Positions 1 to 64,000 of a stretch of 64,000 bases of DNA are shown one piece after another. The notes beneath the pieces are model-generated. The model was not told the DNA's origin. It saw only the letters and a program-made list of their open reading frames with translations, and did not search any database. How positions within the stretch are numbered: the first letter of the stretch is position 1; each line of letters begins with the position of its first letter. Origin of the DNA: Euborellia annulipes (lineage: Eukaryota; Arthropoda; Insecta; Dermaptera; Anisolabididae); contig JAKCPI010005596.1 in the NCBI GenBank assembly GCA_023213315.1, positions 36,289 to 100,288 on the forward strand. Reading direction: 5' to 3'. A program made the translations under genes and the position numbers.

Positions 1-793
1 TTTTTCAATTATTTATAAGTTTTTTTTTAGAATTTAGGAGAGTTAATAAAATAATTATTAAAAAAAAAATCATTAGGGAAAACAATAGGTATTTTTTTTT
101 TTTTTTGGAGAAGGCTTTGGGGGGCCCGGCCCCCTGGGCCCCCCCCCCCCTGAATACGCCACTGATTAGGTCTACCTTTAATAAGACGAGCAGAGGGAGT
201 GAATTGAATTTTGACAATGTAGGGTGAGTTATATAAATATTTTCTTTAATATAAATTCCGCACAGAAGACGTGCGACTTTTGACCCGTTTAAAACTCGAC
301 TGAATTTTATTTGTCTCTCTCTATAAAAAGGATCGTAATTAGAAATTACATTTTGGAAAAAAATAAAAAATAGAATTCTGATCTAATATTAATTAGAGAT
401 GGAAAACAAATTAAAAGATTATTTAAAATATTCATTGTTCATACTGAAACATTTCCAGCCCCCCGGGGGAGGGAGGGGGCTCCCTAATCAACGCAACCAA
501 CCCTCATCAATAAAAAGAATAATCCAATTTCAATTTAATTTTTTTAGCTAATGGAAAAATTTTGATAATAAATTTAAAAAACTCGAAATAGAAATGTATG
601 ATTTAAAATTTTATTTTAATAAAGATTATATTATTATAATGGGAATCAATTTTAATAAATGTCCGGCAGCCCAGGCCAAGGGGAGAGGAACAACCTCAGA
701 GAAAATGAATTAGAAAGAAACATTAACATAAAAATTCAAAAAGAGGCTAAATAAATAAACGGTAACCCTGTGGCAAATATATAAATCATATAG
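1..793. other. No gene; transposon terminus and AT-rich DNA
   Basis: The stretch at 112-165 is a G/C-homopolymer block ending AATACGCCACTG, the typical end (reverse complement CAGTGGCGTATT) of a hAT-like element entering from outside the window. The rest is AT-rich without supported features. Confidence 0.5.
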
Positions 794-977
794 TTTAAGC
801 CCAGGGACGTCATTTGAGGTGGGCAGAGGGGCATTTGCCCCCCCCCCCCAGGGCTTTGGTAAAAATAGTAAATTCTGATCTTAACACCAAACTCACACTC
901 TTTCTTTATAAATAAGTGTAGAAGATGGTATAGATAAATATATAGAGGTATATATATGTTTATATGTATATAAATTA

Positions 978-1135
978 CCATGGCGCGAACATAGACATTT
1001 GCTCCCTAGCCTGTTTGAAAGACGCCTACTAGTTAGGCAGCCCAATTGACTCACCACTACATATGCACTGTCTGTGTGAATTTACCTGGCTAGGGTTCTG
1101 AGGGTCTTTTATGATAGACCATAAACCAACCCTTT
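978..1135. repeat. Left arm of a long inverted repeat
   Basis: Pairs with 3858-4013. Shared words include TTACCATGG, TTTGCTCCCTAGCCT, AGACGCCTACTAGTTAGGCA and ATTGACTCACCACTACATAT; identity looks high over about 155 bp. Confidence 0.8.
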
Positions 1136-1289
1136 TGAACAATGTATATAGTGATATAGCGTAGCCTGTTCATATCAAATGAATTTGATCTCAAATTAAT
1201 AGAATTTCAACTTTTTTATTAATTTCATCTTGTTATTTGGAAAAAATTAACTTATTTCACAATTTGAACGAAACTTGTGTCCCAATTTT

Positions 1290-1321
<32 letters not shown>

Positions 1322-1374
1322 CCGTTATCTGGGATTTTTTTGACGAGAGATCTTACAAAAAGAGAAAGTTGGAC

Positions 1375-2556
1375 CACTAGCGGTCCCAGGGGGGGGGGCC
1401 CAGAGGGGCCCGGGCCCCCCCCCCCTTTGGACAGACAAAAATTCAAAACTTTTATAATATTTTAAAACTAAACAAAAAAAATTATAAATTTTTCACGTCT
1501 CAGGATAGCAAAAAAATGCAAATTTCAATGCTTAATTTTCAAAAATTTTTCCATACCCCCTAGATCCCCTGAAGTCGTCTGTCTGGATCTGGCCTCAATA
1601 AATAATGGTAATCTAACCCTAGGTATGAATATTATTCATGATATTTCAGTATAATTGGGGCCCAGCTAAAATACGTTACGCCCTGTGTAGGGGTTCCTTT
1701 GAAAGGTGGGTTTTAAGACTTTTTTAAAGATGGCTACTAAGCGAGTGTGGCGGATCATTTTGGAATTGTTCAAATTAAACAATACAATTGCTGCCCATTT
1801 CTGGTCTACATCCTTCTTAAATTATCTTCGGACAACGACCAGCGAAATAGGTTCTGACACGAATCTTCAAAATTGTACCCTTTTGTTTTCGGACTAGCAT
1901 ATTATAAAATTTGCAAACGAATACAGTTCTTTATTAATGTTAATTTGAATCCGGAACTAAATAAATATCTCCCCTATTACCTACTACTCTTCTGGTATGC
2001 GCCACTGCCTTTTCACTAGGGTGGCGCAAAAAAGCCGACTAATTTTTTATTTTTTCCGATTCTCGTATGAAAGGAAAATATGTTTTATCATGTTTTAAAA
2101 GGCTTCTCCAAAGATGAGCTAAAAAAAAAAAAAAATGTTTAATGGTAGCTCAAAATTTTTAAAAATTTCAAATTCGTTAAAAATCGATTTTTTTTCTTTT
2201 TTTAATTTTTTTTCTCGTTATGGTAAAATTTTATAGACGAGAAAAAATACGTTTCTCAAATTTTCAACCCTTAAAAAAGTCTTTTTGAGCTCATCTTTGG
2301 AGAGGTCTCTTAAAACGTGATAAACTAAAATATTGTCATACGAGATCGAAAAAAAAATTAGTCGGTTTTTTGCGCCTCCCTATTCTTTACTTTCCCTACA
2401 TCATAAATTTTGGGCCATTGGCTACCAATCCAGGTGAAATAAATATATAGAATAGGTCTAAATAGCCTTCGCTGCACTAAAAAAGAGCTTAAATGAATTA
2501 AAAAAAAAAAAAAAAATTTGGGCCCCCACCTTGACAAAATCCTGGGACCGCCACTG
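1375..2556. mobile_element. Nested hAT element (1.18 kb)
   Basis: Terminal repeats CACTAGCGGTCCCAGG and CCTGGGACCGCCACTG, with the 8-bp duplication AGTTGGAC (1367-1374, 2557-2564). A diverged relative lies at 44860-45434. Runs of G and C near 1388-1426 and a GGGCCC-rich end are typical of this family. No coding frame is seen. Confidence 0.85.
2019..2380. mobile_element. Mariner-type MITE nested in the nested hAT
   Basis: 362 bp. Ends GGGTGGCGCAAAAAAGCCGA and its complement (GGGAGGCGCAAAAAACCGA), flanked by TA on both sides. The arms extend about 90 bp (GAGCTCATCTTTGGAGA complement), so it would fold into a hairpin. Third level of nesting at this locus. Confidence 0.8.
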
Positions 2557-3360
2557 AGTTGGACAATAGATAAATTTTAAATAAAAAATTTGCGAATTGC
2601 TCTTTGTATCTCGCAATGCAAGAAGCTGAAAAAGTATATCAGTCAAGTGCGAGTACTTTTTGGCCGATTTTGTTTAAAAGCTTATGTTCACGAGTTTGGA
2701 GGGTGCCTAACTTAAATATAAAATTTCAACCTCGTAGCTCATTTACTTCATGGTTAATAAAAATCCATCTCTTTTCCGCAATCTATAGCGTAGCCTTTTT
2801 TATCTCAAATTAATAGAATTTAAACTTTTTTATTAATTTCATCTTGTTATTTGGAAAAAAATTAACTTATTTCAAAATTTGAACGAAACTTGTATCCCAA
2901 TTTTTAATGAAATTTCTCCGATATCTATAGACCTTTATAATAATATCTCGGGCGTTAAAATATTCTTATTAAAAAAAATATCTAGGTAATAATATGAACA
3001 CCGGATATATAGACAATATTTATTTATTAATAATGTGTTGAGCCACCATTTGCTTGTAGAAATTTTTACAGGTTATTTGGGGGGTACTCTAGGATCTATC
3101 CAAAGTTTTTGATCTCGAGGACCCTGTGCTATTTTGGGGGAGGGGGAAGGGGGTTGCAAAAACCTCAAAATTTTAGGACTTTTTTCAGTTTTTATTTTGT
3201 TTTCTATCTCGTAAGCTAAGTATATTTTGCGCACCAGAGCACAATACAAAGTTGTAGAGCTTCAAATTTGCTAGAATTTCGTTGTTAAAAGAAATATGAA
3301 GTTCCAATATTAACCGAGATACGGCCGATTAAAGTTAGCTCAAGTTCCTCGAAATGTAAA

Positions 3361-3715
3361 ACAAATATAAAAACTTTGATGGGCCTTATCTCGGTTATTA
3401 TTGGGTCTAAATATTCGATTTATTAACCCAATCTTAGAAAATTTAATGTTCTACAAATTTGTCATGTATTAAAATTCACAAAATATGTTTAGTTTGCGAG
3501 ATATAAGCGAAAAACTGAAAAAAGTCCAAAGTATCTCGAAATGAAAAAAAAAGAAACTTTGATAGGCCGAATCTCGGTTAATATTGGGTCTGAAAATTCG
3601 TTTTATCATCCAAATTTTACCCAATTTTATACTCTTTCTAATTTATTATGGTTCACAAAATATGCTTAGTTTACGAGATATAAGCGAAAAACTGAAAAAA
3701 GTACACACATTTTGA
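3361..3715. repeat. Tandem pair of ~180-bp repeats
   Basis: Two successive copies share ACTTTGATGGGCC-like starts, ATCTCGGTTA, ATTGGGTCT and GAGATATAAGCGAAAAACTG. A third, partial copy lies inverted at about 3180-3340. Internal to the 802-4075 element. Confidence 0.65.
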
Positions 3716-3857
3716 GGTTTTTTTTTTATTTTCTCCAACCCCTGTAGGCCCTACGAATTAAACACATTAAAAGCTAAAAATTGAAATTTAAGTTTTTTTT
3801 CGGTGTCTAGAAGAGGAATTCGCAAATTTTCTATTTAAAATTTATCTATTGTCCAAA

Positions 3858-4013
3858 GGGATGGTTTATGGTCTATCTTAAAAGACCCTCAGAACCCTAC
3901 CTTAGGTAAATTCACACAGACACTGCATATGTAGTGGTGAGTCAATTGGGCTGCCTAACTAGTAGGCGTCTTTCAAAGAGGCTAGGGAGCAAATGTTTAT
4001 GTTCGCCATGGTA
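3858..4013. repeat. Right arm of the long inverted repeat
   Basis: Reverse-complement partner of 978-1135, and inside the 802-4075 element. Confidence 0.8.
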
Positions 4014-4221
4014 AGTATCCCAGAAGTAAAGAAATTTTTTGCCTCCCCAAGCAAAAACATGAAATGACGTCACTGTTTAAGCCTATTAAAAAAAGTAAAT
4101 ATTTATGTAAGAGGGATGGAAAAAATTTTTTAAGATTTTCAATTCTAATATCATCCAAAACTATTTTTGAATTGAAATTCGAATTGAATTTGAATAAGTA
4201 ATTGAATAAAAAATGACTCAC

Positions 4222-4295
4222 CAGTTACTTGGCATTAGGACCCGAGCGAAAAGTTGCATAGATGCTGGCTGGCATAGAGAAATCGAGATGAATGC
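4222..4295 (-). other. Candidate spliced exon, unknown transcript
   Basis: 74 nt between a TATTTTCAG acceptor and a CTG|GTGAGT donor on the minus strand. Two frames are informative: one is open throughout (AFISISLCQPASMQLFARVL...), one stops just inside the exon after FSMPASIYATFRSGPNAK. I recognise neither product. It lies outside the hAT element that ends at 4075. Confidence 0.35.
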
Positions 4296-4510
4296 CTGAA
4301 AATATGAAAAAAAAAAAAATTATTATTAATTAATAATTAATATTAAAAATAATGTACCCTAGCAGCTTATATATTATACTATATAAAAAATGAGCTAGAT
4401 TATTTATCAATATAACAATTTACTAAGTATTGTAGTTGTGGTTGTTGAGTTGTATCAAAGAAAGGTTGCAGGAAGAGACTGGCAGCCAAATTTTTTCTTT
4501 TTATTGGGCT

Positions 4511-4541
4511 GACGTTTCGGTCTCGATAGAGGCATCTTCAG
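4511..4541 (-). ncRNA. Hammerhead ribozyme relic
   Basis: The minus strand carries CUGAAGA, an imperfect stem II (GCCUC...GAGAC), GAAA and CGUC, but the 5' side of stem I does not pair with the 3' side. A partial inverted copy of the stem lies at 4557-4577, giving the usual fold-back arrangement. Confidence 0.5.
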
Positions 4542-4589
4542 GCGTCAAAAAAGTTGGCCTCTATCGAGACCGAATGCTTCTGCAAATAT

Positions 4590-5900
4590 ATATGGGGCAT
4601 TCCAACTCGACCACTTTTGAACCCGACCATTTTTGATTTGGCTGAAACTTTGTCATCTTTTTGTACCCTATTGAAAACGTGTTTGAGAATTTTTTCAGAT
4701 TTTACGACCCAGCCAAAAAAAAGTTATAGCATTTTCAAAAAACATCGATTTTTTTTTTTAAATAACCGTAAACTGTCAAAATTAACTTATCGGGACGTTT
4801 TTTTTTTTTTGAAATTTTTGTCTTTAAATGTACTTTTCAGAAATAAATATGACAAAATTTTACAGATTCATCTTGAACGTTTTTTTTGACATTTTCGGAA
4901 AAAACAAAAATTTCGGGATGAATGACACTTTTTTTTAATTGTTTTTTTTTTAATAAAAAACTTTGATTTTTTCTACAAATGCTCTGAAAATTTCAGAGTG
5001 GGATTATTTCGCGTTCTATTTTTTTTTTAAATTAAAAAAAAAATTTTTTTTTTCTCCGCTTATTTATCATGACGGTGCTCTTAAATTCTTCCCAGGACTG
5101 ACCGAGATTCTAGAAAATTGAAGAAAAATAATAATAATAATAATAATTAGATGTGATGAAAATGAGAAAATTCCATTTATCCTGAAAAAATTAGAAATTA
5201 GTTGTGTATTCAACTACTGAAGAATTTGAAGCGTCAGGTAAGCTTAGAAACATGGGCGTAACTAGAGGGGTGCCGGGGGGCCTGGCCCTCCCAGAAAGCT
5301 CCTTGCCCCAAGAAAAATTGAGAAAATATGGGGGGCCATGGAACCATCCATCTTCCGGTGGGCCTGGAAAGCCCCATATTTTCTCAATTTTTCTTGGGGC
5401 AAGGAGCTTTCGGGGAGGGCCAGGCCCCTCTGGCACCCCCTAGTTACACCCATGTTTCTAAGCTTTTACTTGACGCTTCAAATACTTCAGTATTTGAATA
5501 CACAACTAATTTCTAATTTTTTCAGGATAAATGGAATTTTCTCGATTTTCATCACCTCTAACTATTATTATTATTATTTTTCTTCAATTTTCTAGAATCT
5601 CGGTCAGTCCTGGGAAGAATTTAAGAGCACCGTCATGATCAATAAATAAATAAGCGGGGAGAAAAAAAAATTTTTTTTTCAATTTAAAAAAAAAATAGAA
5701 TGCGAAATAATCCCACTCTGAAATTTTCAGAGCATTTGTAGAAAAAATCAGTTTTTTATAAAAAAAAAAAATTAAAAAAAAAAGTGTCATTCATCCCGAA
5801 ATTTTTGTTTTTTCCGAAAATGTCAAAAAAAACGTTCAAGATGAATCTGTAAAATTTTGTAATATTTATTTCTGAAAAGTATATTTAAAGATAAATCGAA
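4590..5900. repeat. Large fold-back palindrome
   Basis: Arms of roughly 540 bp (about 4805-5345 and 5360-5900) are centred near 5354. Matching landmarks include CATGACGGTGCTC/GAGCACCGTCATG, CAGGACTGACCGAGATTCTA and its complement, and AAGCTCCTTGCCCCAAGAAA at the centre. The outer left sequence (4590-4800, including CCAACTCGACCAC) recurs inverted at 48930-49145. The central 5248-5458 section belongs to the ATGGGCGTAACTAG family seen at 52355-52521. Confidence 0.8.
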
Positions 5901-5929
5901 GTTATAGGAATATTTTTTTTTGAATTTTA

Positions 5930-6564
5930 GGCAGGCCACACACCAAGGAAACATGAAAAGTGAAATGTGAAACGAGAAACATGAAACACGTTTCATAAAA
6001 TAAGAACACATTGCCGTAAATGAGAATGCGCACATCAGCGAAATATGTTTCAAGTGACGTCATAGCGAAGCAAATCCTGGAGAAACGTGTTTACATGAAA
6101 TAGGTTATGTTCTATATTTTTGTTTCTTGTTACTCGTTTCTCGCAGGCAATAATAAAATAACTCCCAAAGCCAGTCTAAAATTTGTATCCTTTTTAATTA
6201 TCTGAGGCCCGACAAGGGAAACTAACCCACTAAATGTCTGTACAGACATTCTATAAAAAGACTGAATTTTGTCCGGATGCTCACTTAATTCTTTGACACT
6301 ATATAAGAACCATGTTTAAGATTTATGTGGTTATACGGATGTAGCCAGTAACGTCGTTTCTTTCGTTTTGATTTATTTTTGTGTTTTGATAATAATAATG
6401 TGGTTCTACGTCGTCATCGGTGTCCAGTGCTAACTGAAACAAATTAATTTAATTTGATTTTGGTTTGTGCATCGATGAAACACAAACTTTCTGTTTCGTA
6501 TTTCATATTTCATGTTTCAGATTTCATATTTCACGTTTCATGTTTCCTTGGTGTGTGGCTTGGC
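5930..6564. mobile_element. Harbinger-like MITE (635 bp)
   Basis: Ends GGCAGGCCACACACCAAGG and, at the right, CCTTGGTGTGTGGCTTGGC, followed inward by AAACATGAAA-type repeats. Flanked by TTA (5927-5929, 6565-6567), a TWA target duplication as in Harbinger. No transposase frame. Confidence 0.75.
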
Positions 6565-6736
6565 TTATAGTTAAATTTTTTTATAATGTCCAGAAAAACA
6601 AAATATCCAAAAAAAAGGTACACTCCCATTCAAAATAAACTTTTAGAAGCTGAGTTAAAAGAGAGATAGAAGAAAATGTAATTATTAATTGTGATATGGC
6701 CTAATAAATTGAAAACATTTGATTGCCAAGACTTAC

Positions 6737-6828
6737 TAAGTACAGAGAGGGAAAGCCTCGAAGTGCGCTGAGATGGGGATGCTCAAACGACAAGTTCGGT
6801 GATGAAGGACCTCTAGCGATAGCTACCC
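6737..6828 (-). other. Candidate spliced exon, unknown transcript
   Basis: 92 nt flanked by a TTTTTTTACAG acceptor and a TTA|GTAAGT donor on the minus strand. Only one frame is open (VAIARGPSSPNLSFEHPHLS...). It is less AT-rich than its surroundings, as an exon would be. Confidence 0.35.
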
Positions 6829-6980
6829 CTGTAAAAAAATAAAAATTATTATTTTTTCTTATTAAATATGATCCGTGTGCGTGTAGAATGAGAGTTTATA
6901 CAAAAATAAAAAATAATATTGATAAACGATTTTTTTACCCTTATTTTTAAGGAAAAAATATTAATGATATTAAAGACGTA

Positions 6981-7196
6981 CAGTGCGGGACAATATTAAG
7001 TCCCACCCATGCGTTTTCTACTTGTGATTCTTTCATTGTTTTTCGAAAAGAAAATGAAAATCTTTATTGGAAATTTTCTAGGTTTGAACCATGAAAGTTT
7101 CCATTAATAATAATAATTATATAATATTTTTTTAAAAGTAATGAAATAATCACAAGTAGAAAACGCATGGGTGGGACTTAATATTGTCCCTCACTG
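6981..7196. mobile_element. Mariner-type MITE, copy 1 (216 bp)
   Basis: Ends CAGTGCGGGACAATATTAAG and its complement, TA target duplication on both sides, and long arms including CCATGCGTTTTCTACTTGTG. Same family at 25678-25888; the 53477-53694 element is a relative. Confidence 0.85.
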
Positions 7197-7372
7197 TACA
7201 CCACCCATTTACACCCTCTGGTTTCAAGTTTTAAGACAAAGGATAATTTTATAAATATGTTTTAAGAAATAAAATATAAAAATAAAATGTTAACCCTTTC
7301 TTCAAGAGAAATATGCAAATTATAAATACCTTTTAATTGTGGAGAGGGGGTGCGTGTACGTTTTATTCTCAC

Positions 7373-7467
7373 AAACAGAATCGCACTGGAGAAGAGGCAC
7401 TTTGCAGAGAGATGAGTTCAATCGACTGGCCCCTTGGCCCCCTTGACGCAGATGGATTTGCTCTCTT
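7373..7467 (-). other. Candidate spliced exon, unknown transcript
   Basis: 95 nt with a TTTGTTTCAG acceptor and a TTT|GTGAGA donor. Two frames are open. One of them, REQIHLRQGGQGASRLNSSL..., joins the candidate exons at 6828-6737 and 4295-4222 without a stop. No family recognised; a non-coding RNA is equally possible. Confidence 0.33.
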
Positions 7468-8073
7468 CTGAAACAAAGAAATATTTTTTTTTTTTAATCC
7501 TCTTCTATCATTATATTTTAAATATTCAATAAAGATTATTTTTTTTAAATAATTGTTTTATTTTCCCGTAATCCTTTCCTTTCTCATCTTTAAATATTCA
7601 TTAGTTATAATTTTAATTATAATTTTTACCTCAATTCATTCAGATAAGGGATTAATATAGACTATATATATTTTTTTAAATTAAGTAGCCTATTTGATTT
7701 GTTTCTAATTTGAAAGGTATAATTCGTTTTTGTCCAATTTTCTTAAGGATTTGTTTCTTTTTTATAAATTTTTTTATTTTAGGGGTAATAATAGGGGTAA
7801 TTACCCCCCCCCCTGAGATTTGAAAAAAATACTTTTTTTCAAAAAAAAAAAAAAAAAAAAAATGTATTTTTAATGTTAAATTTTAAAAATTAATACTTAA
7901 AAATTTGATTTGTATTTATATTCTGGCAAACAAGTACAGAATGCGCCTTTAAATTACCGAAATTAAGAAAAAAATGTGTGCTGTGGGACCAGTCACTCCA
8001 GAATACCCCCCCCCCCCCGAGAAACACCTCTGGATCCGCCACTCTTCAAAAGTGATTACATTCTAATACTAAT

Positions 8074-8117
8074 CACTTCTGATGATGACAAGGAATTGTC
8101 GAAATACGTATCAAGTG
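8074..8117 (+). ncRNA. Hammerhead ribozyme, intact consensus
   Basis: Order: stem I 5' CACUU, core CUGAUGA, stem II GACAA-GGAA-UUGUC (perfect), GAAA, stem III as the palindrome AUACGUAU, cleavage C in UAUC, stem I 3' AAGUG. Every conserved core base is present. Short palindromic stem III is typical of the variants associated with Penelope-like elements, known to act as dimers. Activity is inferred. Confidence 0.75.
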
Positions 8118-9284
8118 TTAATTTTTTAATTAATAAAACATTTGAAACAAATAACCTAGTGTTTAATTTGAATATTTAATTTTAATTTACAAAATGTTTC
8201 AACGAGAACCAACGGTCGAAAGTTTAAATCTTATCCTTTTAGAAAATAAAAAATAAATTTTAATTTAATCATGAATTTTTTAAATAAGACCCGACTAGTT
8301 AACGAAATGTCCCAATATATTGAAACATAGAATTAAATAGAAATACTATAGGTTTAATTCAAAAATAGTTTTTGGATGATTAGAATCAAAATTCATTTTA
8401 GAAAATATTTTTTCTATGCCCCCCCTCTCAAATTCTGTACTTGGTTTTTTTTTATCAGACTAAAACAGGATTTTAGTTTAGTAAGAAAAAAATTTCTTAT
8501 TTGATTGGGGGCTTTTTTAAAAAAAAGAAAACTAGAAAAAATATTTTTTAAGATTTTCAATTTTAATATCATTTTCTTATTAAAGTCTTAACACAGATAG
8601 AATTCTCAAATGAAAGAATCCGTAAAATATCTAGCCAACAGATATAAAAAGAAAAAATTAGAAAAAAGACACCACCAAGATTATGTTTTTTTACCAAAGG
8701 GACATTTCCTTAGCTAATTTAAATTATATTATTATTCCTCCTCCCCAAATATTCTGACATTCCACGATGTTGTCTTCCCATCAACCTCTAAATCGAGCAT
8801 TCAATTTATAAGCACAAATCCCGGCCAAATTCTTAAAAATTTTCTAGTTTTTCAAATCACAATATGAAAGTAAGGGTAAAGGAAGGTCGAATTATAATCA
8901 GATGATAAAACAAACATGCTTATAGGCTAATGTCAGCCCGGATTATTTTATTTTCACCTTGTCAGCTGGAACTAAACGTCATCCATCTTCAAGACAAGGT
9001 TTGTTAAAATTTTCACTGCCTGCTTCAGTTGTTAAGGTGGGTAGAATATTAGAAGAACCTAACCCGCCTTTCCTTTTGCTGAGCTCCCATCAGAGTAATA
9101 TATATATATATATAATTGATGGAAGATGTTATATCATTCAAAGCTCGAAGAAAAGTAGCAAACGACAAGTTCTTTGGTCCAAATCACACCTAAAATAAAA
9201 AATAAAAAAAACATTTAATAAAGATTTTTATTTAAAAAAATATAAATGCCTTAAAATGAATGAGTGATTAAATTTTTTCATTTC

Positions 9285-10370
9285 TCCCTTTACTCTTGGA
9301 CTATCTTGCTATTTATTTAAGACAATTATAGGAAAAAATAACGTGATACAAAATAATAAACTCACCAAATAGGAATGCGAGATGACAAGGAGTTTATCTG
9401 GAATAATAAATAGATGTATCTTGGACGAAATTCTGAAAATAAAAAAATATATATACAGGTGAAAATATATTTAAAATTAGTAAAACATAAATTTCAATTT
9501 ATTAGCGCTTACCTTATTCAAAGATATTTAATTTTTTTGAAACCTTAAGTCCTTTCTATCATCTATTTTTGAAAACGAATATAAATCCGTTTCTATTTCG
9601 TTTCATAAGTCAGACATCAAAAAAATAAAAGGAATGGAATGAAATGGAAATTATATATATATATTATGGATCAAAGCTCGAAGCAAAGCAGCTGACAACA
9701 AGTTATTTGGTGTAAATCACACCTAAAATAAAAAATAAAATGAGCATTTAATAAAGATTTGCATTTGAAAAAATATAAAATGGCTTAAAATAATGAATAA
9801 TAAAAAAATTTGAAAATTTGAAAATAAAAGAAGGTAAGTAAAGAGGCAATGAATCTGATATATTCAGATTGAATGACACTTTAATTATTTCATAAATTAT
9901 TTTAAAAAAATGGATAATAATGGTTCAAAAAATAAAGAATTGTGATTAAATCATTTGTTTCTGTGGTTAATGAAAAAATTTAAATGTCAAATTTAAAGCG
10001 AAGAGTCAATGATTTTAATCTATATAATTTATATAATTTACATATCGAAATTAAATTGAAAATGAATATTAAATGATTAAATGAGATCAAATATTAAAAA
10101 AATGAGAATAAAATTTGACAGACAGCGAAGGTTATCCTGATGAATCATGAGTTTATAGAGAAGGTAAGTAAAGAGGCAATGAATCTGTTAAATTATTTAT
10201 AAAAATTGAGAATAATGGATCGAAAAATAAAGAAATGTGATTAAATCATTTGTTTCTGTGTTTAATGAAAAAATTTAAATGTCAAATATAAAGCGAAGAG
10301 TCAATGATTTAATAAAATAAATACCGGTAATCTATTTAATTTATATAATTTACATATCGCAATTAAATTG
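9285..10370. repeat. Local duplication, unit 1
   Basis: About 1.1 kb repeated at 10380-10642 plus 15319-15970, unit 2 being split by the retrotransposon. Shared landmarks are a 67-bp exon-like block (9366-9432, again at 10485-10551), the segment CATCTATTTTTGAAAACGAA, a TA-repeat followed by ATGGATCAAAGCTCGAAGCA, and GAATCATGAGTTTATA. Shorter internal repeats exist (9830-10170 against 10158-10380; 9130-9220 resembles 9665-9740). Confidence 0.75.
9366..9432 (-). other. Candidate spliced exon, duplicated
   Basis: 67 nt with a TATTTTCAG acceptor and a TTTG|GTGAGT donor. A near-identical copy with the same splice sites lies at 10485-10551 in the second duplication unit. Two frames are open, but direct joining to the exon at 7467 in the only compatible phase creates a TGA, so either another exon intervenes or the transcript is non-coding. 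Confidence 0.3.
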
Positions 10371-10484
10371 AAAATGAATATTAAATTAAATTCCTCTCTT
10401 TACTTTTGGACTATCTTGCTATATATTTAAGACAAATAGTAGATATTATAGGAAAAATAACGTGATAATAAGTAATAAACTCAC

Positions 10485-10551
10485 CAAATAGGAATGCGAG
10501 ATGTCAAGGAGTTTATTTGGAATAATAAATAGATGTATCTTGGACGAAATT
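10485..10551 (-). other. Second copy of the duplicated candidate exon
   Basis: Copy of 9366-9432, with both splice sites kept and only two base changes in the exon body that I can see. It lies 92 bp left of the retrotransposon. Confidence 0.3.
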
Positions 10552-10642
10552 CTGAAAATAAAAAAATACATAGGGTCTATACAGTTGAAAATATATTTAA
10601 AATTAGTACAAAATAAATTTCAATTTATTAACGCTTACCTTA

Positions 10643-10801
10643 TGTGGTAATAATAAACCATTATTACCTAATTAATAATAATGCAATTAATTAATATTGT
10701 TTATAATCATTATTGCTTAATTTTTGTTAAATAAAGCCTATATTAAGGTTATCTTGTGTTTTATTGAATTCCTCTCCTCTATTTATTATATATATATTAC
10801 A
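10643..10801 (+). repeat. Left LTR of the Ty3/gypsy element
   Basis: 159 bp, TG...CA. AATAAA lies about 90 bp in and the right part is rich in TA repeats. No tRNA primer-binding site follows; instead the sequence runs directly into the inverted 3' segment. Confidence 0.93.
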
Positions 10802-10802
10802 A

Positions 10803-10933
10803 TTTATTTAACAAAAATTAAGCAATAATGATTATAAACAATATTAATTAATTGCATTATTATTAATTAGGTAATAATGGTTTATTATTACCACATTCAC
10901 CCCCGCCTTAATCTCGAACGTAATCGGTTAGAT
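10803..10933 (-). repeat. Inverted copy of the element's own 3' end
   Basis: 131 nt that are the reverse complement of 14166-14191 joined to 15148-15252: the last codons of pol and its stop, the polypurine tract, and the first 93 bp of the LTR. It occupies the place where PBS, leader and early gag should be. Because it lacks the 953-bp MITE present in the right-hand copy, it records the sequence before that MITE arrived. Confidence 0.9.
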
Positions 10934-13900
10934 GAATTTATCAGAGACTCTTTTATTAGTGGACTCTCATCTTCACATATACGGCAACGGCTTTTAGAAA
11001 ATTATACTCTTACGCTCACACAAGCTTATGATCAGGCTCGCGCATTAGAATCTGCACATAACCATTCAAATTCATATATTAGTAATAATAATTCTTCAAA
11101 TGGCATTCCTGTTGTAAATGCAAGCCAAGCTATTTCTGAAGAAGGTAATACTCCTCAAATAAATGCCATTGATAAAAAGCAAGTTTTCAAATGCTATTAT
11201 TGTGGAAATAATAGGCACCCACGTTTTCATTGCCCGGCAAAAGATGCTATTTGTAGATTATGTAACAAAAGGGGTCATTTCCATTCTGTTTGTAGATCAA
11301 ATTCACATAAGACATCCTATTCTACTACTGCTCTGGCTTCTATATCAGCGGCAATGTACCCTTCTAGTTTAGCCAAAGCAATAGTAACAATTAAAGTAAA
11401 TGGAATTGAAACTGAAGCACTCATTGATACTGGCAGTTCTGAGAGTTTTATCAGTTTAGATCTTGTACAAAATCGAGAATTGAAACTTTTCCCATGTGAG
11501 GGGAATGTTGCTATGGCATCAACTTCTTTAATATCTCGGATCGAAGGATATTGCTTAGTAAATCTTGAAATATATGAAAATAATTATAAGAATATTAAAT
11601 TGTCTGTTTTGAAACAACTATGCGCTAATGTAATAATAGGTCACGATTTAATGAAAAACCATAAATATGTTCAAATGCAATTTGGGGGACTAAAGCCACC
11701 AATTAAAATATGTAGTCTCGCTGCCGCTCAAGTACCCCCTGCATCGCTTTTCGAAAGCCTATCCCCAAATTGTAAACCAATTGCTTGTAAATCTCGTAGA
11801 TATTCTAAAGATGATTCTAATTTTATTGAAAGTGAGGTTAAAAGGTTATTGAAAGAGGATATTATAGAAGAAAGTAGATCTCCTTGGCGCGCTCAAGTCC
11901 TAGTAGTCTCTAACGATGCTCATAAAAAAAGAATGGTTATTGATTATTCCCAAACCATAAATAAATTTACGTTTCTCGACGCTTTTCCACTACCTCGAAT
12001 TGAGGATATTATTAGACAAGTTAGCAAATATGAAGTGTTCAGTACTATAGATCTCAAAAGCGCTTACCATCAAATCCCCATTAAAGAAGCCGACAAAGTG
12101 TTTACAGCCTTTGAGGCATGTGGACGTCTTTATCAGTTTAAACGTATTCCATTCGGAGTTACCAACGGGGTTTCAAGTTTCCAAAGGGTTATTGATAAAA
12201 TAATAAAAGCAGAAAATCTTAAAAACACATTTGCTTATCTAGATGATGTTACCATTTGTGGAGAAAACCTAGATGAGCATAATAAAAATTTGGAAAAATT
12301 TCTTGAAGCGATTAAGAAGTATAATTTATCTATAAACGAATCGAAATCTAAATATCGCATGAATTCAATTAATTTACTTGGATATAGGATAGAAAATAAA
12401 TCTATTAAACCTGACCCTGATCGTTTAAAACCACTTTTAAACCTGCCAGAACCTACAGATTTGGCATCACTTAAACGCGTTTTAGGAATGTTCGCCCACT
12501 ACAGTCAGTGGATACCAAAATTTTCTGAAAAGATTCAACCTCTTAATCAAAGTTTACACTTCCCCTTATCAGAGGAAGCCTCTAGAGCATTTAATATATT
12601 AAAAAACGACATATCGAAAGCAATTGTAATTTCAATCGACGAAAATGAACCACTTACTGTAGAAACTGATGCTTCGGAATACGCGATTGGCGCGTCTCTT
12701 TCTCAATCAGGGAAGCCTGTTGCTTTCTTTTCTCGAACATTGAATAAATGTGAAAAAGCGCATTCTTCTATAGAAAAAGAAGCGTATGCCATAGTAGAAG
12801 CACTGCGCAAATGGAGGCATATGCTCATCGGTCGATATTTTAAATTAGTTACGGATCAAAGATCAGTCTCATTTATGTATGACAATACTAATAAAGGCAA
12901 AATAAAGAATGATAAAATTATGAGATGGCGTCTGGAATTAGCTCCTTTTAAATATGACATTATATATCGTCCAGGGAAAGAAAATCATATTGCGGACTTA
13001 TTATCTAGAAATTGCGCTAGCCTGTGTGGAAAAATAGATTTATATGAACTCCATAATTCCTTATGTCACCCTGGCATAACAAGAATGTACCACTGGATAA
13101 AATCTAAAAATTTACCATTTTCTCTTGATGATATTCGAAAAATGACATCTTCGTGCAAAATTTGTGCAGAAATTAAACCAAGATTTTTAAAGTCGAAAGG
13201 AACATTAATTAAGGCAACCTCTCCTTTTGAGAGATTAAGTATTGATTTCAAAGGGCCGCTTCCTTCATCTACTGGAAGGCCTTATATGCTGACCATAGTT
13301 GACGAATATTCCAGGTTCCCATTTGTATTTCCTTGCGCAACATTGACAGCAGCTGAAGTAATAAAGCATTTACAGAACGTGTTTTGTCTTTTTGGTGTTC
13401 CAAATTACATCCACTCTGATCGTGGCCAATCATTTATGTCGCAGGAACTCAAGTCATTTTTAAACTCGTTAGGAGTTGTCACCAGCAGGACAACACCCTA
13501 TAATCCTCAAGGAAACGGCCAGGTGGAAAGGTATAATGGAATAAGTTGGAAGACCATTCTATTGTCTTTAAAATCGCAGAATCTACAGATAAATCAGTGG
13601 GAAAAGGTTCTTCCAACTGCACTTCATTCCATTCGGTCTCTATTATGTACGGCCACTAATTCCACTCCTCATGAGAGAATGTTTTCTCATTCGAGAAGAT
13701 CGACCAACGGGACCTCGCTTCCTTCATGGCTTTGCTCCCCTGGACCTGTTCTTTTAAAAAGGCAAAATCGTGTGAGCAAGTATGATCCCTACGTAGATGA
13801 AGTAGAGCTTATTGAAGCCAATCCGCAATACGCCCATATAAGACATCCCGACGGTAAGGAGGTGACAGTATCACTCCGTCATTTGGCACCGGCCCCACGG

Positions 13901-14191
13901 CCTTTATCACCGGTATTAGAAATTACTCCTTTTACTCAAATGGGTGAGGAAATCACCACACCTAGTATATCTTCACCTGAAAAATCTGTTATGGAAATAA
14001 GTAGTGAAGAATCGCCAACCCGATCGCTGATAGAAACATTTACGCAGGGTCTACCCATAACCTCTACCCCTAGAAATGAAACTCCTGAAGAAACCCGTCC
14101 CTCCAGCCCTAGAAATGAAGCTCCTGAAGAAACCCGTCCGAAAAGAATAATTAAACCACCTCAATATCTAACCGATTACGTTCGAGATTAA
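10877..14191 (+). CDS. Gag-Pol polyprotein of the Ty3/gypsy element (Gag N-terminus missing)
   Basis: 1104 residues. A C-terminal Gag fragment (about 15-70) precedes two CCHC zinc knuckles at 106-119 and 126-139. The aspartic protease DTG is at 184-186. Reverse transcriptase follows (IDLKSAYHQIP near 390, catalytic YLDD near 454). RNase H has ETDAS near 597. Integrase has an HHCC zinc finger around 725-765 and a DD35E triad near Asp790, Asp848 and Glu884 (HSDRGQ, GQVERYN). The protease-RT-RNase H-integrase order is Ty3/gypsy. There is no env. All catalytic motifs look intact and there is no internal stop, but the first ~18 codons come from inverted 3'-end and LTR sequence and the Gag matrix/capsid part is absent, so the copy is probably not autonomous. 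The TAA stop coincides with the MITE target site. Confidence 0.93.
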   Translation: MVYYYHIHPRLNLERNRLDEFIRDSFISGLSSSHIRQRLLENYTLTLTQAYDQARALESAHNHSNSYISNNNSSNGIPVVNASQAISEEGNTPQINAIDKKQVFKCYYCGNNRHPRFHCPAKDAICRLCNKRGHFHSVCRSNSHKTSYSTTALASISAAMYPSSLAKAIVTIKVNGIETEALIDTGSSESFISLDLVQNRELKLFPCEGNVAMASTSLISRIEGYCLVNLEIYENNYKNIKLSVLKQLCANVIIGHDLMKNHKYVQMQFGGLKPPIKICSLAAAQVPPASLFESLSPNCKPIACKSRRYSKDDSNFIESEVKRLLKEDIIEESRSPWRAQVLVVSNDAHKKRMVIDYSQTINKFTFLDAFPLPRIEDIIRQVSKYEVFSTIDLKSAYHQIPIKEADKVFTAFEACGRLYQFKRIPFGVTNGVSSFQRVIDKIIKAENLKNTFAYLDDVTICGENLDEHNKNLEKFLEAIKKYNLSINESKSKYRMNSINLLGYRIENKSIKPDPDRLKPLLNLPEPTDLASLKRVLGMFAHYSQWIPKFSEKIQPLNQSLHFPLSEEASRAFNILKNDISKAIVISIDENEPLTVETDASEYAIGASLSQSGKPVAFFSRTLNKCEKAHSSIEKEAYAIVEALRKWRHMLIGRYFKLVTDQRSVSFMYDNTNKGKIKNDKIMRWRLELAPFKYDIIYRPGKENHIADLLSRNCASLCGKIDLYELHNSLCHPGITRMYHWIKSKNLPFSLDDIRKMTSSCKICAEIKPRFLKSKGTLIKATSPFERLSIDFKGPLPSSTGRPYMLTIVDEYSRFPFVFPCATLTAAEVIKHLQNVFCLFGVPNYIHSDRGQSFMSQELKSFLNSLGVVTSRTTPYNPQGNGQVERYNGISWKTILLSLKSQNLQINQWEKVLPTALHSIRSLLCTATNSTPHERMFSHSRRSTNGTSLPSWLCSPGPVLLKRQNRVSKYDPYVDEVELIEANPQYAHIRHPDGKEVTVSLRHLAPAPRPLSPVLEITPFTQMGEEITTPSISSPEKSVMEISSEESPTRSLIETFTQGLPITSTPRNETPEETRPSSPRNEAPEETRPKRIIKPPQYLTDYVRD

Positions 14192-15144
14192 GCCTGGTCG
14201 TCCACTGGACGCGACAACGCGCTACCGCTACAAGCGCTACAACACGCTACAGATCCCAATGTGTGTGAATCAATTGAAGCTCGTCCACTGCAAGCGCGCG
14301 ACAACACGCTACAACGCGCTTCGAGCGACAAGGCGCTACAGATCCCAAAAAAATGGGATCTGTAGCGCGTTGTAGCGTCTAACCCTTTGTTTTTCTAACC
14401 TAAAATACTCTCACCGGCAAAAAAAAACCGCAACACTTTGTTTTTTCTTAATAAAATTGATGGAATTGAATAAAACAAAGACCAAAATGTCGATATTTAA
14501 TTTGTGGGACAAAATAAGATTAAATAGACATCAAAGAGCCGTAGTTACTTCATCAATCACTGTTTGTTCGGTGAGTGTGTGTTTAAATGAATTTTCATAA
14601 ATTTTTTAAATTTTTTATTAACTGTTTCAAGAATCGACTGCTTTGCAAATATCAGTTTCGATTTTTCATCACCGTCAGGACCTTTAAAGATAAACATAGA
14701 GTATGTGTAATTTATTTTATATTCAACACTTACTTATTCTTTTATAATCGACATTACAATTTTTTGTGATATACTGTATATATATATTAAATTGATAAAA
14801 TTATACATTTTTGTTTTTTTCACATTGAGTGATTTGGTGAACTGCGGCTCTTCGAGGTCTATTTAAAATAACCTTCATCCCAGAATATAAAGAATTTTAA
14901 AATAAGATTATTTGAAAATTTAGCGAAAATAAATATAAATTAGGACATTTTTATCTTGGTTTTATATTTCAATTTAATTATTTATTAAAATTATATGGAT
15001 TTGTTTTATTTATTGGTTAGAAATTTATATGAAATTTTATGTCAAATGTAGCGCGAAGTAGCGTGCAGTGGACGACCCTTGTCGCGTGTGGTCGCGTCTC
15101 TTGTTGTCGCGCTTGTAGCGGTAGCGTCCAGTGGACGACCAGCC
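14192..15144. mobile_element. Harbinger-like non-autonomous DNA transposon (953 bp)
   Basis: Terminal inverted repeats GCCTGGTCGTCCACTGGACG and its near complement at the right end (mismatch at the second base), flanked by the 3-bp duplication TAA (14189-14191, 15145-15147), as in PIF/Harbinger elements. Subterminal regions are packed with GCGCTAC/GTAGCGC words. The interior is AT-rich with no credible transposase frame. The empty site is preserved at 10890-10933 in inverted form. Confidence 0.85.
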
Positions 15145-15159
15145 TAAGGCGGGGGTGAA

Positions 15160-15318
15160 TGTGGTAATAATAAACCATTATTACCTAATTAATAATAATG
15201 CAATTAATTAATATTGTTTATAATCATTATTGCTTAATTTTTGTTAAATAAAGCCTATATTAAGGTTATCTTGTGTTTTATTGAATTCCTCTCCTCTATT
15301 TATTATATATATATTACA
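15160..15318 (+). repeat. Right LTR of the Ty3/gypsy element
   Basis: Same length and apparently same sequence as the left LTR. It is preceded by the polypurine tract at 15148-15159 and followed by the CCTTA target duplication. Confidence 0.93.
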
Positions 15319-15970
15319 CCTTATATAATTTCTTTGAAAGCATAATTTCCTTCCATCATCTATTTTTGAAAACGAATATAATTCCATTTCTATTTCTTTT
15401 CATAAGTCAGACGTCAGAAAAATTCAAGAAATGGATTGAAATGGAAATTATATATATATATATGATTGATTGATGGATCAAAGCTCGAAGCAAAGCAGCT
15501 GACATCAAGTTATTTGGTGCAAATCAAACCTAAAATTAAAAATAAAATAAGCATTTAATAATGATTTGCATTTGAAAAAATATAAAATGGCTTAAAATAA
15601 TGAGTGATAAAAATTCATTTGAAAATAGTGAAGATAAGTAAAAAATCCAATGAATCTGACATATTCTTATTGAATGACACTTTAATTATTTCATAAATTA
15701 TTTATAAAAATATTTTAAAATTCAATTAATGAATAGAAAAATAAAGAAATGTGATTAAATCATTTGTTTCTGTGGTGAAAAAATTTAAATGTCAAATATA
15801 AAGCGAAGGGTCAATGATTTAATAAAATAAATAATCTATATAATTTACATACCGAAATTAAATTGAAAATGAATATTAAATGATTAAAAGAGAGGAAATA
15901 TTAAAAAATGAGAATAAAATTTGACAGACAGACAAAGGTTATCCTGATGAATCATGAGTTTATAATATTT
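15319..15970. repeat. Local duplication, unit 2, right part
   Basis: Continues the alignment to unit 1 exactly where the retrotransposon ends: resembles 9530-10160, with scattered substitutions and small indels. The left part of unit 2 is 10380-10642. Confidence 0.7.
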
Positions 15971-16340
15971 GACTTGTTTCATTTAATAATTTAATTGAAA
16001 ATAATAATCTTGAACCAATTAAATAAATATTTAAATGCATTACTGACCTTAAATAATGAAAATAGTTGAGAATAAATATAATTAAGCCGACGTGATGAGA
16101 GAGAATAATTCTTGTCAGTCAAAGTCATGGAAGAGATAAAGAGACGAGGCATTCGCTTCCGTTTTCAATGGCGTCAAAGACATTGCAACGCAAATTCGAC
16201 TTTGTATATTACTCTCTGTGAAAAAAAAATTAAATAATAAAAAATAATAATAAAAAATCAAATTTAAAAGATTTTCTTATTAATCTAAAATGGCGTAGAG
16301 GTTAGCGTGTCGACCGAAGTGGGAGGGTGAAGAAGCTTAT

Positions 16341-16352
16341 CCGCCATCTTGG
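16341..16352 (+). promoter_or_regulatory. YY1/Pho-type motif upstream of the THAP gene
   Basis: CCGCCATCTTGG is a strong YY1 consensus, common in TATA-less animal promoters just downstream of the start of transcription. It lies about 340 bp upstream of the THAP start codon in a locally less AT-rich patch, so I infer the promoter or first non-coding exon is near here. A CAAAAG|G acceptor-like site just before the ATG would allow a 5' UTR intron. Confidence 0.45.
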
Positions 16353-16690
16353 CATGCACAAAACATTAGAACCTGATTAGAACCTTGCATTAGAATCTGT
16401 GTATAAAGTATACAAAATAACTGTTGAATAAATAATTTATTTAATTTATTATCAACTATTAATCATATAATATATCAGGTATGTTTTTATGATTATTTTG
16501 CCCTCATTTATCTTATATCGAAGTTAAATAATTAATATATTTTTAAATTTATTGACAACCCTTTTTGAGGTTAAAACTTTTATTTTTCTTTTTTTTTTTA
16601 CTATCAAATAAGTAGTTTTTTAACATTATTTATTTATTTCTATTGATTTTTTCTCATATAAAGGATTTTATTTTTCCAAAAGGAAGAATC

Positions 16691-17994
16691 ATGGTTGTTT
16701 GTTCTGCTTATGGTTGTTCCAACCGAAGCGATCCACGATACAAAAGCAAAAGGCAAAAATTGGAAGAGATTACAAAGAAGATAACTTTTCACTCGTAAGT
16801 GAAATATGTTTTTTATTTAAATAACTAATGAATTTCATATCATTTATAATTTTTCTTAGAAGAAAAGTAAAACCTCTAAGTTTAATATTTCACATAACTC
16901 CTACATAATTTTATTCATTTGAAACAATATTTTTATTTCGAAATTAATAAAAAGTGACAATTCAAAAAATGTTAAATATTTCAGTTTTCCAAAAAGGCAC
17001 GAGCAAAGGACAAAGTGGATAGCTGCAATTAGGAGAAAAGATTGGGAACCAAGAAGCGATTCTAAGCTGTGCTCTGAACACTTTGCAGAGGAATGTTTTG
17101 ATCGAACTTCATTATTCTGTGTTCGGTTAAGAGAAAATTCTATCCCCACAATATTTCCAGCATTCCCATCTTATTTACAAAAGGTAAGTTTGATTAATAT
17201 TTAAATATAATTAAGATATCTACTAATATTGAATGGATAAAAACAGATGCGATCAATAAATATCTGCTTGGGATGAAGGGTGGCTAAATTAAGTTCAATT
17301 AGCTATATTAATTAATTATTTTAATCAATATTAAATATATTTATTATGCTTTTAGAAAAAATCGCATTTCGAACAAAACCGTAAGGATGGACGGAGAAAA
17401 TTGAAACAAAACGCAATTTCAAATCTTCCAAAAATGGTAAACCCACCTGCACGAAAATCAATATCTAAGGTAATTATAGTAATTAATAAATTATTTAAAA
17501 AATTGCCTTATATTTATATTATTATTTACAGAAATATAAAACTAATGAAATCGGTCCTAATTTGAAAATTGTGGATTCCCAAATAGATTATCTTCAGGTA
17601 TTTTACATGAAAACCATGAGTAATATATTACATTTCGTAATGTTTATTTTTATTTCATAGAATTTAAACGGCGACATTGAAGAAACTAGCTATTTGAACC
17701 CTGGTAGTGCCTTAATCCAAAACGTACCACTTCAACAGCCAGAGGTAATAAAAATTTCTTAAATAAATAAATAAATTTATTACGACCAGCTTAGAGGCCT
17801 TCCTCGATTATTTCATATATATATAAATAATACCATTATCTTTTGGTCAACAGATGTGTCTTGAATGCCAGAAAACCAAAGTTCTTTTGAAAAATATAAA
17901 TGAAGAAATCTCAAAAAAATGCAATCAATATATGATGGAGAATCAGCAATTAAGAGAAAAACTAGAAAAAATTATAACAAATTACAAACTATAA
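16691..17994 (+). CDS. THAP-domain zinc-finger protein, six exons
   Basis: THAP domains are C2CH zinc-coordinating DNA-binding modules found in animal regulators and in P-element-type transposases. Exons are 16691-16794, 16985-17183, 17356-17469, 17532-17597, 17661-17744 and 17854-17994, all GT-AG with consistent phases (708 nt, 235 residues). The first ATG opens MVVCSAYGCSN, giving Cys4 and Cys9; Trp46 is the conserved Trp; Cys64-x2-His67 in LCSEHF completes the C2CH set; IPTIF at 88-92 matches the AVPTF box. A basic linker follows, then a C-terminal helix from about 189 rich in Lys/Glu/Asn that is likely a coiled coil. A domain-plus-coiled-coil size is typical of host THAP genes. No transposase domain is visible, so I infer a host regulator rather than a live transposon. 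It converges on the septin. Confidence 0.88.
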
Positions 17995-18092
17995 CAATTA
18001 TATAATAATTAATTTATGATGTAAATATGTATGATATTTTAATTAAATATAGAATATTATTCTCAAAAAAAAAAGAATTAATTATATTTCAA

Positions 18093-18098
18093 AATAAA
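18093..18098 (+). terminator. Poly(A) signal of the THAP gene
   Basis: AATAAA lies about 100 nt after the stop codon, within an AT-rich 3' UTR-like stretch and 10-30 nt before a T-rich segment. Confidence 0.55.
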
Positions 18099-18231
18099 CC
18101 AAGTTTCCTTTAATGAAAAATGACGACCGGATGTATGCCAAGTTTTCTCGGGTTATTTCGCGTGGGATGTTGAGATTTAATCGACATTTCGGCTCTTCTT
18201 TTTTCGTTGAGATCTGGATGAAGGTTTTCTA

Positions 18232-18326
18232 TAGGAACCGACCGAAATTTCGTTTTCGATCAAAAACTAAAATTGAGGCTGAAATTCGGTTTCGGTTACG
18301 GCTGATCTTGTTTCCGCCGGACCCTA
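18232..18326. mobile_element. Short hAT MITE (95 bp)
   Basis: Ends TAGGAACCGACCGAAAT and CCGCCGGACCCTA; flanks GTTTTCTA and GTTTTCCA form an 8-bp duplication with one mismatch. Full-length relative at 55787-56237; partial ones at about 18690-18775 and 59400-59490. Confidence 0.65.
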
Positions 18327-18689
18327 GTTTTCCACTCTTCAAATCGGAGTGTTCGGTCTGAATTCGCCTTGGGGTCTCAGCCTGCCTACTCCAGTTGCTC
18401 TCGAGCTAGTCTTGCGGGGTTGGCAGGTTGAGAGCCGCCAAGGCGAATTAATTAAAATCATTAATCTGTGACTGTATGCTTCTAAAATGATTTATACCGC
18501 TCAATTAAAAACTTTGAGGATGTACGAATATTTAATTTTATAGTCATTTTTTTTTTAATCTGACCTAATTACCTATATGAAACTATAGACTATAATTTCA
18601 AATAGCCCCTTTATTGATTTATTTAATTTGGGACATTTAAAAATTTCGTTTTGCTAGAGAAAAAAATGTAAGATGATATGAATTTTGTA

Positions 18690-18775
18690 TAGGAAATACA
18701 AATTTCGGTTTCGGCCTAAACTAAGATTGAGCCCGAACTTCGGTTTCGGCTGAAAATCTTGTTTCGGTAGGACCC
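18690..18775. repeat. Partial copy of the GGTTTCGGC hAT family
   Basis: Shares TATAGGAAATACAA and TTCGGTTTCGGCTGAAAATC with 56133-56237 and 59405-59490; ends GGACCCTGG. Confidence 0.55.
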
Positions 18776-19186
18776 TGGAAACGATACGAGTAAATACAAG
18801 TACTTACTCGATACTTTTCTTTCAATACCAATTACTTTTGTAATCAATACTTTGAAATCAAGTAGGCATCGGTCAAAATACTCTTATCGATACTCGGTCC
18901 ACGTTCGCGTGATTAGTTAGATCGGAAGGACATTTACATTTTATTTCGTAAATTTGTACTTATTTACAATAGAAATAAGTGGAATGGTTTGTAGCACTGT
19001 ATTTTACTTTTTATTATTGGAGTGTTTAACAAGTAAACATCTTGAAAAATCATTATTTTTGGGTAGTACGTCAAAGACTTAATTTTTTTCTTAGTCGTAA
19101 TTGTTTTTTCTTTCGGGGGTCCCCCATGTCACAATTAGTAACGTTTTGTCCAGACCCCTCACCACTAACGGGTTACGTAATATGTG

Positions 19187-19310
19187 GACGACCCTTTAAG
19201 CCTTTTGGTATCCAAATGGCTTAAATAAAATCATCGGACTGCCTGGGATCCGAACCCGCGACTCTTGGTATACAAGGCCAGCACGCTAACCCCTACGCCA
19301 AGCTCTTGCC
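19187..19310 (-). mobile_element. tRNA-derived SINE, 3'-truncated
   Basis: The minus strand has the A-box-like GGCGTAGGGGTTAGC and B-box GGGTTCGGATCCC, then CAGGCAGTCCGATGATTTTA and the first part of the AAGCCATTTGG hairpin. The tail and poly(A) are missing. Confidence 0.75.
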
Positions 19311-19987
19311 AGTTAATTTACCTCTTAAATTACTATCAGAAACTAAATTATATATTAGAGTGAGGTGGATAGCTGAGAAGATCTTGTAGTAAGGAAGAAA
19401 GAAAAGAGCGATTGCAGCTAGGTTTATATATAGACAGAAAATATCTGATGTGATAGCACCTGAGACCCATTCAAGGTAAGACTAGATATATATTCACTAT
19501 GAGTTGGTTGTTGTTCCTTTCATTTTCAAAACTGTAAAACCAACGTCGATTTTTATGCCGGGGAAAGTGAATTCTGAGGCCTTTAAAAGAAAAAAATAAA
19601 GAAATGGTTAATTTCTCAGATAAATACAAAATGACTCAAATATATATATCAAACTTTTGCACCAATCGTATTCACGGTGCTGAGTGAACACGATGCTATA
19701 CACTTTCAAATTTGAAAACAAGATGAATTATTGTTAGACACGAAAGTGTTTATTAAAACTTTTGTGGTTTGAATTATTATTATTAGAGAAATTTTTAGTT
19801 ATAGACCTCATTTTTCTATTAATTATTCATTCAAAATATATATATTTTTAATAAATAATTATATATATATTTTTGATAAATAATTAATACAAAAATGTGG
19901 TCTATAACTAAAAATTCCCCTAATATTAAAGCATTTGACATCTCAAACGACTCAAGCCTCCACTGCTCACTTTCAAATGCATATAAT

Positions 19988-20249
19988 CAGGGCCTCTACG
20001 TGTAAGCACAAGAACGTTGCATCGGGGCGCGTATAAAGGCGCTATAATTTACGTAAAAAAAAAATTAAAAATCTTTGAAGACGGCAAAAATTCCGTGTCC
20101 AAAAATTAAATTTTGTTCCTTTAAAAAAAAAATTTCCGCAGAATTTTTGAGTTCATCCTCTCCCGAAAAAGACTTCTGTATACGCCCCTAGTTGTAAGGC
20201 TTCATTTACTGTTCTGCATCGGGGCGCCAAAATCCTAGAGCCGGCCCTG
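19988..20249. mobile_element. hAT MITE (262 bp)
   Basis: CAGGGCC...CTACG start, TAGAGCCGGCCCTG end, 8-bp duplication CATATAAT (19980-19987, 20250-20257). Same family as 36327-36548. Confidence 0.85.
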
Positions 20250-20257
20250 CATATAAT

Positions 20258-21433
20258 CATACTAAGGTTTAAGAGAATCACAAAAGAATGGTATGAAAAT
20301 GAATTTTATAGTTAGCCAGTGAATATAAATAAATATACTTAGTAAATGAAATCTGTAATATTTTAAAAAATATCTTTTCAACAGCTTATTTGGCTTTTGT
20401 TCTTGATTGCTGTTGCCTCTTTGATATAATTACTACGCCTTTAGAAGAATGTTTTCTTTGGTAATGATATATAAGTAAAAATATCCTCATCAATCCATTT
20501 TTTTTTTCATATATATTCTGGAAAAAAGTACATAAATGGATAATAACTAAACGTTATTTTTTCAAGCAGTATATTTTTCTTATTTTATAAATTGGCGCTG
20601 TTTTTATGAATAGCATTGGCCTGAAAACGAAGTAAAAAAACATTTTTATTTTATTTTTATATTATAAATAATTTTTTTTTTTTTTTTTCTCAAGATGACT
20701 TCAGGTAAATATGAGCACATTTAAATTCGTAAAAAAATTTCACATTAATAATTGATAAAATGTCAAACCCAAGTTAATATTAATTAATACATATAGAAAT
20801 AATATTTTCTGTACAAGTTTAAATTTAAAAAAAATAAACAAAACGAAGAAGAGAAAAGAATTAGGCGGCGGAATGACAATCATTTTGGTCATTTTTTGGG
20901 ATTGTTTTTGTTTTGGGACGCAATTGTACTCAAGCCTTTGGCCCCCTCAACGGCTTCAAATGCCACACACAGCTCAGGTTTCATCTTAATAAAATTAAAA
21001 TATAATAATAATAATAGATAATATTTATATATATATATATATATATAAATATAATAGGATTGGACTTGGAGCCGTTAAAAACTAACTTAACAGATTAACT
21101 TAGTAACTATATTACACATCTAGAGAAAATGGAGGGAGAGGGGGAAGGGGGAGGGGGGAGTTCAAAATCGGGATGAGAGATGAAACGAATTGACACAAGT
21201 AAGAGGAAGAAAGGAAGAGAAAAAGAGTGATGAGCATTTGATCAATACTGTACAAGGAGCGCGGCGCATGGCACATAAAATTTGTGATGCTAACGGAGGT
21301 GAGTCCTAGGGCCGCAGCCAGTGGTTTTGCTGGTTATATAAAATTTCCTCCTCTGCTGGGGCGATGGGGGTTATCAGGGGAAGGGGGGGGGGGGGATCGA
21401 TGTCTGTATATATACAAAATCCCGTGTACGGCC
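20258..21433. other. Septin 3' UTR region and intergenic DNA
   Basis: Directly follows the septin stop on the minus strand. Contains a TA microsatellite (21028-21047), G/A-rich stretches and the candidate poly(A) signals. No gene supported. Confidence 0.4.
20645..20655 (-). promoter_or_regulatory. Possible poly(A) signals of the septin
   Basis: Two overlapping AATAAA hexamers on the minus strand lie about 780 nt past the septin stop. They are the first canonical signals I noticed downstream, but the area is A/T-rich and contains simple repeats, so the 3' end is a guess. Confidence 0.25.
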
Positions 21434-21482
21434 CTAGAACAGGCCCTTTTTCTTCTTGTTCTTCTCTTTGCCGTCCACCGTT
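21434..21482 (-). CDS. pnut: Septin last exon, 49-bp coding part
   Basis: Too short for simple ORF finding. The acceptor TTTCAG is followed by A, which completes Glu from exon H, then codons for [15 protein letters not shown] and TAG. The basic tail ending GLF is the characteristic Peanut/SEPT7 C-terminus. It lies 6.9 kb downstream of exon H. Phase, reading frame and family ending all agree, so the call is strong despite its size. Confidence 0.9.
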
Positions 21483-24400
21483 CTGAAATAATAAATAAAG
21501 TAATTTTTAGTCATTTCAAAAATTAAAGAATCATTATTAAATAAATAATTGAAGAGTGAGAATTTTTTTTTAAATATCATTTGAACCTCAGAGTTCCAAA
21601 TATTATATTATAGTCAAATATATGATCTTATGTTATTACAAGAAAAGTACACATATCGATTATTCATCAATTATCTTAAAAAATAACCGATTATTAAAAA
21701 AAAAATCGATATTTTCGGGTAATATACGTTGAGGTGAGACTCGTATGCTAAAAAAAAGGTCAAATGATTTTCAAAAAAAGAAAATTTTACAAAAAAGGGT
21801 GGGGGGGGGGGGGGGGGAAATGTAAATTTTACAAAATAATTTTCGTTTATTTAAAAAAAAAAGTCAAATGATTTTCGTGAGAGGGAAAAATGGAAGTTTT
21901 ACCAGAGAAAAAATGCGTAATAGGGCCCATATATAAGATGCCTCTTTGAATGCATTCATTATAATGTTTGTGAAAGAAAACGCTCAATTTTCAGCGATTT
22001 TTCATTAAATATAAGGTAATATTTCCAAATATTTCGGAGATCTATTGGCTCTCCTTCAGTGGATTTCATCTCATTCACCATGTACCATCAAGAGAAAAAA
22101 TATTGAACAATATGGCGGCTACCTGGCATTTGAGCCTTATGGTAGGTAGCCGCCATATTATTTGATTAAAATTTAGCGGTTTCTCTCACTACGCGAGCAA
22201 ATGCATCAAATTTATTCTTGCTCACTGTTTTGAAATTTTCGCCTTCGGCGATCAATTGCAAAATTTTTTAAGTTTCAAATTTCCCTCTCCCACTCCACTT
22301 CCTGTAACTCTAGCCAATCAGCGAGAGAACAGGAACATACACACAGGGTCAGGAAGTCAGCGGCTAGCGCTTCTTATATAGTATTGATAATGATAATAGG
22401 CAAAAGCAAGCACCGAAATTTCAACGAAAATCACTGACGCTTGGTGATGCGAGTGGTATAAAGGTATAGCAGCTTCGACTAGGGTAACTCGTGGTCGTCA
22501 TCCACGTACTCACTATAAGTGAGCCCCTGAGTTAGAATCCATCACTTGTAAACTGCTTGCTTAGCTTAGCTTAGGCGGAACATTTTTGGGCCGACGAGAT
22601 TCATCACACTTTTACAAAATATATTTATTTTATAAAGGCTGAGCAATATTTCAAATACTGGAATTTCGTATTTCAAAGTTCTAAAATATCGACGCTCTCA
22701 GTAGAATAGTGCCTAACTCCACTTTTTTTTTCGAAATTTGTTGAAAAATATCATTCTCCTTATGCCCTGAACTGGGTAAGAGCGTATTTCAAAATTTTCA
22801 GTTCGAAAAGATGCCGCACGAAAAGTGTTTAGCATTGGCTCTAACAGAGACAATGAAATGTTTTTTGGCTCTCCTGAAAAATAAACAAAAATGGAGTTAG
22901 GCACTTTGCTAATTAGAACGTCGATATATATTTTGTATTTTAAATATTAATACTTTTTTAAAAGTATTTATATTTAAAATATTTAGATCAGAGTATTTTT
23001 TCCGAGTCAATATTTCAACTTTCTTTTTTTAAATTTTGTAGAACGTAATATCCAATTTAACAGACATTATTATAGTCAGTGTCATATGCATCTGTAAATA
23101 TGTGAAATTGTCCCAAGAATTTAGTGGCGACAGGCTATCTGCCATAGTATTTTAAATACTTAAAAAAAACGGTATTTTGTATTTCAAATAGTTAGTATTT
23201 TATCCTGCCCTATCATAATAATAATAACCCATTATGTTTCAATTTTTCACCCAAAAAAAATGCCTATAGATGGTCTAAATCTAGTATGTGGATATATACT
23301 CGTAATTTGCGGCCCGCGGAATTATGATGCTTTTCCAAAGTGGACCGCAAGATCATTTGGGTTGGCTACCCTTGGCTTAGACTATAATATTGAAATAGGC
23401 ATTTAAATTCACATTTTTTGTTCTGATAGCATCAGAAACTTTGCCGAGAAATATTGAAATAAATTGACCTGAAAAAATACAGCCTTTTTATTTCCGTAAT
23501 TGTCTTCCTCCAAATTTTGATAGATCTTGAATAATTTATGAATTTACTAATGATAAGATTCAATTTCAAAAAAGATTATTGGTATCCCAGTTAGCACAGT
23601 GTTATGTACGTACATAAGACGCACAATTCGTCTTATGTACGTACATAAGACGTACTGTGCTATCTGGGATGATTTCAAATCTTAAACTGAAATGTAAAAT
23701 ATAAATTAATTTTTTTATGACAACAGATTCTGTTACAACTCTGCGTCTATTTTCTTTTAATATTTTATCTATTTATCTCTTGTTTGCAGACCACACCTAT
23801 TGCAAAACATAAGTAAATGAGTGAGGGGATGTACAATTGACAAATATGACTAGAATGGCAACCAGGAAAGAAATCAGACAAAAATTTAATCAATCTTTAT
23901 CCAATTTTTTAATTTCGATTGCCGACGTTTCGGACGCAATTCGCGCCCTTCCTCAGGACAATCGGTAGTCAATAAAATACAGTTTGTCTGATTTCTTTCC
24001 TGGCTGCCATTCTAGTCTAATTTGTATTAGTAATTGACATGCAAAGTTTGAAAAGAATTATTTAAATATAAATCGTTAATCACCAGCTTATTTAAAAAAG
24101 AACCAAGTAGAAACAAACATTCAAGTTACTTCTCCTTCTTCTATTTACAAAAATAAATAAATAACTTTAGGTAATAAAGCAGAAATATTCTCTCTATAAA
24201 GAAGCACACACATTCAAACAAAGACAACGAAAATAGGATTTTTTTAAACAAGGGAATGGAAAAAAAGAGTTATTAACTTAAGGATCTGATTTTTTTTTGG
24301 TTTGGATTAAAATTCACAAGACAAGAAGAATTTAGGATTTGGATTGAGATCCAAATTCTCTCTTAAAATTCTAAATCCTTTTTCAAAGGCATCTATTTAG

Positions 24401-27400
24401 TTCTGGGTGACAGTATCTCTGCTTCCAAAAAAAAAAAATTAAATTTCTAATTCGACAAATAAATCTAAACTAAATATTGTACCGTTTTTTGTATTTAAAA
24501 AAAAAAGTTAGAAACCAATTCCATGTTAATAAAAAAAAAAGTTCAAAAGAGGTAATGCCATTAGTAGGATTGACATTTGCAAATGTCAGGTCCCCAGGGA
24601 ATTCATTTGAGGCCTTGTAAAATATTTCCCATTTTATTATTATAAAAAAAATAATAGAATAAGAACTAATCCTCTCCAGGGTTCCAATCGATTGGATTTA
24701 TATTCTCCGTAACAAAACGAATTATGGCATTTAGCCAAAAGTAGAAAAAGCAGGGATTTACTTAATTAAAGGCGCTCATTATAACTAATATTAAAATTAT
24801 TTTAGAATTACTTTGAGAGTAATCTAAATTTTTTGAATTTTTCGCATCCGTTGTATTAATGATTTGTATAAAAAATATACTAAAGTTTTTTAATGTAATT
24901 TAATATTTAAATATCAATAAGATTTTTTCTTGGACGTACTCATGATTGACAAATTATAATTACCAATCATAACATACTGGTGAGTCAGTTTATAAGTAAA
25001 TATACTTGTCGATAATTATTTATTCCAAAAAAATGAAGACTAGGGTCTTTCAGACGCATGGGCAGAGTGAATAAACTCTGATGTTTATATTGAATTTACG
25101 TTAGTTTACTTCCTAATATCAATTTTGTTTCTTCTTTCTCGTCCATTGTATTTTTAAAATAGGTATTCAGATAATATCGATGCGTGGAATGAAGTCTGAC
25201 AAGGAAAATAATAAAAAACAAATTTATTCTGTCGACGTTTGAACGCCCGTCGCGCTCTTCCTCGGGACAGTCTAAGTGTCAAATGTTACAGATGGTAGTG
25301 ACTAGATCAGTGGTTCCCAACCAGTGTGCCACGAGATATTTTAGGTAAAAAAAAAGTCGGAAAAAATAAAGTTTTGCTAAAAAAAAGGCAAACGATTTAA
25401 ACGAATTGAGCCGGAAGCTGCAAAAATTTCGTTCCCCTAAAAAAAAAAGGTAAAATGATTTTCACAGAAGTGGAAAAAAAAAATTTCAGGTGTAATGTTA
25501 TTCCCAACGCACCTTTGGGGTGCCGTGGACTTCAAAAGGTTTGAAAAAACACTGGACTAGATAATCGGTTGACATCATTAAACAATTTTAACAAACAGTA
25601 ACAATGTATTTGGTGAAATGAATTGATAATGATCTTAATATCATACACGGCATGTTTTTAACAGTAAGGTCATTGTACAGTGAGGAACAATATTAAATCC
25701 CTCCCATGCGTTTTCTACTTGTGATTATTTCATTGTTTTTAAAAAATATATATATATTTTTTTAGAGGAAACTTTCATTGTTCAAACTTAGAAAATTTCC
25801 AATAAAGATTTTCATTTTCTTTTATAAAAACAATGAAATAATTACAAGTAGAAAACGCATGAGTGGGACTTAATATTGACCCTCACTGTACAAGTAACCT
25901 TACTATTAAACACATGCCGTATATGATATTAAGATCATTATTAATTCATTTCACCAATTACTTTCTTTAATGTTTGTTAAAATTGTGTAATGATGTCAAC
26001 CGACTATCTAGTCACTATCATCTGTAAAATTTGACACTTAGACTGTCCTGAGGAAGAGCGCGACGGGCGCTCGAAACTTTGACAGAATAAATTTGTTTTT
26101 TATTTTCCTTGGCTGACTCCATTCCACGCATCTATATTTAATACTCACAGCCAGTATAATAATTAAGTATTCAGATATTTCCAGTTAGGTATTCAGATAT
26201 TTCCAGACTTATTAGGTCTCATTTTCATTAAATTTTTCTCTTTCTTGGTTGTTTTTTAGTTAATTGCCTTTTTGTCATAAAATAAGGATTGGAGGTAATT
26301 TAAAGGAGAGTTGGAATGTTGTCTTCTACAAACGAAATTAAAAACAAAAACTGATTAGAATTTAATTTATAAATAAAACATTCAAACTAGTGTAGGTATT
26401 AATTTTTATTTGTATCTACTCAATGTTAGTATGCGATTCAATTATCAGAAGACTATGAAAGAATAGAAGAAGAAGAAGACTAGAAGGAGTAGTCGAAGGA
26501 GGATAGAGAATCCTGAGAATCAAGACTGCATGCTGCTGGTGGTAAAGGTGTTGGTCCAGCTGAGATGCTGCTCGGTCCACTCAAGCTGTCCTCGTTCGTC
26601 CACCTAAGAGTAAGCGACGGCGCCGATGCGCCCTGCTCAGGCACATCGGCACAACCTCTCTCAAGAACATCACTCACTCTCTTGCCAAATGTTACAAAAA
26701 TAAATTTTATTTTGAAAAACCGATTGGATATAAAAAAGCGCAAGGAAATATAATGAAGATTCTTCTTTTTATCTATTTTTTAAGCATATTGTAGCTTATA
26801 CTGTAAAATCGAAAGAAGATTTATTTTTTTGAAACTTAATTGGTCGGCCATTACGCGTGCAGCTCACTTTCAAGGGATGTAAATAATTATCATATTATAT
26901 TATTATTATCACAATATTCAAATAGTTTTATAAAAAAAAACCAAGCAGTTTCATTTACTGTGGTGCAAAAAAGTGGAACACTTTGTCTTCTTGAAGACCC
27001 TCTTCTAATGTACCTTAATGAGACTCTAATTTAAGAAACATTTAATATGAAATATCTTATACATTTCTGAGTAAATTTAACACAAATACAAATCATTTTA
27101 ATCAATTTAATACAATAAAATAAAAAAAGAAAAAATTATTTAAACTGCAGAATAATATGTCGATTTTTAATTTGAGGGACAAATCAACATAATCTCGTAT
27201 GTTTTGTTGGATATTAATTAAAAATTTTGTTTTTATAAGAATTTCCAATAAAATAGAGAAAAACTGAAATGGAAAAATTATTTTAAAATTTTAGAAATTT
27301 GGCGTTAATAAAAAAAATTTCGTGTCTTTGTTTTATTTCAATTGAAATTATTTATTAAAATGATATGGATTTGTGTTAAATTTATTTAGAAATGTATAAG

Positions 27401-30400
27401 ATATTTCCATATTAAATGTTTAATAAATTACAGTATCATTTAGATAGATTAGAACAGTTCTTTATAAGAGACAAAGTGTTCTACTTTTTTTGCACCTCAG
27501 TGTATATAAAAATTTACGAATATATTCAATGTTAATTTGAAAGGTATACAAGGAAGGAAGCAGGAGCAGCCAAAAATTAAAGCCTCCGATTTTATTACAA
27601 TTAATGAGACGTTTCGAGAAAACTTTATTTTCTCATCATTAGTCTTTCAAATTGTATCTGTCCAGGAGTTGCTAAAAGGGCACAATACTTTTATTATGTA
27701 TGTATTATATTGAGAATCTCACTGAACAAGTCAATGAATAACTCGACATATTTGTTGTTTGTCGACATATACAGTATATATATCTAAATATTTGTATATA
27801 TGACATTGCTAGGCTTTTTTTTATAAAATTAAAAGAAAGTTGTTAAAAAAATATATATACACCTCTACGTCTGCTTTAAAATGATCAACGGCGGTGCTTT
27901 ATTTATTTATTTTTTTTGGCCATTCATTTCTATCTAGTTTAATATACCAGAATAACTCGAACCAATCCGACCAAACAAAATAATAAAAAATTTTATTTCT
28001 AAATCGGTTTTTCATAAAAAGAGAAAGAATTTGAAAGAATATGATATGTAAAAATAAGTAGAAAAAAAAAAGGAAATGTTAATTAAAAAATAAAAAAAAA
28101 AAAAATTACTAAGAATAAGGATAGGAGAAGGAAGTTAATTTATTAAAATTAAAATAACAATTATAAAGTGAAAAAAGAAAATAAAAAAAAAAAACCCGAA
28201 AAATAAAGAGTTGAAAACAATTTAAAAAAAAATTCTCTATAATTTTTTTTTTATAAAAAAAAATCAATATAGAGTATTTTTTTAATTTGTTTTCATTCTC
28301 TTTGTTAAACATTCAAACCATTTGTTAAATTAGATGGCATTACAAGAACATGGAAAAAATGCGGCGAGAGGATACTGACTCCTTGGAATTAGCTTCGAGA
28401 CTGCGTCGTCGGAGATCCTCGAGGGTCACGTTGTTGGCCTGTTCCCAGAGAAGTCGTTCCTTTTCATAAGCACGTCGCTTCTCTTCTAATTCTTTCACTT
28501 GAGCCTCGAGCGCCTTTCGCATCGCCTCGTGGCGTCGTTGGAGCTGGACATATTTAAATTCAATAGTAAGGAATGGAGATATCAATTAAATAACGATATT
28601 TTTATACTAAATTCCGCAAGTTTTTGGTCAAAATCAATCAATCAGGTAATTTTTAAATTGAGTATAATCGATTAAAGATTGTTAGTATGTAAATTTTGCT
28701 TTTACTCTTTGTGTAATCCAAAGGATTCCGTTGGCACTAGTTGAAACATTCTTAAATTTAATTATGTTATCATCTAATTATAAATAAATAACACAGGTCA
28801 ACAAATTTTTTTTTTTTTTTGATTCTCTTCTAATGCTGGAATTCTGATTCTAGACGCCGAAAATCACTTAAATTTCCATTTTTTCTTTTAAAGTTTGCTT
28901 GAGGGGGTGTTTTTGCATCCCCCTGAAAGAAACGGAAATTTCATATGCAGAAGCCAGACCCAAAAATCGTGTTAACACGAGGTAAAGTTTCAAAAAGATT
29001 TTATCTCTCTTTTGCAGTTTTTGTCTGTACAGTCGGCTCCACAAGTGCTCGAGAGTAGAGCCTTGAACTTAGGCAACAGAAATGCTTAGCTGGTGGAAGT
29101 GTTGTTTTAATTCATATGCTGATTCAGTCGAGATTTTTATCAAATTAAATTGACTTTGCTGTGTTGTTTGAATTCCTTTCTGTTGCATAAAAAAATGATT
29201 TATTTATTTTAAAAATATTGGTTCGGTTGACTAAGCTGAAGACTCCAATCTCAAGCAAATCAGACACTTGTGGCTCCGGCAGTATTTATTATTTTCAATA
29301 AAGAAAGTTTTTTTATAGGGGATTAATAATTATCTAGGGCAGATGGATTTCACATTTGCTTGCTTTTGCTGGCAAGGGTAAAAAATTAAAAAAAATGTTC
29401 CTAAAAAAGCGAAATTCTCCTCATATACTGGGTTAACGATTCGGTTATTATTGCTGACAAGGGAGGGTCAAAAACAGCCAAAAATTTGCTTACATATTAG
29501 TTGAATTTATATTATAAGCCACCTTTGAATCTCTTAAATGTACCGTGAATTTATTTTAATTTAGAGATTATATTTATTTTAATTTAGAAGAAAGAATGGG
29601 TTGTCTATTTTTTATCTAAATTTAATAATTATTCTTTTTGATTGTGGCTATGGATTTTTAATAAAGGTGTGTAGAGGCAGAGTTAGTCAAGATGGAGTAT
29701 AATAAATGCACGGAGAGTTTTCGGCTATTTGGTAAAAGATTCTTGGCTGCCTCTGCCTTTATACATCCATTATACGAATTTTAATCAATTTAAGAATGTA
29801 TATTTTATTAAAAAAAAAGTAATAATAATTACTTTTTTTAGTATAACCAAGTGGGGTAAAAATCTATTTTGGCCTCGACAGTCATTTCATACATCTGGTA
29901 TAAATTTTTATGCGAAAAGTTTGACAAACTTTTAAACAGACCACGGATCTAATTCAATTTATTTTTATATGCTCGTTGAGAGAAAAATATTCTCAATAAT
30001 AAATTCTCTTTTTCACGAATTGAATGAATTTTTCCTCTCTATTCTTTATTTAATGAATATATGAATCCTGAAGAAACGAAAGATTAAATAAAAAAAAAAA
30101 TCAAAAAGTTTGCGCTTTTTTCTCTTCTTTTTCGCTAATAAATTACAAATTAAATCGAGATTTATGAAAGTATATATAAATAAAAATATAATTCATTTGA
30201 CTATGAATTATTTCATATAATTATTAAAAAAAGTTTTAAATATCCAACACCATAATAAAAACCAAGTACCAATACCAAAGTAAGATAAAATAAAAAAAAC
30301 AATTTAAACTCACATCGGCTTCGCTGTCTTTTAATTTTTGTTTCTTCTCCCTGACTTTCATCTCGAACACTTGTTCCATTTCAGATTCCATTTTCTTCAT

Positions 30401-33400
30401 TTTAGCTTCGTGGTCCCGTTTCTCCTCCTCCATTTGTGCGAGCGGATTCCTACTCAGAATAGTAAACAAGTTTAAAAGAATTATAGAATAGAATGAAATA
30501 AAAGAAAGGAAAAGATTTAAAGTGTGTGCAGAGAATAGAATTGAGAGTTAGTTAAAGGTGAACATTTAGAGAAGAATAATCTAGCAGGAAAGGAAGGAAT
30601 TTAATTATAATTTAAAATGATAGATTACAAAATTTAATTTAAGAATTTGCTCTTTTTAAGTATATGTAATTTTGAGATTTCTATTTATTTTATGTATGGT
30701 ATGAATTTAAATGAAGTCAATTTTAAAACAAAGAAAGGGAGATGAGAAAAAAAATTTATTTAAATTAGATATATTATTAAAAAGAGTAAGAGGGTATATC
30801 TTTATGAGACTAATATTATGCAAATTTTAAAGATTTAAAATATTATGTTAAACAAAATGAAATATTAAGGGAATTGAATAAAGAGAGATGGACCGTTTTT
30901 TCCGGGTTTTGCGTTTTTTAGGGCGATTTTAATCTCACCACGCATGCAGTAATAGAAACTGAATTGCATAGGAGAACTAAAAGCTCAAAAAACGGCAAAA
31001 TGTGCATTCAAATTCCGTGTCATTTATTATATTTTTTATATAAATTTTATTTTTTTAAACTCGGAATATGAGTTTTAAGGAATTGGAAAGGAGATAATAG
31101 AAGAAAAATTGAAAAACACTTTTGCAGTAGCATAAAAATAGAGGCGTAGCTAAGACAATAATATTAATTTTAAACTGGTAACCGTTGGCTTTAATTGAAA
31201 CATTATGCTTTAATAGGAGAATTAAATCCAAGTTTTTTGTTTCAATAATTTAATTATATAACACTTTATACGCATTTCGACACAAGTGTCATCATCAGAA
31301 GTGAGTTACATACTGATGTATATATCACTTCTGATGATGACACGAGGCGTATAAAGTGTTAAATAAATAAATTATTGAATTATTATTGTGTTATCTGACT
31401 TGAATTTAATTCTCCTATTTAAACAATAATAATAATAATGAAGACAGAGAGCGAAAAGGCAAAATAATGTTATTTATTATGAGAATTTTAAAATCCCTTT
31501 AGCTACGTCACTGTTGAAAAATATGAACGTAATTTTTAGTTGTTTTTTTTTTTAATGAGATTAGAATAAATAATATATTTGTTAAGATCTATCATCTGTT
31601 CATTTAGAAATAAATAAATAATAATTTGGTAAATTAATTAGTGTTTAATAATTAGCTTCGGCAGGGGCATATTTAAGGGGGGGGGGGGGGGGGCCCCCCC
31701 CCCCCCCACTCCCCCAAATAAATATATATAAAAAAAAAAAACACACACCACACCAAAAAATTTTTCCGAGAAGGGAAACTTGTTTTAAAAAAAAAAAAAA
31801 ACCCAAAAAAAAAATTTAAAAAAAAAATTTTAAAAAAAAAAATTTAAAAAATTCAATGGCCTGGGGAGATAGTAACAAGTGGGCCTGGCTGAGAATGAAA
31901 AGATTGGCGTTTTATTAAAAAAAAAAACAAAATTATGTCAGCCTTAGCACGGGCAAATCAGAGAGATCCTGAGTGATTCGTCTAACAGGGTTTTTAACAT
32001 TTTGATATCGCAAATCCCTCTAACCCAAAACCCCCATAAATTTATGGGACCTAGGGTGGTTAAAAAAATAATTTTTGCTTCATATATTTTATTATTTTTA
32101 TTCATTAAATTCTCAACTCTTCGTTGCTCTGCGACTAAGAACCTCTGATTTACAAATTTTTTTTTTAAAATAAATTTTGCTTTGGGGTTTGAATTTTAAA
32201 GGAATCTACACTTCGATATTGATGTTTGCAAGCAGAAAAAGAACAGGAGGATGGGCCTTAAGTATATTAAAGGATTTACAAAAAGGAGCAAAGCCCAATC
32301 ATTAGGCTGAATTCATTTTTGGTTTATTTTAAATTCTGGTCAAAAAACCTACTAGGTAGGCATGCATCTAACAATGTTATACTTCTAAATTTAATCCGAA
32401 GAAATAATAAGAATGAATGAAATATTTTTGCCGATTATAGGCAGGGACGTATATATGATTTTTTTGTCGGGAAGTGGAGGGAGGGATGAGTTCATTTAAA
32501 GTTCCCACCTGTCCATATAAATATTAAAAAAACAAGACCTGAGGCCCAAAGGTCCTCCCTAGGGCGGAAGAATATTTTTTATGTACGATTTCTTTATAAA
32601 TTTTAAAAATTTCGGGGGGGAGGGGGGGTCGGGTGTCTCTTTTTAAGATAACATTGCCGTTTTCGAATTAATCTCTAAATCTACTATAGAGTGAACAACT
32701 TGCAAATTTATTAATTTTTAAGAAAATATTTTGCACGCTTGCTCTGCTCTAAAGATCTAGAATTTGATTCAAAAAATAGTGTAAAATATAGAAACTCAGG
32801 AATACACGCTTTTGTTTCTAAATAATAGTTTCTAAGGATACACTTTTAAAAAATAATAAAATGCAAAGGGAATCAATTTTAAGCCAAAGACCAAAAATAA
32901 ATATCTAACAAAAACCAAAGTTGAAATTTCTAAATGAACAGATAATTTAAAAATGTTTTTGTAAGAACTTTTGAGTATTTTTATATTGGGAGAAGTGTGT
33001 TGTTTAATGTTGTTTTTTTTTCTGTTGTTAAGGTAAGAAATTGAAAGCTAAGCGGAAAGATAGAGAGTGTCTATGGTGGTGAGGCCATGGCACACAAAAA
33101 TGGTCTTAAAAATGATTCTGTTTACGAGAAAGGACTTACCAAACGGTCATGAAACTGTTAATGACTCCTTGCGGGCATAAACTGAACAAGGGCAAGGTAT
33201 TAGAAAGGGCTCTTAGGCCATTTTTGCATGCACATGCCTACGACGCTCTCTAAATAGCGCTAACACAAACACACGAGCGAAAAATTGAAGCCAAAAAACA
33301 TAATATATATATAAATATAAATAAAAAAAAAATTAATAATTAAACACAATTAAATTTTGAATTTTCTAAATAATTATTTTTTTTATAAATAACTACAATT

Positions 33401-35411
33401 AGAATTGAGAATTGAATTTGGTAGAGAGTGTTTGAATGTTTTTTGTTGATGTCGGGTGAAATTGTAGATATGGGAGCGTTTGTATTAGTTAGTATATTTT
33501 TATAATTTTTATTTTAATTAAGAAAATAAATAAACTCACTTGTTACTGATTCGTGTGGGTTTTCCATCTGAACCTAAACCGGCGAGTTTTCGGCACCGGA
33601 AATTCTCGTAGTGGACGTTATTAGTGACATCTTTCAAGTCTTGCAGATGAGTCCGTATTAGCATATTGCGAAGTGCAATAAAATCACAATGCTCGAGATT
33701 TTCCACTGAAAAATAAATTAAATAATAAATTAAATTTTCAAATAATAAGAGAAGTATTAGTCAACTATAATTAGTGGATTATTTCTTTTGAAGCAAGATT
33801 TATAAAAGATAATACTTATTTTAAATATGGTTTAACGCGAGATAATATAAACAAATTAACATTGAACTTTGTTTAAACTATCCGTTTATCCTAAGCATTC
33901 AATGTTAAAACCATCACTTTAACGATGAAGTTAGCTTATACAGTGTTATGCAAAGAAATTTGAAATAATTAGGAAAAAAATATAAATTAATGGCAGGGAG
34001 GATTGCAGCCAAGCAGGGGAGTCTCTCTCGAATAAAATTTCAATAAAAGAAAATGTTTGGCCTTTAATTAGATAAGGCCATCTTCAGTTCTTATGAGAAT
34101 ATTGGAAAACTCAATGAATACACCATCGAGATGGAGATAGAGTCGTTATATAAAAACATATACAAAATTAATAAAATATGTATATAGATGTAGAATTAGT
34201 AAAAGAATTAGATTTTCGGTTTAACTGTGGTTTATTTGTAAAAATTACAACGTTTCGGCCACTCATTCTGTGGCCTTCTTCAGGTACAATTCAGCCAAGA
34301 TTACAAAGGTTGTTACATCTGTGACCACAGTTAAACCGAAAATCTAATTCTTTTACTAATGATAACAACTGTGAAAGCCTAAACTCCAAAAAATAGATGT
34401 AGAATGCTCATTAGTATATATGGCCAAGTCTCAAATCTATAGATTTATTTAAATTTATATGTATAATTTTGTATATGTTTTTATATAACAAATCTATCTG
34501 CAACTCAAAGGTTATTCATTGAGTTTGCCAATATTCCCATAAGAAGTGAAGATGGCCTTATCTAATTAAAGCCGAAACGTTTTCTTTTATTGAGATTTTC
34601 ATTCGATAGAGACTCTCCTGCCTGGCTGCAATCCTCTCTTCCATTAATCAATCGTTGGCCAACCACTTCTCACATCAACATTGTTGAAACTTGTATAATT
34701 TCAAACATGAAAAAAATAGACAGTCCTTGACTGAAGTAATTTTTAAAAAGGGTTGAAAAGACAGACAGACAGACATGTTATGACAGATATGTTACGATAA
34801 CCACTTTTTTGGATTCAGGGGACCTCAAAACGTGTATATCCAACAAAATCTCGAAATCAAATTTTTGACATGAAACCCAATACTTTCTCTATATATTTAT
34901 ATTACATATATACATAGGTAAGAGAAAGTAAGAAGTGTGAGTGTTAAAAAAAAAAATGGACAAAAATAAAAATTTTATTTAATTTCTTGACTGGCAGGCA
35001 AGACATCCTTCAGATAATAATCTCTGATACTTAATACTTCAATTTGTGATATATTTTTTTAATTTGTCAGAAATTTACAAGATAATATCAAAGTAGTCTA
35101 TATCCTCTTTAAGAACACTTGCAAACAGAGAGTGCTTTGAAAAACAAGCGGTTACTTTGATCTATCCATTTCCAACGTGAAATTGGATATAGGAAAACGG
35201 AGAGGAAGGAATTTATTACCTTCGGCGATACCCCAAGGGTATCTACGTCCACGAACTTTCTTCCCGTCGACTTCGATGACGGTGTTTGAGCCGACGACGG
35301 CGAATGGCACTCGGTCTCTTAACGCTCGTTGTGTTTTGCCCTCTTCGTCGTTCTCGTCCGGGTCAGGAAACTCGTAGATGTTGATTTTGTGCTGAGATAT
35401 TTCGTTTAAAA

Positions 35412-35442
<31 letters not shown>

Positions 35443-38400
35443 TAAATAAATAATAAAAAATCTTACACTTAGTAATCTGAGACACCTATTGTACATTGGA
35501 GGGGATGAAAATGTTTTAGTATTAGAAGGATCTGATTGATAGATTTCAATACTCTCCCCATATATTTCCTAAGGGGAAAATTATAACTTCAACAATGAAT
35601 AACTCAGAATGTATATATATAATAGCGGAGTGTCCAACTGACGGACATCTGCAAATTATAAATATCAAGTGGTAAAGCCCGCCCTCTTTCACTTAAAGTT
35701 TTAAATTTCCCTCTTCCGCCCCAATTCCTGTAACTCTAGCCAATCAGCGAGAGAACAGGCACAAAAACACAGAGACAGGAAGTCAACGGCTTGCGATTTA
35801 TATATAAATTATATAAAATATATAAATATTGAAATAATGAATAATGATTTTTTTTTTTTTTTAAAACATTCACACTTTTTTCTCATTCACACTCACACTC
35901 ACACTCACACACACATTCACACTGTCTTTTCGGCAGCTCAGGCCATATAAGACATTTACGATAACCGTTATTTATGAATTTATATATATTTGGGTCCAGG
36001 CATTTTTATTTAAGCCATCTGGTATCCAGATGGCTTAAATAAAATCATCGGACTGCCTGGGGTCCGAACCCGCGACGTTTGGTATATGAGGTTAGCACGC
36101 TAACCTCTACACCACGCCCCGTGGGCATGAATAATGATAATGATATTGAAATAGATTAATATAAATTACTTCTAGATATTTCACAATTCACGGTATTTCC
36201 TCATTAGTAAATCTTCATCCATGTCTTGATCATAATTCGAATGTTATGATTCTAATTATTTTGGAAATGGGGCAGATACCAGATCCACTCATGAGGAGGA
36301 AATATCTGGAAGTAATTTATACCATCCAGGGCCGGCTCTACATGTAAGCAAAAGATGCGTCGCTTCGGTGCGCTTCCGTATAAGGGCACCATAATTTACG
36401 CAATATTTAACCCCCTGAACCCCCTTGCTCGCCTACGGCGAGCAAATTCATCTGATTTATTCTTGCATTGTTTGGAAATTTGTAGTGAAGATGTAAGGCG
36501 TTAATTACTGTTCCGCATCGGGGCGCCAAAATCCTAGAGCCGGCACTGATACCATCTAATCAGCGGCGTAACTAGCCTTTGAGGGCGGAGGGGGCGAAGC
36601 TCAACTAGGGCGCCGTTTTTTAAATTGTAATATAATTAATTAAAAGAAATCTATTAATTTTTTGGATGCCCCTGGGCTATATCTTAGATACCCTAGGGCA
36701 GTGGTTTCCAAACTTTATGTTACCACGCCTCCCTTAAAAATATTTATTCTTATGACGCCCCCCCCCTCCCATTTTATAAAATAATACAAAAACAAAAATT
36801 AAAAATATAAATTTATATAAAAATATTTTTATTTATTTATTCTTATTTATATTAAAACTAGCAATTATTTGGAAAATTGGTCCTGGGGGTCAATATTCGC
36901 GCCTCCCCTTAGACTAGTCCGCGCCTCACAGTTTGGAACACGCTGGTATAAAGGTAATTTATGGCTGGTGGAATTTGTATCAGGAATGAGAGTTAGAAGA
37001 AAACGCAACCAGAATTTTTTCTTTAAAAATATATTTTAACAGCTTACGTTTCGACCTTGGTAAAAGCCATCCTCGGATGACCACTAACAGCTCCGAGGAT
37101 GGCTTTGACCAAAGCCGAAACGTCAGCTGTTAAAATATATTTTTAAAGAAAAAATTCTGGTTTCGTTTTTTCTAACTTCCATTCCTGAAGAAAAATATTT
37201 TTCTCAAATCTTATTTTCACGCCCTAGGGGGGTGCCTAACTTAAATATAAAATTTCAACCTCTCAGCTCAATTCCTTCATGCTTTAAATTGAACCCAAAC
37301 AGACACACAGACAGAACATGTCTCGAAAACCATTTTTTTGGATTCAGGGGACCTCAAAATGTATATATCCATCAAAGTCTAGACATCGAATTTTTGACAT
37401 GAATCCAATACTTCTCTCTATATATATGGATATTAACTTATACATATAGGTAAGAGAAAGTAAACATTCAAATCCTAATTGAGATTAGTTCTAAATACAA
37501 AAAGATGCGGTAACTCACCCCAGTAAAATTCTAAGTGGACTAATCATATCTTACTTTTCTACCTAATGAAAAAAATCCTTACAAAATTCTGCAAGGGATT
37601 CGATGGGTTCCTAAGTTACCCAATGTTATTATTATCTGTTTAAGAGAGTTTCGAAATTCTCAAAAATTAATTCCGCCCCAGTAATAAGAAATTTTAGAAT
37701 GATATTAAAATGTTTCTACCCCACTATGCTATTTGCTAAATATTGAATATAAATTTTAACTCAAACGGAATGCACTTATTTTTAGTAAAAGTATTAAAAA
37801 ACATTTTAGGGTATGGGACATTAACCCCCATGTTTAATGCCTTCATACCTCCCCCCCCCCCCCCTTTAAGGAAATGCGAGCCTTCACCGCGAAATTACTC
37901 TCAAAATAATTTGAATAGATTTATAAATAATTATTTTAATTTTTATTTTATTAAAAGAATCGTTTTTCTCAGTCAAATTATTTGTTTCTATATCATTTTT
38001 TTTTTCAACGATAAAATGCATAATAATTACCTTAAATAAGACACTCAAGAGGGTGTGCTGGTTGACGGTGAGGTCAGGGTGGGTTACACTATATTAATTA
38101 TTCACTTTGATTCACTTTAAACACAAAAAAAAGAGCAGCGCCTGCATCTCGGCCACGCGCTCGACTGAACGAGAGATAGACTTGTCTCTCTCTGTTTGTA
38201 TAGGAATAAAACAGATGAAAATAACAATTCCCTTTTTATTAAAAGTAAAAAAATACCTTTTGCTCTAATCTAACTATATTTAAAACTGGAAAAGAATGTC
38301 AACAAATGATTTAGAATATTCCAAGGCCCTTCTTAAATAATCAATCCTTCATCCCCCCCCCTAATCAAAATAATAACGCTATTTTTTGAATGTTTTCTAT

Positions 38401-41400
38401 TTATTTGGCTTCGATTTAGCTAAAATAAATTTAAAAAACATTTTTTTCAATTTTTCAACCCCTTATCCAATCCTAATAAATAAAATAATTAACAATGCTA
38501 TCGCCTTCGGCGAGCTTAGCGTCTAGTCAGAAAAAAAATTAAAACCCTGAAAAACTTCCCTGGGTCCGCCTTTGGGTTTTACACATAGTATAATTTTCTA
38601 GAATGTCTAACTTTAGGCCAGTGGTTTATGTTTTAACGCCTCTCTTAAAAATATTTAATCGTATGCCGCCCCCTACCCCACACATTTAAAAAAATAATAC
38701 AAAAACAAAAAATTTTAATACTAAAAAATATAAATTTATATAAAAATATTTTTTTAATTTATTCATATTTATTATTTTAATTAAAAACTCAGTTCCAGAA
38801 TCTTCTAAATTATTTTATTATATTATTTATAAAACTAGCAATCATTTGGAAAATTGATCTTGGTGGCCAATATTCGCGCCTTCCCTGAGACTAGTCCGCG
38901 CCTCCCTAGGGAGGCGCGCCTCACAGTTTGGAAAACGCTGCCCTAGGGCGTCTATGTCGTTATTGAGGGGCGCCAAAGGCTTGATCCGCCTGGGGCGGAG
39001 GGGGCGAGTGCCACCCTTCGCCCCCACCTACAGTAGTTACGCTACTGCATCTAATAAATATTGAACGGCTGGGAGGCCTTGCATTTATTCTCATTATTAA
39101 AATGTTTTTTAAAAAGCGCTGCAACTTCTTAAATTTTTTTAAAATTTATTAAAAAATAATTAACAAATTTGAATAAATTTTAGAAATATCAAATAAAATT
39201 CAATGAATCAAATTCTAAACTTACTAAAATCTTTAATCAAAATATAATTACAGTAGAATTTAGACTAATAAATTAATTAAAAAAAACGTACAAAATACTT
39301 ATTTTTATTTTATTATTTTTTTTTTTTTCAAACTCTTGGCCGAAGGACAAATATCCGCCATTCTCCGCTAAAATGACGTCCCTGATTATACTAGTCAAAT
39401 GAATGGTAAAGAGGAATTTTCAACCAATTAAGGAGCCTTAAAATTTCATTTCATTTGGGTTTAAATGAAATATCGCCATCATCGGTCTTATAATGCGCAG
39501 CCTGCCTATTTACCTATATGTTATCTCTATCTCTATAGCAGTTGGAAAATAAATTCAGTATCGAATTATGTATGGTCGTAAATCCGCACATAGAATCGAT
39601 TCCAATTAGATACAAATAAAGCAAAACCCAAAAATAAAATTTGTTTATTAATGATAACTGAGAGAGTTTCAACTTCAAAATCGATATAACCCTTTCCAAT
39701 TAGAAAAATAAAAATAAAGAACCTGTTTTTTGAAATGCTGAATCTCGTCGGGAGTCATAGTGTCCGCTTTGGCGATTACGGGAACGATGTTGACTTTATC
39801 GTGAAGTCGCTGCATAAATTCGACATCGAGAGGTTTCAGGCCATGTCCGCTTGGGGCAATGAAATAAAGACAGCAATGCACTCGAGAGTCGATGAGTTGT
39901 TTACGGGTAACGCGGGATTCCCCGTTCAGGTACTCCTCGTATTTCGATTCGATGTACTCCATCACAGGTTGCCAACTGCAATCAATAAACAACAAGCTTA
40001 TTAGAAAAAAAATAAATAATATATTATGAAAAAGTATAAAACTACTCGGGAATAATAAATTATCATCTCAACTCCATCTTGAGAGAATTTGTCCGAGAAC
40101 GAATATATATTTATAAGTAATTTTTTGTTTAAAGATGAGATCAAATATTAGTACAGATATTCATTAAAAAATTCGTATTTGAAAATGTATCTTTTATTAT
40201 TGATACAGGTGAAGTTGTATTTTATAGATAAAGATACAAATTTATTTTAGAATCTTAAAATATTAAACTTAGGATTCTCTTATTAGAAATGATGAAAAAA
40301 AATTTTGGTAACTTGTCTACATTTTTTCTTAATAAATGATTCAAAAATCAAATGAAATGAATTGTTTTTTTGGAGTGAATGAAAAAAATGTTATTAAATC
40401 CCTTGAGGGGTTAAAAAAATAAATGAAAACATTCATTAAAATAATTGTTTCAAAGTGTTAAGAAAAAAAAATAGAACAACAGAATTCTTTTCATGTTCTG
40501 TTAATTAATTGATTTATATTAAAATGTTTGTTTCACAAAAGTGAAACTGATTAGAATTAATTAGGAAGCCTAGGTTAAAAAAGAACAGACGCGATTGGCT
40601 GGCTAACTAACAGGTCAGGTCTTATGTTTAGTTAATAGAATTGGCACTTTCGAAAGCGAAAGTGTAATTATTTAATTTGTTATTAGCCAGTTTGAAAATG
40701 TGGCGCACACAAATCGCCGTCAGTTGCGTGGGTCTATTTTTAAAAGGGGCCATCTGGACTTCGGAGGGGTTAGAGATGTTTGGATCATACTTCATTAATT
40801 ACTAAGCAACAGGGAATTTGATTTTTATTAAAAACAATTCCAAATATGTCGATTTATTCTTGGAAATAAAATTTCTTAATCATGATTATACTAAATATTC
40901 AATTACTTGCTAAATAAATATGTCATCAATTTTCCCTTTCTTTTAACGAAAGTATTTCTTTAACTTTGCCCACCAACCGTTGGTTGGGTAGGTAAAGTTA
41001 ATGTAATCATGAAAAAAAAAATCGAAATTGAACTGAAGCTGCCAAAATGTGTTTTGAGGTACCCAGAATTCATTTAAAGTATAGTATAGTTTTTAAAATG
41101 AAGTGTTTGCATACATAAACTAGAAGTAAAGACCAAGAACTGAAAAGCTCTTAGTAAACATCATTATGGGGGGGGGGGGGTAATATTTTTTTCTTAAATA
41201 AAATGTAATTTCTTCCGAGTAAAATTATTTATAGACAGGAAAAGGAGCAGATGCAGCAAAAAAAAAAAACAAAAGCCTCCGATTTAATACAATTTAATGA
41301 GACGTTTCGGGTGAATTTCATCTACCCATCTTCAGTCCTTCCTACATAAGAAATACATATGATGTTACAAATCAGTTAGAATATGTATTGCCCTATTGAC

Positions 41401-44400
41401 CAACTCCGGGACTTTTAACAATTTTGTAAGTGTATTGTTATCTAAATATCCTAACTGATTTGTAACATCATATGTATTTCTTATGAAGGAAGGACTGAAG
41501 ATGAGAGATGAAATTCACCCGAAACGTCTCATTAAATTGTATTAAATCGGAGGCTTTTTTTTTTTTTTTTGGCTGCACCTATTCCTTCTCCTGTCTATAG
41601 AGAAACAGCCACTGACTTCATTTATTTAAAATTATTTATATATTGTAGTATTTTCTCAGTATTTTTTCTGTAGTAATTTTTTTTTTTGTTTTGTTTTAAT
41701 ATTTTCTTTTATTGTATTTTGATATTATTGTATTTTATAATTGTATTTATTGTGTGGAAGGGTTGGCCTAAGCTGCCTAGCTTAATAAAAACAAAAAAAA
41801 AAAATTGTAATTGATGTTCCGTCGTAAATTAATTGAAGTAAAATATAATGTGTTCGGGAAGTAAAAAGTGTCTCTCAATTTCCCTCCTAAAAAAACGCAA
41901 ACATTAATATCAACAAAAACAGCACCCTTCAAAGAACTGCGCCTATTGACTAGGCAACAAACAAACACTCACGCTATAGAGTAGGCCTTCGCTCACTTCG
42001 CAGGGGATCTTTTTTTTGTTTTAATAAACAGGAATTTAAACCACGTGATCTATAATTAATATTTCGCACTTTTAAAAATGTTTTTTAATATTTCAACAAT
42101 CTAAAAAAATAATGCTTCCTTAAGAAGAATGGAAAATACGAATTTTTTTCGTGTGGTTGAAAACACGAATTATTTGTGGCGAATATTAAGCTAAAAACAG
42201 ATATTCACCCCGATATAAATTATTTTTCACTTTGATACACGCGAGAAGGGAAAAATTAAATAATGAATAACAAGAATAGCATCCTATTTTTCTAATTCAT
42301 TAGAATTCCAGAATATCTGAATAGGCTCTTTATTTATATTATATCGGAAGCTTCCTTCTCATATCATTATTTAATGTTGTTAAAAATAAATAATTTCTTA
42401 TGACTCACACGATTAAAATTTTCATTTGTTTACAAAAATTCAATACGAACTTTGAACGATAAAAGAAAAGAGAAACCTGATTATAAACATCCATTCAATA
42501 ATAATAAAAACAGATATAATTTGCATTTGCAAAAAAAAAAATAATAAATAAAACCAATGATCTCATAACATGCCCGGCGTCGAGTCAAATCATTCTGAAG
42601 GTCGAACGATGGAACAAAAAATAAAAATAAAAAAACAAAGAACAAGAACAACCGTGGGCAAAAAACCTTGATTTAGAAGAAAAAAGAGTCGATGAACTCG
42701 AGAAAGGAAAGACAACGAGCATCAGGCGGTGACATAATCGGATGACAGGACTTACGCGATATTAAAAAAAAGCTTGTTTTAATTTTTTTGTTGTGTGTGA
42801 TATTACAGAAAGTGGGAATTTAAACAAAGAACTGAGCTAGAACAATAAAGAAGGTGATATAGGTCTAAACATTGACTCAACAAATTTGCATCTAAATATA
42901 TAGCAAATGAATTAAAAAGAAATAAACATTAAAAGAGAATTAACGGCGAGTATTATTTATTCAACCACCAAAAAAAGGAGGCTTTACCATTTAGGATTAG
43001 TAATAAAATATCAGACTATGAATAACGATTATTTTATTCAAAAAAAGGTGGATTAAACTTTTTTCCATTTATAAAAAAAGTTTTAAGGGTTTCAACAATG
43101 GATAACAATTCATAAAAAAATACAAAGGCAAAATCGAGACGAGGAAGTTTAAACTATCTTATCCTGTTGAATTCAGGGCCATAGCTAGGGGGGATGGAAT
43201 ATGGATACAATCACAAAACAAAAATCTGTTATGTCTGGTCGGACAGCACACAACTTTTTCTTATCTTCGGTAATGGAAAGTTGTGTTCTGTACTTGTCAC
43301 ACCAGTTTTTTGTATTTAGTTTCCGACAGTACGGTACATTCGAATGTAAAATAAAATTTATAATCAGAAAAATATTAATATTTTGTTACCATGGGAACCA
43401 TTTCTCCCATCTTTCATATGAAGTACAAGAGTAAAGTGGTCTTCAGTAAGATTTCAATGGCAAAGTGAGAATATACATTTGAAAGAGCATCTAAAAAATA
43501 ATTGATTTATTAATTTTAAAGAAGCGAATTTTGAGAAAATCGAAAAAAACTGAAAAAGTACATCAGAAAAGTACTAGTACTCTGTGGCCTATTTTGTTCA
43601 AAAGCTTATTTTCACGCCTCAGGTGGGTGCCTAACTTAAATATAAAATTTCAACCTCCTAGCTCAATTCCTTCAGGCTTTAAATTTAACACAGACATACA
43701 GACTATTTTGCGAAAACCTCTTTTTTGGATTCAGGGGGCCTAAAAACGTGTAGGGCCTATACCCATTAAAATCTCGACGTCGAATTTTTGACATGAATTC
43801 AATACTTTCTCTCTCTATACATTAAAATATATAGAGGTAAGAGAAAGTAAAAATAAGATTAGTATCCAAAGAACATTATTTTTTTTTCTGCCTTTTAAAA
43901 CCCATTAATTCATTGAGTTATTCCTAATCTCATGTTTTCTATTTGTAAAATACTTTTCAAGAGTGCTTAAGATATTTTAGAAATGATAGACTGTAAATAA
44001 ATAGAAGTAATTTTATATTTAACTTAAGAGGAGAGAGCCACTCCAAATCGCTATCGAGATATGAGTTTCTCCGGGAATTGACACCTTGTTATTACGCTGA
44101 ACAACTCTTTGTTTGGATTATTTCAGGTTCCCATTCCCTTAGTAACTAAATATGTCGTTATAAAGATGGAATATAATTATTAGCTCCGATAATGCGGATG
44201 ACATTCACAATCAACTTGAAAAATCCAATATTAAATTGTGAAAGAGGCGGAGAGATAATGATACGAAATTCCTAACAAAAGTAAACTGTATCTTATTTGA
44301 ATATAGATACTATATTTAGAAAAGTCTGCAACCCTTTTATTAAATCATCGTAAAAGATTTTTATGATGAGTAATGAAAATAATGAAATAAATTATAATTA

Positions 44401-47400
44401 TAAAAAATAATTGAAACAGCACCTCGAGATATATATTGCTATTAAAAAATGTCATGTTTTTATTTAATATTAAAGTAAACAATTGATAAAACGGTATGAT
44501 AAAGTAGTATAAATAATCGTGTTTTTATATAATTAAAGAAATTTAAAAAATCGGGAATGACTTCCCCAAAACTTTCTGGTATATTCTTTTGGAATTACTT
44601 CTGTAGTGTGTGTGTGTGTGTGAACACGAGTTTTTAAAAACGCTAGCAGCCAGATGGATGAAATTCGGTATACTCCTTACACTAAAATTGTAGATTTCTA
44701 TCAAGTATTGGAGTAAATATGTCACTTGGAAGAAGTAGGTAAGTTGGTAGCAGTTTTTGACGATAACAATACTTTCTCTTTATGTTCTATACGAGAAAGT
44801 AAAAATATATAAAACTGAATTGAAGAAATAAAGTTCATTGGTCCAAAAAGGTTTTTATTCGATAGTGGTCCCAGGAAGGGAGAGGCTCAGGAGGAGCCTT
44901 TGGACAGAAAAACTATAGTTTATATTATAAATAATATTATAATTTTAGTCATACAAAAGTTTTTTATTAATGTTAATTTGAATCCAGAACTAAAACTAAA
45001 ATACAAGGGTAGTTTGATAAGTCAGTGATTTTAAATAAAATACATTTTTTTGAGAAATAAGCATTGAGCTAAATCTGGAGAATATGGTGGATGCGGTAGA
45101 AGTTCGTAGCCCATTTTAGGACAAAATTCACTTTTTTTTTTCATTTTCGTTAAAATTCACTAACAACTAAGTTGTCTATTTTTAATGGCTACCAAACACA
45201 AATTAAATGGCGCAGCTTGTTCAAAATTTTACAGCAGCCAAATAAAAGATAGTATTTGACGGGAGCAGTGCTCCATTTAAAGTTTCAGCGCATAAATTCA
45301 AAAAATCACTGACTTATCAAACAACCCTCGTATAATAAACCCCATTTTCATCTCTCCTGAAAGAGCCACTGTCTCCTCGCCTATACCAATAATTCCGCTC
45401 CCACCCTTAACTAAAAATACTGGGACCGCCAATGTATACTATATTATATTTCATTAAGCCAATTAGGTGTAGATAATCGAAAACTTTGGATCTCTTTGCT
45501 TTTGACCTTTTTCTCTTCAAATTAAATATTTAATTTGGTTTTTAATTTATTAAACTTTTTTCATTTAATTTTTCTTAATTAAAAAAATATCTCGATTGTT
45601 TACACTATTAAATCATATCGCTTCAGTTAGATAAAATATTACGTAGTTGTATACTTTGTTTGATGTAAAAAAAAAACATGAAATTTCTTTGTTATATCAA
45701 TATGTACCACGGTTTTAATTATCGCTGAACATCTTTTTTTAAGCTTGTTTTGATTTCCTCTGAATAAAAAATAAGAGAGTTTTGTTGCACATTTCAAAGG
45801 CTTGAAAAAGAATCGATTAATATTTTTTGCATCTAAATCATTGAGCTATATGGTAATTAATTATTCGCAGACTCTGAGGTCAATATGGTTCAAAGGGTCG
45901 GTCCCCAGCAGGGCTTATTGTGATAAATCATAATTGGCTTATAAGCAAACAATACGCATTGAAATAGAAAGCATATGCTTGGGAATCTAATATTATCTTA
46001 ATTATATTACGTAAAGTTGAAATTAGAGTTGATTGTACTTACCAATTACTATTATCGACTGCATCACCAAAGCCTGGAGTATCGACGATAGTGAGCGTTA
46101 AGTTGACACTGTTTTCTTTGAGCAGCACTTTGCTGGTTTCGACAGCCACAGTTTTCTTAATCCGATGTGAAGGTCCTGGGTATTCATTCGAATAAATATC
46201 CGCCAAAAACATGGAATTGATGAGTGTAGACTTGCCGAGTCCAGATTCGCCTGCAAACATTGATTTTTTTTAGGAAATTAAATTAAATAGCAAATTTTTA
46301 TTTTTTATGGATGTTGATAAATGGAAGGTGGATGTGATCATGTCGGATGGAGATTTATTTATCATTATTTTATCGACAGATTTTTTTTTTTATTCGAGCG
46401 AAAAAAGTCACGTTCTATTTATTATGAAGAGAATTAAAATGGCAAGCATCGGGAAAAAATGTCAAAGCGATCTTTAGGTTAGACAAAAAGTCAGATCGTT
46501 ATTTGGTCATAAAGTTCATAAGGGGTTACAAAGCGAATGAATGTCCTTTTGTTTATTAGGTCAAAGAGAAAAAAATTAATTTATGAGACACAAAAGAAAA
46601 AATTTCTGATTATTTTTGAGGATATCTTCAACAATGTATGGACGAAAGCTCGCATCTGTGAAATGAGCAACAATAAAATATTTAAAAGCAGTATTGCCAA
46701 CTTGTGGATTAGAAATAGGAAAGTTTCATTTTAATTTGTTCAAAAGAAAGTTAAGAAAAAAAAAAAAAAAAAAAATTAGAATACAAATTTTTGTTACTAA
46801 CAAATACGAACCTTTTTTTTTTTAGAAATTTAGAAATTTCAATTTTTTAACTTGGCAAAATAGGTAACAAACATTTTGTTTGGAATTTTTAACGTTCAGC
46901 ATTAATTATTTAATGGCCCACGGGGCTTGGAGTAGTTGGTAGCGTGTCTAACCTTCTATACCGAACGTCGCGGGTTCGGACCCCAGGCAGTCCGATGTTA
47001 ATTTTAGTCGTAAGGTTCATAGGGGTTACAAAGCGAATGAATGTCTTTGGTGTGAGGTAAAGAGAAAAAAATTAATTTATGGAACACAAAAAAAAAAATT
47101 CTAATTATTTTTGACGGATATCGTTAAATCTTAATGGTTAGTGGACGAAACCGTATCTGTGAATATGAGCGACAAGTAAGAACCTATTTAAAAGCGTATT
47201 GACTTGTGGATCAGAAATAGGAAAGTTTATTTTAATTTGTTCAAAAAAAGTTGGGGAAAAAAAAAATGAATAAAATGTTAAAAAAACGAACTTTTTTTTA
47301 GAAATTTAGAAAAATTTCGGAAAATATGTCGCAAATTTTGTTTGGGATTTTTAATTAGATTAATTATTTAATGCCCGTTCGCACCAACATATCTTAGATG

Positions 47401-50400
47401 TTAAGCTCGTCTTACACCTTACAATTGAATTTGAAATCAGGAAATCGGGTCTTAAGATCCTATAAGAAATATTTATTTCCAAAAAATATATATTCTATAT
47501 ATAAATAGATGAAAAATTAATATAAGTAGGTGAATAATGCCATATTTCGCTTTTTAGGTTATGGAAGACTCAAGGTAAGCTTAAGATCTAAGATGTGATG
47601 GTGCAAATGGACATAAATCATTTATGATCAAGTGCTTACTATAAATGTATTATTATAATAGAGTATGGTAGGTTTAAGGAATAATAACCTGGAAAATGCT
47701 TGAGAGAAGATTATATAAAAAAAAGGTCAAATTAAAAGAAGTCAAAGTCAACAGGAAATACAATATCTCACTGCTATCCTATGTTAGGCCTACGTTTATG
47801 TTTATAAAAGATGATATAAATGCGAAAAAAGTAATTTTCTTTTTCACCTATTTTTTTTTTTTTTATAATAATGAGTATATTTTTTTTTTTTTTTATGAAA
47901 AAGGGAGAACTGACCAACGACCATGAGCGTGAAGTCGAATCCCCGCTTGACGGCCTTCCTGTAGACTTGGTTTGGTAGATTGGCGAAGCCCACGTATCCG
48001 TCCAATTCTTTAGTCCGCCTCTCGGGTACCTTGTCACGTTCTAATTTATTGTAACGATCCTTAAACAAAAAAGAAATATTAGTCTCATTCTAGTAATTAA
48101 TGCTATCAAAAGTAAATATATATAATCCACTATTAAATAATATTGATATATAGTACGTTTTAATGTGATAACTGTTTTTCTCTTGTATTGATATTTGTTT
48201 AGTATATCAGCAAGAAAAATCATTTTTTCTAATTATTAAATTGTAAATAATGAATATTTTTTTTTGTATTACATCAAAATAATCATAATCCTATTTTTTA
48301 TATCAACTTTCCAAAATTAAAAAATTAAATTTCATAATTAGGAAAAGATGTCTGTTGAGTGATTCAATTATGTATTTATGCATGGTCCTTTTAGAATATC
48401 ATTTTTGGCTAGTATTTAATATTTCCAGCTTTTAAAGATGTAATTAGGCTAATTATGTATACATTTTGAGTGGTTATCAGGTTTTGATTTCCCTTTCCCT
48501 TTCCTTTTCCACCACTAGCCCTTTTAACCACTAAGTTTAATTCAATCAAGATTTTAATTTGATTACTCTTGTCCAGCTTTTGTTTTAATTAAATTTTAGT
48601 ATTTTATGTTGAAATTAAACCAATATTAGTATTTACCTATCATTTAATTCAATAGAAATGTTTATTTTCAATTACTTAAAAGTTTTAATTTATAAAATCA
48701 AATAAAATAAATATAGGATGAAATAACTATTTTGTTTTAAATAATTTCCTTCCTAAACGAAACTGTCAGATATTTATTTGATGCTGTGATTTTAAAGATT
48801 AGCAAATGTAATTTTTCTATGATTTTAAATCTTGCAGTTACAATTAAAAGTGTGAAGTTTTCACCCCCGAAAGGTTTTTTTTGGAAAGGGGGGCGGGGCG
48901 AGACAGAAAAAATATCAAAAAAAAAAAAAAACGTCCCGATAAGTTAATTTTTGACAGTATACGGTTATTTAAAAAAAAAATCGAACCTGTAATTTCGTTG
49001 AAAATGCTATAACTTTTTTTTGGCTGGGTCGTAAAATCTGAAAAAATTCTCAAACACGTTTTCAATAGGGTACAAAAAGATGACAAAGTTTCAGCCAAAT
49101 CAAAAATGGTCGGGTTCAGAAGTGGTCGAGTTGGCGTGGAATTCCCCATATATAAACAATACACTTTTCATTTTTGAATTCTATAAAATATTTAAAAAGA
49201 AAAAAGTAAAAATGCATGAAGCAGCTAAAATAAAATATACGATGATTTGATGATATTTGCAAATACGAAAGTTAAATTAAATGATTAATCATAAAGAGAC
49301 ATTCTTAGAAAGGAACAAATATTATAAAAAGTTAAAATGATATTTAATATTATAAGATTGAAAAGAAAAGAACAATGGCGACACATGTTAATGAAAAGAC
49401 GATACTAGGATTAAGATAAAGATTGACAAGGCCAAATGGGAAGTTAGAAGATGGAAAACAAAATAAATATTATCTTTTGTTTGCATTAATAATATCCTAT
49501 CCTTTTTGTTGGAATTGTCCAACCCACGCATCTCCAGGCAATTTGCAATTCTTAATATTTACTAACCGAAATCGGAGGAAAGCCCAACAAAAAGAAGATT
49601 GAAAATCAAATCATCAAAAAAATATGCGAATTGTGTGGCGGGTTGCCGACAAACAGGCAAGGGCTTTCTATCAGAACGAGAGCATTCGCTGTTTTAATCT
49701 GCTTTCTTAATCGTCTCCTCAGACAAGTGAGAGAAATGATAGAAATAATCATTCTCATGATTAAGAAGGAAAATAAATGAAGAGAGAAGATATATTAACT
49801 TGAGGGACAGAACACAAACGGATCAAGATATTAAGACCCGGATGTTGACTTTAGGGCAGATAAGACAAAAAAATGAACAAGGAAAAAAAGAATGATTTCA
49901 AAATTGAAGTGATAATAAGAGATAAAACATAATAGTTTCTTTCAATTCAATTCATTCAATTAGGAATGATTATAGAGCTCAGAGGATACCCACTCCCATC
50001 TGCAAGATTTTACTACAGTATTTAATCAAAATGAGGCTGTTTTCTAATAAAGTTCGTTTGAATTCTAATTACTTTACTCTTGATGATCATCATCCGTCTA
50101 TACGAAATGTGAGCAAAGTATTTGCGAGTTGCCTGGGTGCCGGAACAGAGTATGGTGGGAGAATTCATCCAAAAGGGTGTAATTTTTTCAACTTAGGACT
50201 AGGCTTCACTTGGGGATTCTAAAATGCCAAATTCACATTTCCCGTGTGAAACCTTACACAATGAGTCTGACTGAAACAAATATTAATTTTATTCACATTT
50301 CATTTTAAAAAAAGTAACAATATCCACCAGGCTGCCCCTATCTTCATCATAATAACAATAAATTGAAATAAAAGAAAATTAGGATTTATCTCTTTTTTTA

Positions 50401-53400
50401 TTTAAATTTATTAATACAGTAGTCTTGCTAATCCGAACTTCGATATCCAGGTATACCGTCTAATCCGACTTATTGAAAAGCCACTTCCTAAATTTTTTCC
50501 AAATAAATACAAAATAATTATTATACTGGCGTTTATCCACCTTTAATATTGTTACATATTTGAGATAAGAAAAACCAGTTGAAAACAAAATTAGTCACGC
50601 TGACGTATGCCTTCGCGTAGAGGAGCAAATGCATCAAATTTATTCTTGCTCACTGAAAATTTTGCAATTGCTCGCCTCCCTCTCTAAGGGTCAGTGGCTA
50701 ACGCTTTATATTATAAAAACAATAAAATAGAAAGAGTAAATAAAATATTAAATTTTGCAATAAGCTTATATTAAATATTTCGGGTAATCCGGCATTTTCA
50801 GGATCCAGCATAAGGCGGCTCCCGTTTAGGCTGTATTAGCAAGACTACTGTAATTATTTTGGCCAAAATTTTTTGAAATTTTAATAAACAACATAGTAAT
50901 TTGAGTACATCAAGTTTTGCAACCAACAAAAAGCCTAAAACCAATAAAAAAAAAAAAAAATCTAACTTTAAAATAGAGAAAAGTCTCGCCTAGGTCAATC
51001 ATCAAAATGGAGAATCGAGTTTAGTTGTTTGTTTTTTTTTTGGCTAGTTAAAATAATATGGATTTTCGGTCCTTTAGTTGGAGAAAATTCAATTTCAATA
51101 TATATTTTCATTAATTATTATTATAAATATCTTAGCCAAAGATTAAAAGGTTTATAAAGTCAATTGATATGCCAAAAGTTTGAAAACGATTAATCAACTT
51201 TTTAAGGCACTCATGAAAAGAGTCAACTTAAATTAAAAGAGAACAAAGAACTAATTCTTAAAAAAAAAAAAAAATATATGGGTTGATATTAAATAAAAGA
51301 GGGAGTTGTTAAATCAATCTAAAGAGAATGTACATTGAAAAACTGAAAATAATGAGAAAGTAATATTAATTAAACGACCAGTGAAAACAGGCGAGGTGGT
51401 GGAAATTGGGTTTTTAAGTGGGCGATAATTTAATTAATTAATAAAATCAAAAATTATTATTTTAATCAATATAGGCTACCAAAGGTGGTTACTTGTCTTG
51501 GTGTGACAAGCGCAGGGGTGCTGTGCAACCAGTCACACCAGATTTTTAAATAAAACTTTTGTGATCTTTCATAGGCTACTTGTTCTTAATCCATTAAAAC
51601 ACGAGCTATATGAATGAATCTTAATTCTATTTTACAAAACATTTAAAATTTTTAAAAGATAATCGGATCAATTTTCGTCAATTTTTATGATAAAATTTTT
51701 TGTTAATTTTCAATTCTTTTTTTTATTGAGAGAAAAAACTAATCTCTATTATTTTATTGAATTAATGATAGAGTTATCCGGTCGAATGAACTTTTATCTT
51801 TTGGAATGTTTTAAAAAATTTATCTGTTTAATTAGAAACTTCAAAAAGGCTTTTTTTTTTTAAATTGAATTTAATCACAATGCATCATCGGTTTAACATG
51901 AAAATTCTTAGCTCAGATGATAGGCTAAGTAATAATATTAAAAAAAAAGTCAATATGACTAACTATTGAGGGAGATAAAAAGTAAACCTGACGAGTATAG
52001 TAAACAATAACAAGTGCTAAAATAAACACAAAAAAATTGGGACAATCTATGCTCATGGATGAAAGATATAAAAAATGATCAATAGAGAAAAAATTAGAAA
52101 ATAGAAAATATAAGTACTGGAGCAGCAAAAGCAAAGCCTGTGGATGTGAAAATGTCGAAGGAGACGCTTCCGACGACATTTTATTGTACAGAAGTTTCGG
52201 ACAAAATTTTATTTGTATAGAAGTTAGTTAAATAAAATTTTCTCCGAAACGTCTCAATGGGCATTTTGTTTGCTTTTGCTGCTCCAGTTCTTGCTCTATT
52301 TTCAAACAACAACAAATTCTCACCAAATAATATACACAATTTCCAGTTATTTACATGGGCGTAACTAGGAGTGCCAGGGGGGGGGGGCATCCCAGGAGGC
52401 TCGTGGCCCCCAGAAAGCTCCCCGACCCAAGAAAAATTGAGTCAATATGGGGCCTTCCAGGCCCCCAGAAGGATGGCTGGTCCCATGGCCCCCCCAGTCA
52501 AATTTCCTAGTTACGCCCATGGCCATTTATATCTTCAATAAGAGAAATTATTATTATATATAATAATATTATAAGAGGAATAAATAGACCTAAATATAAA
52601 ATATTGTTAATGGAGTGTGCTTTGTTTTTACTCAAACTGAATTGTCTTAAATAAAACAATATTATCAATACAGACAAATGCCCACGGGGCGTGGTGTAGA
52701 GGTTAGCGTGCTAACCTCATATACCAAACGTCGCGGGTTCGAACCCCAGGCAGTCCGATGATTTTATTTAAGCCATCTGGATACCAGATGGCTTAAATAA
52801 AAATGCCTGGACCCTAATATATATAAATTCATAAATAACGGTTATCGTAAATGTCTTATATGGCCTGAGCTGCCGAAAAGACAGTGTGAATGTGTGTGAG
52901 TGTGAATGAGAAAAAAGTGTGAATGTTTAAAAAAAAAAAAAAAAAAAAAATACAGACAAATTAATTAGGATCCTTTAGGAAAAAAAAATTATAGGGAAGA
53001 GAGTGCCTAGGAAGGTGGACGAACTTATTAAAAATAATTTTTTAATTATATAAATCCTTTACTTTTTTTAAATTTTTTCTAAATATATTATCTTAAATCT
53101 AAATACTGTATATTATCTTAAATCTAAATAATTTTTTCTTGGTCTTCTTTTTAATATGGTCTACAAAAATTAGGCCACCCAAGAAATAAATAAATAATTG
53201 ATAGAATTATTAAAAAATCTCTTTAAAAAAATAGAAATGTAAATATAATACGTATAATTAATAAGTTCACCCACTGAAGCTTTCTAAATTTTTTTGTCGA
53301 GTAGTGTTGAAAGGATGCTAAATGATTTGTCAGCATTGGTGCTATTTTTATGTAAGACAATCCTGACTCACTAATGAGTGCAAAAAACGCACACTCCAGT

Positions 53401-56400
53401 AACAATTTTTTGTGATTTTATTTAATGGTATTTTATAAGTTTATGTTCATCTTAATTCTTTCATTTTTGAAATGTACAGTGAGCGCCACAATTAAGTCCC
53501 CACCTGATAGCTAGAGCCTTAAGTATATGGTGTAGTGAAATAATTTAATGACCGAAAAGGTAAAAAGTACAATCTGGTACAGCTGATTTTATTTTACCTT
53601 TTCAAATTTAAAATTATTTCACCATAAACCATATACTATACCATATTTTTAAGGCTCTAGCTATCAGGTGGGGACTTAATTGTGGAGCTCACTGTACATG
53701 AATGTGAATTACTATATCTTAAAGAAGGTTGCGAAGTGTGACCGAAACATCTACCATCATTACTATTTTTAATCTTTAGGAAAAATAAATAAAAAATTGA
53801 GTAGTTTTGTTTTTAAAATTATCTGTGTGTGTGAATACCATATCTTAAAAAAAAAAAACGCAACGAGAGAAATTTTGGAAGCTTATCTTAAACTAAAATT
53901 TTAGATCTGTTTCACTTTTTGGATTAAATCATTCAATTTTAAGAGGTACTTCACCTAATACGTTTTGTTAAAATTTTGAAATTTTTCATATATTTATATT
54001 AACACTTTTTCAATAGAAAACTATGGGTGATTTTTTAATCAAGTGAACGATACCTAATTAGAGAAACGTTGCCTCGGGAGGTAAATAAATCACTTTATAA
54101 TTAATTATTTCTGTCTTCTTTAAGTTGTCATTCATAAAGAAGTGACATTTGAAACGGGATAGATAAATAAATCACGTAAAAATAAATAAATAAAAGGCTC
54201 CAGCAAAACATTTTGCAAACCAAATATGGAGAAATGGTATTCCTTTTGATTCCAAATAATTTTTTTTTTTAAGATTATGTCTATAAGAAGAATTAAAAAA
54301 AAAAGCTGTGATTCAATTAATCGAGTTTTTTTCATTCTATGTTCAAGAATGAAGTCATTATTTGAACATTTTTGGATATTTATCTTCAAATTGAAGATTA
54401 TATAATCTACAGATGTTCATTATTTATAACAGGAAGGGGACATCGCTATACTCAGGTAAACTTTATAATGTATAAAAGTGTAAAGTTTGTTCAGGTACAC
54501 TTTATAAGCTATAAAAGTATAAAGTTTTGCCTGAGTTATGTCAATGGCCCTTCTATTATAGTATGAATTTTAAAAGCTGTACATTATATTAATGAACGTT
54601 AAATGGAGTGAAAGGGATGTTTCGAACATTTCAAATTTATTATTTTATTTAATAAAAGGGAGAAGTAAAAAAAAAATAATCTATGCGATTCTATTGTTTT
54701 GTGGAGTTTGTGAAATTAAAAAAAAATATTTATTCACCCTTTGAATTATAAAATTTCATAACTCTATACGTATTCTATTAGGCGTCATCTGATGGGGTAA
54801 TATCTATTTCAAATAAAAAAGAATCGACCGTAATCAAGTGGGATTCCTAAAAGCGGATGATTTTTTTAAAATAAAAAAAAGAAGGATGTGATAGGGTATT
54901 GTAAAAATTAGCCAGTATAAACAAATCGGAGAGAAATTGAATGCGAATCCCAAAATCATATCAATAAATTCTAATCATAATTTTGGCTAAAATCAACCAG
55001 CAATCTGGGTTTATTTACAATATTCAAACCTATTATTTCAAAAATTTGTAATGAAATACAAATACGTCTCTCCTAATAGAGGCAATGGCTCTAAATACAG
55101 CCAAATGGCTTTAAGAGCTATTTTAGAAATGCATCTTAACTCCACGGGGCGAATAAAAAATTATAAAGAAAATAAAATAAATATATTGGAGTAGTGGCTG
55201 AATGTATAATTTATAATGAAGAGAGCTAAACGCAGTTATAGAAAAAAAAAATTTATTTTGCTTTATTGAACAACACGACGTTTCGGCCGATTCTTCCGGC
55301 TTTCATCATGAGTTTTATTTGCCTTGAGCTTAGAGGGGCTCTAGGCTCAGGGATGGTCAATCTTGAATCATAATTCATGTCAACTGATGAATGTTCGGAG
55401 CTATATCAGAAACTGCCAAGTCTTTCAATGCTCGGTGAAAATAAAACACATATCCTGATGAATTCCGGAAGAATCGGAGAGATTGTTGTTGTTCAATAAA
55501 GCAAAATAAAGTTTTGTTTTCTTTATTTTGCTAATAAATATATTTTGTAAAAGTGTGATGAACCTCGCGGGTCACAAAAATGCTCAAGGTGGTCCGCATT
55601 GGCCACCCCTGCTCTAAACTTTATAGTTTATGGTATTTATACCATATAAGGCCAAATAATGGCCAAAGAATTGAAAATTTTATAGTAAAAACAGATCAAT
55701 TTGATTTTTATAAATTTTATGATAATGATAAAAAAAATCTGTTTTACTAACTACAGAAAAAAATTAATTTAAAATACTGTAATAAGTAGGAACCGACCGA
55801 ATATTCGGTTTCGGTTACGGTTTCGGCCAAAAATCCTGGTTTCGGCCGTGGTTTCGGTTTCGGCCAAAAACTAGCCAAACCTTTCGGCCGGCCGAAACCT
55901 GAGTTTGAAAAGATGAGATGAGACGAGACTCGCACACAAAAAAAAAAAGGTTAAATGATTTCTACGTGAAGGAGAAAAAAATTTTCCGCCAAGTTAAAAA
56001 GGGGCGGAAAAAATTTAGTCTCCCTAAAAAAAAAAAAGGTAAAATGATTTTCACGGTAGGAGAGAAAAAAATTTCCGCAGGGCAGAAAAATTTCAAAAAA
56101 AAAAAAAAAAAAAAAAAAAATGATATGGATTTTCTATAGGAAATACAAGTTTCTGTTTCGGTTACGGTTTCGGCCGAAACTAAGATCGAGGCCGAATATT
56201 CGGTTTCTGCAGAAAATCTCGTTTCGGTCGGACCCTAGTAATAAGTGAAATATTTTAATTTATATGCCTTGTTTTTGCATAAAAAAAAGAGTTATAGGGC
56301 CTCAACAAACAAAAAACATAGCTGATTGATTTTTTTTCCACTATTTATCATGAAAAGAGATATAAACACTCATCACAATGAAATCTTTTTATTATAAAAT

Positions 56401-56702
56401 GACAATAGGCAAGAAAGAAGATGAATTACCTTATTTTCCGGGTCGGTGGCAGTTGTAGGTGGCACGTGGCTGGCTACCTCCCTCTCTACAGCTCTCTTCG
56501 CCATGGCTTCCTTGATGGCACTGGGGGTGGGTCCTAGGGAGGTAGCGCTTGTGGCCGCGGTGCCATTAGCCGTGGCTGTTGGGGTACTCGTGGCGCTAGT
56601 AGCGGTGGTAACGGGCGGTGTGGCTGCAGGGGCGCCACCGCCGCCCGTGCTGGCAGGTGTCGGCAGCTCACTTTTGAAGAACAGCTCGCGCTTTGACTGC
56701 AG
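21434..56702 (-). CDS. pnut: Septin of the Peanut/SEPT7 group, spliced, 5' end missing
   Basis: Septins are GTP-binding proteins that polymerise into hetero-oligomeric filaments at the cell cortex and cleavage furrow; the Peanut/SEPT7 subunit is a core member. Nine coding exons join with matching phases: 56702-56430, 48059-47915, 46250-46043, 39975-39723, 35412-35220, 33705-33540, 30449-30314, 28543-28380 and 21482-21434 (1587 nt, 528 residues plus stop). In this numbering the G1 P-loop GESGLGKST is at 140-148, G3 DTPGFGD at 196-202, G4 AKAD at 277-280, the septin-unique region including GRRYPWG ends near 354, a coiled coil covers about 415-505, and the tail ends KKKKGLF as in Peanut. Introns measure 1.5-8.4 kb and are full of transposons. 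The first exon begins in phase 0 after an acceptor, so the start codon lies upstream and was not found. Family assignment is very secure; exact orthology is inferred. Confidence 0.95.
22100..22170. repeat. Short palindrome
   Basis: AATATGGCGGCTACC and GGTAGCCGCCATATTA face each other across about 30 bp. Probably a miniature transposon remnant; no target duplication found. Confidence 0.5.
22265..22385. repeat. Dispersed repeat, copy 1
   Basis: Shares CTGTAACTCTAGCCAATCAG, CGAGAGAACAGG and AGGAAGTCA with 35690-35815. Function unknown; the preceding GCAAATGCATCAAATTTATT recurs at 50628. Confidence 0.6.
23585..23671. mobile_element. Miniature palindromic element
   Basis: ATCCCAGTTAGCACAG and CTGTGCTATCTGGGAT ends with GTACGTACATAAGACG arms; almost wholly self-complementary. 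Confidence 0.6.
23848..24018. mobile_element. Fold-back insertion carrying a hammerhead
   Basis: Arms ACTAGAATGGCA...CCAGGAAAGAAATCAGACAA and its complement (23849-23883 against about 23980-24017) enclose a ribozyme unit. No coding frame. The arms-plus-ribozyme layout recurs at several places in this window. Lies in the last septin intron. Confidence 0.7.
23918..23964 (-). ncRNA. Hammerhead ribozyme, intact consensus
   Basis: Stem I GAUUGUC pairs fully with GGCAAUC; core CUGAGGA; stem II GGGCGC-GAAUU-GCGUCC (one G-U); GAAA; then CGUC, the minimal stem III with cleavage at C. One of the cleanest cases here. Confidence 0.78.
25244..25274 (-). ncRNA. Hammerhead relic (partner of 26041-26086)
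   Basis: Inverted partner copy with CCGAGGA in the core and UUCAAA where GAAA should be; the CGUC cleavage site is retained. Unlikely to fold. Confidence 0.5.
25308..25554. mobile_element. hAT MITE (247 bp)
   Basis: Starts CAGTGGTTCCCAACC, ends AAAAAACACTG, with the 8-bp duplication GACTAGAT on both sides (25300-25307, 25555-25562). Confidence 0.88.
25678..25888. mobile_element. Mariner-type MITE, copy 2 (211 bp)
   Basis: Same ends (CAGTGAGGAACAATATTAA and complement) and arms as 6981-7196, with TA on both sides. Confidence 0.85.
26041..26086 (+). ncRNA. Hammerhead ribozyme, near-intact
   Basis: Stem I CUGUC/GACAG, core CUGAGGA, stem II GAGCGC-GACGG-GCGCUC (perfect), GAAA, then CUUU where the other copies have CGUC, so the cleavage site and stem III are altered. 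Confidence 0.65.
26480..26678 (-). CDS. Candidate alternative terminal exon of the septin
   Basis: This minus-strand frame ends in TAG and is unusually GC-rich for its surroundings. It encodes a Ser/Pro-rich acidic tail (for example [20 protein letters not shown], ending SFDYSF). A splice acceptor reading CAAGAG| at 26679-26680 would join it to exon H in the correct phase (GA+A = Glu), giving a 65-residue alternative tail after SLEANSKE. I do not recognise the sequence in known septins. It could also belong to another gene or be chance; no splice evidence exists beyond the phase match. Confidence 0.28.
27605..27652 (-). ncRNA. Hammerhead ribozyme relic
   Basis: Core reads CUAAUGA (G to A), stem II GAGAAAA...UUUUCUC is perfect, GAAA and CGUC are present, stem I pairs only partly. 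The neighbouring AAAGCCTCCGAT and GGAGCAGCC words match the 41231-41600 element, so the two are related. Confidence 0.55.
28380..28543 (-). CDS. pnut: Septin exon H (coiled-coil end)
   Basis: The exon is 164 nt, from [20 protein letters not shown] to [11 protein letters not shown]. The frame continues past the donor AAGGA|GTCAGT for 12 residues to a stop at 28340, giving a hydrophobic tail unlike any septin. Splicing at GTCAGT to the exon at 21482 instead restores the expected ETVDGK...KKKKGLF tail, so I end the exon at 28380. Read-through would give a short intron-retained isoform. Confidence 0.88.
28544..30313. other. Septin intron, no recognised element
   Basis: AT-rich. A T-run at 28807 and the words CTTGGCTGCCTCTGCC near 29740 recall the arms of the fold-back elements, but no ribozyme core is seen. 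Confidence 0.35.
30314..30449 (-). CDS. pnut: Septin exon G (coiled-coil start)
   Basis: The exon is 136 nt. It encodes [20 protein letters not shown] and a charged heptad-like helix to KDSEAD. Septin C-terminal coiled coils pair subunits within the filament. The acceptor is GAGTAG and the donor GAT|GTGAGT, phase 0. Confidence 0.92.
31262..31303 (-). ncRNA. Hammerhead ribozyme, intact consensus
   Basis: Stem I CACUU/AAGUG, core CUGAUGA, stem II GACAC-UU-GUGUC, GAAA, stem III palindrome AUGCGUAU (one G-U pair), cleavage at A. Close relative of the copy at 8074-8117. Confidence 0.7.
31326..31358 (+). ncRNA. Truncated hammerhead
   Basis: Same 5' part (CACUU CUGAUGA UGACAC) but the second half of stem II and GAAA are deleted; the sequence resumes at GGCGUAUAAAGUG. 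Cannot form a catalytic core. Confidence 0.6.
31670..31860. repeat. Extreme homopolymer tract
   Basis: A G run of about 19 passes directly into C runs, then A-rich blocks with repeated AAATTTAAAA. It may be two abutting transposon ends, a real low-complexity tract, or an assembly artefact. Confidence 0.6.
33540..33705 (-). CDS. pnut: Septin exon F (septin-unique element)
   Basis: The exon is 166 nt, encoding [20 protein letters not shown] and then [20 protein letters not shown], near-invariant in SEPT7/Peanut proteins. The acceptor is TTTTCAG and the donor ACAA|GTGAGT, phase 2. Confidence 0.94.
34046..34107 (-). ncRNA. Hammerhead relic
   Basis: CUGAAGA core and GGCC...GGCC stem II are kept, but GAAA has become CAAA followed by CAUU. 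Partner of 34529-34597. Confidence 0.45.
34196..34392. mobile_element. Inner ribozyme element with 12-bp target duplication
   Basis: Flanked by ATAGATGTAGAA at 34184-34195 and 34393-34404. Begins with an inverted copy of its own AAACCGAAAATCTAATTC segment, contains a hammerhead, and ends in a non-palindromic tail. A duplication of about a dozen bases and a self-inverted head fit target-primed insertion, as in Penelope-like elements. Confidence 0.7.
34242..34291 (-). ncRNA. Hammerhead ribozyme, near-intact
   Basis: Core CUGAAGA, stem II GGCCAC-AGAAUGA-GUGGCC (perfect), GAAA, CGUU (cleavage at U), stem I UAC/GUA extended with a bulge. Confidence 0.65.
34529..34597 (+). ncRNA. Hammerhead relic
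   Basis: Core reads GUGAAGA (first C lost); GAAA, CGUU and stem I AAGAA/UUCUU are kept. Each of the two arms keeps what the other has lost. Confidence 0.5.
35220..35412 (-). CDS. pnut: Septin exon E
   Basis: The exon is 193 nt, from [17 protein letters not shown] to [10 protein letters not shown], covering the end of the GTPase domain and the start of the septin-unique element. The acceptor follows a run of about 28 T on the coding strand. The donor GAAG|GTAATA is phase 1. The open frame on the plus strand at this position is a shadow. Confidence 0.94.
35690..35815. repeat. Dispersed repeat, copy 2
   Basis: Partner of 22265-22385, same orientation, ending in AT-rich DNA next to a SINE. Confidence 0.6.
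35850..36128 (-). mobile_element. tRNA-derived SINE, full length
   Basis: Reads on the minus strand: GCCCACGGGGCGTGGTGTAG (A-box TGGTGTAGAGG), GGGTTCGGACCCC (B-box), the hairpin AAGCCATCTGG/CCAGATGGCTT, CTGCCGAAAAGACA, then a GTGTGAGTGTGAATGAG-type tail and poly(A). It lies in a septin intron, in the same orientation as the gene. Confidence 0.88.
36327..36548. mobile_element. hAT MITE (222 bp)
   Basis: CAGGGCCGGCTCTA start, TAGAGCCGGCACTG end, duplication ATACCATC (36319-36326, 36549-36556). Relative of 19988-20249. Confidence 0.88.
36699..36945. mobile_element. hAT MITE, left member of the composite
   Basis: Starts CAGTGGTTTCC, ends GGAACACGCTG. Its right flank (GTATAAAG) does not match its left duplication. 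Confidence 0.75.
36995..37185. mobile_element. Fold-back ribozyme element
   Basis: Arms AACCAGAATTTTTTCTTTAA through TATTTTAACAGC and the complement enclose a hammerhead in each arm. No coding frame. Lies within the 36699-38940 composite. Confidence 0.7.
37086..37131 (+). ncRNA. Hammerhead ribozyme with one core substitution
   Basis: Stem I AACAGCU/AGCUGUU is perfect, stem II GGCUUU-GACC-AAAGCC is perfect, GAAA and CGUC are present. The core reads CCGAGGA, with C at the position of the conserved U, so activity is doubtful. The inverted partner near 37050-37080 shares this change. Confidence 0.6.
37228..37460. repeat. Dispersed repeat, second copy
   Basis: See 43536-43852; lies within the composite insertion. 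Confidence 0.6.
38619..38940. mobile_element. hAT MITE, right member of the composite
   Basis: Starts CAGTGGTTTATG, ends GGAAAACGCTG. Its left flank (CTTTAGGC) does not match its right duplication. Confidence 0.72.
39723..39975 (-). CDS. pnut: Septin exon D (G4 AKAD)
   Basis: The exon is 253 nt. It starts [20 protein letters not shown], passes through [17 protein letters not shown], and includes the guanine-specificity motif AKAD, ending FKKQ. The acceptor is TTGCAG and the donor CAG|GTTCTT, a weaker donor than the others, with phase 0. An open frame on the opposite strand here is a shadow. Confidence 0.94.
41294..41342 (-). ncRNA. Hammerhead ribozyme, near-intact
   Basis: Core CUGAAGA, stem II GGGU...ACCC, GAAA, CGUC, stem I AAGGA/UCAUU with one mismatch. 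All core bases present. Confidence 0.65.
41488..41535 (+). ncRNA. Hammerhead ribozyme, stem II weakened
   Basis: Inverted partner of 41294-41342: CUGAAGA, GAAA and CGUC are kept, but the 5' side of stem II is changed (UGAGAG in place of UGGGUAG), leaving fewer pairs. Confidence 0.55.
43536..43852. repeat. Dispersed repeat with AGAGAAAGTA end
   Basis: Shares GTGCCTAACTTAAATATAAA, ATTTCAACCTC, TTTTTGGATTCAGGGG and GGTAAGAGAAAGTA with 37228-37460, 34735-34932 (part), 2620-2765 (part) and, inverted, 59527-59800. An open frame here is not protein-like. Family unidentified. Confidence 0.65.
44860..45434. mobile_element. Diverged hAT copy
   Basis: Ends TAGTGGTCCCAGG and CTGGGACCGCCAATG match the 1375-2556 family; GCCTTTGGACAGA and TTAATTTGAATCC.GAACT are also shared. 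No clean target duplication. It contains the mariner remnant at 45004. Confidence 0.65.
45004..45330 (-). pseudogene. Deleted mariner transposon
   Basis: Ends CAAGGGTAGTTTGATAAGTC and complement with TA on both sides. The minus strand encodes the mariner transposase motif [12 protein letters not shown] near 45060-45110, which breaks off at once, so most of the transposase is deleted. DD34D-type mariners are widespread in arthropods. Confidence 0.8.
46043..46250 (-). CDS. pnut: Septin exon C (G1 P-loop and G3)
   Basis: The exon is 208 nt. It carries the phosphate-binding P-loop GESGLGKST (its first Gly is split across the intron) and the Switch II/G3 motif [13 protein letters not shown]. The donor AATTG|GTAAGT leaves phase 2, completed to Cys by exon D. 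All septin nucleotide-binding residues visible here are intact. Confidence 0.95.
46913..47003 (+). mobile_element. tRNA-derived SINE, head only
   Basis: GCCCACGGGGCTTGGAGTAG through GGGTTCGGACCCCAGGCAGT and GATGTTAATTTTAG, truncated before the hairpin. Flanking segments 46500-46800 and 47005-47320 are themselves similar (AAGGTTCATAGGGGTTACAA), so the SINE lies at the junction of a local duplication. Confidence 0.75.
47915..48059 (-). CDS. pnut: Septin exon B (start of GTPase domain)
   Basis: The exon is 145 nt. It encodes the conserved lead-in to the septin GTPase domain, including [20 protein letters not shown], and ends in the beta strand before the P-loop (FTLMVV). The acceptor is TTTAAG and the donor GTTG|GTCAGT, phase 1. 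It joins exon C to make GESGLGKS. Confidence 0.93.
48070..48869. other. Septin intron, no recognised element
   Basis: AT-rich DNA without terminal repeats, splice-flanked blocks or structured RNA that I can identify. Confidence 0.35.
48870..49145 (-). repeat. Copy of the fold-back's outer segment
   Basis: Inverted relative of 4590-4800: ACGTCCCGATAAGTTAATTT, CTATAACTTTTTTTTGGCTG, CAAACACGTTTTCAATAGGG, and an end near GGTCGAGTTGG. Its palindromic part is absent. Confidence 0.75.
50417..50850. mobile_element. Pogo/Tigger-type MITE (434 bp)
   Basis: CAGTAGTCTTGCTAATCCGA start, TTAGCAAGACTACTG end, TA duplication on both sides, GTAATCCGGCATTTTC near the right end. It has engulfed a copy of the GCAAATGCATCAAATTTATT repeat. 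Confidence 0.85.
52105..52300. mobile_element. Degenerate fold-back element
   Basis: Arms ACTGGAGCAGCAAAAGCAAA and its complement. Retains CCGAAACGTCTCAATG from the ribozyme 3' side but no CUGANGA core. Same arm vocabulary (GGAGCAGC) as the 41231-41600 element. Confidence 0.5.
52355..52521. mobile_element. Palindromic element, ATGGGCGTAACTAG family
   Basis: ATGGGCGTAACTAGG at left and CTAGTTACGCCCAT at right; inner CAGAAAGCTCC and CCAAGAAAAATTGAG match the centre of the 4590-5900 fold-back. Target duplication not clear. Confidence 0.65.
52681..52950 (+). mobile_element. tRNA-derived SINE, full length
   Basis: All parts as in the copy at 35850-36128: A and B boxes, hairpin, CTGCCGAAAAGACA, TGTGTGAGTGTGAATGAG tail and poly(A). 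Opposite strand to the septin. Confidence 0.9.
53477..53694. mobile_element. Mariner-type MITE (218 bp)
   Basis: CAGTGAGCGCCACAATTAAG start with complement at the right, TA duplication, and arms including CTGATAGCTAGAGCCTTAA. Confidence 0.85.
53718..53755 (+). ncRNA. Very degraded hammerhead
   Basis: CUUAAAGA in the core place, stem II-like GGUUGC...GUGACC, GAAA, CAUC. Listed only because the layout matches the other units. Confidence 0.3.
55240..55520. mobile_element. Fold-back element with two hammerhead relics
   Basis: Arms TTTTGCTTTATTGAACAACA and complement. The left unit (minus, about 55270-55312) keeps GAAA and CGUC with A-UGAUGA in the core; the right unit (plus, about 55455-55495) keeps CUGAUGA and stem II UCCG...CGGA but has GAGA. 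Neither is complete. Confidence 0.6.
55787..56237. mobile_element. hAT element, GGTTTCGGC family (451 bp)
   Basis: TAGGAACCGACCGAATATTC start, GTTTCGGTCGGACCCTA end, duplication GTAATAAG (55779-55786, 56238-56245). The middle has A-rich blocks with AAATGATTTTCACG words also found at 21760, 25450 and 59330. It lies just 3' of septin exon A. Confidence 0.82.
56430..56702 (-). CDS. pnut: Septin exon A (N-terminal Ala/Thr/Pro-rich region)
   Basis: This exon gives 91 codons, phase 0 at both ends. The acceptor is a pyrimidine-rich tract ending TTTCAG and the donor is AAG|GTAATT. The product starts [14 protein letters not shown], continues through a Gly then Ala/Thr/Ser/Pro-rich stretch, and ends near TDPENK. 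It is low complexity and much more GC-rich than its surroundings, as expected for the variable septin N-terminus. It is an internal exon, because an acceptor precedes it and no in-frame start is convincing. Confidence 0.85.
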
Positions 56703-56810
56703 CTGAAACAAATAAATTTATTTTCTATTAGAATAAGTTATTTCTAAAATTAACCTAATCAAAATAAACACTTCAGAAACGCGTATAAGTGGTTAGGATG
56801 AGATAGGACA

Positions 56811-57890
56811 GGGGTCGGCAACCTTTTTCAAGTTGAGAGGCATTTTTAAATAATTTTACCCAAGAGTAGGGTTTAAAAACGATATTTTTACCAAATAGAA
56901 TTATTATACATACATAGTTATAAAAGTTAAAATACATATTACTAATGACATTTAAATACATAATTGTCCCATGGTAATAGGTAGAAGCATCTTTCTTGTT
57001 CCAAGGTAACGTAAAATTGTTAACTGTAGGGGCGGTCAGACGGAAAGATTAGGGTTTTTAAACAGAAACAATTTTTTGTCACTAAGGGCAACCCAACCTT
57101 AATAAACAAAAAAATGTAAATCAAGGAATACAAGAAAACCCAAAAAATACATAAATATTTCTCTATACATTTCCTATGGGAGAAATCGTAACTTTAGGAA
57201 TTAATAACTCAAAAAATTGTAGGAATTTCGGGACTCGAGTATTTTTCCTGGACTCTCCGTTATGTCCTCTATAAGACTACAAAATTTCGTCATTCTAACG
57301 GAAAGTTGGTCAAACAGAGCGAGACAGACGCACGGACATTATTTTTTTTATTTATTCAAGGTCTTTTTCGGCATCTAAGACCATTTAGACCCCATCCCTA
57401 TTTATTTCAAATGATTGATAGCCAATTCAAATGAAATAAATTTTTCTCGCTTAGAACGGGAAGGGAACCGGAAACCCCAAGCCACTAGAAGCTATTGTCT
57501 TCTCTCTGAGCCATGGGTCACGGGCTAATTTATAATTTGAATTCAAATATTACTGAAAAAAAAATTAAAAAAAAAAAACCGAATTCGGTTTTTCAGGAAA
57601 AACTCGGTTTCTCGGTTTTTGAAAATTAGCCAAAAAACCGGTATACCGGTTTCGGTTTCCACCGGTGTCCAAACTCTACCCAAGAGTTTTAAAAACATTT
57701 TTACTAAATAGAATTATTATAGTTATAAAAGTTAAAATACATATTACTAATGACATTTAAATACATAATTGTTCCATGGTAAAGGAAGAAACATCTTTCT
57801 TGTTCCTAGGTAACGTAAAGTGGTTAACTGTAAGGGCGGACGGAAGAAAGGATTAGGATTTTTAAACAGAAACAATTTTTTGTCACTGAG
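56811..57890. repeat. hAT-like terminus and a 190-bp direct repeat
   Basis: CAGGGGTCGGCAACCTTTTT at 56811 is a classic hAT end. The block 56893-57085 (TTAAAATACATATTACTAAT..., CAATTTTTTGTCACT) recurs at 57705-57890; between them lies the possible SINE at 57350. The right terminus was not found. Confidence 0.55.
57350..57535 (-). mobile_element. Possible second SINE family
   Basis: On the minus strand: GACCCATGGCTCAGAGAG (A-box-like), GGTTTCCGGTTCCC (degenerate B-box), then GAAATAAATAGGGATGGGGT, CTAAATGG and ATGCCGAAAAAG. The last part recurs on the plus strand at 59995-60070, ending in poly(A). Confidence 0.45.
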
Positions 57891-60800
57891 GCGACTGCTG
57901 GGAGATGGATCTAAACCTGTGTTTGAATGAAAAAACGACAGTCTTATATAATTACTTTATTTTAATATAAATCTATTAAAATTTTAAACCTATCATGTTT
58001 AAAATTCTTTTTGAAAAAATATTTTTACTTTAATAAATGAAATTTTCATTTGTTTCAATAAAATTTATATATATAATTGCGGAGTGTCCGTCTGTCATGC
58101 TGTTTGATCCACTTCCCGTTGGAATTTTGAAACAAAACAAAATTTTGCAGTCTTATAGAGGACATTATGGAGAGTCCCGGAAAATTACTCGGGTCTCGAA
58201 ATTCCTATAACTTTTTGAGTTATTAATTCTTAAAGTTACGATTTCTCCCATAGGAAATATTTATGTATTCTTTGAAGTTACGTATTCTTTGAATGTAAGC
58301 AAATCCTCAAGCAGGCACTGAATTGGAATAGTAATAATTTCATTATTAAGAAAAGGCGAGGGTCCGCTGCAGGCGAGCCTGAGTCAACTAAGGGAGGTTC
58401 AGGGAGGCGAAGACATAATAATGTATGGTCAGTATAGCCATAAACAGGGGAGAGAAGTATAATATAGCCCCCAAGACACTCATTAGTCTTCAAATTTGAT
58501 TTTGCTTAAGAAATTTGTTTTACTAATTATTAATATTATTGTCATTCATTAAACTCGATTTTTTTATACAATTTATTTATCAAGTTTCCATAATAAAATA
58601 GGTCAATCTGAATATGGAAATTATACGCTTTAGAAAACATTATGTAAAAAAAAAAATATATATTCATCTACAAATGAATTCATTAATTTTTATAGCATTC
58701 CGCAAAATTTAAATAATACTAATGAATTCATGATGATAAACAAGTTGATATACATGATAAAATTAATGCCAAACGATAAATAATTATAATATATTTATTG
58801 GAGAATGTGCAGTGGGGGAATCATCATCTTTTTATTACCCAGGGGTTGGTTTGGTTCATTATTAGGGCTAAGAAAGTCATAAAGTGTTATTTATTTTTTC
58901 AAATATCGAATTTAATTAATAGATAAATAATTAAAGCTGGTTGGTTTTGATGAGGAAAAAAAAACTATTCAGCATAGTTCATAATGAGGATGGGGATGAA
59001 TACGCTCTCTTTAAAGGTATTTCTTTATGGGCAGGGTTCTGAAACTTGGCAGAAATATTTTCATATCGGAGGCATTTATTTTCTTAAAACTTGATAAGAA
59101 GAGGATCAACGTTGTGCGAGATAGAAGATAATTTTCAAAGCTTTGTGTCTATTGAGTAAAATATAGGTACAGTATATTAATAATGAGAGCAGAAAATGGC
59201 ATTGAAAAAAGAAAAAATTACAAATTACCATATGTATTAAAAGATGGGATGAGACTCTCATGCAAAAAAAAAGATCAAATGATTTGCAAAAGCGGAAAAA
59301 GGTGCGGAAAAAATTTAGTCTCCCAAAAAAAAAAAGGTAAAATAATTTTCACGGGAGAGGAAAAAAATTTCAAAAAAAAAAAAAAGGTAAAATGATATGA
59401 ATTTTTTATAGGAAATACAAGTTTCTGTTTCGGCCGAAACTAAGATTGAGGCCGAAATTCGGTTTCGGCTGAAAATCTTTGTTTTGGTCGGACCAAACAA
59501 AATTGTTTTAGCGAAATATATTTTTACTTTCTCTTATCCACCATATATGTTAATAAATAAAGGTAAAGTATTGCTTTCATATTAAAAATTCGATGTCGAA
59601 ATTTTGATGAAAATACATGTTTTAAGACCCCATGAGTCTAAAAAAGTGGGTCCTGCAAAATGTCTGTGTGTGTGTTAAAAAAAAAAAGCTAGAAGGAAAT
59701 GAGCTACGAGGTTGAAATTTTATATTTAAGTTATGTACCCCACTGAGAGGCAAAATAAGTTTATAAATAAAATCGGCGAAATAGTATTATTACTTTTCTG
59801 ATGTACTTTTTAACTTTTTATTCGATTTTCTCAAAATTTGTTATAACGATTTTGATTAAAATATATAATTTTTTTAGATGCTCTTTAAAATGTATATCCT
59901 TATTTTGTTGTAAAAAAAAATTTTTGAAGCATATTTTACTCTTGTACCTCATAGAATTTTACATCTAGAATTCTAACCCGATTGAAATTTATTTCAATTG
60001 AAATTGAAATAAATAGGGAGAGGGTCTAAATGGCTTCAGATGCCGAAAAACAAAAAAAAAAAAAAATCCACTGCCAGAAACTAAATATATCTTGACGCAA
60101 AATCAGGTGCGATCATTCACACCAGATTATTTTTTACCTTCTTCCTACTATTCCTACCATCATATTCCCTCTTTTCAAAAATTCAATTTATAGCCTCAGT
60201 CCTCCATTGCATTGTCAAATCAATGTTCCGAGGGAAAAAGATCAAATTACCACCAATGAGTCAAATGTCAGATGCTCGATAAAAAATTTAAATATATTCC
60301 CTATTTATCAAACCATAATAAAAAAAAATGAACTCTTTTTTTTGAGACCAATGAACTTTATAAAGGAAATGTTATTACATTGATTTATTTGATGACAACA
60401 TTTACTTTTTTTAATTGTTTATAAGTATAATTTAATTATTATTTAATTGCTTTTTAATAATGTTAATGGTAAAAAGTAATATCGAAGAGTTTTGATAAAT
60501 GTGATAAATATTAATTAAGACCGAATTCCTAAAAGCAGAAGCATTTATACATTTCACGATCTAAGGGTCAGTGATTGTATTTAAATATGTAGTCGATAAG
60601 TCTACATACGGGCATAACGAAAGGATGAATAAGAATAGTTGATGACTGGAAGATAGGCAACCAAAATGACGAATGAAAAGGAAATTTTTCCGATTTGGAG
60701 TAGATCATCAGAAAATGAGCTCTTCGAGGTCATTTAAATAATTTCAGCCTTGCTTGATTATAGCGATCCTGGAGGCAACCCTCTTCACTCTAGCCAAGGC

Positions 60801-60925
60801 CATAGACAATTAAACGAATTGAACACTCAATTATGAAGAGTTATTGCTCAATCACGGCTATTTCTAACCCTTTAGTACACACACAGAAAAAAAAATTCAT
60901 TGAAAATTTAAAACGAAAACGGCCC
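57891..60925. other. Upstream of septin exon A; no exon found
   Basis: AT-rich with repeat fragments: part of the 57200 segment recurs inverted at 58110-58260, the hAT tail is at 59400-59490 and the dispersed repeat at 59527. I searched by eye for a septin start exon here and to 64000 without success. Confidence 0.4.
59527..59830. repeat. Dispersed repeat, inverted copy
   Basis: Starts TACTTTCTCTTA and carries the complement of the GTGCCTAACTTAAATAT block near 59730. Confidence 0.6.
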
Positions 60926-61175
60926 CCGGGTGTGGCGTAGTAGGTAGAGTGCCTACCTCCTATACCAAACGTCGCGGGTTCGGATCCAGGCAGTCCGATG
61001 ATTTTATTTAAGCCATTTGGATACCAGATGGCTTAAATAGAAATGCCTGAACCTGCAATTTATATATTACTTACAACGGTTATCGTCAAAGTCTTAAATG
61101 GCCTAAGTTGCCGAAAAGACTGTGTGAATGTGTGTGTGAGTGTGAGTGTGAATGAGAAAAAAGTGTGAATGTTTT

Positions 61176-61212
<37 letters not shown>
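60926..61212 (+). mobile_element. tRNA-derived SINE, full length, diverged head
   Basis: GTGTGGCGTAGTAGGTAGAG head, CGGGTTCGGATCC B-box, hairpin, GAAAAGACTGTGTGAATG tail and a long poly(A) from about 61180. Confidence 0.88.
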
Positions 61213-61414
61213 GAAAACGCAATGACAATGCATCAAAACGGTTTAGTTTCAGCATTTAAAAAATAGTTAATTTATGAATTTTAATCAAAATCGTTAGAGC
61301 CAATTTTGAGAAATTATAAAAAAACTAAAAAATGTACTCCGGTACAGTACTAGTACTTTTTGGCCGACTACATAAATTTATGTAGTAATTTTAAAAAGGT
61401 TTCAACTGACTTAA

Positions 61415-61806
61415 CAGGTGCGCGTCACGAAAAGCCGTTAAAAGACGATTGACTACCGAGTTACTCGAGGCGGCAAGAGATGGCGTTAGTTTTTCCGATA
61501 GGAAAACAAGGGATTTATTTCATTTCATTTGAAAGCTAATTAATTAACGGTAAAAAATTCATTATTTTTTAATACAATGAATACTAAATTAATTATCTAT
61601 AAGATATAGAGCGAATTTAAAAAAATATCTTTTATTTAATGCGATTAATCTAAAAGAAAATTTTATTTTTTCGAAAATCAAAAAAAAGGGCTTCTCTAAG
61701 TTGTAGATATTTTAAATAGCTTTAATTTATAAAAAAAATTGAGGTCGATAGCTCCAAAATTGTGGCCTCTGGAAACTCCCAAAATTAGCACCCCGAGACG
61801 CGCACC
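61415..61806. mobile_element. piggyBac-like MITE, copy 1 (392 bp)
   Basis: Flanked by TTAA on both sides; ends CAGGTGCGCGTCACG and CGAGACGCGCACC. Internal CGAGTTACTC, CGGCAAGAGATGGCGTTAG and GAGGTCGATAGCTCCAAAAT shared with copy 2. Confidence 0.82.
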
Positions 61807-62889
61807 TTAAAATCTGAAATGTGGAGTGTTCTCATACTCAGGCAATATATTGATATACCAGATACACCCCATTTCTTTCGATTTAACGTCTGCAAATACT
61901 ATTTGTTTCTAAATAAGATCCTCAGCTATATTTAAAGTTACATTTACTCTTTTTAACATATTTTTGATATGTCAGAATATCAGACACAGAATAAAAAACA
62001 ATAGGTTTTAAGACAATTAAATTCCAAGTCTCCTACCAAATTAAGGTCAAATAATAAGCCAAAGATTATTTCAAAATAAAAATTATATGTTTGAATGCAA
62101 AGAAATGAATAAAGTCATCAAAACTCTCCCATAAAATGAAAAGACGTACGAGTGAATATTCATATTAATTCTTTTATTCATTTGAAACTAAAAATATCTC
62201 TCAATTTTAGGATTGAAGAAATGCAAGATCAGATTCTTGATTAATGTCCGCGCATAAAATAGCTAGTTAAAAAAAACCTAATTTCGTCAACTGAACCATT
62301 CGTCGATTGTCATTTAATTGATTCCCATTACTGGATTTTAATTAAAAACCCCAAATAAAATTTTTTTAATTTAGAATCTGGATGAGCTCTAGGCAGCATC
62401 CACATCCTAAATATACTATAATGGGCATTTTAAACTTAAATCAAATCAAAAAACTAATATTTTTTTAATTAAGAATGAATTATCAATATTTGTATAACAT
62501 TAATGTTTATCATGTTAGGTAAATAAGATATTTTTCTTTTAAAAAAAGAAAGGTATAAGGTGATAAAAATGGAATAAATGTTAATAAAAAGGAAGTAAAC
62601 AACAACAACAAAAAAAAGTGAAACCTCAAGCACAGATTGCCTCGTACAACAAGTGATAAAAGAATTGCGCAAAAGCAGAGAAATTCAAAAGGAAATGCTA
62701 ATGGAATGAATTTGGAAGAAAGAAAATAAAAAAAATCAATTTTAGTATATAATTCAGAAGTTTCAAGCCTTTAGATCTCTGATCACAAACAGTGGTCAGC
62801 GGACGACCAGAGGTTCACGAGAACTAAATTTAAGGTCCGTGAAAGTTATATAATTATAGTAAATTAATATTTAAGACGATTATGATTAA

Positions 62890-63287
62890 GGTGCGCGTCT
62901 CGGAGTGCTAATTTTGGTAGATTTCAGCGGCCAAAATTTTGAAGCTATCGACCTCAATTTTTTTTTTTAATTAAAGCTAATTTAAAATATCTACAACTTA
63001 TAGATGCCCTTTTTTTGATTTTCGAAAAAAATAATTTTTTTTTTAGATTAATCGCATTAAATAAAAGAGACTTTTAAAAAATCCGCTCTAGATCTTATAG
63101 ATAATTAAATTAGAAATCATTGTGTTAAAAAATAATTAATTTTTTACCCTTAATTAATTAGCTGGAATCTTTCAAATGAAATGAAATAAATCCCTTGTAT
63201 CTCTATGGGAAAAACTAACGCCATCTCTTGCCGCCTAGAGTAACTCGGTAGTGAATCTTGTTCTAATTGTTTTTCGAGACGCGCACC
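62890..63287. mobile_element. piggyBac-like MITE, copy 2 (398 bp), inverted
   Basis: TTAA on both sides, ends GGTGCGCGTCTCGG and CGAGACGCGCACC; interior is the reverse complement of copy 1, 1.1 kb away. Confidence 0.85.
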
Positions 63288-63291
63288 TTAA

Positions 63292-64000
63292 AATTTATTT
63301 TCAAATTCTGTTTATTTTGAAAATTGGGGTTTTTTCAACGAACTAAAGGGTCCTAGTGATCCCTAGTCAGAAAAGAAAGGTTGGGTACCACTGCTTTAGA
63401 TGCTAGTCCCCCCCCCCCCCTAAAAATTTTTTTCTATACTTCTCCCCTTTTATTTTTTTGAATAGAATAAAAAAAAGATTTTAAATACGGAATATTCTGT
63501 TTTCAACCTGCATATAAAATCCCTAAAAAAAAAAATAAGCTAAATAGTGCAAAAGATAAATTTTATTAAAAACTAGATCAATGGTAATCGGAATATAAAC
63601 GCAGCATCTCAGGGAATGAATGAACCAGTTCTTGATCACCGACAACAGTCTTACGCAATGATTAAGACGATAAATTCAACATGTTGATGACAGTAATGGG
63701 GCCTTTGCCCCCTTGTCCTTTTGCCCTTCAATTTCGAATTTCTTATTGTAATCATATCCTATTTTCCTAATTCATTCTATTAGATTTTAGAGTGAAGTAC
63801 CCAAATGATAAATGCCTAGGTTGAATTATTGAGGGTATTGTAGACAATTTTCAGAATAAATAAAAAATATGGAATAAATATCAAATATTTGTTTTCGGAA
63901 ATTTATTTGATTTTTATTCCCTATTTCACACGTATCTGAAAATTTTTTATAATAGTAAACCTTCAAGAATTCAACTAAGAATTAACTTTGGCTGTTTGTA
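63292..64000. other. AT-rich end of window
   Basis: A C-run at 63409 follows a terminus-like ACCACTGC, suggesting another TE end. Nothing else is supported. Confidence 0.3.

What the first reader, a model, noticed from the sequence alone, without database searches (positions are those of the whole stretch)
4511..55520. A swarm of hammerhead ribozymes in small fold-back insertions
About sixteen sites share one layout: CUGANGA, a stem-loop, GAAA, a minimal or palindromic stem III (CGUC, CGUU, AUACGUAU), a cleavage base, and a closing stem I. Stems II and I covary: each unit has different paired sequences (GACAA/UUGUC, GGGCGC/GCGUCC, GAGCGC/GCGCUC, GGCCAC/GUGGCC, GGCUUU/AAAGCC), so this is conserved structure, not one conserved sequence. 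Hammerheads with very short stem III are known from Penelope-like retroelements and act as dimers. Here they ride on ORF-less elements of about 170-1000 bp that contain their own inverted partial copies. That looks like a non-autonomous, ribozyme-carrying family group at high density.
Basis: partly seen in the sequence, partly recalled or inferred. Interest (0 to 1): 0.93.

Follow-up and report, generated by a model that had tools for sequence, protein, structure and literature searches.

The report
Ribozyme-bearing stubs of Penelope retrotransposons
Small fold-back insertions that carry a self-cleaving RNA motif look like truncated, mirror-image copies of a known kind of mobile element (Penelope-like), and they are spread through the whole genome rather than crowded in this one place.

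Summary
About 16 hammerhead-like sites can be recognised, 4 strictly intact, the rest in stages of decay. Stems I and II covary. All 4 intact window sites and 14 of 14 sampled from the genome carry one extra A/U between the CUGANGA box and stem II. Rfam finds none of them.

The interpretation needs correcting. The sites fit severely 5'-truncated, head-to-head double copies of endonuclease-bearing Penelope-like elements (PLEs); a separate non-autonomous family is not needed. A full PLE arrangement (852-codon frame with RVT_1 and GIY-YIG, direct repeats with hammerheads, inverted copy) occurs in the same genome. Both arms of window element 36980-37188 match, at 84-86%, a stretch 336-443 nt past the ORF of another PLE. 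Of 22 fold-backs tested, 11 have a target-site duplication of 11-15 bp, and all 11 have a 20-38 nt 'tail' on exactly one end. The ribozyme cleavage site lies 54-84 nt from the tail-less end, so even very short insertions tend to keep it.

The window is no local swarm: the core pattern occurs 122,527 times in 903 Mb (control 3,705), one per 7.4 kb, as here. A known kind at remarkable density; the one-tail rule bears on the unsolved PLE integration mechanism.

The parts
23835..24039 (-). Fold-back PLE stub D (arms 23840-23882 / 23983-24025), possible 8-bp TSD AATTGACA; one copy keeps the hammerhead, the inverted copy is only 43 nt
   Evidence: TSD weak (131 of 1000 random; none of 9 bp or more)
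23916..23964 (-). Intact minimal hammerhead: 8-bp stem I, CUGAGGA + extra A, 7-bp stem II, GAAA, cg, UC cleavage base
   Evidence: 63.7 bits; it is a member of the model
25163..26177 (+). Fold-back PLE stub E: TSD GTATTCAGATA (25163-25173 / 26167-26177; the right copy lies in a 22-bp tandem repeat, 26163-26206), arms 25173-25307 / 26006-26138, one-sided tail about 26139-26166, other repeats nested in the middle
   Evidence: (2 of 1000 random)
26043..26085 (+). Hammerhead of the right arm of E (core intact, stem III ACUU)
   Evidence: member of the model
25226..25273 (-). Hammerhead of the left arm of E (CCGAGGA, keeps ACGUC): the two arms have decayed at different positions
   Evidence: 47.3 bits, E 1.5e-12
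31202..31430 (-). Fold-back PLE stub F
   Evidence: best flanking repeat only 9 bp
31262..31303 (-). Intact hammerhead with palindromic AUGCGUAU stem III
8074..8117 (+). Intact hammerhead, same family as F (69% over 156 nt), AUACGUAU stem III; no clear inverted partner
34184..34405 (-). Fold-back PLE stub G: 13-bp TSD ATAGATGTAGAAT, arms 34195-34231 / 34324-34360, 32-nt tail on the right, nested inside 33986-34648
   Evidence: (1 of 1000 random)
34246..34286 (-). Hammerhead of G (short, imperfect stem I)
   Evidence: E 2.6e-7
33986..34648 (.). Older fold-back stub with a decayed hammerhead in each arm (34044-34095-, 34538-34589+), both pointing outward; no TSD found
36980..37188 (.). Fold-back PLE stub H; both arms match L039 (PLE of contig C1099) at 84-86% over 106-108 nt, 336-443 nt past the end of its ORF; no TSD found
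37085..37132 (+). Hammerhead with perfect 8-bp and 7-bp stems but CCGAGGA (U4 to C); the same change is in the other arm (37044-37077-) and in L039
41220..41640 (.). Fold-back PLE stub I/J: 14-bp TSD TAAAATTATTTATA, arms 41230-41384 / 41446-41599, tail about 41600-41626, a decayed hammerhead in each arm (41296-41340-, 41495-41528+) pointing outward
27601..27649 (-). Decayed copy of the I/J family (79% over 78 nt), single
   Evidence: E 0.16
4502..4551 (-). Chimeric/decayed hammerhead remnant at a fold-back junction; stem I absent
   Evidence: E 0.16
55237..55525 (.). Fold-back with decayed hammerhead 55277-55308-; no TSD found
   Evidence: (E 1.7e-6)
53722..53751 (+). Further hammerhead-like remnant found only by the covariance model
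   Evidence: E 0.00018
30236..40067 (-). Host gene context: frames with septin-7-like exons at 39675-40067, 35152-35412, 30236-30547; stubs F, G, 33986-34648 and H lie between them

Best explanation
The sites are minimal type-I hammerhead ribozymes from the 3' end of endonuclease-bearing Penelope-like retroelements. What lies in the window are very short, dead-on-arrival PLE insertions. Reverse transcription starts internally, so that the new copy ends 54-84 nt downstream of the ribozyme cleavage site, or some 20-38 nt further (the tail), and in these copies it ran only some 40-240 nt, so the stubs have no ORF but often keep the hammerhead. A second copy of the same 3' end is made in inverted, head-to-head order, giving a fold-back with ribozymes pointing outward, flanked in half of the cases by a recognisable 11-15 bp target-site duplication and then with a tail on exactly one end. 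Shown: hammerhead structure and covariation, head-to-head order, TSDs, one-sided tail, and a PLE relative of one window family. Inferred: that the other families come from PLEs too; the order of events (first strand from the distal start with tail, then the second copy without tail, by cDNA snap-back or by priming on the other target strand); and that the ribozyme plays no part in insertion. In fold-backs where both copies include the ribozyme it should be buried in the arm duplex and silent.
For: Structure and covariation. Genome-wide: 122,527 core matches against 3,705 for the reversed pattern (a few sites are counted twice). 14 sites with perfect core in the first 198,747 sampled bases against 0 in 5 shuffles, all 14 with the extra nucleotide (T 10, A 4), 12 of 14 with stem III loop CG. 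Strict count 5 in 234,884 bases against a mean of 0.06 in 668 shuffles. Head-to-head: 19 outward, 3 inward, 4 tandem among 26 close pairs of 98 listed places; inverted copy upstream of 7 of 14 sampled sites (these 7 are in 5 elements) against 8 of 120 random positions, downstream of 1 of 14. PLE: 118 GIY-YIG matches among 150 scored of 710 candidates; L034 has inverted copy, direct repeat with hammerhead, 852-codon frame with RVT_1 and GIY-YIG, direct repeat with hammerhead; 7 of 7 PLE loci examined have a hammerhead, 6 by descriptor and L036 by the model; window stub H matches L039. Literature: HHR in PLE pLTRs, inverted pLTR, optional 31-bp tail, 8-10 bp TSD, internal RT start at two sites, HHR mutants still insert (PMC3846280, PMC11167929).
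Against: Only one window family (H) was tied to an ORF-bearing PLE; a truly non-autonomous family among the others is not excluded. 11 of 22 elements show no flanking repeat of 11 bp or more, among them H itself. 8074, 27603 and 53722 have no inverted partner. The five later sample loci (L029-L033, 46,137 bases) hold no site with a perfect core. Fold-backs without any hammerhead are common (104 fold-backs in 298,884 bases, only 21 with even a relaxed core), so fold-back shape alone proves nothing. A general search for a conserved tail hairpin was not above random AT-rich sequence. The RT domain was tested only in L034 and L035.
Confidence: 0.88

Rival explanations
1. MITE-like DNA transposons with terminal inverted repeats that happen to carry hammerheads, moved by a transposase.
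For: Fold-back shape, inverted arms of 37-237 bp, no ORF, high copy number.
Against: Asymmetric ends (tail on one side only in 11 of 11), repeat length 11-15 and not fixed; unequal inner ends of the two arms; match of stub H downstream of a PLE ORF; hammerhead orientation mostly outward.
Confidence: 0.03
2. A non-autonomous, SINE-like or retrozyme-like family group amplified in trans by PLE proteins.
For: Very high copy number; no ORF in the stubs; recurring families such as GGTCGTGATTGGCGACC and GGGCGCGACTGGCGTCC on several contigs; retrozymes co-occur with PLEs (PMC7761336).
Against: Variable inner ends (arms 37-237 nt), as expected of truncation and not of a unit-length element; no hammerhead-bearing tandem array in the window; family H has an ORF-bearing relative.
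Confidence: 0.17
3. Mechanism rival: the two head-to-head copies are made independently, by target-primed reverse transcription on both nicked strands, instead of snap-back of one cDNA.
For: The PLE protein PAc nicks and extends both strands in vitro, with no difference in start site between the strands, and starts at two adjacent sites (PMC11167929). Unequal 5' ends, with spacers of 61-122 nt in 5 of 15 elements.
Against: A tail on exactly one end in 11 of 11 is not expected if each strand picks a start site at random; 10 of 15 spacers are 11-31 nt, hairpin-loop size, against 5.9 expected for independent ends (636 of 20,000 draws reach this).
Confidence: 0.4
4. Chance motifs in AT-rich sequence.
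For: Simple core matches do occur by chance (mean 3.2 per window) and two lie in the Gypsy ORF.
Confidence: 0.01

Closest known systems
Minimal hammerhead ribozymes of Penelope-like elements (Cervera & De la Pena 2014; Lunse et al. 2017; both known here only through citing papers)
   Same: Type I layout, minimal or missing stem III, location in the pLTRs, thousands of dispersed copies in animal genomes (passages of PMC7761336 and PMC6155905).
   Different: Copy density here: 122,527 core matches in 0.9 Gb. The extra A/U after the CUGANGA box (14 of 14 sampled) could not be compared with the two primary papers, which are not held; the description of the PAc ribozyme, whose ORF starts at stem II, is compatible with it.
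EN+ Penelope elements of Adineta vaga and Poseidon PAc of Anolis (PMC3846280, PMC11167929)
   Same: Inverted pLTR at one end, head-to-head order, optional tail of about 31 bp on one end, short variable TSD, internal RT start, RT + GIY-YIG ORF.
   Different: The hammerhead fold-backs examined here are mostly little more than two inverted 3' ends (un-nested ones 166-473 bp), and their flanking repeats are 11-15 bp.
Metazoan non-LTR retrozymes (PMC7229834)
   Same: Type I hammerheads in small ORF-less repeats; axolotl has 126,247 such motifs.
   Different: Retrozymes are tandem repeats of a 150-450 bp unit, with canonical hammerheads; these are single or inverted stubs with minimal hammerheads.

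Membership tests
Type I hammerhead ribozyme | CUGANGA and GAAA boxes, UH cleavage base, stems I and II with covariation | tested here: met
Type I hammerhead ribozyme | Direct junction between A9 and stem II (pair 10.1-11.1; recalled) | tested here: not met
   One extra A/U in 4 of 4 intact window sites and 14 of 14 sampled. An extra core nucleotide is reported for a viroid hammerhead (title of a cited paper seen; details recalled), so this lowers 'canonical', not 'works like a hammerhead'.
Type I hammerhead ribozyme | Self-cleavage | not testable with these tools
   No experiment possible
EN+ Penelope-like element | RT + GIY-YIG ORF in the source element | tested here: inconclusive
   Met for L034. 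L039, which window stub H matches, has the GIY-YIG match and a 564-codon frame, RT not tested. Not tested for the other window families.
EN+ Penelope-like element | Hammerhead in the pLTR / downstream of the ORF | tested here: met
   7 of 7 PLE loci; an eighth locus, L041, was dropped because its GIY-YIG gene looks bacterial
EN+ Penelope-like element | Head-to-head inverted copy, variable TSD, one-sided tail | tested here: met
   11 of 22 fold-backs with TSD, all 11 with one tail; 19 of 26 close pairs outward
Metazoan retrozyme | Tandem repeats of one hammerhead-bearing unit | tested here: not met
   4 tandem against 19 outward among 26 close pairs; none of 30 tandem-repeat rows in the window is a hammerhead array
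TIR DNA transposon (MITE) | Symmetric termini with fixed-length TSD | tested here: not met

The most novel reading that the evidence does not exclude
PLE integration is an ordered two-step reaction: the first strand starts at the distal site (leaving the tail), and the second copy is made from the proximal site or by snap-back of the cDNA, so that every complete insertion has exactly one tail. The 3' end carries a short stem (TGGCTG...CAGCCA, replaced in another family by TTGAAACA...TGTTTCAA) that separates the two start sites. This genome, with some 10^5 hammerhead cores, holds a fossil record large enough to work out the mechanism; and the fold-back product locks most intronic ribozymes into an inactive duplex, which may be why the host tolerates them.
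Probability: 0.35. Interest if true: 0.7.

Novelty: new member of a known kind. Interest (0 to 1): 0.5.

Why it matters
Per megabase this looks like one of the denser hammerhead genomes (about 136 core matches per Mb; axolotl has a similar total of hammerheads, 126,247, in a genome recalled to be some 35 times larger). It suggests why PLE hammerheads are so common: they sit just upstream of the reverse-transcription start, so even a very short dead insertion tends to keep one. The one-tail rule and arm comparison make the unsolved PLE integration mechanism testable from genome sequence alone.

Tried and rejected
Rfam at gathering and permissive thresholds found no hammerhead; this reflects the library, not the sites. 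Plain MAFFT alignment of 8 window sites misaligned the stems (A1, not used). Instead I used 12 hammerheads with a 17-nt stem-loop II (A2), chosen because equal lengths align without gaps: 2 from the window, 7 from the first genome sample, L008, the small fold-back of L034, and one downstream of an ORF-bearing PLE (L037). Two further equal-length sites (second arms at L024:2023-2071 and L034:4336-4384) were left out so as not to count partners twice. Some of the 12 are related families, so the 0 of 500 is not a probability.

A general test for a conserved tail hairpin failed (observed mean 15.9, random 17.4). The specific pair TGGCTG...CAGCCA is found at 7 loci in 252,747 bases, 6 of them downstream of a hammerhead or its remnant, against 1 locus in reverse order; in loci fetched otherwise it occurs in L034 and L035 beside hammerheads and in L032 without one. 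It remains a lead. Reading the inner ends of 17 elements (by eye) I saw none exactly at the ribozyme cleavage site, which speaks against the ribozyme making the 5' ends. MFE folds of single hammerheads were mixed: 5 of 8 had z below -1.7, three were close to shuffles. Host identity was not established; an arachnid was only a hunch, and the searches on it gave nothing. No solved structure matches the PLE ORF by sequence.


Full report
WHAT IS THERE. The window is eukaryotic DNA (about 30% GC). It contains septin-7-like exons on the minus strand (in frames 39675-40067, 35152-35412, 30236-30547), a Gypsy-type polyprotein frame (10877-14191) and a THAP domain (16926-17201). Between them lie hammerhead-like motifs. 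The core pattern occurs 17 times against 3.2 expected. A descriptor that demands both stems, the boxes and a UH cleavage base finds four sites with a perfect core (8074+, 26043+, 31262-, 23916-) and two with one core change (37085+, 19569+); 60 shuffles give none with a perfect core. A relaxed scan gives 9 sites at score 9 or more against 0.35 expected. A covariance model built from 12 hammerheads, two of them from this window, gives 9 window matches at E<=0.01 and 4 more at E<=0.16. With 8074 and 31262, which the model does not cover, and the decayed 37044 copy, the total is about 16, mostly decayed.

STRUCTURE. Stem partners fit within a site and not between sites. In the 12-sequence alignment 88.9% of cells pair, 10 of 12 pairs change on both sides, and shuffles reach the five measures in 0 or 1 of 500; slid structures pair in 29-51%. 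All 4 strictly intact window sites and all 14 sites with perfect core in the first genome sample have exactly one extra nucleotide, T or A, between CUGANGA and stem II; 12 of 14 have the stem III loop CG, that is ACGU. In the window two of the four intact sites have a 6-nt palindromic loop instead. This fits the known minimal hammerheads of Penelope-like elements; the description of the PAc ribozyme (ORF starting at the beginning of stem II; PMC11167929, main text read) is compatible with the extra nucleotide. The two primary papers on PLE hammerheads are not held, so I could not compare the consensus.

THE ELEMENTS. Eight window elements of 166-966 bp are fold-backs around hammerheads or their remnants: D, E, F, G, 33986-34648, H, I/J and 55237-55525. 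Where both arms keep the ribozyme the two point outward. In stub E the two arms have decayed at different core positions. Eleven have one of 11-15 bp; 15 of 1000 random positions do. In all 11 the repeat abuts one arm (gap -8 to 0) and lies 20-38 nt from the other (earlier and narrower searches agree). None has two tails or no tail. The other eleven show no repeat of 11 bp or more. The distance from the cleavage site to the tail-less end is 54-84 nt in 7 window arms. Arm homology reaches 37-237 nt inward; spacers are 11-31 nt in 10 of 15 un-nested elements and 61-122 in five (E and 33986-34648 were set aside because other repeats lie inside them).

GENOME-WIDE. The window's own genome (903 Mb, 25,949 contigs) holds 122,527 matches to CTGANGA-N8..30-CGAAA against 3,705 for the reversed pattern: one per 7.4 kb. 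A few sites count twice. The window has 9 such matches (rows that end in CGAAA), one per 7.1 kb, so it is typical and no local swarm. In the first 198,747 sampled bases 14 sites have a perfect core and at most one mismatch per stem, against 0 in 5 shuffles; the next 46,137 bases have none. With no stem mismatch allowed there are 5 in 234,884 bases against a mean of 0.06 in 668 shuffles. Scaled up this is very roughly 20,000 to 55,000 near-intact hammerheads; the sample is small and was picked by contig number. Of 26 close pairs among 98 listed places, 19 are outward, 3 inward, 4 tandem. An inverted copy lies upstream of 7 of 14 sampled sites (in 5 elements) against 8 of 120 random positions, and downstream of 1 of 14.

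THE SOURCE. A GIY-YIG search of the same genome scored 150 of 710 candidates and kept 118, some in frames of over 800 codons. Reading that list, 9 contigs have a minus/plus pair of matches within about 5 kb, that is head-to-head elements, and I saw no inward pair at that distance. L034 shows a whole arrangement: an inverted copy 1-681 (cut by the contig end), a 668-bp direct repeat 683-1350 with a hammerhead at 1223, an 852-codon frame (1267-3822) with RVT_1 and GIY-YIG, and the second direct repeat 3615-4282 with the same hammerhead at 4155. Its ten listed relatives (best 40% identity) carry PF00078 in 7 and PF26215 in 8 cases. L035 shows RVT_1; its GIY-YIG match comes only. All 7 PLE loci that I examined have a hammerhead, 6 by descriptor (that of L035 with an unusual 8-nt stem III loop) and L036 by the model. 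L041, the eighth locus fetched, looks like a bacterial gene (judged by eye) and was dropped. Both arms of window stub H match L039 at 84-86% over 106-108 nt, 336-443 nt past the end of its ORF. Stub H and that PLE share CCGAGGA, so a template with a changed U4 was still inserted; this agrees with the report that PAc ribozyme mutants insert normally in vitro (PMC11167929).

HOW IT MOST LIKELY WORKS. A PLE protein nicks AT-rich DNA, starts reverse transcription inside its RNA just downstream of the ribozyme, and here fell off soon. The other end of the insertion receives an inverted copy of the same 3' end. The A. vaga study (PMC3846280; passages and two sections read) describes the same head-to-head order, a 31-bp tail on one inverted pLTR and TSDs of 8-10 bp, and proposes self-priming on an antisense template. 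The PAc study shows extension of both target strands and two RT start sites. My data add that the tail is on exactly one end in 11 of 11, and that spacers are mostly of hairpin-loop size (636 of 20,000 random draws as extreme). I favour an ordered reaction with snap-back of the first cDNA (about 0.5) over independent priming on both strands (about 0.4); the two cannot be told apart here.

CONSEQUENCE FOR THE RIBOZYME. When whole elements are folded, 8 of 10 bury the hammerhead in the arm duplex (40-91 kcal/mol to free it), while D and G, whose inverted copy ends before the ribozyme, leave it nearly free at the tip of the hairpin (2.5 and 4.5 kcal/mol). This is a prediction only. F, G, 33986-34648 and H lie between septin exons; the hammerheads of F and G are in the sense of that gene.

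KNOWN OR NEW. Minimal hammerheads in PLEs, dispersed copies by the thousand, inverted pLTRs, tails and TSDs are in print (passages or sections of PMC7761336, PMC6155905, PMC7229834, PMC3846280, PMC11167929). In the listings of searches, and in the parts of papers that I read, I did not see a statement of the one-tail rule or a genome with this density; the library covers open-licence papers only, and most listed papers were not opened. I file the finding as a new member of a known kind.

Noticed in passing
L025 (G000:C18200:2001-12000, contig 87,979 bases): Dense long bacterial-type ORFs; the contig looks like bacterial DNA in this animal assembly. L041 (C21118) likewise. Judged from the sequences by eye, not by a search.
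   Followed up: no
window 43390-43818, 59566-59954; L040:827-1285: A non-hammerhead repeat of about 450 bp with matches in most of the sampled 10-kb stretches; probably a very high-copy short element.
   Followed up: no
window 4817-5895: A 1.1-kb near-perfect palindrome (91%); it has loose core-pattern matches but no site found by the descriptor or the covariance model.
   Followed up: no
window 25555-26013: A 459-bp palindrome (85%) lying inside stub E; it also gives the best sub-threshold Rfam hit (MIR2619, 45.2 bits against a cut-off of 113), which probably reflects only its hairpin shape.
   Followed up: partly
L034:4294-4553; window 37085-37132 and 25226-25273; L039:584: CCGANGA in place of CUGANGA recurs with good stems, in both arms of stubs and downstream of a PLE ORF: possibly a natural core variant worth an activity test.
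   Followed up: partly
sample L009-L033 without L025, and the window: Fold-backs of all kinds make up 9.3% of 298,884 bases (104 loci); 83 of them have no hammerhead-like core even in relaxed form.
   Followed up: partly
the 11 fold-backs with TSD: The tail lies on the right in 10 of 11. Contig strands should be arbitrary, so this is probably chance, but I have no explanation.
   Followed up: no
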